In this document: piece by piece, positions 1-64,000 of the stretch
Layout: each line of letters starts with the position of its first letter
Position numbering within the stretch: position 1 is the first letter of the stretch
Source of the DNA: Hyalella azteca
Taxonomy: Eukaryota; Arthropoda; Malacostraca; Amphipoda; Hyalellidae
Assembly (NCBI RefSeq): GCF_000764305.2
Contig: NW_025944107.1
Span: 248,001-312,000, forward strand
Direction: 5' to 3'
DNA length: 64,000 nucleotides
Notes under the pieces: generated by a model
Databases searched by the model: none
What the model was told of the DNA's origin: nothing
The model's input: the letters and a program-made list of their open reading frames with translations, nothing else
Position numbers and translations under genes: made by a program

Positions 1-904
1 TGTTATTTCCGAACCTTTTAACCTTCTAATCATTAATCTGATATTCTAAAATTCACTTTCACGACGCATTAAAATGCCTCGATACGAGGTATTTCAAAAT
101 TGAATGCCTCGACGTCGATAAAATGCCTCACAGTTAATTTCCTTGCTATAACTCGAGTAAATTAGTGCCCTCGCCTTTTTATTTCTACAGATGCCGTTAA
201 AGCAAGCTCGCTGTACTATTAAAGCTATCAAGCATCAGAACATATTTATTTTGATTGATTTTTTGACTCCAGCAATCGCATGTTTTTTCCCTTCCCTAAT
301 ACAAGAACAATTTCGTTGATGTTCTTAACAATTTTTACTTTAGTAGAATTCCACCCTGAAGAAAAGTGTAAAATTGCAATTACTCCGCAGGCGATTAAAC
401 ATGCTATTTTTCTCGTTCGTATGCTTTTAAATTAATATTTTCTTTGGTATTAAACCTTGTACAAACCGCATTAATGAATTGGCTTTAAAAACACCCAAAC
501 AGTCTCGCTCTTATGCCTTTAAATATATGTATTTTTTCTTTGGTACCAAGCCTTGTACAAGCCACAATAATGAATTGGCTTTACAAACAACCAAACAGTT
601 TCGTTCGTGGATGCTGGTAAATGTATATTTTCTTTAGTATCCCACACTGACTGCAAAACTTCAAAACTAAAATGGCTTTTCAGGCACCCAAACAGTTCGT
701 TCGTATGCTTTTAAATGTATTTTTTCTTTTGCACCAAGCCTTGTACAAGCCACAATAATGAATTGACTTTCCAAACACCCAAAAAGTTACGTTCTTATGC
801 TTTTAAGTGCATTTTTTCTTTGGTGTTCCACCCTGGGAAAAGCAAATTAAGTGTTTTTACTAGGTTTAAATTGAATAATGTTGAATAAGAATATGGGTTC
901 ACAG
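1..904. repeat. Intron 5' of visible exon 1, with a tandem array of about 100-118 bp
   Basis: AT-rich presumed intronic DNA. Between about 411 and 836 a unit recurs four times, recognisable by TTCGTTCGTATGCTTTTAAA, a T-rich stretch with TTTTCTTTGGT, CCAAGCCTTGTACAAGCC and a segment ending ACACCCAAACAGT. The copies are 75-90% alike by eye. No coding sequence was seen. Confidence 0.6.
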
Positions 905-1041
905 GCGCACAACAACCCTGCGACGAACTGGAGCGAAGACCTGTTGCGACGGCTGCGGCTGCCTAACCTCATGTCGCAGGAGGTGCCCAACAAGCCCCTC
1001 GACTACTTCACCTGCGCCTTCAAGAAGAGCAAGATCGACCG
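905..1041 (+). CDS. ANO7: Anoctamin-7-like, visible exon 1 (end of cytosolic N-terminal domain)
   Basis: Acceptor CAG at 902-904 and donor GTGAGG at 1042. The 137 nt leave two bases (cg) to be completed by the next exon. It encodes AHNNPATNWSEDLLRRLRLP followed by a segment ending YFTCAFKKSKID, which matches the anoctamin N-terminal domain just before the conserved region that precedes helix 1. GC-rich coding sequence stands out against AT-rich flanks. The exon has no start codon, so earlier exons must lie upstream of the window. A 25-30-bp repeat array begins within about 20 bases after the donor, but it does not contain the donor itself. Confidence 0.85.
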
Positions 1042-1059
1042 GTGAGGCCTGGTTTTTAG

Positions 1060-1430
1060 CCTAAAACACTGCCGAAAATGACCAAAAAACACCTCGAAAA
1101 ACTACCATAAAATAATGCTTGAAAAATGATCATAAAACACTGTTCGAAAAATGCCCATAAAACACTGTTCGAAAAATGACCTTGAAACACTTTGAAATAT
1201 GATAAAAAAACACTGCTCGAAAAATGATCATAAAACACTGCTCGAAAAATGATCATAAAACACTGTTCAAAAAATTACCATTAAACATTGTTCGAAAAAT
1301 GAACACTTCGAAAAATGACCGTAAAACACTTTGAAAAATTACCATAAAACACTGCTCGAAATATGACAGTAAAACACTTTGAAAAATGGCCACAAAACAC
1401 CGTTCGAAAAATGACCATAAAACGATCTTA
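1060..1430. repeat. Minisatellite, about 25-30-bp unit, intron 1
   Basis: About 13 imperfect copies of a unit built on AAAACACTGTTCGAAAAATG followed by ACCAT. It starts shortly after the donor of visible exon 1. The remaining intron to 2930 shows only AT-rich sequence and short TA repeats. Confidence 0.75.
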
Positions 1431-2929
1431 TGCCGGCATTCCAGTGATCGGCCGGCATGTGAAAAAATAACACCCCGTGTCGCCTTTTTTTCAAATTAAC
1501 AGTAAATACTTGTACTGCATTTGAAAAAAACTGCGAAACCGTTTATTTTTACGGGGAGGCCGGTCACTAGAACGTTGTCAGACTGTTTTTGCACATTTAT
1601 TTCTAACAGTGATATAGCTCTTCATTGACGAATGCTATTGTTGTAACGAACTCCTTATTTGTGACGAACTAATTAGTGGTGAACTCTCTATAGTAACGAA
1701 CGGTTTACAATGCTTGAACTATCATCTCTTTATATAGTGAGATATATAAAGAGATATGTTTATTATATATATATATATTTTTATCCAACAATCCAAGTTT
1801 GTTTGCAGTAGTATTTATTCTTTAAGGTGCCTGTACACAGGGATAGTACTAGCCTAATAATGTTATATATATATAACATTATTCTTTTTGAGCTGGTAAA
1901 CATGATGTAGTTAATCTGCAATAATACCCAGATTCGTAATCTACACCCCAAAAAACATATAATTAAAAAAAAAACACCCTTTTTTTTGGATGTAGTTAAT
2001 CTGCAATAATACCATATAGTGATTAAGTGGTTTCGATGCTTGCACTGTAAGCTCTTTATTAACTACTTTTCACAGAATTTTATGCTGTTATTTATGCTTT
2101 TTTTATGCTGTTATTTATAGTTTTTAAATGGGAAACTTTGATTTCGCTTTGGATCGTAATCAATACCTGTGACCAGAAGCGTTTCTTTGAAAATCTCATT
2201 TGACGGGTATAAAACTGAAGAATTTTTAGATCCCGTTTTGATAGATTTTGACGTCAGCAATATCAACTTCTGAACTTGGGACTTGCAGAGTAGTTATTTG
2301 AAGCATTGTACAATGTATAATATAGACTCAACGGATGAACAGTATAGTCAGCCTAAATATACCTCTAAAAACAACATCTGCACGCGTGTTAATAAGATAT
2401 ATACTTGTCATAGATATGAGTTTTGAGCTGGTAAACATGGCTCATACATGTTAAATCGCTGTAACTCTAATTACCACTAATTTTTATAGCGACATATAAG
2501 TAGCCCAAACTCCATCCAACTTAATAATCATTTACTTGGATACCAGGATCGTGCATTAAATCCTAATTAAGCTGTGATATATGCGGTCTGTAAGTCTATA
2601 CTACGTGAGGGCAAGATTAGATAGACAATATATCTCCTTTATCTCAGGCATCACTTTCGTATCTTCCTTATCGGGCATCACTGTCGTGCGAATCTGTCAC
2701 AGTCTCACCCATGCAGCGTAAAATAAATATGATTTCAGAGTACCCGTGCCACAAGGCTTTCATGTGATAACATTATTCTTTTCTGCCGGTAATACTGCAG
2801 TCTCCATGCCCACCTATACATTATTGCAGTGCAGCCTACTGGCCTCCACCTCATCCTAACCTCTTCCACATCCCACTTATACCTAAACTACCGTATTAAC
2901 TCTCAAATCCCACACCCTCATATATCTAC

Positions 2930-3195
2930 ACACCCCATGTCTCCCACACCAACACACCCATACCCACACCACCAACTACAGGATAACCGTGCATCCTAAC
3001 CCACACTACCACCCATACCCACACACCCCATACCCACACTCCCACCCATATACCCACACTCCCACCCTAACCCACACTACCACCCATACCCATACTACCA
3101 CCCATATACCCACACTCCCACCCATACCCACACTCTCACCCATACCCACACACCCCTACCCACAAATACCCACCATATCTACCCACTCAAATCCA
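2930..3195. repeat. C/A-rich array directly upstream of exon 2
   Basis: Irregular tandem copies of CCCACACTCCCACCCATA-like units run into the exon 2 acceptor and replace the usual T-rich tract. It is roughly complementary in composition to the G/T array after the same exon. Confidence 0.75.
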
Positions 3196-3210
3196 CATAT
3201 CCGTGCCCAG

Positions 3211-3379
3211 GTTCCTAGGTTCTGGTCACGAGGCTACGTACTTCAGCAACACGCAGCGCTCGCGCATCGTCTACGAGATCCTTTCTACGGCCGCGTTCGG
3301 CAAGCGCAAGAAGGGAGAGATCGGCGTCGACAGGCTGGTTGAAGAGGGGGTGTATTCCGCTGCGTACCCTCTGCACGAT
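3211..3379 (+). CDS. ANO7: Anoctamin-7-like, visible exon 2
   Basis: Acceptor CAG at 3208-3210; donor GTGAGG at 3380. The first base completes an Arg codon split with exon 1, then 56 codons end in phase 0. The product starts RFLGSGHEATYFSNTQRSRI and ends with VYSAAYPLHD, the conserved cytosolic block that precedes the pre-helix-1 segment in anoctamins (YPLHDG across the junction). The exon sits between two low-complexity arrays: a C/A-rich one upstream (about 2930-3190) and a G/T-rich one downstream (3380-3812) that repeats the donor hexamer about two dozen times. Exon length is not a multiple of three, so skipping it would shift the frame. Confidence 0.88.
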
Positions 3380-3812
3380 GTGAGGGCGGGAGGGGTGTGT
3401 GGTGTGAGGGGTGTGTGGTGTGAGGGGTGTGTGGTGTGAGGGGTGTTAGGTGTGAGGGGTGTGTGGTGTGAGGGGTGTGTGGTGTGAGGGGTGTGTGGTG
3501 TGAGGGGTGTTAGGTGTGAGGGGTGTTAGGTGTGAGGGGTGTTAGGTGTGAGGGGTGTTAGGTGTGAGGGGTGTGTGGAGGGTGTGTGGTGTGAGGGGTG
3601 TTAGGTGTGAGGGGTGTTAGTTGTGAGGGGTGTTAGGTGTGAGGGGTGTTAGGTGTGAGGGGTGTGTGGTGTGAGGGGTGTGTGGTGTGAGGGGTGTTAG
3701 GTGTGAGGGGTGTTAGGTGTGAGGGGTGTGTGGTGTGAGGGGTGTATGGTGTGAGGGGTGTTAGGTGTGAGGGGTGTTATTAGGTGTGAGGGGTGTTTGG
3801 TGTGAAAATGTT
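3380..3812. repeat. G/T-rich 15-16-bp minisatellite starting at the exon 2 donor
   Basis: Units alternate between GGTGTGAGGGGTGTGT and GGTGTGAGGGGTGTTA. The true donor hexamer GTGAGG at 3380 is repeated about two dozen times, each potentially a decoy 5' splice site. The G-runs could form G-quadruplexes in the RNA. Confidence 0.85.
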
Positions 3813-4690
3813 TGGCGTGAAGGTGTTTGGTGGTCTTCACAAAAAACTTCCTGAGCCACGAGAGGTACGTGGTGTGAGGGGTGCATGATTTTGGTTATGA
3901 GGAATAGATGATGAGGTGATGTAAATGATGTGTGATGTCAGGGGTGTGTAATTTTAGAGATGTGTACCCTGCATAATGTGTTGTAAGTATGTATGTATCC
4001 ATCATTTACGATGTATAGAAAAATTCTATTCTAATTTGATACCAACTTAGGAAGATTGAATCAGTAGGAAATAGTTTCACGAAGATAACGGGTTCTACGG
4101 CGCTCCTCAGATGAAACGTTTCCTGTATTGCTTTCATTTCCATCACTGTGTTTTCGTGTTCTTGCAGTTTATATTTGACTCATAAATATACAACGATATT
4201 AAATAAATATACGATGATATTATATATAAATAACGAAAATAAAAATCCGAGAATATCCACGTTTCTGGAATTGGTCCAGATCTATGGATTTTGTAAATGA
4301 GGCTGTCAACTAAAGGAATCCATAAAACCGGAAATTACGATTCCAAAATCAACGACTTTCACAATTATTTTACACAAAAGCAAAATAATTTTACACATAA
4401 AGACACAATTATTTTACACTTAAGGATGCCTAATCAAGCTGCGACCGCCATCGTAATGCTTGTCCATACGTTGGCTCAATGCACATTCAATACCCGAAGT
4501 CACCTCCCGAAGCAATGCCGATATCTGGAATTTCGGAATAGCTGCTCAGCTCCCTGAACCTTGCAGGCTTATTTTATTGGCCAGTTGTTTGGACGCCCGT
4601 CTGGCGGCGCTGATTCAGCTCTGTTGATTAATAAGGGTGTCTGGAGTCTGATGCCGGCAACGCACGGTTGCAGCACTGTCTTATTGAAAG

Positions 4691-4908
4691 GATTTGGGTG
4701 CGTGATTGCTTTCTGTTCTCAAATAACAAGGATTTGGATGCGGGATTGCTTTCTGTTCTCGCATAACAAGGATTTGGGTGTGTGGTGGCTCTCTGTTCTC
4801 GCATAACAAGGATTTGGGTGTGTGGTGGCTCTCTGTTCTCAAATAAAAAGGATTAAGGTGGGTAATTGCTTAATGTTCTCACTGAACAAAGATTTTGGTG
4901 TGTGGTTG
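4691..4908. repeat. 40-bp tandem repeat, intron 2
   Basis: Six copies at an exact 40-bp period (unit starts 4691, 4731, 4771, 4811, 4851, 4891), recognisable by GATTTGGGTG and TTCTGTTCTC. No splice site is involved. A short open frame through it is a by-product of the repeat. Confidence 0.85.
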
Positions 4909-5419
4909 CTAAACGCGATGAAGGAACGTTATAGCGAATATAGTTTGTTGGTGCAGAGAGAAAAGCCGCGATATAATATAGAGGAATGTCTTGAAATTTC
5001 GAAAACCGTGGCTGTAAGAAAAACTTCGTAGGATCGTAAATAATCGAGAAGTGGATGTAAAGACGTGAATTAATGAGAAGGAAGACCAAAAACACAGTGA
5101 ATATCTTTGTTATGAGACTCGTTCCAAGTTTCTTAAAGCCGTCTCAGTTATTCAACGTTCAACGTTTGCAAACGTGCTGAATAAAGAAACTTTTAAATTA
5201 TTGAATTTCTGAAAAACTGTAAATCTCCTTCTAATGATCTTACCGTAGCATTCATCGATGTTTTATGTTTGAATGAAGTGTAAGACTGATGAACATGTTT
5301 GATATGTATGAATGAAAAGTATGTTTGCTATGTCTGAATAATAAGTATGAAGATAGGGAATGAACATGATGAACAACCTATATAGATGAGTAGTAGCAAC
5401 TTAGCAACAAGTATGAATC

Positions 5420-5610
5420 TATAATAACATATTACTTTACTCTCCCTATCTTCCCATCAAGGGTACGTACGAACTGCCACTCAACTATGATTAACGTTAT
5501 TAAAATGACCTACAAAAACAATTTAGACCAATATTAGCAACTTATATTACTCCCGAATAACATGTTACTTTATTCCCCACTCCTCCCCCAAGGGTACGTA
5601 CGAACTTCCC
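5420..5610. repeat. Duplicated acceptor of exon 3 (131-bp spacing)
   Basis: The segment ending in AAGGGTACGTACGAACTGCC at about 5459-5478 repeats the real acceptor and exon start at 5590-5609 (AAGGGTACGTACGAACTTCC). The preceding pyrimidine tract and a TAACAT-TTACTTTA-like stretch are also shared. Confidence 0.8.
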
Positions 5611-5758
5611 CCGAATTTTGAGGACCCTCGCCTGCTGAATCCCCGCCAGGTGCTCTATCACTACTGGGCTCGGTGGGGGCGATGGTACAAGTACCAACCA
5701 CTCGACCACATACGCGAGTACTTCGGCGAGAAGATCGGCATATACTTCGCCTGGCTCG
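5593..5758 (+). CDS. ANO7: Anoctamin-7-like, visible exon 3 (entry to helix 1)
   Basis: Acceptor AAG at 5590-5592; donor GTGCGT at 5759. It begins in phase 0 with [11 protein letters not shown], completing HDG from exon 2, and ends in phase 1. It carries the near-invariant anoctamin signature [18 protein letters not shown] followed by [15 protein letters not shown], the amphipathic entry to transmembrane helix 1. A partial second copy of the acceptor and exon start lies 131 bp upstream (AG at 5460-5461), so two acceptors compete; only the downstream one opens into the conserved coding sequence. Confidence 0.92.
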
Positions 5759-5855
5759 GTGCGTGCGATGGTTAACCATTCCAGTATGTAATGGTTAGCC
5801 ATTCCTGCGTGTGACGGTTAACCATTCCTGTATGTATAATGGTAAGCCATTCCTG
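5759..5855. repeat. 23-bp array at the exon 3 donor
   Basis: Four copies of a unit like TGCGTGCGATGGTTAACCAT begin at the donor itself. They supply donor-like GTATGT and GTAAGC sites. Related fragments recur near 5960-6030. Confidence 0.7.
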
Positions 5856-6286
5856 CCGCACCCTGGCAAACGATGTTGAATCAACTTTAAAATGAACGTT
5901 TTCATTTGATTGAATTAACGTTGATTAAACGGTGTTTCAACGTCGTTTGCCTGGTGGATGAGTGGGATAGTTAGTCATTCCTGCGTTGGATAGCTAGCCA
6001 TTAGTGCGTGCAGATGGTTAGCTACTCGTGTATATAACAATCCTGTTGATAATCCTGTATTAACACTGAGATGGAGTTAATGTAACATAAAAGATTCGTT
6101 AAATATGATTGTTGTAGAGACTAGTTTGGCAGCCGTGTTCAAAGGGACTAATTTTCGTATGATTCATTACTCTACGTTCGATTAAAGTAGTGTTAAGTCT
6201 CCAACTTGATCCACGTATTCGATGATGCGCATATCATTGCTTCGTATCATTTAATTTCTTCGATCATTCTATGATGTGTACACATA

Positions 6287-6341
6287 CGGCATCGTATCAT
6301 CGGCGTGCTTGAAATTCAAGCACTCCGATGATACGATGCCG
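6287..6341. repeat. Hairpin-forming inverted repeat, intron 3
   Basis: Arms of about 27 bases (CGGCATCGTATCATCGG... and its complement) match except for one base. A third copy of the GTATCATCGG element follows at 6341-6351. It may be the remnant of a small transposon. Confidence 0.6.
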
Positions 6342-6899
6342 TATCATCGGAGTCCTTGAAATTCAAGTTTTTTGTACCATAACTTAAATCTTCTCAATAA
6401 TTCTTGTCGGTTGTCCATTGTTCATAGAGTGACATACTCATACTGGGTTGACTGAGCACGTCAATATTCATCTTTCAACCTATATTTCTCAGATATCATC
6501 AGCTGTTTAGTGATTCAACCTTTCTTTTCCGTCTTGATTTATACATCTGCTGCAGATGTCACTGCAGCAGCTATTGAGACTGACCCCGAGTGGCGAATAT
6601 CAACAACTATTGTGGTGCATCGAATTTTATTTGCTATGTTCATACACATCCTCATGTATTTTAACACTCACAGTTCTCCACTACGTCAATACATCGACAA
6701 TACATACAGTGAAAGTTGATTGTTCCTGATGATATATACACCAGTTTTGCGTAAACCCAGCAAGACTGTCTATGTCTCCTACTAAATTCAGAAAAATTAG
6801 TGAGTTTTTGTCCAAATAGGGATGCACTTTTTGGCCTTGTGGTAGCGTAGACTTTTTTCACTTAGCGGGTGTACCATCTTAACCAGGTTCCGCCACCAG

Positions 6900-7157
6900 G
6901 TTTCTACACGGGGTGGCTGTTGCCGGCAGCGGTGGTGGGGCTGTTGGTGTTCTTGTATGGTCTGTTCACTATAAACCTGAACACTCCAGCCATCGAGATC
7001 TGCGAGACGCGAGGTCGCTTCAAGATGTGTCCTCTGTGTGACGAAGAACTCGGGTGTGAACACTGGGATCTCAATGACATCTGTCCCTACGCCATGATAT
7101 CCTACCTTTTCGACCACCCCGGCACCGTCTTCTATGCAATTTTTATCTCATTCTGGG
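6900..7157 (+). CDS. ANO7: Anoctamin-7-like, visible exon 4 (helix 1 to helix 2)
   Basis: Acceptor CAG at 6897-6899; donor GTGAGA at 7158. Phase 1 in (the Gly codon is split) and phase 1 out. It encodes GFYTGWLLPAAVVGLLVFLYG (helix 1), then an extracellular Cys-rich loop (EICETRGRFKMCPLCDEELG, then CEHWDLNDICPYA) and the start of helix 2 (GTVFYAIFISFW). The first extracellular loop of anoctamins is disulfide-bonded, and five Cys are present here. Another CAG 13 nt upstream (6884-6886) would shift the frame, so the downstream acceptor is chosen. Confidence 0.93.
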
Positions 7158-8139
7158 GTGAGAAATGTTGAAAAATAAACCCGATAATAATAGTATAATG
7201 GGTCAGCTTTCATTAGGCCTGTTGGCCTCTCACCATTTCTTTAACCGCCTAGGCACCTTGCCCAATTCGACCTCCCTCAATTCGGCACCACCAATTCCAG
7301 CCGTGGCTCTTCCGGAATTGTACTCATTGTTCCTGCTGACTGTTCTTGCTGACTATTCCTGCTGACTGTTCTCACTAACTGAACAATATTCCAGAGGTTT
7401 TCTCATAGCTTTTGGGGTTTGGCACTTTACGTTCGCAACGGCGAAACCAATGATCTCTACCATTTCTCTATTACCAACACTTTGATCTCTACCATTCAAA
7501 ACTCCACTTTTAACCTACTTGAATTTTGTCGAAAATATCTGGTGCTTTTTAGGCTATTTATTTTTTGAAGTGATCTTCAACGATTATAAATTCTTCTTTA
7601 ACGGTTACCTGGATATTAGACACTAAATTCCTGCCACTAACTGATTGACTGTAGTCGTATTCTTATTGCGGCTGAGGTAGGTGTGATATGACCGTTAGTG
7701 CCAGATCGTGGATATGGATCTTTGGAAATAATTCGGCATCTGCCCCAGCGTTATACCTTAGATACCAGGTGTAGTGGTCATCAAAATACTTCGCCTGTCA
7801 CGGGTCAACTTCATTCATTGCATTATGTCTTTTCCAAACCAGGTTGATTATACAGAATATCCTAGCCGATTGTGTCAGCGTTAGTTACTTTCCCTGAATA
7901 ATTCAGTTTGTTGCGACACTTCTTTAGATCAAATGTATAATTCTTGGTGATTACGCTATGGTGATTATCTTCATCGTTGTGATTATCTTGCTGTTTCTGA
8001 CGTTTTTAAAACTATACATCATAGCTAATATTATCGTATTTCACTCCTACGTTAAGTAGCCACTCCTAACCCGTGAAAACTGAGTTACGGCAGGACACTC
8101 ATTATTTAGTTGATGCTCGCTTCCCCGCAACTATTAACT

Positions 8140-8334
8140 GCTCCCCTAATTCTAGCCGTTTCGTTTTTAAAATTGTACTCATTTTTCCCAATGACTCTTC
8201 CCCCGATTTCAGCGGTGTCGTTTCTAGAATTGTATTCATTGTTTCCAATGACGGTTCCCCCGGTTTCAGCGGTGTCGTTTCTGGAATTTTACTAATTTTT
8301 CCCAAATTCCCAATGACTGTTCCCGCCATTCCAG
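8140..8334. repeat. Acceptor-spanning tandem duplication before exon 5
   Basis: Exon-like starts at 8156, 8213 and 8270 (57-bp period) precede the real start at 8335. Each copy carries a pyrimidine tract, AG and roughly the first 20 exon bases. The copies keep an open frame (AVSFLKLY, AVSFLELY, AVSFLEFY; the exon reads AVSFLEYW) that ends in a stop at 8293-8295. A more diverged relative is near 7275-7330. Confidence 0.85.
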
Positions 8335-8555
8335 CGGTGTCGTTCCTGGAATACTGGAAGCGCAAGAGCGCCTCGCTGGCGCACCACTGGGACAGCCTGG
8401 ACTTCCAGGAGGAGGAGGAGCGCCCGAGGCCCGAGTTCGCGGCCAAGGCCCCAACGCTGCAAAAGAACCCCATCACCGGGGTCCGGGAGCCCTCCTTCCC
8501 CAAGAGCATCCGCACCAAGAGGATTGTGGCGGGCGTGGGGCTCATCTTTATCATG
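8335..8555 (+). CDS. ANO7: Anoctamin-7-like, visible exon 5 (helix 2, cytosolic loop, helix 3 start)
   Basis: Acceptor CAG at 8332-8334; donor GTAAGA at 8556. The two opening bases complete Ala, followed by 73 codons ending in phase 0. Encodes VSFLEYWKRKSASLAHHWDS (end of helix 2), an acidic cytosolic stretch with ERPRPEFAAKAPTLQKNPIT, and the start of helix 3 (VAGVGLIFIM). ANO7 proteins have a closely similar loop. Both borders are duplicated: three decoy acceptors lie upstream (exon-like starts at 8156, 8213 and 8270), and about eleven 32-bp copies of exon end plus donor lie downstream. Reading on past the true donor gives a stop after 11 codons, so it must be the first donor that is used. 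Confidence 0.93.
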
Positions 8556-8937
8556 GTAAGAGGGGCGTGGGGCACATCTTTATCATGGTAAGAGGGGCGT
8601 GGGGCTCATCTTTATCATGGTAAGAGGGGCCTGGGGCTCATCTTTATCACGGTAAGAGGGGCGTGGGGCTCACCTTTATCATGGTAAGAGGGGCGTGGGG
8701 CTCATCTTTATCATGGTAAGAGGGGCGTGGGGCTCATCTTTATCATGGTAAGAGGGGCGTGGGGCTCATCTTTATCACGGTAAGAGGGGCGTGGGGCTCA
8801 TCTTTATCATGGTAAGAGGTGGGGCTCATCTTTATCATGGTAAGAGGGGCGTGGGGCTCATCTTTATCATGGTAAGAGGGGCGTGGGGCTCAGCTTTATC
8901 ACGGTAAGAGGGGCGAAGGGTTCAGCCGATTCCCAAA
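8535..8937. repeat. 32-bp donor-spanning tandem array after exon 5
   Basis: The last 21 exon bases plus the donor and following bases (GTAAGAGGGGC, then GTGGGGCTCATCTTTATCAT and G) recur about eleven times, nearly identical, then decay by 8937. Eight or more copies retain the exact ATG|GTAAGA donor; three have ACG before it. One copy carries a 4-bp deletion. Confidence 0.95.
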
Positions 8938-9249
8938 AGATTACTGTGTCATCTCATGAGGGTTGATTGATTTTGATTTGCAGGTTGTTTATCTGGTATT
9001 TGAAGGCATTAAGTTATTTTACAAATGGAGTTTTCATTTTGGTGTCATAGTTGTTTTGTTAATCATAATATTCAATTATTGTTGATTATTTATCTCTGTT
9101 AGGCGAGTAGCACCCAAATGGATTGCTAGTGGGCTATGGAGTGGCCATTATGTTATTTATTATAAATAATTAAAACGTAACGTATCATATTCAGGCTTTG
9201 AACTTATACTGAGATAAGTAAATACGCCTTTGATTTAGGTTTTTGTTGT

Positions 9250-9378
9250 TTGTCTGCTCCCCAAATGATACTTGTTATCTTCATCGTGGTGATTATCTCC
9301 TCTGTTCACCAGATGTCACTGGTGATTATCTTCATCGTGGTTATCTTCATCGTGGTGATTATCTCCTCTGTTCACCAG
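9250..9378. repeat. Acceptor-spanning duplication before exon 6
   Basis: A 66-bp repeat including CACCAG and ATGTCACTGGTGATTATCTT; exon-like start 9313 duplicates 9379. A third, older copy (about 9258-9305) has CAA in place of CAG and so no acceptor. Confidence 0.85.
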
Positions 9379-9471
9379 ATGTCACTGGTGATTATCTTCA
9401 TCGTGGCTGTGATCATCTACCGAGTGCTCGTGTCCATTCCCTTGTTCCAGAACGAGGCACTGAGGTCACAG
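9379..9471 (+). CDS. ANO7: Anoctamin-7-like, visible exon 6 (helix 3)
   Basis: Acceptor CAG at 9376-9378; donor GTACGA at 9472. Phase 0 in and out, 31 codons: MSLVIIFIVAVIIYRVLVSI, then PLFQNEALRSQ. This is the hydrophobic body of helix 3 and the start of the following extracellular loop. An identical acceptor with the same first 28 exon bases lies 66 bp upstream (exon-like start 9313). Using it would add 22 in-frame residues without a stop. I chose the downstream start because family spacing from exon 5 into helix 3 needs no insert. Confidence 0.88.
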
Positions 9472-9599
9472 GTACGATATGTCATCCGTTATTTTTGAAT
9501 CGATCACATTTAAATTTATTATTCTTGCTTTCGCCCTTTATTGGAAATTACTATTTGCTTCTTTTCCTTTGAGGGAAATTCCCATTGACTTAACCCCAT

Positions 9600-9830
9600 T
9601 CAAGGCAACACATTTCGCTTTAAGGAAAACTATATTGCTTTAATTCTTCTAATTTCATTTTAAGGAAAACTGTATTGCTTTAATTCTTCTTATTTCCTTT
9701 TAAGGAAAACTCTAAAGCTTTAATTCCTTTAACTTTGCTTTAAGGAAAACTTTAAGGCTTCAATATTTAATTTTGCTTTAAGGAAAACTTTAAGGCTCCA
9801 ACTCTTTTAATTTCGCTTAGGGGAAAAGTA
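9600..9830. repeat. About 40-bp tandem repeat, intron 6
   Basis: Six or so copies of a TTTCGCTTTAAGGAAAACTT-like unit followed by GCTTTAATTCTT. No splice signal is included. Confidence 0.75.
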
Positions 9831-9928
9831 AATATGAGTTAATATTCTTTTTTGATACACATGTATTAGACTAAAATGTTTCATAAATTTTGTATTGAAT
9901 TGTATTTTATTATATGAATTTTTTACAG

Positions 9929-10031
9929 GCACAGGCCATCTCGTCGCTCTCAGGCGCCGTAGTGAACTTCATGATCATCATGAGCATGGGACGCGTGTAC
10001 ACCAAACTTGCGTACAGACTCACCAACTGGG
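9929..10031 (+). CDS. ANO7: Anoctamin-7-like, visible exon 7 (helix 4)
   Basis: Acceptor CAG at 9926-9928; donor GTGAGT at 10032. Phase 0 in, phase 1 out. Encodes AQAISSLSGAVVNFMIIMSM, then GRVYTKLAYRLTNW, helix 4 and its cytosolic extension. A second CAG six bases downstream (9932-9934) would simply drop Ala-Gln, a tandem in-frame acceptor pair; the choice between the two is uncertain. The exon's last 30-40 bases and its donor are repeated downstream with donors at 10073, 10113 and 10153. Confidence 0.9.
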
Positions 10032-10185
10032 GTGAGTGTACACCAAACTTGCGTACAGACTCACCAACTGGGGTGAGTGATGCCTAACTGGCGTACAGAC
10101 TCACCAACTGGGGTGAGTGATGCCTAACTGGCGTACAGACTCACCAACTGGGGTGAGTGATGCCTAACTGGCGTATAAGTTCACG
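9991..10185. repeat. 40-41-bp donor-spanning array after exon 7
   Basis: Copies of GCGTACAGACTCACCAACTG plus GGGTGAGT place GT donors at 10032 (real), 10073, 10113 and 10153, then a decayed copy follows. The first duplicate preserves about 37 exon bases; the others share a deletion near their start. Confidence 0.95.
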
Positions 10186-10560
10186 AATATCATGTAAGCT
10201 TTTCGCCAGGTTTTTGTTGAATATTTTTTCATTTGTGCTCCCTGTGAATTCTATTTTTTGTGTGCTGTCCTATGCACAGAAAATGTCGCATTGTGATAAG
10301 ACTTCGCAAGATGCCATGCGTTAAAATTATTGTTCATCATGCTTCTTCATGCAAATATTTACTTCATTGACTCATGGTTTAGGTTATGTCATTTAATTTG
10401 GTAACAAAACAGACTTCAATTTAATTTTATACTCCAAATTGTCTCAGTCAATTTGACCACGGTAGTAAAAATTTCCTTTCAAATTGTAAGTTTTCTCTTT
10501 AAATTTACCCAAAAGCGATCACATCATTTCCTTCTGTGAATTTCATCAGGACTTTCATTT

Positions 10561-10866
10561 TTCCTCACCGAACACAGACGATCACTCCTTACTGTCAGTT
10601 TCCTATAAGAAATCAACTTTTCTCCAATCAGAGATGCATCGAACCTAGACGCTAACTTCTTACTGTCAGTTTCCTATAAGAAATCAACTTTTCTCCAATC
10701 AGAGATGCACCGAACACAGACGCTCACTTCTTACTGTCAGTTTCCTGTAATAAAGTAACTTTTCTCCAATCAGAGATGCACCGAATCCAGACGCTCACTT
10801 CTTACTGTCAGTTTCCTGTATAAGAAATAAACTTTTCTCAACCCAGAGATGCACCGAACCCAGACG
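10561..10866. repeat. 71-73-bp acceptor-spanning array before exon 8
   Basis: Units carry TTTCTCCAATCAG and AGATGCACCGAAC-like exon starts. Exon-like starts are at 10632, 10703, 10774 and 10847 (real). Only about the first 20 exon bases are included. Confidence 0.95.
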
Positions 10867-11013
10867 GAGTTCGAGGACAACCTCACGTTCAAGGTGTTCA
10901 TCTTCCAGTTCGTAAACTTCTACTCGTCGATATTCTACATCGCCTTCTGCAAGGGCCGCTTTGTCGGCTACCCTGGCCACTACAAACACATCCTCGGCCT
11001 CCGCAACGAAGAT
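10847..11013 (+). CDS. ANO7: Anoctamin-7-like, visible exon 8 (helix 5)
   Basis: Acceptor CAG at 10844-10846; donor GTAAGC at 11014. Two bases complete Glu, then 55 codons end in phase 0. Encodes [20 protein letters not shown], then [20 protein letters not shown] and [16 protein letters not shown]. This is helix 5 and the highly conserved re-entrant region lining the ion/lipid pathway in TMEM16 proteins. Three decoy acceptors (exon-like starts 10632, 10703, 10774) in 71-73-bp units precede the real one, each copying roughly the first 20 exon bases. Confidence 0.94.
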
Positions 11014-12221
11014 GTAAGCAAATATTTCAACGAATTTCAACGATATTCGAGACATTTTTTATATTAGGAAGGAAAATTTTTATTAGAATAAGATGTTAGT
11101 GTGTGCGTGGTAAGTTTGATGTGCTTAGTAAGGATGATTACCATTCACCATTTGGACTCAATTTGCGGACTGAGCGTCAAATGCGCTTAAATGAACATTA
11201 ATGGCTATAATTAATAATAGAGCAAAGCCATGCTGAAAACGAGCATATTTCGAAAGAGATTTAACCAATGATGTGAAATTGATGTGTTAAAAAGAAATTT
11301 CCTTTATTCCCGTGTTCTTTTACATTGTAAATTCGAGGTCGCTAATGAAGAAACTGTATAGTTTGAGGGACTATCAAGAAGTTAGCGTTGCATTATATTG
11401 TATGTGGCGTTAAGTTTCCAACTGTTATTTACATTCATTTAAAGTTTTTGATCATACGTAAATGACCAAATTATCTCACTGATACCGATACTATCAATAA
11501 TAAGCAACACATACCGAAACTATAAGCAAGCTCATATTTTTTCTGATACAAATAGTTTTTATAGGCTGTCTGCATACCGCCATTCATATATGTTCATTCT
11601 TTCCGTAATTTTACTGATTTCGTCTCGACATAAGACGGAGACAATGTTTAGAATTAAATTACCTTTGCTTACAGACAAGTAATTCTATAATTTATTGCTT
11701 CGTCGAAACAGTATAAAAGGTCTCATTATTTCACAAACCAATAATTTCTATTTGTCAAGAAAGTCAGAATTTTTATACCTCACTTTATCTTTCAATCAAT
11801 TCATAATGTCCTCGTAAAGTCATATTTATATGGTAATATAATTCTCATCATAATCGGAGTGTACGATTGCTAATCAGTATTTATTTTTACATGGCATATG
11901 ATGTGCAACAGCAAAAAGTCGGAATCATGTCAAAAATACAGTAATCCTTCAGTTATCTCATTTCCTACGTTTTATTACCTCGGCTGCGATAAGGTGAAAT
12001 CCACGATGGGGAATTGATCGACTGATAGTATTTATTTAAGTATTTGTATTGCAACTGTCTGATATTTTACATTATTGTAATCTTAACAACCCCTTCCCAC
12101 TTTCTTACTGTAGATCGAGTTCCGCGGAATGTTAAACCTGGAAAGATTTTCTCATTAATATTGGGTGAAAATCTTCAATGAAGTGAAATCCTCGTAGGTT
12201 AAGCGCGATATAGCGAGGGAT

Positions 12222-12597
12222 CACTGATATCACTATTATGATATAAATTATTCACGATTCACTAGTAATGCAAATTGTTAGTTTACTGTTCTCAGTGCTA
12301 TTAAATCACTATTATGATATAAATTGTTCACTATTCACGAGTAATGCAAATTGTTGGTTTACTGGTCGCAGTGCTATTAAATCACTATTATGATATAAAT
12401 TATTCACTATTCACGAGTAATGCAAATTGTTGGTTTACTGGTCGCAGTGCTATTAAATCACTATTATGATATAAATTATTTGTTATTCGCGAGTAATGAA
12501 TTGTTTGTTTACTGTTCGCAGTGCTATTAAATCACTATTATGATATAAATTATTCACTATTCACGAGTAATGCAAATTGTTTGTTTACTGCTCGCAG
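12222..12597. repeat. 74-76-bp acceptor-spanning array before exon 9
   Basis: AG sites before 12296, 12372, 12448, 12522 and 12598 (real) lie in near-identical context ending CTGCTCGCAG or similar, followed by TGCT. Only four exon bases are shared, so this array is mainly the intron side. Confidence 0.95.
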
Positions 12598-12726
12598 TGC
12601 TCGGCGGGCGGCTGTCTGATCGAGCTGGCGCAGCAGCTGGGAGTCATCATGATAGGCAAGCAGGTCGTCAACAACGCTCAGGAGATCCTGGTGCCTAAAC
12701 TCAAGGCCTGGTGGCACAAGAAGAAG
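12598..12726 (+). CDS. ANO7: Anoctamin-7-like, visible exon 9 (helix 6, Ca2+ ligands)
   Basis: Acceptor CAG at 12595-12597, phase 0 in and out, 43 codons. Encodes CSAGGCLIELAQQLGVIMIG, then KQVVNNAQEILVPKLKAWW. The NNxxE motif supplies two helix-6 calcium ligands: Asn at 12670-12672 and Glu at 12682-12684. The donor is GTTCTT, a poor 5' splice site, followed at once by about 150 bases of nearly uninterrupted T-rich sequence. No better GT exists nearby, and the protein ends at the expected family point (KKK before the variable 6-7 loop). Four decoy acceptors in 74-76-bp units lie upstream. Confidence 0.92.
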
Positions 12727-12880
12727 GTTCTTATTTTTTTTATCTTATCTCTATATTATTTTTTATCTTATTTTTTCTATTTTTATTTATTTATTTTATC
12801 TTATTTTTTATCTCTATTTTTTTTATTTTATTTTTTTAACTTAATTTTTTATTTGTTTTGTTTTATTTTTTTTTCTACAT
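12727..12880 (+). promoter_or_regulatory. T-rich tract immediately after a weak donor
   Basis: About 150 bases of nearly pure T with scattered A and C start right at the GTTCTT donor of exon 9. In other animals U-rich sequence just downstream of weak 5' splice sites binds TIA-1-type proteins that help recruit U1. The role here is inference. Confidence 0.4.
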
Positions 12881-13689
12881 GAATCCTAATTATAATTTTT
12901 GCAATTTGAGTAAGGATATTTTTCTTAGTGACGTGGAATCGAAGTGTTCCGAATGCGATTGTTCCTCTACGATCTGCTTAGAAATTTCCGATTAATTTAT
13001 TCATTTTTTTGCTAATACATTCACAAATTATACATATAATGAGGTTAAAATGTGTGCACAATCTTTAATTCATAACCCAATCACCATTGCTTTTTTGATT
13101 AAACCAACCAATTAATGATCCATGAACCAAGTTTACGATCCGCGAAAAAGTCACTATCGCAATCCACTACTCCTGTTGTAATTTCGAGTGATTGAGTTTT
13201 CTGAGTAGTGATAGGATTAATTTTTTGCTGGTTTTCTTTTCGATGGCTTCCATATGCTTTTGGTGGCATGTTGGTCTGTTTTCAGATGTTTTTTTTGTGT
13301 GACAATGTATTCGTAATTGGTCATTTCCTACGGCTTCAAAAGTATAATGAAGCTTGTCTTTAGATGTTTCTCGTAGTGTATTAATTTTTTATATACAGGT
13401 ACATTTCCCTAGATTTGCATCTAAGGAATGGTTAACAATTCTATTGTGAAATTTCAAAAATGAAGATGGTAATCTTAGTTTAGAAACAAATAAACCATGA
13501 ATGATATTTTGTTCTTTGTGGAATTGGACTTATTAAATTGCTCATGATTTTTCTCGTGAGGCCGTCCTATCATAAATAGTTACGAGTTCATAACTCCGTC
13601 AACCAATCACTGACATCTTTACAAGCTAAACCTACTAATCATAGACGAAAAAATATAACTCAGTACTCACTGCAGTGAGTGACAGAGAG

Positions 13690-13806
13690 CGCATTTTCTC
13701 GTCGACGAAAACGTGAAGTCACGGAGGGACAGACAGACGGACAGACAGACGGATGGACATGGCGAGCACAATAGTGCAATTTTTCCATAAATGAGAAAAT
13801 GCGCTA
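13690..13806. repeat. Inverted repeat around a GACA-type microsatellite, intron 9
   Basis: Twelve-base arms GCGCATTTTCTC (about 13690) and GAGAAAATGCGC (about 13793) enclose repeats of GGACAGACAGAC. It may be a small mobile-element remnant. Confidence 0.4.
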
Positions 13807-13904
13807 AAAGCGACCGCAACGTATACTCAAACAAGTTTTTACGACCCCAGAACATTTAATCACTGCAACTACTAATTAACATTTAGTCATCGTTGAACAG
13901 CAGC

Positions 13905-14187
13905 ACGTAATTGTTTAAGAGCTCAACATGCTGTGTGGCTTACAGGTTAACTTTATTGTTTAAGAGTTGAATGCTATGAAATACAATGCAGTGATGCCTT
14001 CAGCACCTGCTTGGCTTACAGGTTAACTTGATTGTTTATAGGAGTAGAATGCTATAAAATATAATACTTTGATGCCATTAGCTCCTGCTTGGCTTGCAGG
14101 TTAACTTGATTGTTTATAGGAGTAGAATGCTATAAAATATAATACTTTGATGTCATTAGCGCCTGCTTGGCTTGCAGGTTAACTTGA
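13905..14187. repeat. 76-78-bp acceptor-spanning array before exon 10
   Basis: CAG|GTTAACTT recurs with exon-like starts 13946, 14022, 14100 and 14178 (real). The shared exon part is ten bases. The two copies nearest the exon are almost identical. Confidence 0.95.
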
Positions 14188-14268
14188 GCGGCAAGACCAG
14201 GTCCCCCTGGGAGGCAGACTACGCTCTCATCGACAACGAGGGCCTCTTCGAAGAGTACCTGGAAATGG
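14178..14268 (+). CDS. ANO7: Anoctamin-7-like, visible exon 10 (loop 6-7, start of helix 7, Ca2+ ligands)
   Basis: Acceptor CAG at 14175-14177; donor GTGAGA at 14269. Phase 0 in, phase 1 out; encodes VNLSGKTRSPWEADYALIDN, then EGLFEEYLEM. The EYxE motif gives the two helix-7 calcium ligands, Glu at 14253-14255 and Glu at 14262-14264. The preceding linker is cytosolic and variable in the family. Three decoy acceptors, each followed by the exon's first ten bases, lie upstream in 76-78-bp units (exon-like starts 13946, 14022, 14100). Confidence 0.92.
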
Positions 14269-14817
14269 GTGAGATTTTTCTTCCATTGTAACAAAATGAT
14301 CATATTTTAAAATGAAAAATGATGATTAAAATTTTAATGACCGAAATGATCAAAATAGTAGAGAATACTATGAAATGTATTAGACAATGGTCTTTCTGTG
14401 AGACCTTATTAGGAAGAAGAATATATCCATATGGTGTTCGTAAATCAGATGCAGTTTTCATGTTTCCGTCATTCAATTTGGGTACTTTTCACAATTTTTT
14501 TCAATTCGTTCATTCAAACAATATTAACTCCTCTATGTTTGCGTTTTTATCCCCATTTCAAAATTAGTGAAAATCGGAGCGTTCTTCATGTTCACAAATT
14601 TTACATTAGAAGCGCTCCAATTCTCTTTTAAAAATTAGTTTATCAGTTTTCCTTGTTTTTAATCCCGTTAATTTTCAGTTTCTCATCCCGTACGATTCCA
14701 TTCGATCACTATCCAACCTGATTATTAACATAACTTCCACTTCGTAGCTCCACATTGCATTGTAATCCTTTCCCACTTTCGCTACCTCATTATCATTAAC
14801 TGTTGTTGCGATGGCAG

Positions 14818-15023
14818 TTTTGCAGTTCGGTTTCCTGACGATCTTCGTAGCGGCGTTCCCGCTGGCGCCGCTGTTCGCGCTGCTCAACAACTGGGTCGAG
14901 ATCAGGCTCGACGCGCAGAAGTTTGTGTGCGAGACCCGACGGCCCGTAGCTGAACGTGCCCAGAATATTGGTATCTGGTTCACCATCCTTGACTTCATGG
15001 CTCATCTCGCCGTCATCAGTAAT
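14818..15023 (+). CDS. ANO7: Anoctamin-7-like, visible exon 11 (helices 7-8, Ca2+ ligands)
   Basis: Acceptor CAG at 14815-14817; donor GTGAGT at 15024. Two bases complete Val, then 68 codons, phase 0 out. Encodes [20 protein letters not shown], then [15 protein letters not shown] and [15 protein letters not shown]. The helix-8 ligands are Glu at 14898-14900 and Asp at 14910-14912. This is the most conserved block of the family and the clearest identification. The last 63 bases and donor are duplicated downstream three times; the first duplicate (15058-15117) is an open, in-frame 60-nt cassette with AG and GT borders. Confidence 0.96.
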
Positions 15024-15290
15024 GTGAGTTCATCATCATCATGTTGTGCTCGATCAGAATATTGTTATCTGGTTCACCATCCTTGTCTTCATGGCGCATC
15101 TTGCTGTTATCAGTAATGTGAGTTCATCATCATGTTGTGCTCGATCAGAATTATTGGTATCTGGTTCACCATCCTTGACTTCATGGCGCATCTCGCCGTC
15201 ATCAGTAATGTGAGTTCATCATCATGTTGTGCTCGATCTGAATATTGGTATCTGGTTCACCATCCTTGATTTCATGGCGGGTCTATTAAT
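14960..15290. repeat. 92-94-bp donor-spanning array after exon 11
   Basis: The last 63 exon bases plus GTGAGTTCATCATC are repeated. Donors are at 15024 (real), 15118 and 15211, with a final truncated copy to about 15290. The first duplicate keeps the reading frame; the second has a one-base insertion. Confidence 0.95.
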
Positions 15291-15439
15291 TCATGGCATC
15301 ATTAATATATATATACTCAACTCTTTCATCTTGGTATTTTTCTAAAAGAAAAACAATAAGTAGAAATATTAGACTAGCAATTACTGAACACAGTTCCCTT
15401 CTCTGAACCAATATTCACATTACAGCCATGTTAACTTCA

Positions 15440-15680
15440 GTTTCGGGTGCTTCCTCGTCCTTTCTTTTTCGTTTTTTCCTGCATTTTGTCCTTATATTTT
15501 TCTTTTCGTTTCACTATTAGTTTTCTGTATCTCTCCCTATTTTTCTTCGCTTCCTTTTCGTTTTCGCTGCATTTCGCCTTATTTTTTTCGCTTTCATGTT
15601 TTTCTTTTCCTTTTCCCTGCATTTTCTCATAATTTTCTTGCCGTTTCTCATTCATTTTTTTCTGAATTTCCTACTTTTTT
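15440..15680. repeat. Pyrimidine-rich low-complexity tract, intron 11
   Basis: About 230 bases of T/C-rich sequence with irregular TTTTTCGTTTTTTCCTGCAT-like units. The long minus-strand Lys/Glu-rich frame across it is an artefact of composition. Confidence 0.6.
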
Positions 15681-16747
15681 TGCTGAATTAGCATTTCCTT
15701 TTCATTTATTTATCTCGAGCGTGTGAAACGCTTATCAATCGATGTCAGGATATGGAGGCGGTAGCTTCGTCTCGAGCGCAGTTATCTCTAAATTAAACTG
15801 GTCATAAGACGAAGTCGTGTCTAAAGTCTTTCGTGTTCAGTCGTGTCTTAGTTCATTCATGTCAAGTCTCGACGTCACTCATTTTTGTAGTACAACTTAC
15901 GTTGGAATCAAGGTCAAGGTAAACCTCGTCTAATTAATCTAGAACAATGGCATATTATCGCCGCCACTAGGCTGTCTGAGGGAGTTTTTGCCTTATAATT
16001 ACAATATCAATAAACCACACACTTCTTATAGGCTTTGGCTCCAGAAAAAATACTATTGATTTCATGCTTTTAGTAATTAGTTCTAGTAATTATCCATGGC
16101 TTCATATAATTATTCATATGTCTGCATAATGATAAACGGATTAAACAACTAATATAGATGATCAATTTCAGCAATTCAGGTTCAAATAACATCAAAAGCA
16201 TAATTTTTAATGATTATTACTATTTGAAGTATATTATTGTTAAAAATCATTTTATGTGGTAACGGTATAGCACCATGATTATGTTCGATTATCCATTACT
16301 ATCACAACAAGACTATTCTTCCTTCATTCTTGTAAAACTTTAAAAATATTTCTCTTCATCAGTCTCCTTCTTCCATGATTTGAAATTTTTATCAATCTTG
16401 CGAGAGCGTGACTGCAAAAATGAAAGAAAATGAAATACACTAAACCGGAAATTCAACTACAAAACAAAGCTTCCGGTTTACATTCAATGGACAAACCTTC
16501 AATTGCCTCACGGATTTTTTTATCTTCTCACAGAATTCTTTGATTGACATTTGAATGTCGTGCGGAAGTCGTTCGATTAATCTATAACTTTACTTCAACA
16601 ATTATTTATAATCACTCATTTCGAGTTCTAAATCAGCAGCAAAGCTCGGTCCCGCATTAATTTAACAGTCAACAAACTAAATCATGAATTTATTCAGATT
16701 TTGTGTTATTTACGACAATTTTTATTGATTTATTCTGTGTGGTGCAG

Positions 16748-16881
16748 GCATTTTTGATCGCGTTCACGTCGGAGTTCCTACCAAGGCTGCTGTACAAGTA
16801 CGAGTACGACTGGTCCCTACGTGGCTACGTGAACTTCACCCTCGCAACCGCACCCAACGGCACTATGAGTCAACCATGCAG
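16748..16881 (+). CDS. ANO7: Anoctamin-7-like, visible exon 12 (helix 9 and last extracellular loop)
   Basis: Acceptor CAG at 16745-16747; donor GTACGA at 16882. Phase 0 in, phase 2 out. Encodes AFLIAFTSEFLPRLLYKYEY, then GYVNFTLATAPNGTM and SQPC. Helix 9 is followed by an extracellular loop with two N-glycosylation sequons (NFT, NGT). Downstream, a decaying array repeats the last few exon bases plus the donor, with GT at 16964, 17063 and 17112. Confidence 0.92.
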
Positions 16882-17130
16882 GTACGAATATCATTACTCT
16901 AGTTTAGTGAAATTTCATTGTTTTGTAGTTTGATTGTATTTTATTAATGACTGTACCGTGCAGGTAGGAATATCATTGTAATTCACGTTTGATTCATAGT
17001 TGAACAATGCAAGTATGATTATCCTTGTATTTTAGCCTTTGCTCGCTAGTTGAACAATGCAGGTAGGAATATCATTGTATTTTGCGTTTGCTTCATAATT
17101 GAACAATTCAGGTAGCAATATCATTGTATT
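16870..17130. repeat. Donor-spanning array after exon 12 (about 50-82-bp units)
   Basis: GAACAATGCAG|GTAGGAATATCATTG-like copies follow the real CATGCAG|GTACGAATATCATT. GT sites are at 16882 (real), 16964, 17063 and 17112; one intermediate copy has lost its GT. Confidence 0.8.
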
Positions 17131-17425
17131 TCAACAACATTCCAGAGCCTCGCAGCTTGTTAGCTTTGTGATGAAAAATGGCTTTCTTTTGGTGAAGAAT
17201 CAATGATTGTTAAATATATATTTCCGGTTTTATATCCTCGAGCATTTATATATTAAAATTAATGGCAATATCTAGTGAACTTACTGGAACCCTGTAGATC
17301 TGGTTAAGAATAAATGCACTTCACCTGTTGATGGTGTGCTTTTTCTGTAAATTTATTTTCATTTATTCCAGTAAATAATCTAAATTGGAAGACCCTTTTG
17401 CATCGATGACGTCTTCTGTCCCCAG

Positions 17426-17516
17426 GTATCGTGGATACCGGGATCACGAAGGCCTCCACACGACCTTCTTCTGGCGCTTGCTGGCCATCAGACTCGGTTT
17501 CGTGATAGCTTTTGAG
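17426..17516 (+). CDS. ANO7: Anoctamin-7-like, visible exon 13 (helix 10)
   Basis: Acceptor CAG at 17423-17425; donor GTCAGT at 17517. One base completes the Arg codon from exon 12, then 30 codons, phase 0 out. Encodes RYRGYRDHEGLHTTFFWRLL, then AIRLGFVIAFE. The CRYRGYRD motif ends the extracellular loop, and the hydrophobic segment is the first half of helix 10. No splice-site duplication is evident around this exon. Confidence 0.92.
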
Positions 17517-17693
17517 GTCAGTGCGAAATTCAGCCATTTGATGTATCACATTTTGCTAATATTTGAGCTTATGCACTGGACAAACTTACACGACATTCTT
17601 ATCTGAAAATTTTTGAATGTGATTTCATTTTATACGAAAAGATACGAAAGTAAAACTGTGATTAATCAGAGAGTTGTGGATGTTGTCGTACAG

Positions 17694-17825
17694 CACGTGG
17701 TGTTCGGTGTGTGCCGCCTCATCGATGTGCTGGTGCCAGACGTACCGCAGAGCCTCGAGATCAAGATCAAGCGAGAGCGATACCTGGCCAAGCAGGCACT
17801 CGCTGACTCAGAGACCATTTTGAAG
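17694..17825 (+). CDS. ANO7: Anoctamin-7-like, visible exon 14 (end of helix 10, C-terminal helix)
   Basis: Acceptor CAG at 17691-17693; donor GTGAAC at 17826. Phase 0 in and out, 44 codons. Encodes HVVFGVCRLIDVLVPDVPQS, then LEIKIKRERYLAKQALADSE, ending TILK. This finishes helix 10 and the basic cytosolic helix seen at the end of all anoctamins. If the donor is not used, translation stops after VNNS at 17838-17840, giving a short-tailed protein like vertebrate ANO7. That is a possible intron-retention isoform. Confidence 0.93.
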
Positions 17826-20800
17826 GTGAACAATTCGTAAAAATTCATCTAGATCCTCGTTAATTATTTTTAGTATTTTAATGAATCCTTCTTAGTCTTT
17901 TTTTAATGATTCTCATTTAATCTTCCTTTAAGAAAAGTATTTTAATGAATTTCGCTTTGTCTTTTTTTTAATATTTTAATGATTCTCGTTCAGCTTTTAA
18001 AAATTTTTTTACTAAGAATAAATCGATTGAATTAATTTATACCCACTATAATTGGGAAACATTAATTTAGTATTGTTTCATTCCTAAAGTCGGAGTGTGT
18101 CAGTTGAGTGAAACATACCAGACTTGAGTTAATGACCTGAACTGAAGCATTAATTATTATGTAAGACATTTTTAAATACATATTTACGTCAGTGTGACAG
18201 CTGAAAACAATGTGAAGCGGGTAATAGATGTATCGGATTTTCTAATTGACGTTTCTAAGCTGAAAAACTTTTAGTAATTTTAGCTGAACGACTTCCCTCC
18301 AATTTCAGCTGTATTAACCTTTCCCCAATTTAAACTGAAACTTAAGGAATGGGATATTTCACTACAAAGCATTTATACATAAAGCGGCGGTATAGATGAT
18401 TTGAGATATAGTCCCCTTGAGGGAGAAAAACTTTTTTCCGGTGAAAAGTTGAAATATCTGCGCGCTAAGGCTTCATTTAAAAGGCTAAAAGGCTTCATTT
18501 CAGTAACAATAGACTTGGTTACAAGAGATAATTTTAAAATTACTAAAATAGTACAAGCGTATAGAAATATGGCATTTTGTCTTCTAGCACGGAGACGTTT
18601 CTATAATCATTGCAACGTTGGACATCATGGTCGTGTTGCGAAGTTTCATACGATTATGAAGAGGGAGAATAACTATGAATGAATTGGTTTGTTAGACCCA
18701 GAACTGCACATGGAGGTGATCGAACAGTACGGATAACAGGAGAACATTGAACGACCATCCTTTATGGTTGAACTTTGAGAGCTGAGTGGTTTCAGTTACT
18801 AGCTTGACCCGCTTGTCAACTTTGAAATGATTACGGAAACGTCTCTGTGTTTTCGTGATTAAACAGTCCGTTTGTTTTGTTTTACACGTTTTGTACTCAA
18901 ATAAGCGATGCATTATTGACCATGTACGTCCTCTATGCTAGTATTGCTTACGAGCACATTTTCCCAGTGGATTGTAACTCCCTCTTTTTTTCTAACTCAC
19001 GTGGCGTGTTCTGCCGAGTGTCATAAACCTATATTGTTGACTAATTATTTCATTTAGGTGCGGATTGTAATCAATGCTTGTACGTAGAATCAACTGATTT
19101 TGATCACTGCTCTCACAGAGGTTCTTGGAATAACATCAGTTTTCTTGGATGCTTCACTAATTCGCACATATCACTATGAAATTCTTCATTTGAGTTAATT
19201 CAAGTTATGAATTTTGGCCAAGCGCAGTACCTGTGTATGATAGTGATTGCAATTGATTATTAGTTGTTGGATTCACATATCAAAATGATAATCATGACCA
19301 TGTGATCTTTTGTGATTTTTATCGTGATTTGGTATAATAATTTTTGCATAAAAATGATCGTGAATGCTGATTAATATTGTTTCATTAGAAAATTCGTGGT
19401 TAATAAATGCCAATTAAAATAACAAGTCAATAAATTAGTTTTTCTAATCGTATTTTTTCTACCTGAACTCAGCATATATGCCTTGTTTTCCGTTTGTCGT
19501 GGCATGTTGCTTAAGAAATTTTTTGTGTGTTTGCATCTTATGTTTTTGTGCATTATTTCCTTCTATTTCACAGTGTATTTTGAGGAATGCGCACGTGAGT
19601 ATTGCATTTTGATCATGTTCACTTATCATTTATCACTATGTTGTTTTTGCATAGGTTAAAAATTGCGTTTGAAATGTTGTGTTTTGCTGGCAAGGTTAAG
19701 TAAGTAGTTTGTGTTGTTGGTGGATTCAGTTTTACATTTGCTTTTTATATTTTGGAAAAGTGTCGGGGATAATATAGAAAATTAACGAGAATTTTTCAAT
19801 TGAATTTACGTCTGTTAAACGTTTGGGTTCACATTACACACTCTCATTGTAAATGTATTAGATGCGAGTGCCATTCAATTTAAATGATATCTCTAGTATA
19901 TACAGCTTCAATTGTATATCGGGACTCATTTCAACATCTTTGAGAAAATTCATGCCTGTTCATTTGAGATTTGTTCATGACATAGCATTAAGATAGAAAA
20001 ATTTTTAAGCTAGCGCGAAAAGAATAAATTGAATATTTACTTACTCGCTGAAAATCTTCTTGGGTAAAAAATCGTAATTTTTTAAATTTATCTTCCATCA
20101 AATCAAATTGAAACAAATCCGGTCGCGATTTAGAAAAGAAAAACATGAAAATAATGATCAGTCTTGATTTCCATTCTAATTAAAAAAATATAAATCGATT
20201 CTTTTTCTAAATTTTCGCTCTTCATGTGCACCGTAAATATTTTTGACAGCTTATTAATGTCTTATATTATGATTTCTATTTTGTATAGAATATGTTGAAC
20301 TTTTTTATGAACGAGGGCAATTTTATTTTAAAGAACATTTTGCTTTGTTTGTGTACGAATATTTGTTTGACATTTTTTAGTAAAACATTTCCGTTATGGT
20401 TTTGTTTTGATTTTCATCATTCGTAGGCCTCAACTTTTCTTATTTTGTTTCTATAGAAATTCAGAAAATTTTTTTCTGTTCCTTGAAATAATGCATTGAT
20501 GTCTTGAGATAGATCAGCGCTCGCTTTCCAAGATCATATTTGTAGTCAAAGGCTTTCATCCTCGTACGATGAATCAGTATTGAGTATTAGACTATTAGCA
20601 AGGCTATATCATAGGTATCTCATATTCACGGTCTGTAAGCGTTATCAAAGCTTTGAGCGATGCTACTTATATGAGCGAAAACATTGAATAATTTCACGGT
20701 GCAAAATATCCTTATTCAGATGTTGCCTGATGAATTGTATTATTGATGAATTATTGTACTAATTCATCGTATAATAGTTACCCTGGTCAGGACAAGCAAT

Positions 20801-21527
20801 AGGTTTAAAACGAAATTATTCACGTGCAGGGTTTGATTTGTTTACTACAGTTCACTCTTCATGTTGAAATTATTATACTTTGTACTTTAATTTACCAACG
20901 TATAATATTGCAAACATCTATCGAATTGAGAATCCTACTACTAATTTGAAATATTTTTTGATTGAGAGGGGTTAATCCTTCACTAGGTTACACAAAGCAT
21001 ATCGTTAAAGATTGACAGGTTAATAAATTTGGTGACAATAAAAGATAATTAAAAGATTCATATGCACTTTCTTGAAGTTCTCTAAAATGAGAGTATTACA
21101 CTGGGCTTTACGTAGATGATAGCCTATCGATAATGTTAAATGATCGCCCTCATTATCAGTGGGCAAATCAGTGTATATCAAACACTGCTCCCTCTCGATA
21201 AAGGCCACTTATCTTACGTCAATACTAATTATCGCCACTTATAATATTACATGTAGAATGCACTAATGTACAATCCACACAATTATGTGATCATCAATTA
21301 TGTATTTCTGATTACTAGGCATGACAGCACAAGTGAGTGTCGAGGGGAGTGCGGAATCACGTCCCGAGCTCTGTTTATTTTTTGATTGTCAGCTTGAAAA
21401 AACTTGCCTTGTCATCTCTAGGCTTCGTCTATTTTTGATCATAATCGATAAAATTTTCAAATCACTTTTTCTTCTCTTTTAGGAAAATAAGGATAAGGCT
21501 GTCTAGACTGCACTTTTATGAAACTCT
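17826..21527. other. AT-rich intron before the tail exon, no gene seen
   Basis: About 3.7 kb of AT-rich sequence with only short meaningless open frames and no recognisable protein or RNA gene. It continues, after an inserted element, to about 23126. Confidence 0.6.
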
Positions 21528-22577
21528 TTAAGGGGAGCGTCAACCCCAAAAATCATCTCGGCTATTTACAAACGGATCACTCTGAAACTTGGTACACATA
21601 TGTAAAATGGAAAAAAACTCACATTTTGTTCCTGTGAATTTTTTCGAAAAAATTGAAAGAAAACGTGAAATTCATAGAAAACGGTCAAAAAAGGGGGTAC
21701 TTTTCAAATCTATCTCCTCCTAGGATTTTAAAGCTACGACATCGAGACACATATCATTCGATGCGCAAAATCTTTATCTATAAAACGACCTAGCCGTTTT
21801 TTGAATTTCTAATTTTTGCGGGTGTGGGAGCATTTTTCGTAAAGTTTTCGGAAATTTTTCGATTTTACCCCTTTCCACCCCCCTTCTTCAGGAATAAAAT
21901 CCAAACTATGACGAAATTGAAAAAACGGCTAGGTCGTTCTGTAGATCTATTCTTTGCGAATCGAATGGTATATGTCTCATTGTTGTAGCTTTAAAACTCT
22001 AGGAGGAGATAGGTTTTCCGTGACAATAAGTGTGAATGGTGAGGAGAGCGCGACAAAGTCCCGCGCGCACCACAATATGCGCTCAATGTAGCATAGATAC
22101 CAAACTAAACGTTTCTGGAGCTTGATTCCACTCAAGGATGATGGGAGCAACTACATGCGCATCTCTCCCTACAAAGCCCGGAGGCACACTGAGTCAGACC
22201 TCACAAAAATACTATATTTGTAGTGGTGGACAGCGAATTATCTCATATCTAATTACTGAAAGAACTCCCCCCCCCACCCCCCTTTCATGAAGTGTCGTGT
22301 ACGTAAAAATCGACGTACAGAGATGGTAATGGTACCGTTGGATAGGCCAGAATGTCAGCTTTAAGATGAGACTAAACACGTAACTGCAGCACAACTCAAG
22401 TAGACACTATATATAAAGAGCTCACCAGCTAATTAGTTCCTATCTAATAGTGAAATCATAAATCAACGTAGAGAGATGGCAGTGGTACCGTTGGATAGGG
22501 CAGAATGTCAGCTTTAAAATTAGTATGAAAACCGAAAAAGTAAAATTTTTCAATTTTAGGGTAGACGCTCCCCTTAA
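21528..22577. mobile_element. TTAA-flanked element with inverted termini and internal fold-back arms
   Basis: Ends are TTAAGGGGAGCGTC (21528-21541) and its exact reverse complement GACGCTCCCCTTAA (22564-22577). The outer TTAA could be a duplicated target site, as in the piggyBac superfamily. Inside, about 100-bp arms at 21709-21810 and 21910-22012 are inverted copies, and a 70-80-bp segment is directly repeated (about 22303-22385 and 22456-22530). There is no transposase frame, so it is non-autonomous. Superfamily is inference. Confidence 0.6.
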
Positions 22578-23126
22578 ATTAATGCCTTCACTCAATGAAC
22601 ACTACCCTAACGCATAATTATTTTTCACAGAGTGATTTCCGATTCAAATCTGGAAAAGACATAATCAGACACATGAATTAAATAGGTCTAATTAAGAACC
22701 TTTTGAGAATAACGAAAGTTTAATTCACACTGCCGAACCTAAAGGAGCATAGGCAGAATATTATGTCTAAATCTTTTCAAGTGCCGTTTATATTCTTTCT
22801 TCTGTAGCTCTTTGACTTATTTGTCAGCTGAATTATTTACGTGAAATGAACAGTGGTTCAAATAAGTATAAAAATCAGCTCCGACCATTTCGAAAATTTT
22901 AGCTATTCTCGACAGTGCAATTAATTTAAACAATAAACTAAAATAATAATTAATACTTTTTCCTGGCCAAAATTAAAAGTATTTGTTTCCGTCTCGTTTA
23001 TCGTACACGCTTAAAATTTTGTATTTTGTTCAGGAAATTTTGTTGATCAGGAAAGCTTAAAATTTTCAAGTATTTTTGTGTGCATTTATTTATTTGTTGA
23101 TACAGAACTCTATTATTTCCTGTCAG

Positions 23127-25082
23127 TGCGACTCTGTGTTGCAGTTTTTTTGTTTTATGTCTAAATTCTCCAGTGATTCCACGACCCTTGCTCGGCAGGT
23201 GGCTCAGGGTGCCGTAGATGAGCCCTTTGATGGCACCTCAGGCAATCCCGGTGACGGTAAGAACGGTCTGGACCCGCTCATACCATCCTACCCGCAACTC
23301 TACACTCCGAATTCCTCCATAAAATACAAGAGCTCCCCCATGGCTAAAGAAAAAGAATCTCCTACGACGACCAAGGTTCAGAAACAAACGTCGTTGTACT
23401 CCATGCTGCTTAACGATGGCTCGACTGTAAACTGTGTGGTAAAAGAAGGAGAGCCTGACCATTCAGACTCAGATAAGCTCATGGAAGCTTCACCTGGAAA
23501 AGGAAGTGAATATGCCGGCTTTTCAAACCTTATGTTTCCTAACTGTTTCTCTCAGCAAAAACTTTCTGTATCTCCTTCCACTTCTATGAAAATGTACCAT
23601 GATTCTTCTGTGAGTTCCTCGCTTAGCCACAATTTTATGTCCCCCTCTTCCGAGGCCAGTGGCAACTACCCCGGATTGGGAGCTCTGATGGGAACATTGA
23701 AAGGTCCCAATCCTCTCATGAAGGCAATTAGCTTAACTTCTTCCATACCTGAAATAATGGCATTTGAAGCTAGTCGTCATCTCCGTTCAGAAGATATTTC
23801 TAAAAACGAACCTTCTATAAGGAGTGGTCATGCTACCGAAGAAAATACGCGCCAGAAGTCTGCTTGTAGTAGTCGCAAATCTAGTTGTCTGTATCCCCGT
23901 TTGTCTGAAGAATCTCCACAGGAAAATCTCACAGATGCCCTAGAGCTTTCCAACTATTCTGAGAAAACTGCTGCATCACATCCAGCCAGATCCGCGAATA
24001 ACCCTCACTCGGAAGCAAAATATGATGACGTGCTTACAGAAGATATTGAAAATGAAATCTTTAGAAATAGACCATATGGTCTTTCTGACGCGAGTTCGAA
24101 GCTCCCTGTAGTTGCTGAAGTAACCGCAGATCACGAAGTTGCCCAAAGATCTTCCGATAAAATCATGGAGGGTAACTCTGGCAGTCAAAGCCACCAGCAG
24201 AATATGCCTGATTCTTCAATACGGTGGGAGACATGCAACCCTCCTAAGCCGCCTCTCCGTACCTCACGTTCTGTGGATAAAGAACGCACCAAAGACTTAT
24301 CGGCAACGAGACTCGGTCGGCGATGTACTATTGATGCACAATCTAATGAGAGTTGTTCTGAAACTTCTCGCCCAAAAGATTCCATAAATGCCTCAAACGC
24401 TTATGTTGGTTGTGAAGTTGTAGACAGCTTGGTCACAAAACGCCTTATAAACGATAATATTCCCGATAATCATGTTCCTGGCATCACTGAGACACAAGTT
24501 CGCCACAGCCACAATGTTAATCCTATTCCTCCGAAAGTACCTAAGAGAAAACTTAAGTATGCTTATAGTTTTGATGACGATTCGCCGAATACGGGAAACC
24601 GTGAAAGTCTACGTCACCCTCTTACAGAAGAGAAGATAAGCCCGGGTTATTTCGCTGGAACTTCACAGCAGCAGACAGAACATGAGAAAAATAGAGTATC
24701 TCAAGACGATATTTGTACCAAGTTTGTGACTGATAACCTCAATGAAGTTATTTACCCTACTAACGTAACAACCGCAACGACAACCGTGCCTGTACCTCCA
24801 AGAAGAATTCTACCAAGACTACCAAAAGTACCAACCCTGAATTCTTCCGTGTTGACGAATCCCTCTACTACGTCCACCAGTGCCATTTTACCAGTCCTTG
24901 ATCATGAGTCGCCTGACATTGTCCAAGCACGGCTTCCACCTACTACAATGTCTAGTAAAGTCCCTGAAACCTTACTAGACAATCAACTTACTGGCAACCG
25001 AACTCAACGACCTTTGAGGAGAGTCAGTGCAGTCGCTCCTCCCCCTCCTCCTAGACTCAGTAAGACCATGTCCCAACACTGA
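23127..25082 (+). CDS. Probable 3' exon: long disordered Ser/Pro-rich C-terminal tail
   Basis: A stop-free frame of about 650 codons ending at TGA 25080-25082. Three phase-0 acceptors fit exon 14: CAG ending 23126 (best pyrimidine tract; used here), 23144 and 23198. There is no recognisable domain. The product is rich in Ser, Thr, Asn and Pro with several proline-rich motifs: PPKPPLR, PPKVPKRK, RILPRLP (24804-24824, a textbook +xLPxLP SH3 class I ligand) and PPPPPRL near the end. It looks like an intrinsically disordered scaffold tail. Codon third positions are much less GC-biased than in exons 1-14, so the tail evolves differently or belongs to another transcript. An alternative is an independent gene starting at the ATG at 23157 (MSKFSSDS). 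The link to the anoctamin is inference from strand, phase and proximity. Confidence 0.6.
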   Translation, partial: CDSVLQFFCFMSKFSSDSTTLARQVAQGAVDEPFDGTSGNPGDGKNGLDPLIPSYPQLYTPNSSIKYKSSPMAKEKESPTTTKVQKQTSLYSMLLNDGSTVNCVVKEGEPDHSDSDKLMEASPGKGSEYAGFSNLMFPNCFSQQKLSVSPSTSMKMYHDSSVSSSLSHNFMSPSSEASGNYPGLGALMGTLKGPNPLMKAISLTSSIPEIMAFEASRHLRSEDISKNEPSIRSGHATEENTRQKSACSSRKSSCLYPRLSEESPQENLTDALELSNYSEKTAASHPARSANNPHSEAKYDDVLTEDIENEIFRNRPYGLSDASSKLPVVAEVTADHEVAQRSSDKIMEGNSGSQSHQQNMPDSSIRWETCNPPKPPLRTSRSVDKERTKDLSATRLGRRCTIDAQSNESCSETSRPKDSINASNAYVGCEVVDSLVTKRLINDNIPDNHVPGITETQVRHSHNVNPIPPKVPKRKLKYAYSFDDDSPNTGNRESLRHPLTEEKISPGYFAGTSQQQTEHEKNRVSQDDICTKFVTDNLNEVIYPTNVTTATTTVPVPPRRILPRLPKVPTLNSSVLTNPSTTSTSAILPVLDHESPDIVQARLPPTTMSSKVPETLLDNQLTGNRTQRPLRRVSAVAPPPPPRLSKTMSQH

Positions 25083-28000
25083 TTGTTTGGGTGTCTTTAT
25101 CTATCGAAATTTTATCTATATAACTTCTCGGCTAGTTATTATTGTAGTTTTTCCTCGTATCTCCCAGGAGAAATCTTTTACGGCCTTCTGTCAAGTAAGT
25201 AGAATAGACGGCAGGAATGTTTGATCTATTACAGGGTCAACTCTTTCCCTCAACTATGACTGCATGAAACGCAGTGGAATATTTTTAATGTTGCGAGTGA
25301 AAAATTGTTTCCGGTTTCTCATAATTCTTGTTCGCATCATAAAAATACATGAAAACGATGTTCGCATTTTAATTAAATAACTTCATTCTAATGTCCCAAA
25401 AGTTTGGTAATTGCTTTTGAATTCATATTATTCTTAAATTTACACCAGACCTATCTTCCGTACCAGAAATAAAATTGTTAAATCCTTAATTTTGATTCAA
25501 GCATTAAGGATTTTTAAATCGTATTTTTTATTATACTATATTTCCCAGTTGTTCGAAGGTTTGCTCAGTATTTAAACCGCATTTGTTATCGTTCAGCAAG
25601 TCGGACGTTCCCACGATGTTTTAAACCGCATAGTTTGTTATAGAAGTGAACAAAGTTTTTCAATTGTGTGAATTTTGCTTGTGTTAGGGTTTTGGTGACC
25701 GATGTTAAGCCAAACATATTAATCCGTGTATCTACGATACTTAGCTTCGCACGCATAGTCTCCAGAATTTAAGAATTGTAAATGTAGTGAATTTCTTACG
25801 ATGAAAGAGCTTCTTCATATCAATTCTATTCTGAATATCAAGTTATTGGTATTTCAGTGATATTTTGCACTTGGTTCAGCCCTAAGACTTAAATAGGAGG
25901 CATTAGTGATGCCAACTGTTTATTTTTCTAATATTTTTTAACCATTGTCTTTTGTAGTCACTTAACTTTACTTATAACTATTCTTGATTATACCTGGTTT
26001 CCATGAAGTCGAAATGATGGGATCAATTATTGTTACTGTTATTGACTTTCTTTTTTTCAAATTGTTAAATAAAAATTTCATTTATATGTACTTGCGGAAC
26101 TATGATGCTCTTTGATACTGAAAGCATATATACGAGTTCAACTTTTGAATTCAAGCAGCGATAAGTATATTATGTTCAACCAGCTTTGTTCGAGGCTTCG
26201 ATGGTCCAGCTATTGCTAATAATTTTAGCATCTAAAAATTATTTACAATTGGCGAATGATCAATTTTTAAAGAAGTAAACGGAATTAATGTTTAATAATT
26301 TGCAGAAGCTAACAATTTAATGTAGCGATAAATAAAGACTCGCAAATTTTAAATTATGTTTTCAAGTAGAAAATTAGCGCTTATCTTACCGAAGTAAATA
26401 TTATAATAGCGTAAGCGCAATTTATCATTCCTGTAAATATTAAGCAATGATAGAGAGAAGTTATTAATGAAAACATCCCATTAAGAATAATCATTTTGCC
26501 TAGCGCAGTGAGTTTTTAACTAAATTTTACGAAATATTTAAAATATAGCATAAAATAATCTCGTTACACTAAATCCTATATCACACCTATTCTTCGCCTT
26601 GTTATGTCATGCACTATATTTGTAATAGTAACGTGCTGTGATATGTTCTTCTTTGCATGCTTATTCTGAAATGTAACCACGTATATCATCTTATAAGCGT
26701 GATGTCATGCTTCATTCCTACTTTTACACAGTACGTGTCGTCTGAGAATTAATCTTTATGACCAAAGGCAAAACATTTTATTGTCTTCTGTTGTAGTGCC
26801 ATTCCTACCTCGAAACTATTCCAAATTATTAATGAGGGGCTAACGGTTAAATAAATAATATCATGAGACCAAATAACTGAAACTATCTCGATCCTGCTCT
26901 GCTCCTTGGGTCGTCATGAATTAGGAAATCTTTTTTTTAACTACTTTAATTACGATTATTCTAAATAATTCTACTTTGATTTAGACTTGATTAATTAGGG
27001 CTACTTATATCAAGGAAAATGTAATAGTGATATCTCTAATTTGCTCTATTTCGACTACTGCACGTCTTCAATGACATATCTCGCGTTTATATAAGAACTT
27101 ATCGTTAAGTTGCCGTCACATTGTCGATTTATGGTGCGAATTTTTCGCCTCTGTTCAAAAGTTTTCCTCTTTCATGCCCTTGATTGTTGTATCGCCTGTG
27201 AATATATTTCGATGTAGATTTAATTATATCGAGTACTTGAGTTGAGATACCAACGTAAGCTTGCTCCAAAAGTAACCTTCACATCCAAAGACGTTTCAAT
27301 TTTAAGTTATTTTATTAAGACCCTAAGCCATAGCTACCGAGAAGTAAACACTGTTATGATTGATTTTTCCCGCGTCATTATAGGTATCAAGGCAACCAAT
27401 ATTTAATCTTAAAAAATGTTATAATTTGCATTTTTTAAACCTGAAATTAAAATTATTCATTGCTATAAAATTATTATTCATTAAATATCTTATTAAAATT
27501 ATTCGTATTGTGTGCATGATATCTAACTTTATGTTCTCGTTACTACAGCGACTAATCGGCAGCAAATGCCTTATTATAAATATCTTTTATTATATAAATA
27601 AATTAACTGTAATCATTTGCTTAATTTTAGCATATGTTTATTCTTGAAGGTGAATTTGGAAGACAAACATGAAGAATGTTCATGTTAACTGGACGCTGTG
27701 TTTCCTTGTGCTCATATATTTGCAGGACCAGCGCATGGTATCTGACAATGATCTTCTTTAGTTACGAAGAAGAAAATATTTAAATGCTCTGATGTAAATT
27801 ATTAAATAAGGGTTTCAAGGTGTGGCGTGTCAGTAGAGGAAACAAAACGAAGAATTTTCTCACCTTCTTTGGAGATGGCCATTGTCAAATGGATTTTTAA
27901 ATTAAAACCAACGAAAATATTTATTCAGTATTATTCAGTAACGAATGAAAATCTTTATTTGAGATATTACATTAACTTTCCGTACAAATTTCAAGTCTCT

Positions 28001-31000
28001 GCCGAAAATTTACTAATACTTTCACTACTCATATGTAGTGAAGTCTTTTTTTCTAATACTTTCACTACTCATATGAACCTATCTGTTATATCAATTTGAC
28101 ATGATCTGCGACCTTCATCTCTGACAACCGATGAAGTAATCTCGTAATAAAAATAATCTCCTTAATGACGTTAGTGCAAATAATCGAATACTAACATCAG
28201 ATCAGTTCTGGAAAGTAGGGATTCCATGATAAGCATTACGATGACTCTAGATTTCCCGTTTGTCAACTTATGTCAGAGTTTCGTAAACATCCTAGTGAAT
28301 TTAAATATGCAAATCTAGCTTCCTACTAAACATCAAAATAAAAATGAGTTTAAAGATTCAAATCTCGCCTCTTACTTAATTCTTGTGCATGTTATCTTCA
28401 CTGAACCGACCAACATATCTTCTATTTACGTGTCGGCGTTGCTGTCCGTTGTTTGCACTTGTTAAGATCCTCTATATATACTTCCTTCTGGTAGACAATG
28501 TTGAACCCAAGGGAATATTTACCATGTTTGCATTTGTTGAGGCGGCAATCATCTCTCTTCAGACGGTATGTACAATTTATTAGTACTCTTAGTATAGTAG
28601 TTGCTCTTTAGCTCGTCTCGAGAATCTATTAGTCGTGGTTGTAGAGCATTTTTCATTCATTATATGTGCGTTGTATGAGACCTTGTCTTGATCAATGCGT
28701 CATTCTCTGATGAATAGTTATTTTTAGCCTGTAGCTCCTCCAACGTTTTTTTTTATTATAGTTTCAAGAACCGTACTGAGCAAAATGATAAATTTACTTA
28801 AAATTTCCGAACATAGATTAAAATTAATTCTATTCGTATGTTCTCTGAATTTTCAAATATTGAACAAGAGTTATTATTACTTTCCAGCTAATATTCATCC
28901 AATTGCGAGTTCTATATACTTACTCACATCATAAACTTGTGTCTATTAAGGCATTAATTAGGTTTCAAATAAATCATAATTTGTCTACTAACTTCAATAT
29001 TAATATTTTTTTGCGAAAACTTCATGCTTAAAATTAATTCGTGTTTTTTTTGCAGACTATGAATATTTTAATGATCATGAATGCTTTGAAGACTTATTGA
29101 TGAAAACTTTCATCGACAATTTTCACGAAAATTTTGAGCTGCCTTAATTCAATAATAATAATTTTTATATTATTATCACTTGGTTCTGTAAAGGGATCAG
29201 AATTTAAGAGAAACATTTCACTGATATTGAATTCGAAGGACGGACCTTCAAGCTAGTGAAGTTTCCAAAGACTTGCAGTTTTCATGATTGTTGGAATTTT
29301 GGAACTTTTTAATCCAGAGGTATAAGTGGTTAGCTTCATCTTATATCTTCTATGATATTTATGCCGCTTTGGTGCTGAATGAAAGTGTGAATTCAACATG
29401 AGAGAAGTGAATGTGGATTGAACCAAGGGGAAAATTCGAGGGCTCGCGTGTTCACCATTTTTTAATATGCTTATAATGTAAAAAAACTAGCTGGTGGACC
29501 AATGTTGACGATAGTTCGATTACTGTAATACATAAATAAATTCGGGTGCAATAATACGATAGTCATCCTTCAAACTGAACTACAGCTGTTTCTTCAATTA
29601 AATCTACCGTCATAAATCTACCGTCATTAAATCTATCTCGGAGAAAGCTTCAAAAATTTTCGCTGTCTTTTCTAAAATATTATCGCGTTGCCTTCACTAC
29701 GAAACATAATCATGAATAATAATGAACAAGTGCACTTTGAAGTGAACAGTGAAGAGCCCGTCCCGTGTTGCGCTCCATCTACGTACATATGAAATGAATG
29801 TTTTTGTCTCTACAAATGTCGAATTCTTCTGCTAATGGCGTCACATCCGTTAATTATAACTACACTTAGTATTGCGTCTTTAGAATCTCATATGGAAAAT
29901 ATTGTTCTCGTTTCATTGTTGTCTGAAAGTGCCATTAATATTGATAAGTGATGAGTATTACTTATATAATGAAAATGTCTGTTGATGATTCTACGTACCT
30001 GTAAAAAACCATAGCCTCTATTGTTAAATCTGGCAACTTGACGAGAGTTCGTTTATGGAGTGCAAAAAGAAATAATTTTATTCATATTAGAATATTGCTT
30101 GTAAAGTCACCAAATGCTTCTAAATCAAATGCCGGAGATTTTAGTAACTTGGGATGCAGCAGCTTTTTTATAAAATATTCATGCAAAGTGTGTTCACCAA
30201 AATTTGTCAAAATTAGTTCAGGTGAACATTGTTCAAAGGCTTGCCGGGTGGTGTGGTGAGAGCCTTCACACCAAAACGAACGTTCATCAAACTGGGAACA
30301 AATTAATAGGAACATGCATATTGTTGCGATTTAATTGTTCTCTATACAGCGTCCTGATTTAAAGAGAAACCTATACAGGAGAGGTGTCTACAGGATTCTA
30401 CAGTATTTATTCCTCAAGATCTCATTCTCTACCAAATATATCAATTAAAAAGGAATTAATGCCATCATAGCTGCACTTTCAAATTTTAAAATCATCATCT
30501 TCTAGTGCTAGATAATACAGGTGTACTTTGATGAATAAAGTCTGAATGTTACTGTCTCAGGACGGTGAAATGAAAAAGCGTAGATGAAATGGCGTAAGTT
30601 TATGTTTTAATTTGTATTCGAATGCGTCAGTTATCGTTTATCCTCGGCAATTTGTACAAGGCTGTTCGCAATCGCCTGCTGCTCGCTGTCGAGTGGTGAT
30701 TGAGGTGAAAAATGTTCTACTGTGTGGAAGATTTTTAAATAGTGTTTCATTCCTCTCTTGTGATCTCTAAAATATACTAGAATCTTGAAATATTCTCTTC
30801 TTGTTGAGAGTAAACAAAGATTAGAAATTGAACGTGTTTTCCTATCCGTCATACACCGAATATTAATATACGCAGAGCCATAATTTTTAATCATTGGAGC
30901 GAGTAATATTTTTTCAATAAATTTTGTCGAGCTTTCTATTATTCTAAGCCTATTATAGCGATTAACCTACAAATTCAACTTTTATATTATTAAAGAAATT

Positions 31001-34000
31001 GCTTATAAAAATAATTAAATTACCGAACGATACGCGGCAACGAGATGTAGTCAGCAGTGTCTTGTGATTCAAGCCACTGGCAGGAAATTTTGTCCGACAT
31101 GTTTATATATTTGTTTAACTTCGACAACCCAACACTAGCATGGAAGCACCGCAGTGTAGGGATGCTGTACGCGGTGCGCATTTATTCACTTAATTTATAC
31201 CCTGGGATGTCAGTTGTGGAGCAGAGGTTGTGAGGTGAGGTGTGCTACGCTGTCTCCGATCCTGTGCGTCACTGGGAGTCTGGACAAGCTGCGATTCGCT
31301 AGGAAAGTGTACAGAGAGTGAAATTTATAATGAATTTTAATAAATTACGAGGGTTCTCTTTCTAAGCGCATTAATTTAGAGACTATGTTGCGTTGCTTGA
31401 GCGCAGAATGTACTTATACCCTATAATGTTTGCTTGTTCTTACACACTTCGTGCTAGTGTCCAGCATATACATAGTGTGAATTGTACCAGTGAATTGCGT
31501 AGATTCAATGCCACAGCATGTCTAACCTGATATTAAAATGTTGTATGGTGAAGTGTTAAACGTTATTGTATGTGAGACATGAACTTAAATTCGTTTTACG
31601 TACGATTTAACTGTGAATTTGCAAAAGCTTACCTTTCATCTTATATCCATTATACGAATATTTCATGTATACGACCAAGCCCATGGCGTAGTTTAGTCGT
31701 TTTCATTTTTATATGATAGTGCGAACCTCGAATTATTTCCGGCAATCTCTTAGTTTTGCAAATTGAATTCGAGTGAACACTATTCACATAGGCCCGTAGA
31801 TACTAATTTCACATTCCTCCCTTTAGACCTTGCTTGTGTCAATTTGAAATAGTTTAGTTTCCTAAATATAATTATGATTTTTATGCAAGAATTTAGTTCG
31901 GTGCTCCTGTGTAAAATTGAATTAAATATAATATAATTTATCGTAAAATTACATTACGTTGAAGCCTTCCATGAAGCTAAGAAAAACTAAGGAAGAAGTT
32001 TGCACTATTTAGTATTAGTAGTAACATTCTAACAGCTAAGCTAAGGAACAGAACCTTAGCTGCAAAGATACTTACTTATTTGGGCAATCATATCAAGAGG
32101 TGTCTAGAAATTCCCGACGGCTAATCATTTTTTCCGTTATCTCAGCCCAACAAGTTGGGCAAACGTGAGCTAAGAAATTTACACATGCTTGGACTTTGTA
32201 CCTTGATTCAGGAACCTTACTGACAAATTACACCTACCATTAATATGTGAGAAATAAATTGAACTCAGAATTGACCTGCCGTGCCAATTTAATTTATTCG
32301 TAAAAACCTTTCTAGCAATTTTTACCAGATCATCATTTCGAGGTGGTAAATTTATTAGTAAATAGTACACTGTGATATTTATAACTTCTTCAGAAAACAA
32401 CTGCAACTCATTTGTCGGATTTTAGATCATCTCATTTAGACCTAAATTATGTACATGTACATTTTTTTGACGGCTTTGACTGCCCAAGTTCCGTAGAACA
32501 GGTTCAATTGCGTGTTGTATATTTCAAACCACAACAGCGTCCATGACCTTATAGTACAAAAAACTGACAAGAAAGATGCTCAACCTCGTCACTTGCATTC
32601 ATCGTACCCTGTTGAGTTCTGCCTAGTGTGTAGAACCTGTGTCAAGAGAACAAATGTGTTATCCCGCTATCTTTGTTAAGTATTTTTACGATTACCGTTA
32701 CGATAGCTCGGCGACAAGATTACTCGGTGACAGTCTCGGTGACGATGAAAGATTTCAGAGTCTGTGACGTTGAAGCCTTTGGAGTCGAGTAGCAATGCAA
32801 TAAGATTGGTAACATGGTGCACTTGACGCAAATGATAAAGCCATCTATATTCTAGAGATAGCATTGTTAAGATAAAAATATTTACCTGACGGTGAAACTT
32901 GGCTACGCGTGGTTATATTGTGGGGAAGGCATCCAGTTTGTTATCAATTGCCATCCTGTTTTTCAATTGCCAACAGTTTCTGCCGATAACTCGGTGCGTT
33001 TACTAACGTACGCTAACCTATCATTGTGATACGCACGCACACGTGGCCTTCATTGCCTGTTGATTATTCTGCATGAGTAACATGAATGCGCTCGGCAAGG
33101 TCTAATTCCTTAAGTAAATAGTTCCATAGCTAATAGAAAGTTGAAAACATTCCTACCAAGCGCGTTGAAGATACAATGTATATTAATGCATCTTCTAACA
33201 TTATTTTCATCGCAATCATAGAACTCACAATCAAACTATTCATAAAGTTCGCACATAGGTTAGTTGATGACAAAGTCTATTGGTGTTAAAACTAATATCG
33301 TGTCATTTAGTATGGTATATTTCATAAAAAGAACTTCTCTTTTTTCTGTTTCTTAAATGTTTCTGCTGCGGCTGATTGGAATGACATTCTGATCATTAGC
33401 GTCTTCCGAAAAATGATTTAAAAACTTCCAAAATACGATCTTCATAACGAACTATTACGGCCAAATGAACTGTTTATATTCCTTAGGGGTTCCGGGATTG
33501 TCAATTTTTTTAATAGGAAGTGATCTTACAATATATTTAAATGAGAACCATAATGTTACGTAGTGGAAATATCTCCCTTGAAAATAACAAGCGCACGTTG
33601 TACTGCAAATTAATTACAGAGAGAGGCTTTTTTCCATTATTTAAAGCAGACTGCTTGCAGGGAACGATAAAACGCACAAAACGCACGTGTTTGGCTGCAG
33701 GCGTGATTTATTTCTATAATATCTCTGTACATTTCTATGATAAAGATTACCAGGCTTATCAGACATTGAACTTTTTATTAGCATATGTCTCTATTTAGTT
33801 GCAGGAATAAGTTCATAAGTTTCTAGTGGCAATTCAGTATCAGGGTATTGATTTCAGAACTGAATTTAACATGAATTTGTTCGCGTAGAACTAATGAAAG
33901 GAATAATAGTTTTATTTTTACACTGAATTGTTATTGCAGTTTAAATTTTCTCTCAATATTCGTAAACAGGTGGCGTGTCTGAAAATATTAGAATGTTGAA

Positions 34001-34550
34001 CCATAGGGCATAAAATACCGCATACAATTCAGATCTATGAGGGTATCTTTCGCGATTGAAATATATTTTTCAAAATGACTTGCATAACCACTTTTTCCCG
34101 TGTGTGTTAAATTCATTGAAAGGGAAAATGAACTTTTGATTTTCTGTGTCTATATTTCTATGTTGATGCACTCTAGGATGCCCGTGGTATATATATGTAC
34201 ATACTTGTATCAAGAGCCGAATTCGCCCAATAGAGAAAAACAACAAGAAAATTGTCAACAAGAAATACTCTCTAGTCTTCAATGAAACCTGCATAAAAGA
34301 ACAGCTTCTGCCAAACTACACAAATACTTGTATTCTTACATAATTGTGTGAATTTTTCAAATGATAAAGCAGAAATACTTAAATTACGGCATCTGAGGAG
34401 CACAGTTATCAGGAAGTGTTTGCGTCGCCTTGACCTTCCTCAACGGAGCCCGTTACGCGTAGCGGCGCCGCCAATATTTATTTCTATAATTAAGTTAAGT
34501 TATTAAGTTATTAAGTCATATTAAGAACATAAAGTTAATCGTCACCGGAT
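25083..34550. other. AT-rich intergenic region, no gene seen
   Basis: About 9.5 kb with no exon-like coding pattern. It starts with the 3' untranslated region of the anoctamin gene. A 23-bp direct repeat (TAATACTTTCACTACTCATA...) occurs at 28013-28035 and 28053-28075. A promoter for the riboflavin transporter may lie here or further down but was not recognised. Confidence 0.5.
25468..25473 (+). terminator. Candidate poly(A) signal AATAAA for the anoctamin gene
   Basis: First AATAAA after the stop codon, 386 bases downstream. Further candidates follow at 26068-26073 and 26331-26336. Which one is used cannot be decided from sequence. Confidence 0.35.
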
Positions 34551-34551
34551 T

Positions 34552-34915
34552 AAGTGAGGGGAACACGTGTAATGTAGGTGAGGGGGACACGTGTAATGTA
34601 GGCGAGGGGGACACGTGTAATATAGGCGAGGGGAACACGTGTAATGTAGGTGAGGGGAACACGCGTAATGTAGGCGAGGGGAACACGTGTAATGTAGGTG
34701 AGGGGGACACGTGTAATGTAGGTGAGGGGGACACGTGTAATGTAGGTGAGGGGAACACGTGTAATGTAGGTGAGGGGGACACGTGTAATGTAGGTGAGGG
34801 GGACACGTGTAATGTAGGTGAGGGGAACACGTGTAATGTAGGCGAGGGGAACACGTGTAATGTAGATGAGGAGAAACACGTGCAATCTGAATGGTTGTGG
34901 AACACGTGTAATCCA
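34552..34915. repeat. 24-bp minisatellite with 14 CACGTG E-boxes
   Basis: About 15 copies of GGTGAGGGGAACACGTGTAA followed by TGTA. Every unit carries the palindromic E-box CACGTG except one (CACGCG). The 24-bp period is divisible by three, so several frames stay open through it; none looks like a gene. Confidence 0.9.
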
Positions 34916-35820
34916 GGACAGGGGTAAAATATATCAAAATAATCAAAAAACAATACGGCCACAAGAACTTGCGATCAATTCGTGGTTAGTTTTTTGTTCA
35001 TTACATATCAATTAATATGTCGATTTGAGAGGCATATTGTTGTGGTTTGAGCTGTGGATTGTCTGTAGATTACTAGATTGTAGATTGCTAGGTTTCCATG
35101 CTTGATAAATATTAATCCTACTTCGCACAATTCCTGTGAAATTAATTCAGATTTTTAGTCATACACTATGAACCAAAATTTATCTCGTTCAACTTCTGCT
35201 TCAACTCAAGTGCATGACTATGGTTGAACTCATTTTGGGGTGGGCGCTCGTAAAATGCATTAATCCTTCAATGTTTTTTCGTTAAAAATTTATTTCGGGA
35301 CATAGAAATAGATTTCATATGAACATACAATATGAAACATGAGTTGCGAGGCAAAACTAGGTCTTCCGATGAATTTCGTGCCTCTTACTAGTATACCTGT
35401 TATCTTTGGGAATTTATTTGATTTTCTCGAGTCATGTTCACTGAGCAGCGGCACAAGTGCGGACACTTGTACAGCTGCGCAGGTGTCAGCTCATCTCTCT
35501 TGTATTGACCGCTCGTCAGGAGTTTGTAGACAAAAAAGATATGCAAATCAAGAGAGACTTCTTCTTTATTATAGGTATTATAATATGTGAATGAATAAAA
35601 AACGCGGTGAAAAATATTTTTTAACTCTTAAATTGTTTATAACTATTTATTCAGCATTCATTTGCAATTTTTTTCCGAAATATTCAAACATTTCAGTTCT
35701 TCTTCCGTCTTTAGCCCAACGGATTGCATTGTAGTTGGACTTATTACAAATTACCAGGAGTGACAGCTGTTGCTGTCTCTTCATATCATAAATATGAAGG
35801 TTATATGAACCAATAACCAA

Positions 35821-36300
35821 TACAAGTTATATGATAATATGAAATATGATAAAATATCATATAACCTGTATCGGCAGATGCTTCGAGAAAATTTAACGAT
35901 TTTCATCTGCAACAATGATATAAATTCTTGGTCCCACGGTTCATTGATTAACCTTATCAATTTTCAGACACTTTTCAGACACCACCTAACAAACGATATG
36001 TAGGGAGAAATTACCCGACATGTGATCTCTTTTGTCGTTTATAGCTATGGCAAACTTATCTCTAATAATCAGAAGCGTCTCTATGGTGTGGAAAATACTT
36101 ATAATCAGCATGACAAGGCCAAATTATGCATTGACGGATGTGCTTTTAAGTTTCTATAATACAATTTGAGAAGCACAGGTGAAGCGTCAACGATGAATGC
36201 TGCCCTATAGCCTTCTAGTCGTTTAGATTGTAATGGTGATTTTGAAATCTGTTATTGCCAATCACAGAAAACAATCACATTGTTTTCTGTGATTGACAAT
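35821..36300. repeat. Two short hairpins
   Basis: Inverted arms of about 16 bases at 35821-35870 (ACAAGTTATATGATA / TATCATATAACCTGT) and of 22 bases at 36254-36300 (CAATCACAGAAAACAAT / ATTGTTTTCTGTGATTG), each with one mismatch. Confidence 0.55.
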
Positions 36301-37017
36301 ATCCTGGACCTTGATTTGAACTTGTGCACCGCTGAGGGAAGGTATATAAAGCTATATGCAAGGTTATTTTTAAGTTAATAATTGTCCTGTTACTATTTAA
36401 AAATTTTTCATCATTTCAGTGACAATTAACTGCTAGACTGACTTGAATCTCTTCATTCATAGACTAGAAATTTGTGTTGTAACGCACTCAATTTTTTTGT
36501 TCGTCGAGTTTTACTGAATGTAGCGGGAAAAGCAGCAATTTGTGTGGAAATTCCCCTGAATATTCGCAACATCTTCCGCATAGAACCCGCAGCCTAACGA
36601 TGTTGCATTGTTTTAACGAGTTTATGCGATGTTTTCGTACAGTTTTAAAGTAAACGCCGGATACACGGGATAAGTTTTAGCAAAAAAAAAAAATCTAAAT
36701 TTTAATGCTAAATACGTATTATATTGATAAATTCTAGTAAACATAACATTAACTAGGTGTGTGATGGCTCAGTAGATGAATAGTCATTCCTGCTATTTTT
36801 CGATTTATATGCCGCTCGTTATCGAATGTTTTTTTTTTTCAATGTCAACATGTTAGGGTTGCTGAAGGCACACTTTTTTCCCAATGATTATGGAGACAAG
36901 AGTACTTAATAAATAAAATACGATTCCTTCTTGCCCAGAAAATTATAATAATCTGATCACATTACATTATTGGTGGCTGTTCAAAGTTCATTGATGGCAC
37001 GGGATTTCTAATATTAT

Positions 37018-37505
37018 TGTCAGCTAACCTAGAAATATTATTATCAAAGTTGCAGTACAAATATTATTTTTAAAGTTGCCGTACAAATATTATTATCAAA
37101 GTTGCCGTACAATCATTATAATCAAAGTTGCAGTAGAAATATTATCAAAGTTGTAGAACAAATACTATTATCGAAGTAGCCGTTCAAATATTATTATAAA
37201 AGCTGCCATACAAAAATTATTATCAATGTTGCCGTACAAATATTATTATCAAAGTTGCGGTACAATCATTATAATCAAAGTTGCCGTAGAAATATTATTA
37301 TCATTGTTGTAGAACAAATACTATTATCGAAGTAGCCGTACAAATATTATTATCAAAGTTGCCATACAAATATTATCAATGTTGCCGTACAAATATTATT
37401 ATCAATGTTGCCGTACAATCATTATAATCAAAGTTGCTATAGAAATATTATTATCAAAGTTGCCGTACAAATATTATTATCAATGTTGCCGTACAAATAA
37501 TATTG
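37018..37505. repeat. About 26-bp tandem array upstream of the riboflavin transporter
   Basis: About 18 imperfect copies of CAAATATTATTATCAAAGTT followed by GCCGTA. No coding potential. Confidence 0.85.
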
Positions 37506-39000
37506 TAAAAGTGTTCTTACAAGTTCATGGCGCTGCCGGCTGAATGTACTTGGGTGAAGGTTGACGACGCTGTGTCAGACGGGCTAGTTGGTAGATGTTG
37601 CGCTGCTGTAACAGGAGCAGTTGCGTAACATGCGCGACACATATACGGATTCTTTTGAGATGGAAATGTCTAGGCGATAATTTTATTTTTACTTGGGTTG
37701 TCTTGGGGTATGCATTTTTCATGGTTTTGAATGTAGAGCTATTTTTATCAAAATCTGAGATTGATTTCAATGAATGACAACATTTCATAATATGAAAAAA
37801 ATTTGCAGTTGGCGAAAATATATTTTAGCCTGATCAAGCGATTTTTCATTTTCAAATTTTTCCATTTTCAGGCGATTTTGAATTTTTCATTTGTTTAGTT
37901 TGTATATATAAATATAAAGTTACGACGCAACCCTCCGATTGATTCATCGTAAAAAAGTTCATATTTGTCAGATAATGCGCCTAGCTGCCTTTAATTATTT
38001 ACGTTCACCTTTTCTACAATAAATAAAGCTTTCGATAATTAATGCTGGAAACCCTACAATTTTATGCCCAACAAACTAATTTTTAGTCCATTTTTCTTGG
38101 TCTCAAGCGACAGCGGCCGCTTATATGATAGGAACAGGATTTGCATTTTCACTTCAATAATTTTCGCAGCCAAATTCTTGCAAAAGGTTCATTGATCTGT
38201 TTTTCCTATGAATGATCGTCAGTATTTAGCCAATGAATAACTTCTTGTAATGCAACTGCAACAGATAATCTTACTTCATACAAGCTCATCCATTGAGAGG
38301 TTGCGCTATCATGCGCTATGCAGTACGTTGCCGAGAATGGCTTTCTTCATTCGTAATACAGTATTAATTTCATTGCTAGGTTACACTTAGAGAAATGAAT
38401 GGGTAAAACTGCCCTAATAGTGTCGAATTTTTTCACGCACAGCGAAAACCAGACGTAGCACAGATACGTTATTTTGTCATGCCAAACTGGGTTTGGGATG
38501 ACCGGCACAAGGGTGTAATAAACTGCATCGCTATTCTGACAAAGTCTCACTTATTTCTTTGAGTATTTGCCAATTTGTTGTATTGTTCCTGAATTTGTCT
38601 GAAATATTGTTTCCTGCTTTCTATATAAGAACGTAATTTCAGTTGGATTACTTATGTATACGAAATAATGTCGTTCATGAAGATTAATATAAAAAACCAT
38701 GTGATTGCAGGAATGGAGAGGTGAGTGTGAAAATTGTTCCTTATTATTTTCCGATTTTATTTATATATATGTTCTACAGATATTATGCAAACCTTCCAAA
38801 AAATTGCTATATTTTCTTCGAGATAAAATTTCTCTCTTCGAAGCTGGAACAGAACTTCAAGATTATAAACTTTTACTAACGTTTATAAAGTATAGAAATT
38901 TTCATGTTCAGACTGAACTAATTTGTATACCCTAAATAAACAGTAATATTAAAACAATATTAGTAGGTAGGTTGCCGTTGAACTCAAGCAGGCAACCACA

Positions 39001-39153
39001 ATGTCGAAACGCCACTTAATCAACACACTCGCCATACTCTTCGGCGTGGGAGCTTGGGTGTCAGTCAATGGGATCTGGGTGGAACTGCCTCTCATGGTGG
39101 ACAGTCTGCCGGAGGGCTGGGCTCTTCCATCTTATCTTTCCGTCATAATACAG
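39001..39153 (+). CDS. SLC52: Riboflavin transporter exon 1
   Basis: Starts at an ATG in good context (CCACAATGTC) and encodes 51 codons: [20 protein letters not shown], then [20 protein letters not shown] and [11 protein letters not shown]. Donor GTGAGA at 39154, phase 0. This is helix 1 with the conserved NGIWVELPL motif and the start of helix 2. The last 42 bases (codons for [14 protein letters not shown]) and the donor are echoed downstream in about 103-bp units (39215-39256, 39318-39359, 39420-39461, 39526-39567, then degenerate). Confidence 0.93.
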
Positions 39154-39750
39154 GTGAGATATGGGCGTGAAATAGGTGAAAAATTACTATTTTTATTGTA
39201 GAAAGTGACTGCTTGAAGGCTGCGATCTTTCATCTTATCTTTCCGTCATAATACAGGTGAGATATGGGCGTGAAATTGGTGGAAAAATTACTCTTTTATT
39301 GTAGAAAGTGACTGCCTGAAGGCTGCGATCTTCCATCGTATCTCTCAGTTATAATACAGGTGAGATCAGAGCATAAAATTAGTAGAAAATTACTCTTTCA
39401 TTGTTTAAAGTTACTACTTGAAGGCTGGGCTCTTCCATCTTATCTCTCTGTCATAATACAGGTGAGACATGGGCGTGAAATTTGTGAAAAATTACTCTCT
39501 TGGTAATTTTAGAAAGTGACTGTTAAAAGCTTGCGATCTTCCATTTCATCTCTTTGTCATAATACAGGTGAAATATGTGCAAAAAATGGTAAAAAATATA
39601 CTTTCTTATTGTAGAAAGTTACTGACGAGGGCTGGGCTTTACTTTGTTATCATCTGACCATCGTAATATAGGAGAAGTTTGGACGCGAAATTAGCGAAAA
39701 ATATTTTTTTTTGTTGCCTGAAGGTTAGTTTCTTCCATCTTCTCCTATTT
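39112..39750. repeat. About 103-bp donor-spanning array after riboflavin transporter exon 1
   Basis: Exon end plus donor recurs at 39215-39256, 39318-39359, 39420-39461 and 39526-39567, each followed by GTGAG or GTGAA, then two degenerate copies to about 39750. Each intronic unit also contains a TTGTAG- or TTTTAG-like potential acceptor. Confidence 0.95.
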
Positions 39751-40633
39751 ATCTCTATTTGTGAGGTCTGGGTGTACAATTTGTTAAAAATTATACATTT
39801 TTGATACAGAAAGTTCAGCCGTGCATAATGCTATCGTGAAAATTCATCCGCTAGACGTTTACGCCTAAGGTATTCAAAGTCTCTCACATTCTTCAAATTT
39901 CTGACTCGTGATAAATTATGATATTACTAATACCATAATTTCGCTGAATTTTGTTAATAATTCGTTGAATTTATTTAATTGACCAATTTAATTAAATTTA
40001 ATGAATCCATAAAGAGGAATAAAAAAATAATTAGAGTGCATTGGAGCGCACATTCCTTAAACTGATTCTTTGTGATACGTAAAATAAATAAATTTCTGTG
40101 ATATATGTGTCTAGAATAAAGAAATTTAATTCAGTCCGTGCCACAAATTATTTATAATTTATTATAATGATTACAAACAAGTCGTTCATCGAATACGTTT
40201 TTTCTTGGATCTATTCCAAACAGCATGATGATTATATAACACAACCTGTAAACTGACCATCTAAATGAGTAATTGGGAGCAGGATTTCTTCCGCTATAAA
40301 AAAAATGTTGAACCATTTATTTTCCATGCATGGTTTTAAATTGATTTTTTATGGGAGGAAGTCTGAAAGGGCATAAATGCAGTAAAAAATGTTACGTATG
40401 CATTTTATTATTTTCGTTTAGCATTATCTAGAACAATACTTTTCTTAAACAACAATTTTTTGGAGACAATATAACACTGATTTTCAGACGTGGTTATAAT
40501 ATTGATGATGTAGGTTTCATTAGTTGTGATAAAGCACGTTGCCACTTCCACTCATGGTGTCGCTGTAAGTACATTAACTCTTACGTACGTATCTATAAAG
40601 AAAATTCTTTTATTAATGTTCATTTTCTTTCAG

Positions 40634-41731
40634 ATCGCCAACATCGGTCCCATATCATACTCCGTTCTGCAATTGTTGCGACCTGTCAAGAGATTGTCAG
40701 CTTTTGTCTACTTTTTATTGACGATTGGATGCATTGCTTCCCTTCTCCTGTTCTTCTTCTGGGACACCACGACTTACATCAACGGAGAAGAACACTCCAC
40801 CGCCTTGTTCATCCTCATATTCTTCTTGGCCACCGTAGATTGTACTTCATCCGTGCTCTATTTACCATACATGGCGTCTTGGAAGAGCCTGTACCTGCCT
40901 TATTATTCTGTAGGGGAAGGACTTTCGGGCTTCTTGCCAGCTGTAGTTGCTTTATCACAGGGCGTTGGGTCTTCAGATGACGGCGGTGGAGAAATAACTC
41001 CGAACTCGAGCACAACTGTTGCAAGCGTTTCTCTACTTACTGGAGTGTACAAAAAAGCGGACAGCGCTTCCAACACCGGTCCCAATTTTTCCGTTTCTGT
41101 GTTCTTTTTGATACTATTCTTCATGATGCTTGTGAGCTCCATTGCCTTTTCTACACTCGACTTGCTTCCTAGCATTCAAGACGAGAGATCCATTAACTAT
41201 AAGCACGCAAGCTGCAAAACGCTGCCAACGATAGCATCAGGTCACGGTAGTTCGAATAACGGTTACCGAAACGGCCAACACGACATCAGAAAACAGCCCT
41301 CACCTTTTGATGACCAACAGAACGTCGAACAAACGCACGAAACTTCGTCTGACTTGCCAAGCAACAGTTCTGACGGCACCAACAGTTTACTGGTCGATGA
41401 AAACGGCACCTTCGAGTGGTCTCTTCCGTTGTTCTCGTTCTTGTTAGCCGCGCAGTTCTTCGCTAGTCTCCTCATGAACGGCTTCCTACCGTCCATACAG
41501 TCGTACTCGTGCGCCCCGTACGGCACCACAACCTACCACCTCGCAGCCGCTCTTTCGGCCTTCGCCAACCCCTGCGCTGCCTTCACCACCGCGCTCGTGA
41601 GGCGGTCCAAGCTGAGCGTCGTGGCGGTGATGCTGGCGGTGGGTGCGGCCTTCGCTGCCTACGCCATCACCACCGCTGCCATGAGCCCCATCCCCCCTCT
41701 CGTCGGCACGCTGGCGGGATCCATCATAGTC
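40634..41731 (+). CDS. SLC52: Riboflavin transporter exon 2 (helices 2-9)
   Basis: Acceptor CAG at 40631-40633 after a TTTTCTTT tract; donor GTAAGT at 41732. There are 366 codons, phase 0 both ends. It opens IANIGPISYSVLQLLRPVKR, followed by several hydrophobic helices. Conserved blocks are VLYLPYMASW, YYSVGEGLSGFLPAVVALSQ and NGFLPSIQSYSCAPYG. Two hydrophilic stretches hold N-glycosylation sequons (NSST; NFS) and a long Ser/Asn/Gln-rich loop (about 41190-41400) that looks disordered and probably corresponds to the large central loop of RFVTs. The 3' part becomes markedly more GC-rich (from about 41500). Confidence 0.95.
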
Positions 41732-44413
41732 GTAAGTTTATTTTCTTTTAATTTTAATAACTTTTATTTGTTTTCTCTAATATTGATAGTTTGCTGATCT
41801 TCCATATTCACAAACTTTTTAACATGCTTATAGTTTTTTTTCAATACTTGAAAATATTTTTGAATAACCAATTCTTATATTTTCATTTAATTTCCACGAA
41901 TTACTTTGCTTTATCAAATCTTGCAATGTTAGATTCGCATTCCAAATTTATATATTCCACCAAATCATACTTAATCGCAAAATGAAACGCTTTTTCTTGC
42001 ATCTTGAGAGATTAAACTACATATTGAATTGATAGTCTTCATATAACACAATATAATAAAAATTTATTAGAGGTGATCACTTACAGAATCTTCATTATAG
42101 TTGATATCCTTGCAAAGCTGCTTTCAATGAAAACGGCGTACTCTTCATTCATTTTTCGTTTCTACTAACAAAAATTCTAAAAGTAGCAATAGTGAAGGTT
42201 TCTGAGGATTTTAGTTGGAACTCGCTAACAAGCTACGACAACTTTCATTGAATAGTATGAACTAATCCATTATAATTTCTAGGCAAGGATGACATTTTTT
42301 AATCTGCCGAGAATGAAAATTTATTTCGCGACAGTTTCTTAACCTTCAATCTCCTAATGCCAGATGATTTGCGAGACGTAATGCAATTTTGTATTAAAAT
42401 CTCGTTTCAGTTCTAGCCCATGAAATGAGATGTACTGAAGTTTGTACCCGCTATACCTAGTTGCCACTTCTGTTAGAATAATTATTTATATGAACAATCG
42501 GCGGACAGTGTGGCTGTTTCCTGTACTCAGCGTCAATTGTGATATTTTTTTAATGAGTTAAATTTTTATAACTCAGATACCACGAACACCCTTTTTGTTT
42601 AATTACTGAATCAACAGTATTTTCCGCGAGTTTCACTATGTGAAGTTTTTTCAGTTAAATTTTAGTTACAAAATTTAGGAGTTAGAGTTACGAGGGTTGA
42701 CGGGACCTTTTAATAGATTTATATAGAACTTATGACGACGAAAAAATATCCCTATGTATACCCGATGAATAGAATTTAAAAGGCTTTCGTCATTCCTAGT
42801 AAAACGCAATGCTGGACTCCTTTGTGAAGTGATTCCACAGGTATGATTCAAGTCACGGAATCGCTTAATGCTTGCGTGCCACCACGTCCAACACCTCTGC
42901 TTTGTGCGTAACGAATTTGTCAATCCTAATGTCAGCCTTTCTTTCACCACAGAACGCTCTCTGTAATATATTCTTTGGTATCTCTTTGTTGCTTTCAGTT
43001 TTAAAGGTTATTGATATCAGTAAAGATTGTGGGCAATGAAATGACATTCAGAGGCTGGGTTAATCGGATTACAGAGTTCCCTGCCCCACGGAACCCTTTG
43101 CACTCCTGTGTTAGTTTTTCAGTCTCGGTCCGGAGTTTATCGGTGCTCAATTTCAATGTCAGTTGGTAAATCACTGCGCTGGACTAAGTGAGGTGACCTC
43201 TTTGTGCACAGACTTCTCATGATAATTTTTCGAAGAACTGAATCTGTCATGTTGAAATTTCTCTTTTGAAAATTATCCCATCTATTATTTCACTGAACGA
43301 TAACGCTTTCTGTAACCTGAGATTCTACGGAGCTTGCTATTTGAACTCGCCTGACTGTTGAACTTTTCCAATTATATGTATGAATACTTTATTGGGTGAT
43401 AAAAGTTATCTATCTGGCTGGTAATTCTGCGCACAATATTGGCCTACTTCTGTAGAGTACCTCATTACTATTTTTATCTCAGATTCATGTGTTATGAAGA
43501 ACTGATAATGTGATATAATAAGCATAAAATTTTGATATATAATTGTCAATCGATGAACTAGTATCTATCTTTCGGTTAAATGAATACAGATTTATTAAAG
43601 TGGTTTCTTTGAAACCTCAAGAGCGAATCACAACAATTACAATTCTTTGTAGTGGAAAGAGCCTTTGTGACACTTTATCAGAAATCTTTTAGAAAGACAC
43701 CTAAAAAGCCTTTGTGAAATTGTTTTGATATCTGTGTGCCCTGACAGAGGATATTATATCGATGCCAGAGTGTTGACACGATTGTGATTGATAGTGCAAT
43801 TTCTTTCACCTAATCGTCTACTCGTGGGTGATGTGTCACACTGTGTGATGGAGTGAGAAATCTCATGACGCAAGTGATAATTAATTTCATTCTTTGGTTT
43901 GCAATGCGAGAACAAACATCGGCGCGTGATAATATTGATGACCAAGCTAAATCGAGGCATTATTTCTCCAACATAACTGCAATCTCGCTTATATTATCTG
44001 AGGACGCGTGATGGGGTCTGCATGGTCAACTAAATAAAGACCCAATACTAAATTAATTATATTTTCAAACTGGATTGCCCTTTTCCAACATGAACTCGAG
44101 TGATTTGCATATTTTTATGTAATTCATCATTTACTATCATAGTTGAGTTAAAATCCATATCGGGTGAATTTTAATGCTTAAAACTTGAAAGGTTTTCAGG
44201 GGTTGCCATCAGACTGATCCGATTGTTAATAAAATAAGAATAAATAAAAAATTCAGACCTAAGCAACATATTTGTTGGACTCGCAGGGCTAATAAATCAA
44301 TTGAACCAATTTTACGCCCAATATAAACCCCACATAAAAAGAAAATAAGCTTAATAGTTAGTAATGTTCGTTAATAATTCTCAAATATTAACATTTACCT
44401 TAATGCTGTTCAG
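41732..44413. other. Intron 2 of the riboflavin transporter, no other feature
   Basis: 2.7 kb of AT-rich sequence. A minus-strand open stretch around 42865-43047 is slightly richer in GC but matched nothing I recognise. Confidence 0.7.
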
Positions 44414-44608
44414 GTGCTGTCGTGGGTGGTGTTCACATATCTTCTGAGCTTCGTACGCGTGGAAGTGAACAACCTGCTACGCATGACGGGCGGGCAGAAA
44501 GGCAGTCGCGTGCTCTTCTGGTCAGGCGTGTCCACTCAGACTGGGTCCTTCATCGGGGCGCTCGTGGCCTTCCTGCTCGTCAACGTGGCCGGTGTCTTTT
44601 CTGCCTAA
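44414..44608 (+). CDS. SLC52: Riboflavin transporter exon 3 (C-terminus)
   Basis: Acceptor CAG at 44411-44413; stop TAA at 44606-44608; 64 codons. Encodes VLSWVVFTYLLSFVRVEVNN, then LLRMTGGQKGSRVLFWSGVS and TQTGSFIGALVAFLLVNVAG, ending VFSA. This gives the last two helices. The motif after LFW matches the terminal helix region of RFVT proteins. The intron before it is 2.7 kb. Confidence 0.92.
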   Translation: MLSWVVFTYLLSFVRVEVNNLLRMTGGQKGSRVLFWSGVSTQTGSFIGALVAFLLVNVAGVFSA

Positions 44609-45584
44609 ATTTATGCTAATTTTAATGAAGAAATATTCAAAGAAATGATAAAGGAACCGTAATGCCATAAATTGTTTCATACCTTCATTTGGTTAATGTC
44701 GCTGATGCCTCCTATGTGGAATTGGTTATTTTATTATAAGAGTTGTGCAATGATAGAGTTAACCTAATAGTTACTGTCTAATGTGTTTACAAAGCTAATG
44801 GGTAGATCATTGCGAAATTAGTATGGGTAATTTTTATCGTAGTATACTGCATAAAACAACAGGACTCCAAAACAGGTAGATAGACATATTGTTTTGATTT
44901 GTAAGCGTGTTTATTCAAGTCTTCTTGACCGATATTATTTATCGAAAGTAATATTGACGCTATTTCAACTTTGAGGCTTCCTTGTTAGTCAACTTCTGAA
45001 GCCTTTCTTTTTAGAGGGATAAATGAGTGTTCGTAGTTTAGTCTGCGTTGGTTATTGAATCAATTTTCGTAGCCTGTTTACCAGCCTTACCTGGATTTTG
45101 ATTTATTCACTAGTTGATTTTTCAGTGTAGTGAAACAGTTGAATGGTTTTCGTTCATAACTATGAATGCAAAGTCACGTTTCTGAAAATTTTTTATGTTG
45201 AATGTTGTAATTATTTGATCAAAAACAATTCATTGTTACTATTGATTATTGTCGTATTGAATCGCATACACAGCCGTTTCTAGACTGTAGTTCCTTAACC
45301 CATTATATATTTGTTCAAGTTATTTAGCTATGATTTTGATTTGGTTCCTTAAGAAACGATTCGGGAATCGCTTGACCATCAATGATCTAGTCTAGCTTTC
45401 GACGTTTGTAATTTTATCAGTGTTATTTGCATTTTTCGTGAAAAACGTTAAATTTTGAGTAGATTATTAGTTCTTTTGTATTAATGTAATATATTGTAGA
45501 TATACAGTTCTTCTGCCTGACTTTTGTTACTTCTTAGATGGATTATTTTGCTACAGAGTCGCCATTTTATCGTATCGTTTGAGG

Positions 45585-45735
45585 AATCCTGGAAGGCTTC
45601 TTCTAACATGGTCAGGAGACCAATATTCCATGTATAAAATTAGAATTAGCCTTCCTGGAAGCCTTCTTCTAATCCTGGAAGCCTTCTTCTAACATGGTCA
45701 GGAGACCAATATTCCATGTATACAATTAGAATTAA
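45585..45735. repeat. Direct duplication, about 65 bp at 86-bp spacing
   Basis: AATCCTGGAAGGCTTCTTCT plus ACATGGTCAGGAGACCAATA and following bases occur at about 45585-45648 and 45671-45734 with few differences. Confidence 0.8.
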
Positions 45736-47156
45736 ACAGACATTGGGCCGCATATTTGCACTCATTAGCTGAATATTATTGCGCATTGCAAATACGGGTG
45801 ATTTGAAGGCTGTCCCAGAAATTCACTGGTTAACAAATAGGAAAAAGTTCGTCCCTACCAGTAATTATCTGTATCATTATCTACCAGTCATTATCTGTAC
45901 CAGTCATTATTTGCCAATGATTGTTCGCAATTTATTTTCATTTATGGCTCCATCGAGCTATAAAGGTTGAATCAAAAGTCTTGGATACATTTATTATTAA
46001 TACTATTAATGATACAAAATCAACTAATAATGACGCATGCTTTTAATAATATAAAAACGATCCGGTACATTTAGAAAGCTTGTAATTTCAAGGTTTTACG
46101 TGGAATGTTCCAAGATGTTTAACTTGAGTACCATTAGGCACACGACATATAAATTTGCTAGTAAAATTCTTGCATAATATGTCTCATCATTGCATTGTCA
46201 ACGGTTTCAACAGCTTCTGTTATTTTGCTATTGAACATTATTTTTCCATCATTAGTGTGGTAATTGTAATGAAAGAAATAGTAAGAGATATCACCTTATC
46301 ACTGTTGCAATTTATTATAAAATTTCATGGTTTGCTTTTCCTCTCATGGTGATGTGTGTTCACTTGGTAACTTAGCTTTTAGTTGTATATTTTACTGTTG
46401 CTGTGCGGATCTTACGTTATGTTCCTGTACTTTTTAGTTCTAAAAAATATTCATGTGTTTTTAGTTAGATCGAATTTGCTTCTAAATATCTATCGAATTA
46501 TATGCTATATAATATCGAAATGTAGTCGCTTAGGATAATGGTTAAAAGTATATTTATTGTGATGATGAAACTCTTGAAGACGACTTAATTTTCGCTTGTG
46601 TAATTTAAATATTACCGTATTCATTACTTATTCTTCATATACTCCAACCAACCCTTGGGGGGCGTTCGATGGAAATGGCAGGAACAAATATTAAAATTTG
46701 TTGTACGCAAGAAATACCGCCACACTATCCTTTATACTTTTTAATACTAGTCCGCAGTAAATATTTAAGTGTGATTTTCATTGATCTTTGTCCCATTATT
46801 TTTTTTGTAAATTTTTCGTGCAATTTTTTTACCTTCGTTCCATTCTTTTTGTTGCTCTCCGCTAAAGACATATTATAACATGCGATTCAAATCCGGGCAT
46901 CTCTGTTCTCAGACTGGATTTTTCACTACTTAGCGTTTACTATTATAATTGAATTGGATATATATTTACATTTGACGTTGCTCTGATAACATTTCAGGCT
47001 TGTCCATTAGTGTTTTCACCGTCCAGCTCTACGATGCCGTTTTAAGGAACTAAAAAATTTGTTAAAAATGGGCTAAAAAGTTGATCATTCTGTGTGTTTT
47101 CAACTTCTTCATTTTCATCTAGTGGTACATTATGCACGGCAGTATTATTTACGTAT

Positions 47157-47162
47157 AATAAA
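47157..47162 (+). terminator. Candidate poly(A) signal AATAAA after the riboflavin transporter
   Basis: First AATAAA on the + strand after the stop at 44608, 2.5 kb downstream. The variant ATTAAA at 45731-45736 lies nearer. Neither is proven. Confidence 0.2.
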
Positions 47163-47404
47163 ACGAATGTCTATTGATTATTCATTTGAATTATTCAATA
47201 ATTTAAGGTATGGTTCATACATCAAGCGAAAAGTTAGCATGGTTGTACGGATTTAACCCTCTATGTTGCTCTCCGGGAACATAATTTTTAACTTGAATTA
47301 CACGTAAATTATTGAGTGTAGCGGGCTATAGGACGTTTGTACGCAACAGAAAACATTTTACAGTTGTTGTACGTGGCGGCAACAATCAGTGCAAGTCATT
47401 TTGC

Positions 47405-47940
47405 ACTCACTAGAACGTCCCCTCAGGAGGGACTTCTGACTCGTGTCTGTGCTCGTCAAAAGTTCTATGGGATTTCGCGCTCCTAGGGGATTGTTCCTGA
47501 GCGCCCCACCGCTGAGCTCGCGGTGCCTGACTGCAGGTCTCAGTTGCGGGGTTAAGTTATAATGTAGGTAGGATTCCTTACATTAAGTTATTATGTAGGT
47601 AGGATTCCTTACATTTCCTTTCTCTGTCTCTCTCGTGCGGGCGGCCGACGTCCCGTGCAAGCGACCTCATGTTCGAGTGTCTTGGCATCTGTTGCTTGTC
47701 ACCTGACCCTCCTTGTCACTTCGTCTCTTTGAGATGCTAACGCTACTTCTTTCGAGCCAGCTTCAGCGGGCTGGACATCTGAGACCTTCCGCCCCTTGTG
47801 GGTGATGATTACCTAGAGATTTTGAATAATTGAGACCTTCCGCCTTGCTGGCGATATTATATTTTGACCTCCGTGCGAAATAGCTTGATAGCTGTAGAAG
47901 CCCTAGCAACCCATTATACTACTACTACTCACTAGAACGT
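47405..47940 (+). mobile_element. Probable SINE with 14-bp target-site duplication
   Basis: The 14-mer ACTCACTAGAACGT occurs at 47405-47418 and again at 47927-47940. Between them is a 508-bp GC-richer insert whose 3' end is a short ACT/TAC microsatellite, as expected for a non-LTR-retrotransposon-mobilised element. An internal 34-bp tandem duplication contains ATGTAGGTAGGATTCCTTAC. No protein frame. A clear RNA polymerase III promoter was not identified, so the SINE label is inference; target duplication and tail are directly visible. Confidence 0.7.
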
Positions 47941-48375
47941 ATCCATCTTGGTAAGTAACCTTGTGACAATATTGCTCCGGTTACTCATGTCAGGCGGTTG
48001 AAGTTTAATAGATGCATGCCTCCACTCATGGAACTTCGTGTTGCATGGAGGGCTGCGAACCTCAGCATCCAATGGTATTTCAATCGTGGCAATCCATGGA
48101 TTTTCCTATGATGTCGCAAAAGCCGGCAGACGACGTGAACGACATCATGCACGAGTGTTGCAGTGGCTGTAGTTTACGATTCCATAATCGGAGTAGATAT
48201 ATGGTTTGATCTGTAAGGCTAGAAATTAGAATTCAGTTTTCTGTTATTCGATGACTAAAGGTAGATACGTTGGATCCGTTTACGAAACCGTTTCATGTTA
48301 GCGAGTGATTAGAATTGCGTGTTTCCACAAAAGTGTAGAAAACTTTATACGTATTGCATGAACTAAGCTGAAACA

Positions 48376-48545
48376 TACAGTGGGGGGAAATAAATATTCG
48401 TACACTTGAAAAATCGTATTTTAATGTATGTAAGTACACAAACTTAACAGGAAAATTTAAATCACTTTTCCTGTTAAGTTTGTGTACTTACATACATTAA
48501 AATACGATTTTTCAAGTGTACGAATATTTATTTCCCCCCACTGTA
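48376..48545. mobile_element. Perfectly palindromic Tc1/mariner-type MITE
   Basis: Flanking TA dinucleotides (48376-48377 and 48544-48545) enclose 166 bp: two 78-base arms, perfectly complementary, around a 10-base loop TTTAAATCAC. The termini read CAGTGGGGGGAAATAAATAT, similar to Tc1/mariner ends (CAGTGG and TA target are family knowledge). No transposase. Perfect arms imply recent insertion or recent gene conversion. Confidence 0.9.
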
Positions 48546-51500
48546 TTAACCCTCTATAGGCCAGGCGTACCGTACGTTCACAAAAATTCAGGTAATGTTT
48601 TTTCAATAACATTTATTATAATGATATTTCTACGAATTCTTTTTTATTGAGCTTTAAAATCATGAAGTTTCTGTGAATTACCCTGTATGTAGTGGAGTAC
48701 AGTCTTTGGCTGTGCTGGCCTCTAGCTTGCATCCCAGTATAGTTTGAATGACAAGATTAGATTACATATAAAAACGATATTGTAACGAATTATATTTTTA
48801 AACCTAGCATTTTTTGAATGCACACAAAATAATTTAATCCATTCATCGAATAATTAGCGCAGTTAAGCTGATTTATCAATTATATTTTTTCAATGGATCC
48901 GCAACATACTCATTTTGGACGACGAAGAAAAAAAAATTAGTTCGAGCAATTTCACAGTTCCCTGGGTTGCGGTCTAGAATCTAGATTGTGGCAAGAATGG
49001 TGAACTAAAAAATTTTATGTGTATCTGCTTATTAAATTAACGAATACTAAAATAACTGTGGAGTGCAATTTTGCGTTTCCATTTCTAAAAGTATTATGAT
49101 TTAAAAAGTAACTTTTAGATATCAGAGTCTTTGCAGTCGAATAGTGAAAGCGTCACTGTTGGGAAAGTAAAGGGGTCTACTGACTGAACAGTTTTGTAAT
49201 TGTTCCTAAGAGAATGATTGTTATTTGTGTCAATTCTTTGCTCTCTGGATATTCAATATCTTGCATGAATGGCATCAGAAGTCATTCAAGTTGCCTAAAT
49301 TTGGACTTGGAATTTAGGTTAGTACTGAATCCACATGCGAATAAAATAGGAATTACACAATGGCTTAACCATTAATGTAATGGGTTGGTGGTGTGGTAGG
49401 CATATTATTCTTGCTCACAAGGTTTAAATCTTTTGAAATATTTTATTACGAATGGAACATGTTTTGAAACTAGGCCTAATTATACCTATGCTATCCTGTT
49501 TAATGATAAATTCATTGTTTAACTGCCATAGTTCATTAGCAACCCTATATGTGTTCAAGCAAGCCATAATATTTTATGCTTCGTTACGTATGTAATAGTC
49601 ATGCCTAGTAATTTGAAACTGTCATTTTGGCAACGAACAAGATATGCAACAGGTCAACACCTAAATATCTCAAGCAGACAAGAATGATTCATTAGTCCAG
49701 TCAGTTTGATCATTAGTGAACAGCCTCCCCGATGACATCGTTGGCGCTCCGAATATGAATGAAAGCGTTCAAGAAGACTAGATAAAGCTATGTAAATATA
49801 TGTGTTCAGATTTGAAATGCTAAGCACCATATCGAACCCGGTTGAAGTCTGGTAGCTACTTCAAACTATCGTCAGTCCTGAAAAGATCCGGTCAAATGAC
49901 ACGATTTTAGATCTTCTGTGAACCAGGCACGAAAAGTACAAGAATCGGCGACAGGCCACATCAAGCCTACACTTCAGCGCCGACATCACTATGTTATGTT
50001 ATTAGTGAAGAGCGAGAAATGCAGCATGTCTGCTCCTAATTACCTACAAGCTCCTTTATTTGTCCGGTAATTGTTAATTATGTCAATTTGTCCTGTGATT
50101 TCACTGCTTGCATGCGTAAAAAATCACTTTACTACCTAGATTAACATCAATGTGTCGGTTTGCGTTATGAAGATTTTCCATTCCGCTAATTTTGTGTCCC
50201 TGTTTTGATCCGAACATGGACTTGGTACAGGCATTTACTGGAAGCCATGCAGTGTAGAAATGGTAAAGCAGAGTTGCGAAACTCGTTTGATTTATTCAGC
50301 GGAATTTCCACAGCCTGCCCTGAACAACTCCTGTAATGCAATTTGTTAGAAATACGATTCGTTAGAATTAACTATGATAATAGCTATTAGTCCAATCAGT
50401 AGTTCATTTTAGCATAGTATTCACTTGTGCCTTCAAGGAGCTTCACATAAAAAATTATTGTCCTTCATAATTTGTTCTTACCTGTAAATAACCTTCTGAA
50501 CTCTCTATATTTGATGAATAATAATCGCACTCGTGTAATAGAGATTTTACAACATATGTGTCATCGTATGAAGAGCGTGCGTGATAGTTTATCTAATACA
50601 GATTCCCATCTAGCATGATAGCATCTGACGCTGAGTAAACGTATATTAAAAGTTGTTTCGACATAATCTATTCGTAATCAATGTTATTGTAGTATCGTTT
50701 GCCCAGAGGAAATCCAATTGAAGATCACATGCAAATAACATTCGCAGGTGGTCGAGTAGAGGAGATATTTTTAAAATTATCCTTAAAATTCCTTCTTGCA
50801 CTATTTTACTCCCAACAGCCAACCATTTGCGTTAAATAGTCAATCCAATTCTTCTCGTCACGCTCTATTCTCAGCTCTTTTTAGTGTTTCAAATATTTTT
50901 TATATATTAATATTAACACTTTACTCACTCATGACACAAAATCTTTAGTTTAACCAATGAGGTTGGTATAAAAAAACAATGAAATCTTCATGTATAATGT
51001 CGATTTTATCGAGAGAATTTTGGCTTCAGAATTTTCATTCTGGTCATTTGCTAACCCTAACGTTTTCAAAGATCGTTATTTTTTTGCCGTCGCCAGATGG
51101 TATGAATGATTTTATCAAAATGATGCGAGGGTATGAAAATATACAACTATTGAGAAGTCCATATGTTTTACTGAGTGGAGACATTGGCAATATAATCAAA
51201 GAACAATTTAACTATCAATAGTGTTTCATATCATGGTAAGTTAAACCGTACATAGCAGTAATGCATGTCTTTCCAGTTATTTGCCTTCATGTTATTAATT
51301 TGTATTAAATTTTATTTGAAGTAATTTTTTCGCTATTGCGCACTAATTTCAGTTTGTATAAATTTTCCCCAATTTTATTAGTTCGGATGAACATTATATT
51401 ATTTGATTAAATATTTAGAACGATCAATTGGTGTTTCATACATTTTTCGTTTGTTGATATTTATACTCCTGCAGAGAATTTATAAGGTAAAATTCATCTC

Positions 51501-53128
51501 GTGAGAGATTTGTTGAGTTTTCCCTTCTTTGTATAGCAACCAGCGCATGAGGTTTAATCGATGTATTACTGTATTAGTCTCAACTGGCTACCCTGTAAGA
51601 ATTTATAGCTATTATTATTTCAAATGAACTTCGTAAGCGTGCAAACTGGCATTCAGTGACTTATGCAATCAAATTTCCTCGGACACATAGACAATGTATT
51701 ACGTTGTCTATCTGGCTGAATTAATTTTATTATTTACGTTGATTATCATCGTATTCCACAGAGTTGTGCCTTGCCTTCACAATTAAGCGTCTCTGCTACC
51801 TGTAACTATTGTCAAATATTTGTTTGGGTTATTTGTGCATTGACTTTCGATATTTTTGCGGTGTTAAAAAAATTGCATAACAATAGTTTTCTGTGTAACT
51901 GTTAGAAAAATAGGTATCCTATATAAATAGTTATAACTATTTTAATCATTTATTTGTTAACTATTTAGCTATTTTTAATTATTTAACTTTTTATTTATTT
52001 TATTTTAAAATAGTTATAACTATTTTAAACAACATGATTATACATTATAAGTTGATGCGGAAAATGTGGCGTAGTAGCTTGAGAATGCAACTGATTTATC
52101 GATCACCAAATAAACCATATTATTTGGCCGTTCTTTACGTCCTGACAGATTCCGAATATCCAGAAAATGCTTGCCTTGGTCCCTGATGATTATAAAGAGA
52201 ATTTTCAACACTTCTAACCTTTATAAACTCGTCCGAAAATATAAGTTTTGCGCGGAGAAGAAAAAAGCCACTACAGCTTACGTATTGAAGTCAGGAGAAT
52301 TCAAGCCTGGCGCAGAAGGAAGGCATTCAACTATCTTCAAGAAAAAAGGATCAAGAGACGTCAATTCTGCATTAAAATTTTGATTTTTAAGAAAGATCAA
52401 AACTCTGCTGGATATAATAATCGCTTGTGAAGCAGTAATCGGTTACCTAACTGAAAGTAGTGCTTCGAAAATTATTGAGATTTTACATGTATCGGAATAT
52501 ATGGTGAGAAGCGTTTCCCGTTACCAATTTTTCGTAAGTCCTTCTAAGATTTCTCTAGGCCAGAGGTTTGCAATTTGACTCCAAGGAAGTCAAGTGATAG
52601 GATAAATGTTGTAGTGAATGTTCGTATAACAATGATTTTTCCACCATTTCGCGTTTTTTAGCCTTAACTAATGATTAATATTTAATGACTTCGCGGTCCG
52701 GTGCGAACATTAACCTGTGACGGCCTTCGCTCTAGACTTTGACGGAGGAGCTGCTGATCGTCTTATGACGGCCCCAGCTTATCCAATAAAAATAAGTCGA
52801 AATTAAATTAAAAATCTCTTAGAAAGGATTTTTAATTTATAGCCTCAATGAATTTGTTTGACATATCCTTAAATTCCCGTACGGAAGGAAATCGCAATCC
52901 CAATAAATGCGTTAAAGCACATGATCCACATTAGTTTGATAAGTTTCTTCCCATCAACTGTATCAGTAATTTAGTTATGTCGATGATTGTGAAATGAACG
53001 GGAAATACGGATGAATTTTCAATAAATCATCGTGTAAAGTTTAACCTATTTTAAGGTTTCTGCAAAAAAAAACTGCTAAAAATGAGACAAAAGCTCGATG
53101 GTGGTTTAGGCGCTCCCCAGGATACATC
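48546..53128. other. AT-rich intergenic region, no gene seen
   Basis: 4.6 kb without convincing exons. An AT-only inverted stretch with ATAGTTATAACTAT at both ends lies at about 51925-52025. Confidence 0.5.
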
Positions 53129-53775
53129 ACGTCACCTGCAGCGACGGTGGCGCCATCTCTTGCGGAATTAAATAAATATCGAGCAGCTTTTAACTTGCCC
53201 ACAAGATGGCGCCACATACCGGATCTCAGCGTCTCCAAGTCAAATGAAGCGACGGTGGCGCCATCTCTTGCTAAATTAAATATCTATCAAAAAACTTTAA
53301 ACTTACCCCACAAGATGGCGCCACATACCGGATCTCAACGTTGTCACTTCACATGAAGCGACGGTGGCGCCATCTCTTGCTAAATTAAATATATATCGAG
53401 AAGCTTTTAACTTACCCACAAGATGGCGCTACATACTGGATCTCAGCGTCGTCACGTCACATGAAGCGACTGTGGCGCCATCTCTTGCTAAATTAAATAT
53501 CTATCAAAAAGCTTTCAACTTACCCCACAAGATGGCGCCACATACTGGATCTCAGCGTCGTCACGTCACATGAAGCGACGGTGGCGCCATCTCTTGCTAA
53601 ATTAAATATCTATCGAGAAGCTTTTAACTTACCCACAAGATGGCGCCACATACTGGATCTCAGCGTCGTCACGTCACATGAAGCGACTGTGGCGCCATCT
53701 CTTGCTGAATTAAATATCCAACTAAAAGCTTCTAACTCGTCCACAAGATGACGCTACATACTCGATCTCAGTATA
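53129..53775. repeat. 108-109-bp satellite, six units
   Basis: Units begin at GCGACGGTGGCGCCATCTCT at 53141, 53249, 53358, 53466, 53575 and 53683. Each contains an inner inverted pair GTGGCGCCATCTCTTG and CAAGATGGCGCCAC about 60 bp apart. The last unit is diverged. Open frames of 69 codons per two units are repeat artefacts. Confidence 0.92.
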
Positions 53776-53789
53776 GAGATTTTGAAGCT

Positions 53790-56700
53790 CCCGCCGCCAT
53801 GCCTCACGTTACATGTAGGGATGGTATATAGATATGGTGCTCTCTCGTGGTAAAGTACACATTTATACGTGCTATACATTTAATTCATCGCGAGACCATG
53901 TTAATTGGGTAAAATATTGATAGAATTTATCAAATAAAACAAATTCGTTTTACGGTATTGTTTGCCTGAATAGATAATCTTGAGGGTTCACTGTATTATG
54001 AGTAAGGATGTATAAGCTAAGAAGCAGGAAATCATTGATCAGTCAATGATTTCCGAGTAAAACTATTAAGTACAGTTGAATGTTCGGAATTCTCAGTCTT
54101 CCATCGATAATTGTATTGATCTAGATTTGTTTCAACTAGTAAGAAAATTATTCTATTGAAGATGTCTCACTGAAACGAAGACTAAGCTGCACAGACAATG
54201 TATATCATAATAGGTTCTTAAACGCAATTATAATCGGAGAGTCAGCGACGGCGGCAGAAAGTCTGTTCCTCTTAGTGACAATTAACGAGGAAAAAATGTC
54301 GTCGCAAGGATAACTTACACTGCCAGTATTACACAAGACACTGCCCTCTGTCGATGAAAATTAGGTTATATTCAAGAAAATTTAGCCTACAGTAGAGAAC
54401 ATTTTACGTTGATCTACGTTAGATAAGACAAACAGTCTTTTGTCGTAGAGATCGATCAAGCCCAGAAGACTTTCGAATTCTTTTTGACATTCTTCACAAT
54501 GTCTACACAGCAGCTACTCATTAACTGATTCCATGCTCTACACTACACCAACATTAGTAATTTCAAACGGTTTTGCTTCAAGAATTTCTCTCGGCTTAGC
54601 ATTTATTAGGGAAACGAAATGACTGGTGATAGCTGTGAAACATGCTGGACCTTAGCAGATTTGCAGACATGAACACGGTGATTTTTATCTCTGGAAACTA
54701 TTAATTGGTATTATCAATGATTGCATGAACACCATTTTATTCAATAACAATCAACGGATGCGACATGCTTGAAGTAAAGCTCGGGGAGACAGTTGAATGT
54801 GTACGTTATCTATAATACTATTGGGTGATACAATTCACACCAAATCGATTCGAGTTTACCAGCCCTCTGCACGTGGGTACCTTGAAAAATTAAGCCCCAT
54901 GAAGCTGCACCCCGAAAGTTGCCGCTCAGATGCACTGATCCCAGCTCAAATTGTGTGAACAGTTCAAACCAAAGAATTGAAATTCAAATAATATAATCCT
55001 CTCCAACAATTATTTAGCTCGAGTTTCAACTTTATGTAGAATGTCTGGACAATTGTTCTCCATTACAGTTGGAAGATCGATCCTCTATACCAAACAAAAT
55101 CAGATTTTGCATGCAATCAATCTGCAACGTTTTGTCTACAGTTGGGACTTACAAAACTATTGTAATGAATATTTACAACCCTGAATTTGCGTTCACGACT
55201 TTCCTTATTTACTTGTCCTGCGACTCCCCGACTGGCCAACTGCTGCTGCATGGTGTGATTTCGATAACTTGCGGTTAGTTGATCTTCGATTTTTCTTCGC
55301 TTCAGCGTCATTTCTTGGAATTATTAACCAAGTAAGGAAATCCTTGGAGAAGCAGCATCGACGACTCACGCGAAGTCCATGGCTTCATTGACAAAAGGCC
55401 GAAGTGCACCCTTACGTCTGCTGCACCGGCCCTGCTCGCTATATACGAAAATAGAGTAAAATCATGATGATGACGAATTTCCAGAGTTGTTTAACAATTA
55501 ACAGAAGAACGTGGAACGTTGCGTGGAAATTTTTGAATTATAAACCAAATCGACTTCAACCTGCTTGAATGCTTAATTGGTTATAAATTGCCACTTAAAC
55601 TAAAACGCGAAATAAAAGCTTGTTGAGTGAGTATGGTTTTCATTTCGTGCGAAATACGCACCTGCGAAATTTAAAACTGAACCAAGCTTTCAACTTTAGA
55701 CAGCCTAACTAGGGAAAAACGTTCACGGAAAATAACGAATTTACAGGATGAATACGCAAGCAGTTAAGGAACGAATGGACATTCAAAACAATGGCATGCC
55801 GTGTTCCAATTGCGATACAAAATGAAGATAAAATAGAAAATAATAGCTAAAGTGCGATTCAAGATCTTGATAAAAAACCAAGGTGATATTTCATACAGAA
55901 TTATTCCTGGTATGTCCATCACATTACTATCGATGGAAGTCATTTCGTGAGAATAAATAAAATGAATAAATAAACCAAATAAAATACAGCTTTTGGATAG
56001 AAAAATAATAAAATTTTTGAGGAAAATCACCGACCTCTTCACAATAATAGCATGTTTTCATAAGAGTTTCCAAATCTTAAAAAATTGGATGTTCTCAAAT
56101 TTCTGAAATTCCAGTTGCTAAAATAGTACATCTGTGTTTAAAGCGTAAGTGTGCCTAATTTTATATTGATTTTCAAAATAGTTGAAAACTACAGGATTCG
56201 TGATAATTCGCGGAATAGTGTTAGGTAAACGTCCCAACGCATCAAGATAAATGCTTTCACTAACTTCTAACAATTATTAACCATTGCAAGAAAGGCAGTT
56301 CAGAAAAACCAAATGTCTCTAGAATGGAAACTTCTCTATTCTGAATAAGTTCCGTTCATTAGAATTTTCACAAAGGATTGAAAGTAAATTAACTATTAAC
56401 TAGAAGTTGATTGCACTGTGATGCTATAGCGTTAAGCACGAATAAATTTAGAAGTGATCAAGGACAGTGGCACGTATCAGCCGCAAGCCGCGCACTTCCA
56501 ATTCTGTGCGCCAATCAGCTTAATGGAACGCCTAGCATATTTCCGAATGACCAGCAATCAGCGTGCCATCAGTAACCATCAGTCTGCGATGTCATCTTGT
56601 TTTAAATATTGAGAGCTTTACATCACCATATACTGGAACAAACAGCCTAGAGTGTAATGATCGTCAACCACTGAACGTAGCATCGAATCATCACTTCATA

Positions 56701-57059
56701 CCTTGACTATATAAGTCGAAAAATGCCACCAGTGCCGATGGGTTGTCGACCGAATCATACCACACGGTGGGTTGTCGACCGAGCCTGGCAAAGAGGTACA
56801 TTGTGAAGCGACATCTTGAAATTTTACTGTGATTGTAAATTCAATGTTACGCCTTTTTTCAGCGTTCTCATAAAGTTTGAACTTTAATTTTCGTTCTTCA
56901 AAACGAAAATTTCAGAATAATACGTTACTAACTTCGTAACTTTACTTCAAAGCTTGGTAATTTATTTAAAATGTTGTATCGGTTGATTACATTGATAGTT
57001 TCTTGTAATATTAAAAAAATAAACACAAATCTGAGGTGTCTTCCACTCAGAAGGTTGGC
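53790..57059. other. Intergenic region, no gene seen
   Basis: No exon-like pattern. GCCAATCAGC at about 56510 and a 14-bp direct repeat GGGTTGTCGACCGA near 56739 and 56768 were the only distinct elements. Confidence 0.45.
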
Positions 57060-57140
57060 TCATGCAATTCCTTGATGAGGCTGCCTTGACCGATACATGA
57101 TCCTCAGTGCCTGCCGAATGTTAGCGATGAACCACCCATG
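57060..57140 (-). pseudogene. Possible decayed SLC22-like segment
   Basis: Minus-strand reading gives HGWFIANIRQALRIMYRSRQ followed shortly by a stop. SLC22 proteins have a block of the form SPRWLxxxGRxxEALxIxRxAA after helix 6. The resemblance (W-F-I-A-N, then A-L-R-I-M-x-R) is partial and lacks the usual Gly-Arg spacing. It lies downstream of the orphan exon in the correct direction, which is the main reason to record it. Confidence 0.25.
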
Positions 57141-57466
57141 ATTTGTAGCAGGGTTGCCAGATGGCCTAAAAAACGGCCAATTGTCTGCGAACAAAGAAGG
57201 TTGAAAAAGGCCTAAAACACAATATATACTTGAATATTTGTAGGTTCCTGTGTAAAAATTCAATTTTTTACATTTAACTATGAAGTACTCCTTTCATAAA
57301 TTTCAGCCGGCAAACGCAATTGAAAAAACTAAATCGCGTAATTTGTCCGGAAAAAAATACCGTCAGACAACCCAGCTTTGTAGCAAGATTTTGATTCAAT
57401 TCTAATTAATATGCGTAATACTCACGAATTGTGTGGTTGAGGATCAAGATTATTCCACCCACTCAC

Positions 57467-57573
57467 TTGTCGGCCAGCAGCCCCCCGACAGCAGGACAGC
57501 CCACCAAGCAGCCAATTGTGAACAGCATTTGAAAGAGCTCCCGAATGTTGGCTTTGGAACAAACCAACTCGAA
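57467..57573 (-). pseudogene. Isolated exon resembling SLC22 organic ion transporter exon 2
   Basis: On the minus strand an AG (57574-57575) and GTGAGT donor (57466 downward) bracket 107 nt. They encode FELVCSKANIRELFQMLF, then TIGCLVGCPAVGGLLADK across the donor. This matches the SLC22 (OCT/OAT) segment with ELVC before helix 2 and the G-x-L-x-D-K/R motif after it. The small second coding exon of SLC22 genes is of similar size (family knowledge, recalled). The reading frame is intact. No exon 1 or exon 3 was found in order on either side, so it is an orphan: a gene fragment, or part of a gene with very long introns. A possible decayed later exon lies at 57060-57140. Confidence 0.5.
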
Positions 57574-58417
57574 CTGTAGTGCAGCGTAACATACGTTACA
57601 ACGACAATTGCTGTGAAGTCGTAGAACTTTAGTATTATTAAATCTCAAGCTAATTTTAAACTGAAATTAAAGGCATTGACTCGAAAAATCCATCCAAAGT
57701 AGCATCGTGATCATCGAAGACCCCCTAGCAATCGAACAATTTGGCAATTCAGCGGAACTGAGTGAAAGCCATGCTAATCACTCACGAATTTGTTGCAATG
57801 ACGTCCGGTTGATGTGCGTTGATACAAGTAAACTGCACAGGTGGAGCTATGAACTTGGATCCAAGAAGATTGATCACATGCGACATCGGTCCTGTGTGAT
57901 GTCCATTGATAAGAATGATTTATATCTGTCAAGAGATATAATATATACTTACTATGCGATAGGAGTGAAATTACGGTGCGGAATCGCTGAAACTTTCGGC
58001 GTGGCACGAATACAATTTTATATTACAAGTATTTTAATTTTTCATCAGATCATATAGGAAGTACTCGATTTTGAAAAAGTAGTTATTTTGGCTTCTTAGG
58101 ATTTTTTTACTTATAGTTACTAATGGCTACATATCAATTCAGGCGTAAATTCTTAGACAAAAAATCTAGACTTTGTCAAACCATTTAATTTTTGAGTTTT
58201 CATGCACTGTACGAATCTACGAATGCAATTTAATTGACATAATTGCCTTACTAATAAAGAGCCAGCAACAATGGAGCCTTAAATTTACTTATAGTATCGC
58301 AGAAAAAATGCCGAGCCTAAATTTCTTTTTAATAAACTAACTTCTGATTACCAAGCATACAAAGAAATGCTTAATCAGAGATTTAAATAAATATACATCG
58401 GAAGTTTTCTTTTGCAC

Positions 58418-58543
58418 AGCCGTGTGCGATCCATTAATTAAATGGATCGCACACGGCTCTCTGCCCGTATATGGGGTGTAGAGCCGTGTACACGGCTAGC
58501 TACCCGATCTCTATTCGTATAAAATGATACGGGTAGAGATCGG
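58418..58543. repeat. Three consecutive hairpins
   Basis: AGCCGTGTGCGATCCATT and its exact complement (58418-58458), the palindrome AGCCGTGTACACGGCT (58482-58497), and CCGATCTCTATTCGTAT with a near-complement (58504-58543). The first two share the AGCCGTGT motif. Confidence 0.8.
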
Positions 58544-59004
58544 TTGCAATCGCAATGAGGATAGGACGTGTAAACCCTAGAATACAACTTATTTGCTTAT
58601 ACATCGTATTATTTACTATGCAATGATTGATTTCCCCGCAAAAAACTGTAAAGTTTTTTCATTAGGAAAGCTTTGATTCAAAGACACATCGCATATTGAA
58701 AGAGGATCGTAAAGAGACAATTGAAGGGTTAGTCAAGATTATCATTTAACAAATGATTTTACCGTCTCACCAAGCATATCATTACCAATTAACGAAACAG
58801 TCACTCGGCAAATAATTCAGCTATCATCATCACTAATATTAACAACTGCAATTTCCAACAATCAATCTTTGTCCGTCATTAAGCATCAAACGAAAAACGA
58901 AAGAGGACAAAGAATTATAAATTCTCACCTAGTGATGCGACAGTAAAGATCAAATAAGTTGATGGTCTCACACCCAGCAAGGTTATGATCTCGTCCATGC
59001 TTTT

Positions 59005-59940
59005 GAAAATCTGAACAGATTTGAACGAAACTTTGAATATACAAAGCTAACCGTCCAACGGTGATGTTTAGCTCGCGACAATTTTTTCGATTTTGCCTTC
59101 GTTTGCAAGTTATACGGCTTTACGTATACGGCTTTTTGTCAATTAAACTTTAAAAATCTGTCTCAGAAATGCCGGTCGTTTCTCCGTATAACTCGCGAAC
59201 GAAGGCAAAATAAAAAAAAATTATCACGAGCTAAATATCACCGTTGGGCTGGTTAGGTTAGTATATTCAAAGTTTCATTCAAATCTGTTCAATAGTTTAG
59301 AAGGAATTTCTTGGTCACTGCAAATTTCGGCCCGAATTGCTTTATAACTGAGGGATGAAGGTGAAATGGAAAAAAATTTCAGGCGCTAAACATCACCGTT
59401 GGCAAGTCAGGTTTGTATGTAGATATATTCAAAGTTTCGTTCAAATATGTTCAATAGTTTGGAAGGAATTTCTTGGTCACTATTCAAGCTACAGCAATGA
59501 AAGAGATATCATTCGATTCGTAAAAACCTTACCTAGCGACTCTAGGAGCCTTTTTTTGTATTTGTGCAGGGTTTGAATTATATATGGGGGGATTGGGGGT
59601 GAGGGGGGGTGAAAATGTGGAAAAATGGACAAACGCGCAAAAAAGAAAAACGATGAGGAAAATTGAAAATCGGGGCTCCAGAGCCGCTAGATAATTTTGT
59701 TAGGAATCGAATGAAATGTGTCTCGATATTGTAGCGTGTGATTTGCAAAAGTTATAAACTTTTTAGAGTACGCCCCTTTTTGCCGTTTTCTGTTAATTTC
59801 ACGTTTTCTATTCTCATTTGGAAAAATTCATACGAGCAAATTGTTTTTTATTTTACCTTTCACGTATATGTGTGAAATTTCAGATAGATCGGTTAGTAAA
59901 TGTAAAAGTTTTCCCGGGACCAAGCCGGTCTCTTTAAAGC
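59005..59940. mobile_element. Fold-back repeat region, related in part to the TTAA element at 21.5 kb
   Basis: Arms of about 105 bp are inverted at 59005-59115 and 59190-59300, and a third, partial direct copy follows at 59380-59480. The adjoining 59570-59940, read on the minus strand, resembles 21590-21900 in order and content (AACGTGAAATT, then AGAAAACGG, then ATATCGAGACACATTTCATT). This suggests a dispersed family in opposite orientation. Element ends were not resolved. Confidence 0.55.
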
Positions 59941-61861
59941 TTACGCACATTGTTCATCAGATATCAGAGAGGGTTTCAGATTAAATGAAACGAGTTTTTA
60001 GGTTCAGCTACACACGAGGAATACATGAGCAATCAAAAGTAAATCCCATTTAACATCCATTATATATTCAGGCTCTAAATTATACGTGGAGATTATCATC
60101 AAAAATTCTCAAGAGAATGAAAGAAGATATTTATTATTCAAACTATTAGATAAAAAATAATATTAGCATGTAAAACATAGTGTACTAACCTCCTAACGCT
60201 ATTATTTAGACAGGAAAAACGACAGATACTTTTTGGAATGCTCAAGTAGCCGTTAACTAAGTTTTATCTTCTTCAGCCGTTTACGCTACTTCATGCAAAG
60301 GTTAATTTCAGCCTATACTTCTTACCATTCGCGGTAAGATTGAAAATAATGCTAATGAGCAGATATTTTCCAGCCTGGTAGACAGAATTTTCAGCCATAT
60401 AGTGTCAAAAGATGCACGTAGTTTTATGAGCCATGTCATGAAGTAAAGTTCACCTCTTGAACTAGCATTGCAAACTCTGCATAAATAAGTAAAATAACCA
60501 ACTAAAGAAAGTCATGAATGTTCATTTATACAAAACACTTTTCAGTATACCACACTTTATACACACCGACACTCCATGCAGTCTTCCCCATAGTAATTCC
60601 AGTTTCTACCTGTCCTGTTGCAAATTAGTTTGCAAAGTTACTGCTTAGTTGCAATCACCTAATAAATACACATGGCTTTGCTTTAAATGCTCCATCTTTT
60701 TCCTTTATATTCCTGTTTCCAATTTTAAGCCATTTTCCAATATTCCAGCACCATACTATCATACTAATAATCTTGACGGATCTTAGCTTTCGCATTACTT
60801 AAACACTTTTTCTAACGATCATTTGAATTAATTTCGACTATAAACCCTAACACTATTAAAATCCCATCATTTCAAAAGTTACCATTCATAAAATACCGCA
60901 CATAATACAGATTTTGATGTTGGCCTTCGGCAATGGTTTTGAGGACATCCAAATTCCGCAATTGATTACATTATGTAAGTCATAGACACAGTGAGCAGTT
61001 AAGTTAGACTGTAAAAGAGCCCTGTCACTAACACCCTCGCTAATTATGATTTATGAGGAAGCTGCTTCTGTTATAGTTTCCTGAGATGCAATTTCTTGTT
61101 GATTAATCAACTTTTACCGGAGTTATTCGGGATTGCTTTCAGCTAATTAGTTTATTTTTTTTCTTTATAAGCTTTCAGGTTCACTGATGTGGCATCTTGA
61201 ATTCATATTCAGGTCAAGCTCCTGCGGTTGCTATAGCTACCGCTTTCTAAGCCCAAGTCTTGTGAAAAGATTTGCAGTACCAATTCAGTTGCGGTGGCGA
61301 TTTTCCAGTTGTCTCTTACATTAATTCGAAGAAACAACTAACTGAAATGATCCCATACGGGCTTAAAATAGTTTGAAAAATAGAAACAATACTCAAGTGT
61401 ATTTGTTATCTTTTCAACTTGGATTGGATTGGCAACCAACCATGGGTAAATACTGTACAATAAAAAATCGCAATCGTCTAGGCAGTTAATCTATGCAATT
61501 AGTGATATGCAATCTTATCTCTACGAGCACCCTTTATGGACAAGTAGAAGTTAATGTCTTTGGTCCGATTCCGTCCTAATGAGTGATTAAAACCCGCTTT
61601 AGGAAAGTCCCAATAACGCAGTGCACATGTGAAGCATAACGTGTGGCAGTCGTGCAAATTAATTTTTTGCATCCGAATTCAAGATTTAAACTTGTCCATG
61701 CCGAAAGCCGATAAAAATTTCACAGCTTCATCCACTGGATACATAAAATTACTCTGTGCTTGAAAGAAAAATAATAATAATGCTGTGACTGTAAGGGTAT
61801 ATTATATAGTAATCGGTTACTATCCAATTTTTATTATTAATTGTGCTGCAGTTTGAACTTG

Positions 61862-62075
61862 AGTAGTAGTAGTAGAATATGGTTCACTAGCGCTTCAGCT
61901 TAGCAAGCTATTCCGCACTGGAGGTCCAAAAATAACATCGCCAGCAAGGCAGAAGGTCTCGATTATTCGAAGTCTCAAATTAATTATCATCCACAAGGGG
62001 CCAAAGGTCTAAATTGTCCAGTCCGCTGAAGCTGGCTCGAAAGAAGCAGCGTTAGCATCTCAAAGAGACGAAGTG
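61862..62075 (-). mobile_element. 5'-truncated relative of the SINE at 47.4 kb, reverse orientation
   Basis: Read on the minus strand this matches 47700-47930 closely (TTTGAGATGCTAACGCTGCT, then TCGAGCCAGCTTCAGCGG, CTTGCTGGCGATGTTAT) and ends in the same TACTACTAC-type tail. It lacks the 5' half. The 5' end is next to a small tandem repeat (TTCAAGGTAAGT, 62088-62150). No target duplication was recognised. Confidence 0.75.
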
Positions 62076-62159
62076 AGTTCGTCTCTTCAAGGTAAGTTCA
62101 TTTAGTTAATGTTCAAGGTAAGTATTACATTTAGTTCAAGGTAAGTATTACAGATAAAA

Positions 62160-64000
62160 ATCATATGCAGAAGAGCTGAAATTTCTGAGATGCCCAAATG
62201 CACTTCATCACATTTTGTTGCATGATTATTTCGAAAACAAAATAAAAAATTTGCCATACAATCCCATCCGCCTGAGTTATGACGCTGATTGTATTGGCGA
62301 ATAATTTCACTATCTGTACTCTGAGCGAGAATTAAAATCGGATGTATACTCGTATAGTGAAGGAAGAAATTGAAGAGTACACGTAACAACAGAATAAATA
62401 GTCACAATATTAATGGAATGAAGCCAATATCGGCTCATGAATAATCCAAATGCCGAAATAAATGATTATGAAATAAAATAAAATTTTCATAATTTCTGGT
62501 GAAAAAAAATGAGACAGGGGAACGGTGGCATCTAACATCTCGTCGTGTGTTCATTTGCTTGTGCTCGGCAAGCTCTGCAGTCGTCCACTCTCTCTGCTTG
62601 GTATAGGTTGGTGGTGAACGAACTTATCTGGCAAAGAAACTTTACGTGGTAACTGAAGAAAATATTAACTTAAATATTTTCCTGGCAAGTACCCCTTGGA
62701 ATACAAGAACCATTTGCATTGATGAATTCATTCAAACATCTGAGATTTTCTTGATGTTAATTCAATGCGACTGAAAATTTATTCAATAAGATCCCCCGTA
62801 ACAATCGAAACATTGAAAGTCATTCGAAGAAAATTCACAGCTACAGTGGCCTGTCAAGATTGATTTACTTCAACACATTATTTTATGACTACTCGAACAT
62901 TTACTCATTCGAAAGTAAATCATTGTTGGTTGTTTTAATTGAAGATTATAGTGGCTGATAAGAGATGTGATTATATCATGGAAAAATTCTGAAATGCACA
63001 AAAAATTCTAAGTAAACTAAAAGCTTACTTTTTTGCTTTTTTGAGTGGTGGCGAAAGCAGAAATAGCATCGGTCAAAGTATTCAAATATTTTATTAATGC
63101 AATAAGATTTCGTTAGAAAGGCAAGATAAATTTATTTCTAATGTTTACTGCAATTCTTCGCTGTCCAAACGAAAAACCGAACTTGTGAATGTGAAATGTA
63201 ATAAAATTCAACCGCAGCACCGGAATAATGAATTAATTCAAAACGAGTACATATGTGTAACGCAAGTCATGAAATGGTGAAATTTTGAAGCAATTATTTC
63301 GAGCTGATAAGCAATTGATTTAGTAAAAGAAAAGTGCAAATTGAGAGATTGCAGGAAGAATATTGTACCAAAAGGCGATACAATTTAAGCTTAGAAATTA
63401 TTTAAATTAATTACTAGCGTCAGTAATTTAATATTTTATGCCTCATAACGTCTATGCAGTAATGGAAAGCAATTTGCTTATCAGAAATAAGATTTAAGCA
63501 TAGTATTTCATGATCAACTTACTTGATGAACATGTGAAATTTACCTGGGTAAAATATTCGTAGTTTCTTATTTAGACCAGGAAAAGCTGAACTAATTATA
63601 TGGAATGAAGAACTTAAGATACAGTTCCATAGATAGGCTTAGAAATTATTCATTAGACGGTATAAACAAACATATTGTACAGTTTTAATTTTAATTTGTA
63701 TTTTGATGCTATTCATGCATTCGAGTTATGATTAATTTAACAAAATTTTGTAATAATTTTATGCAAATGAGGGATTTGTCTGCAGAGGTCTCACAAATAG
63801 CATTCGGTGTTTGCATAAATATTGTTAATGATGGAATTACCATGAATGCCAATGAATAGCCTGACTGCAGTAGAACCAATTAACTGTACGGAAAGAATAT
63901 TATGAATTCTACAAAACGCTTGAAAAAGAATGAGAACGAATGAATTCCAGTCATAATTGTTTGTGAACGCGAGGACGACGAAAATTTTCATTGAAAAATA
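62160..64000. other. AT-rich end of window, no gene seen
   Basis: 1.8 kb without recognised coding or RNA genes. Confidence 0.5.

Follow-up and report, generated by a model that had tools for sequence, protein, structure and literature searches.

Tandem arrays that span splice junctions in Hyalella azteca, a small freshwater amphipod crustacean, are minisatellites of the mirage type: duplications of about 20 to 155 bp lying across an exon-intron border, most of them expanded to several copies. Arrays of this kind are already known, they are not confined to the two genes of the window (the whole 64,000-nucleotide stretch of DNA analysed here), and they are frequent enough in Hyalella for their frequency to be measured. 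We consider it probable (roughly 0.6) that tandem duplication depends on GC content, that copies internal to exons are purged, and that copies straddling an exon edge survive, carrying the splice site with them and being spliced out.

The window contains an ANO7-like anoctamin gene, recognised by open frame and homology, and an SLC52 riboflavin transporter gene (Table 1). When its 15 exons are joined, the ANO7-like gene yields a single open frame of 1326 aa, which matches Panulirus ornatus at 87% over 653 aa and Trinorchestia longiramus at 68% over 1326 aa; two more exons lie upstream of the window. The middle exon of SLC52 matches PF06237 (E=2e-90), and its exons match H. azteca HAZT006407 at 99-100%. 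These models include 33 coding splice junctions, 29 in the ANO7-like gene (the count starts with the acceptor of exon 905-1041 and stops at the last exon, which ends at 25082) and four in SLC52, in agreement with the number given in the original prediction. At all 14 ANO7-like introns inside the window, the flanking 8 aa on either side align without gaps to the T. longiramus orthologue P0242, so the exon-proximal copy of an array is the coding copy and the remaining copies are intronic.

Copies of junctions were sought with a 24-mer laid across each junction (12 exon and 12 intron bases), and a junction was scored as positive if the 300 bp on its intron side contained a match of 18/24 or better. 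Ten of the 33 window junctions were positive (Table 1), each array repeating the edge of the exon together with its splice signal. Their unit lengths range from 32 to 131 bp and the unit sequence is different at each of the ten, so no single transposon can be responsible, as had been proposed from the sequence at the outset. A transposon or introner family was likewise rejected as the source, unit length and sequence being unrelated across the ten junctions. Two more junctions, donor 3379 and acceptor 12598, had originally been placed inside repeats, for a total of 12, but their arrays only abut or barely overlap the junction: the 16-bp array at the donor has only a gtgaggg core in common with the junction, and the 76-bp array at the acceptor copies the AG but includes merely four exon bases. 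Arrays abutting donors 5758 and 12726 were absent from the original list.

Table 1. Genes, exons and splice-junction arrays in the window. Junction numbers give the last base before the boundary; decoys are intronic copies of the real splice site.
Feature	Position	Strand	24-mer test	Description
ANO7-like anoctamin gene	905..25082	+		15 coding exons in window
ANO7-like exons 1-8 of window	905-1041, 3211-3379, 5593-5758, 6900-7157, 8335-8555, 9379-9471, 9929-10031, 10847-11013	+
ANO7-like exons 9-15 of window	12598-12726, 14178-14268, 14818-15023, 16748-16881, 17426-17516, 17694-17825, 23199-25082	+		last exon includes stop
SLC52 riboflavin transporter gene	39001..44608	+		exons 39001-39153, 40634-41731, 44414-44608 (including stop)
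Acceptor 5592/5593	5442..5608	+	positive	two copies 131 bp apart; 14/14 exon bases identical
Acceptor 8334/8335	8154..8353	+	positive	57-bp units; real site and 3 intronic decoys
Donor 8555	8531..8915	+	positive	32-bp unit; 11 intronic decoys, 24-28 of 28 bases identical
Acceptor 9378/9379	9274..9406	+	positive	exact 66-bp duplication; decoy use would add 22 aa in frame
Donor 10031	10005..10175	+	positive	40-bp unit; 3 decoys
Acceptor 10846/10847	10566..10866	+	positive	71-bp unit; 3 decoys
Acceptor 14177/14178	13936..14187	+	positive	78-bp unit; 3 decoys
Donor 15023	14961..15279	+	positive	92-bp unit; 2 decoys with splice signal
Donor 16881	16870..17131	+	positive	49-bp unit; 4 decoys, first 82 bp downstream of real site
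SLC52 donor 39153	39115..39638	+	positive	unit about 103 bp; 4 decoys with GT kept
Acceptor 12597/12598 (borderline)	12229..12601	+	16/24	76-bp array, ends 4 bp inside exon
Donor 3379 (borderline)	3390..3832	+	12/24	16-bp array, begins 11 bp into intron
Donor 5758 (abutting)	5760..5856	+	13/24	array begins 2 bp into intron; not spanning
Donor 12726 (abutting; weak, gttctt)	12729..12874	+	14/24	T-rich array begins 3 bp into intron

The exact 66-bp duplication at 9274-9406 and a 24-bp array in L036, both 100% identical, are what an assembly artefact might produce. Such an origin is scarcely credible given that, over a 28-base comparison, 36 of the 43 listed window copies fail to match the real site and their substitutions vary by copy.

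Outside the window's genes, 11 more junctions are spanned in five other genes: a RIM-like gene (4/34 junctions), DPM1 (1/4), a kinase gene (1/12), an anoctamin paralogue on C180 (4/16) and a second anoctamin paralogue on C1519 (1/10). An SLC22-like gene had none in 10 junctions. All 21 spanned junctions comprise 13 donors and 8 acceptors, drawn from eight genes on three contigs, including two paralogues of the ANO7-like gene in the window; the paralogue count covers two of four anoctamin loci on other contigs. The names RIM, DPM1, DYRK-like, SLC22, PRDX5 and ANO10-like are those we take to apply. Pfam searches of these genes placed C2 and Redoxin above the cut-off and Glycos_transf_2 and Pkinase only below it, with no Pfam match for the two SLC22-like pieces. 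For the RIM-like gene, 18 predicted exons were used; 52160 was excluded as an array copy, and predictions 54963, 66631, 66806, 67182, 67681, 72695, 72925, 73211, 79582 and 80302 were excluded for low score, low complexity or being start-type. We also excluded 166332 from the kinase gene, whose ends at 168819 and 171511 are coding-segment edges rather than predicted sites, and 328280 from the SLC22-like gene. In L036, the exon before 4112 and the neighbouring 45-bp array at 3506-3922 were left uncounted.

It had been suggested that nothing of such density was described, but arrays of this kind already carry a name, amphioxus 'mirages'. Two papers describe these minisatellites in Adh3, the globins BflGb6 and BflGb9, PGBD5 and troponin C, with regular mRNA splicing and allelic or somatic length instability among their traits (PMC3087553, PMC3902484). 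Hyalella arrays share the repeat across the exon-intron border (10/33 window junctions and the 11 further ones), copies carrying the splice signal (GT/AG intact in 66/68 decoys), occurrence at both 5' and 3' borders, and a unit that differs per locus. They differ from amphioxus mirages in their arthropod host and in that rate and excess have been measured, and they are known here from one genome assembly alone. Splice signals within repeat units are also a feature of dual-specific splice sites in the tandem repeats of human UBC and VCX3A, where the intron lies within the repeat and has a length that is a multiple of the unit, and one site acts as both 5' and 3' site (PMC10809524). In Hyalella, by contrast, a TRF array covers one intron end only, and where both ends of an intron carry an array, as in two cases, the units are different (32 versus 66 bp; 40 versus 71 bp). 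Human segmental duplications contain internal tandem repeats with a mean unit of 30 bp, some at exon-intron borders; in young paralogues these alter exons and can give rise to new introns (PMC2812944), whereas in Hyalella the protein and its junctions have been conserved.

Published accounts of intron gain reportedly link it to tandem duplication as well, likewise at intron borders (PMC4974935, PMC2891723); there is no sign of new introns here. A related model, Rogers-type gain in which exon pieces containing AGGT are duplicated, is put forward for mirages in PMC3087553, and the Hyalella arrays might be its remnants. This is highly improbable, as donor and acceptor arrays are unrelated by eye in introns 8556-9378 and 10032-10846, each array sits at one intron end, and the junctions lie in gaplessly conserved stretches of protein. 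No crustacean report was found among the matches listed, in a search with most subscription journals outside it, and a Daphnia tandem-repeat paper (PMC3152781) contained none of four terms for splicing or borders.

With the splice signal copied into the intron, the cell must choose among near-identical sites. From flank identity, 53.9 of the 68 decoys, which were chosen blind to the core, would be expected to have an intact GT/AG. We did not count the higher observed number as selection on decoys because their exon-side bases are kept nearly as well as GT/AG, as expected if the real copy alone is constrained. The idea that the arrays buffer splice sites is unsupported, since use of 33 of the 35 window decoys would disrupt the frame or add a stop and merely two leave it open. 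Donor decoys equalled or outscored the real site in 32/44 cases and acceptor decoys in 7/22 (P 0.11 over arrays, with a scoring matrix trained on the window's real sites), so that greater strength of donor decoys is suggestive only. A simple gene finder passed over the true acceptor at 9379 and began the exon at 9313, using the decoy 66 bp upstream, a displacement that calls for caution with gene predictors.

Within the window, junction copies exceed chance: the 10/33 positive junctions compare with 13.55% of 9244 intron-interior tests at the same threshold and with exon-interior copies in 1.2% of 1890 tests; a separate exon-interior count at ≥20/24 gave 1.0%. Of 32 hand-merged arrays, eight spanned a junction, or seven when 8 or more bases were required on either side, whereas shuffling led one to expect 1.4-2.3, depending on the variant of the test (P 1.2e-4 to 1.4e-3). 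Automatic merging gave 6/37 arrays against 2.1 expected for ANO7 (P 0.014) and 1/2 against 0.3 for SLC52 (P 0.3). These P values are post hoc, the locus having been picked for its look. ANO7 is an outlier, with 8/27 edge-conditioned junctions positive against 6/58 across four further genes on the same contig, so the density first reported at exon edges was inflated by selection and overstated.

Chance combined with that selection could in principle be the whole explanation: in a minisatellite-rich genome, where TRF arrays with a period of at least 12 cover 35.8 of 324 kb (11%), some arrays would land on junctions and ANO7 would be an extreme draw. Under a plain coverage null, the four other contig genes show no excess (6/60 versus 8.2%, P 0.37), and a fully automatic exon set gave 5/88 versus 5.0%, its filter discarding exons with large-unit copies. 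However, plain coverage probably overstates the null, since an array would overlap an exon by about one unit at most. Edge-conditioned controls, under which 7 of 96 contig junctions drop out (one an ANO7 positive), gave 6/58 versus 3.9% in these unselected genes (P 0.025). In a pooled comparison with shuffled arrays, 11/80 arrays spanned a junction against 4.3 expected (P 0.0017), yet once the genes of the window were set aside the count was 4/41 against 1.9 expected (P 0.09). Together with the excess on other contigs, the results in unselected genes make chance improbable.

Among junctions chosen independently of the original prediction (on this and two other contigs), 10/84 had copies at ≥20/24, against 1.5 expected from unmatched non-coding positions (P 3e-6). 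Before GC matching, more nearly identical copies show a larger excess: 3.6-fold for those at ≥18 and 16-fold for those at 24/24. The non-coding copy rate itself rises with local GC, from about 1.1% at 20-40% to 6.6% at 50-60% (324 kb of one contig), and the rate in gene introns from 0.9-1.0% at 20-40% through 3.3% at 40-50% to 10.3% at 50-60%. As exon edges are GC-rich, this dependence accounts for about a factor of two of the junction excess. High-GC patches may be GC-rich owing to being arrays themselves.

Against GC-matched, masked non-coding controls, the same 10/84 compares with 3.2 expected (P 1.3e-3), and at ≥22/24 there are 10 against 2.3 (P 1.1e-4). For all 115 conditioned junctions the count at ≥20/24 was 19 against 4.7, for the two other contigs alone 5/26 against 1.2 (P 5e-3), and for the four other contig genes a borderline 5/58 against 2.0 at ≥20/24 (P 0.05). 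A 3-4-fold junction excess remains unexplained after matching to masked controls. When the four other genes were instead matched for GC to unmasked introns still holding junction arrays, we found 6/58 against 5.5 at ≥18/24 (P 0.47), 5 against 3.8 at ≥20/24 (P 0.34) and 5 against 2.1 at ≥22/24 (P 0.06). Because selection acts on the real copy, a duplicate at a junction can be identified for longer than one in neutral DNA, a detectability bias estimated by hand at up to 1.75-fold. The suggestion of a recurrent process at exon edges is therefore upheld in part: the excess is present in genes that the original prediction did not choose, under edge-conditioned controls, but is weak or absent under some others.

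The excess that survives masked GC matching, and its growth with copy identity, would fit a process aimed at exon-intron borders that makes or keeps duplications beyond base composition. It could be mutational, through breaks linked to transcription or splicing, R-loops or nucleosome edges, or it could be selective, favouring spare splice sites. We regard such a process as unlikely, because the four other contig genes have no significant excess under plain-coverage and unmasked GC-matched controls, part of the excess is explained by longer detectability at constrained sites, the near-total uselessness of decoys in frame argues against selection for spare sites, and the basis is small, with window-gene paralogues in it. 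That duplications in Hyalella are concentrated at borders genome-wide beyond base composition, at about one in eight junctions, with a transcription- or splicing-linked mutational process as the likeliest cause, is possible, and we put it forward only tentatively.

Copies are scarce in exon interiors and commoner in non-coding DNA at 40-60% GC (3.0-6.6% of positions, edge-conditioned as the exon test was not), which we counted in favour of duplication followed by purging. The null results under plain coverage and unmasked GC matching were counted against it. By this preferred reading, tandem duplications would arise at a rate that rises with local GC, and those wholly within an exon would be purged. 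A unit straddling a border would bring its own splice signal, and its spare copies would leave with the intron, making such a duplication close to neutral. On the donor side, the site used would be the first copy transcribed, defined together with its exon; on the acceptor side, the last copy would have to win. Judging from the sequence, the decoys themselves are probably neutral.

Donor copies that hardly differ and are spaced 24-100 bp apart serve as natural experiments on spliceosome choice, and the arrays offer a standing test of whether border duplications feed intron gain. These arrays add an arthropod to the mirages reported from a handful of amphioxus genes, and they are dense enough for statistics.

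The window spans positions 248001-312000 of contig C3853, part of a 519-Mb genome. The first gene in the window, the ANO7-like anoctamin, extends upstream beyond it; its protein matches Panulirus ornatus at 87% across the 653 amino acids searched, and its top relative among solved structures is Anoctamin-1 (6bgi, E = 2e-171). Its 3' end is a 1.9-kb tail exon that is also present in the Trinorchestia longiramus orthologue (68% over 1326 amino acids). The ORF of the second gene, SLC52, matches Hyalella azteca HAZT006407 at 99%. We placed 33 coding junctions in the two genes. Joining the ANO7 exons gives an open frame, and the alignment to the Trinorchestia orthologue has no gap at any of the 14 ANO7 introns within the window. 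The Trinorchestia orthologues of ANO7 (P0242) and SLC52 (P0122) each lie on a 425,564-base contig, which suggests that the linkage of the two genes is conserved.

At ten of the 33 junctions, a tandem repeat places a copy of the 24-base junction sequence (12 exonic and 12 intronic bases) in the neighbouring intron, with at least 18 bases matching. The original prediction that splice sites are tandemly duplicated here was largely right: ten of its twelve sites were confirmed, but those at 3379 and 12598 are without a copy of this quality in the intron. Among 32 hand-merged arrays, 7-8 span a junction compared with 1.4-2.3 expected from shuffling, depending on the variant.

The same anatomy was found in other genes. 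Exons were predicted across 324 kb of the contig (the window and 260 kb beside it) using an exon-chain finder. Applied to the genes it had been trained on, the finder reproduced 15 of the 18 known exons without error and a 16th that was off by the stop codon only. Four genes were recognised among these predictions, which we take to be a RIM-like gene, DPM1, a kinase and an SLC22-like transporter. The first three contain arrays that span junctions, and none were found at the predicted junctions of the SLC22-like gene. In a genome-wide Pfam search, anoctamin matches appeared on four contigs besides C3853, two of which (C180 and C1519) were examined, having been selected by family and not by repeats; arrays span 4 of 16 junctions on C180 and 1 of 10 on C1519.

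Junction-spanning arrays and other features of the window and related loci
Feature	Position	Observation
RIM-like gene		1 acceptor (121 bp) and 3 donors (140, 82 and 93 bp) spanned
DPM1		1 donor spanned
Kinase gene		1 donor spanned (155 bp)
Presumed ANO10-like gene	L036, reverse complement 4510-4580	Three identical copies of a 24-bp unit at donor; every extra donor copy would add 8 amino acids in frame if used
ANO7 acceptor	window 9274-9406	66-bp unit duplicated without mismatch; use of the decoy acceptor would insert 22 amino acids in frame, a possible alternative isoform
Donor	window 12726	Unusually weak (gttctt; lowest among 16 scored donors), T-rich array immediately after
ANO7 last exon	window 23199-25082	Encodes long tail without Pfam match, common to Trinorchestia
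Array upstream of SLC52	window 34554-34886 (+)	24-bp unit, ~14 copies, 8 copies of AGGTRAG donor-like motif; possible mirage at the edge of a non-coding exon
Array outside modelled genes	window 53127-53771	108-bp unit x6
ORF just past window end	L013:929-2422 (contig 312929-314422)	498 amino acids, reverse transcriptase domain (PF00078)

The excess at junctions varies with the choice of null, and clustering is not taken into account in the binomial P values. Against plain repeat coverage, the four neighbouring genes had 6 of 60 junctions duplicated compared with 8.2% of intron positions (P = 0.37), and all junctions together 16 of 96 compared with 10.4% (P = 0.04); an automatic exon set gave 5 of 88 compared with 5.0%. 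When arrays were shuffled within introns, 4 of 41 spanned a junction in the neighbouring genes (1.9 expected, P = 0.09) and 11 of 80 in the pooled set (4.3 expected, P = 0.0017). An edge-conditioned control, in which pseudo-junctions were required to have unique DNA on one side, like real junctions, gave 6/58 versus 3.9% in the neighbouring genes (P = 0.025) and 15/89 versus 4.7% overall (P = 1.6e-5). In the neighbouring genes, requiring at least 22 of 24 matching bases gave 5/58 versus 1.1% (P = 4e-4; intron bootstrap P = 0.012), and at thresholds of at least 23 and of 24 the intron bootstrap P was 0.13. GC matching of edge-conditioned controls in introns still containing junction arrays gave 15 versus 9.1 expected for all junctions (P = 0.034) and 6 versus 5.5 for the neighbouring genes (P = 0.47). 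With junction arrays and predicted exons masked (cut-off at least 20/24), the neighbouring genes and the C180 and C1519 anoctamins had 10/84 versus 3.2 expected (P = 1.3e-3), or versus 1.5 without GC matching (P = 3e-6); under GC matching, the neighbouring genes within this set gave 5/58 versus 2.0 (P = 0.05), C180 and C1519 gave 5/26 versus 1.2 (P = 5e-3), and the window genes 9/31 versus 1.5. The predicted enrichment at exon edges survives with caveats: it holds in the unselected genes sampled under the edge-conditioned and masked GC-matched nulls, which we judged fairer because arrays can reach only about one unit into the exon, but not under plain coverage, the automatic exon set or unmasked GC matching, which are genuine limits on the claim.

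Edge-conditioned copies (at least 20/24) in masked non-coding DNA occur at ~1.1% at 20-40% GC, 3.0% at 40-50% and 6.6% at 50-60%; the rate of 5% below 20% GC probably reflects low complexity. Most junctions (70/89) lie at 40-60% GC, and the copy rate in exon interiors is 1.0%. These rates fit a model in which a GC-dependent process would generate tandem duplications and selection would remove those inside exons, sparing those that straddle a border. GC content contributes about two-fold to the junction excess, and copies beside constrained bases stay detectable for longer, which by a hand estimate can raise it by as much as 1.75-fold; the part left over after both is unexplained.

GT or AG is intact in 66 of 68 decoys (intronic repeat copies of splice sites), and of the 35 in the window only 2 would keep the frame open if spliced to; one of these 2 has no AG. 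At donors, the copy consistent with the protein is the one transcribed first, and at acceptors it is the one transcribed last. Relative to the real site, donor decoys tend to be of equal strength and acceptor decoys weaker, which is not significant over arrays (P = 0.11). Because the protein is conserved, decoys are likely ignored by splicing.

Among the literature matches listed, no crustacean reports of such border repeats were found. The claim that the phenomenon was undescribed is incorrect: two amphioxus reports (PMC3087553, PMC3902484) already describe tandem repeats across exon-intron borders, termed mirages, in Adh3, globins, PGBD5 and troponin C. As the Hyalella arrays agree with these in structure, in affecting both borders and in variable unit, we class them as mirage-type repeats in a different phylum from amphioxus.
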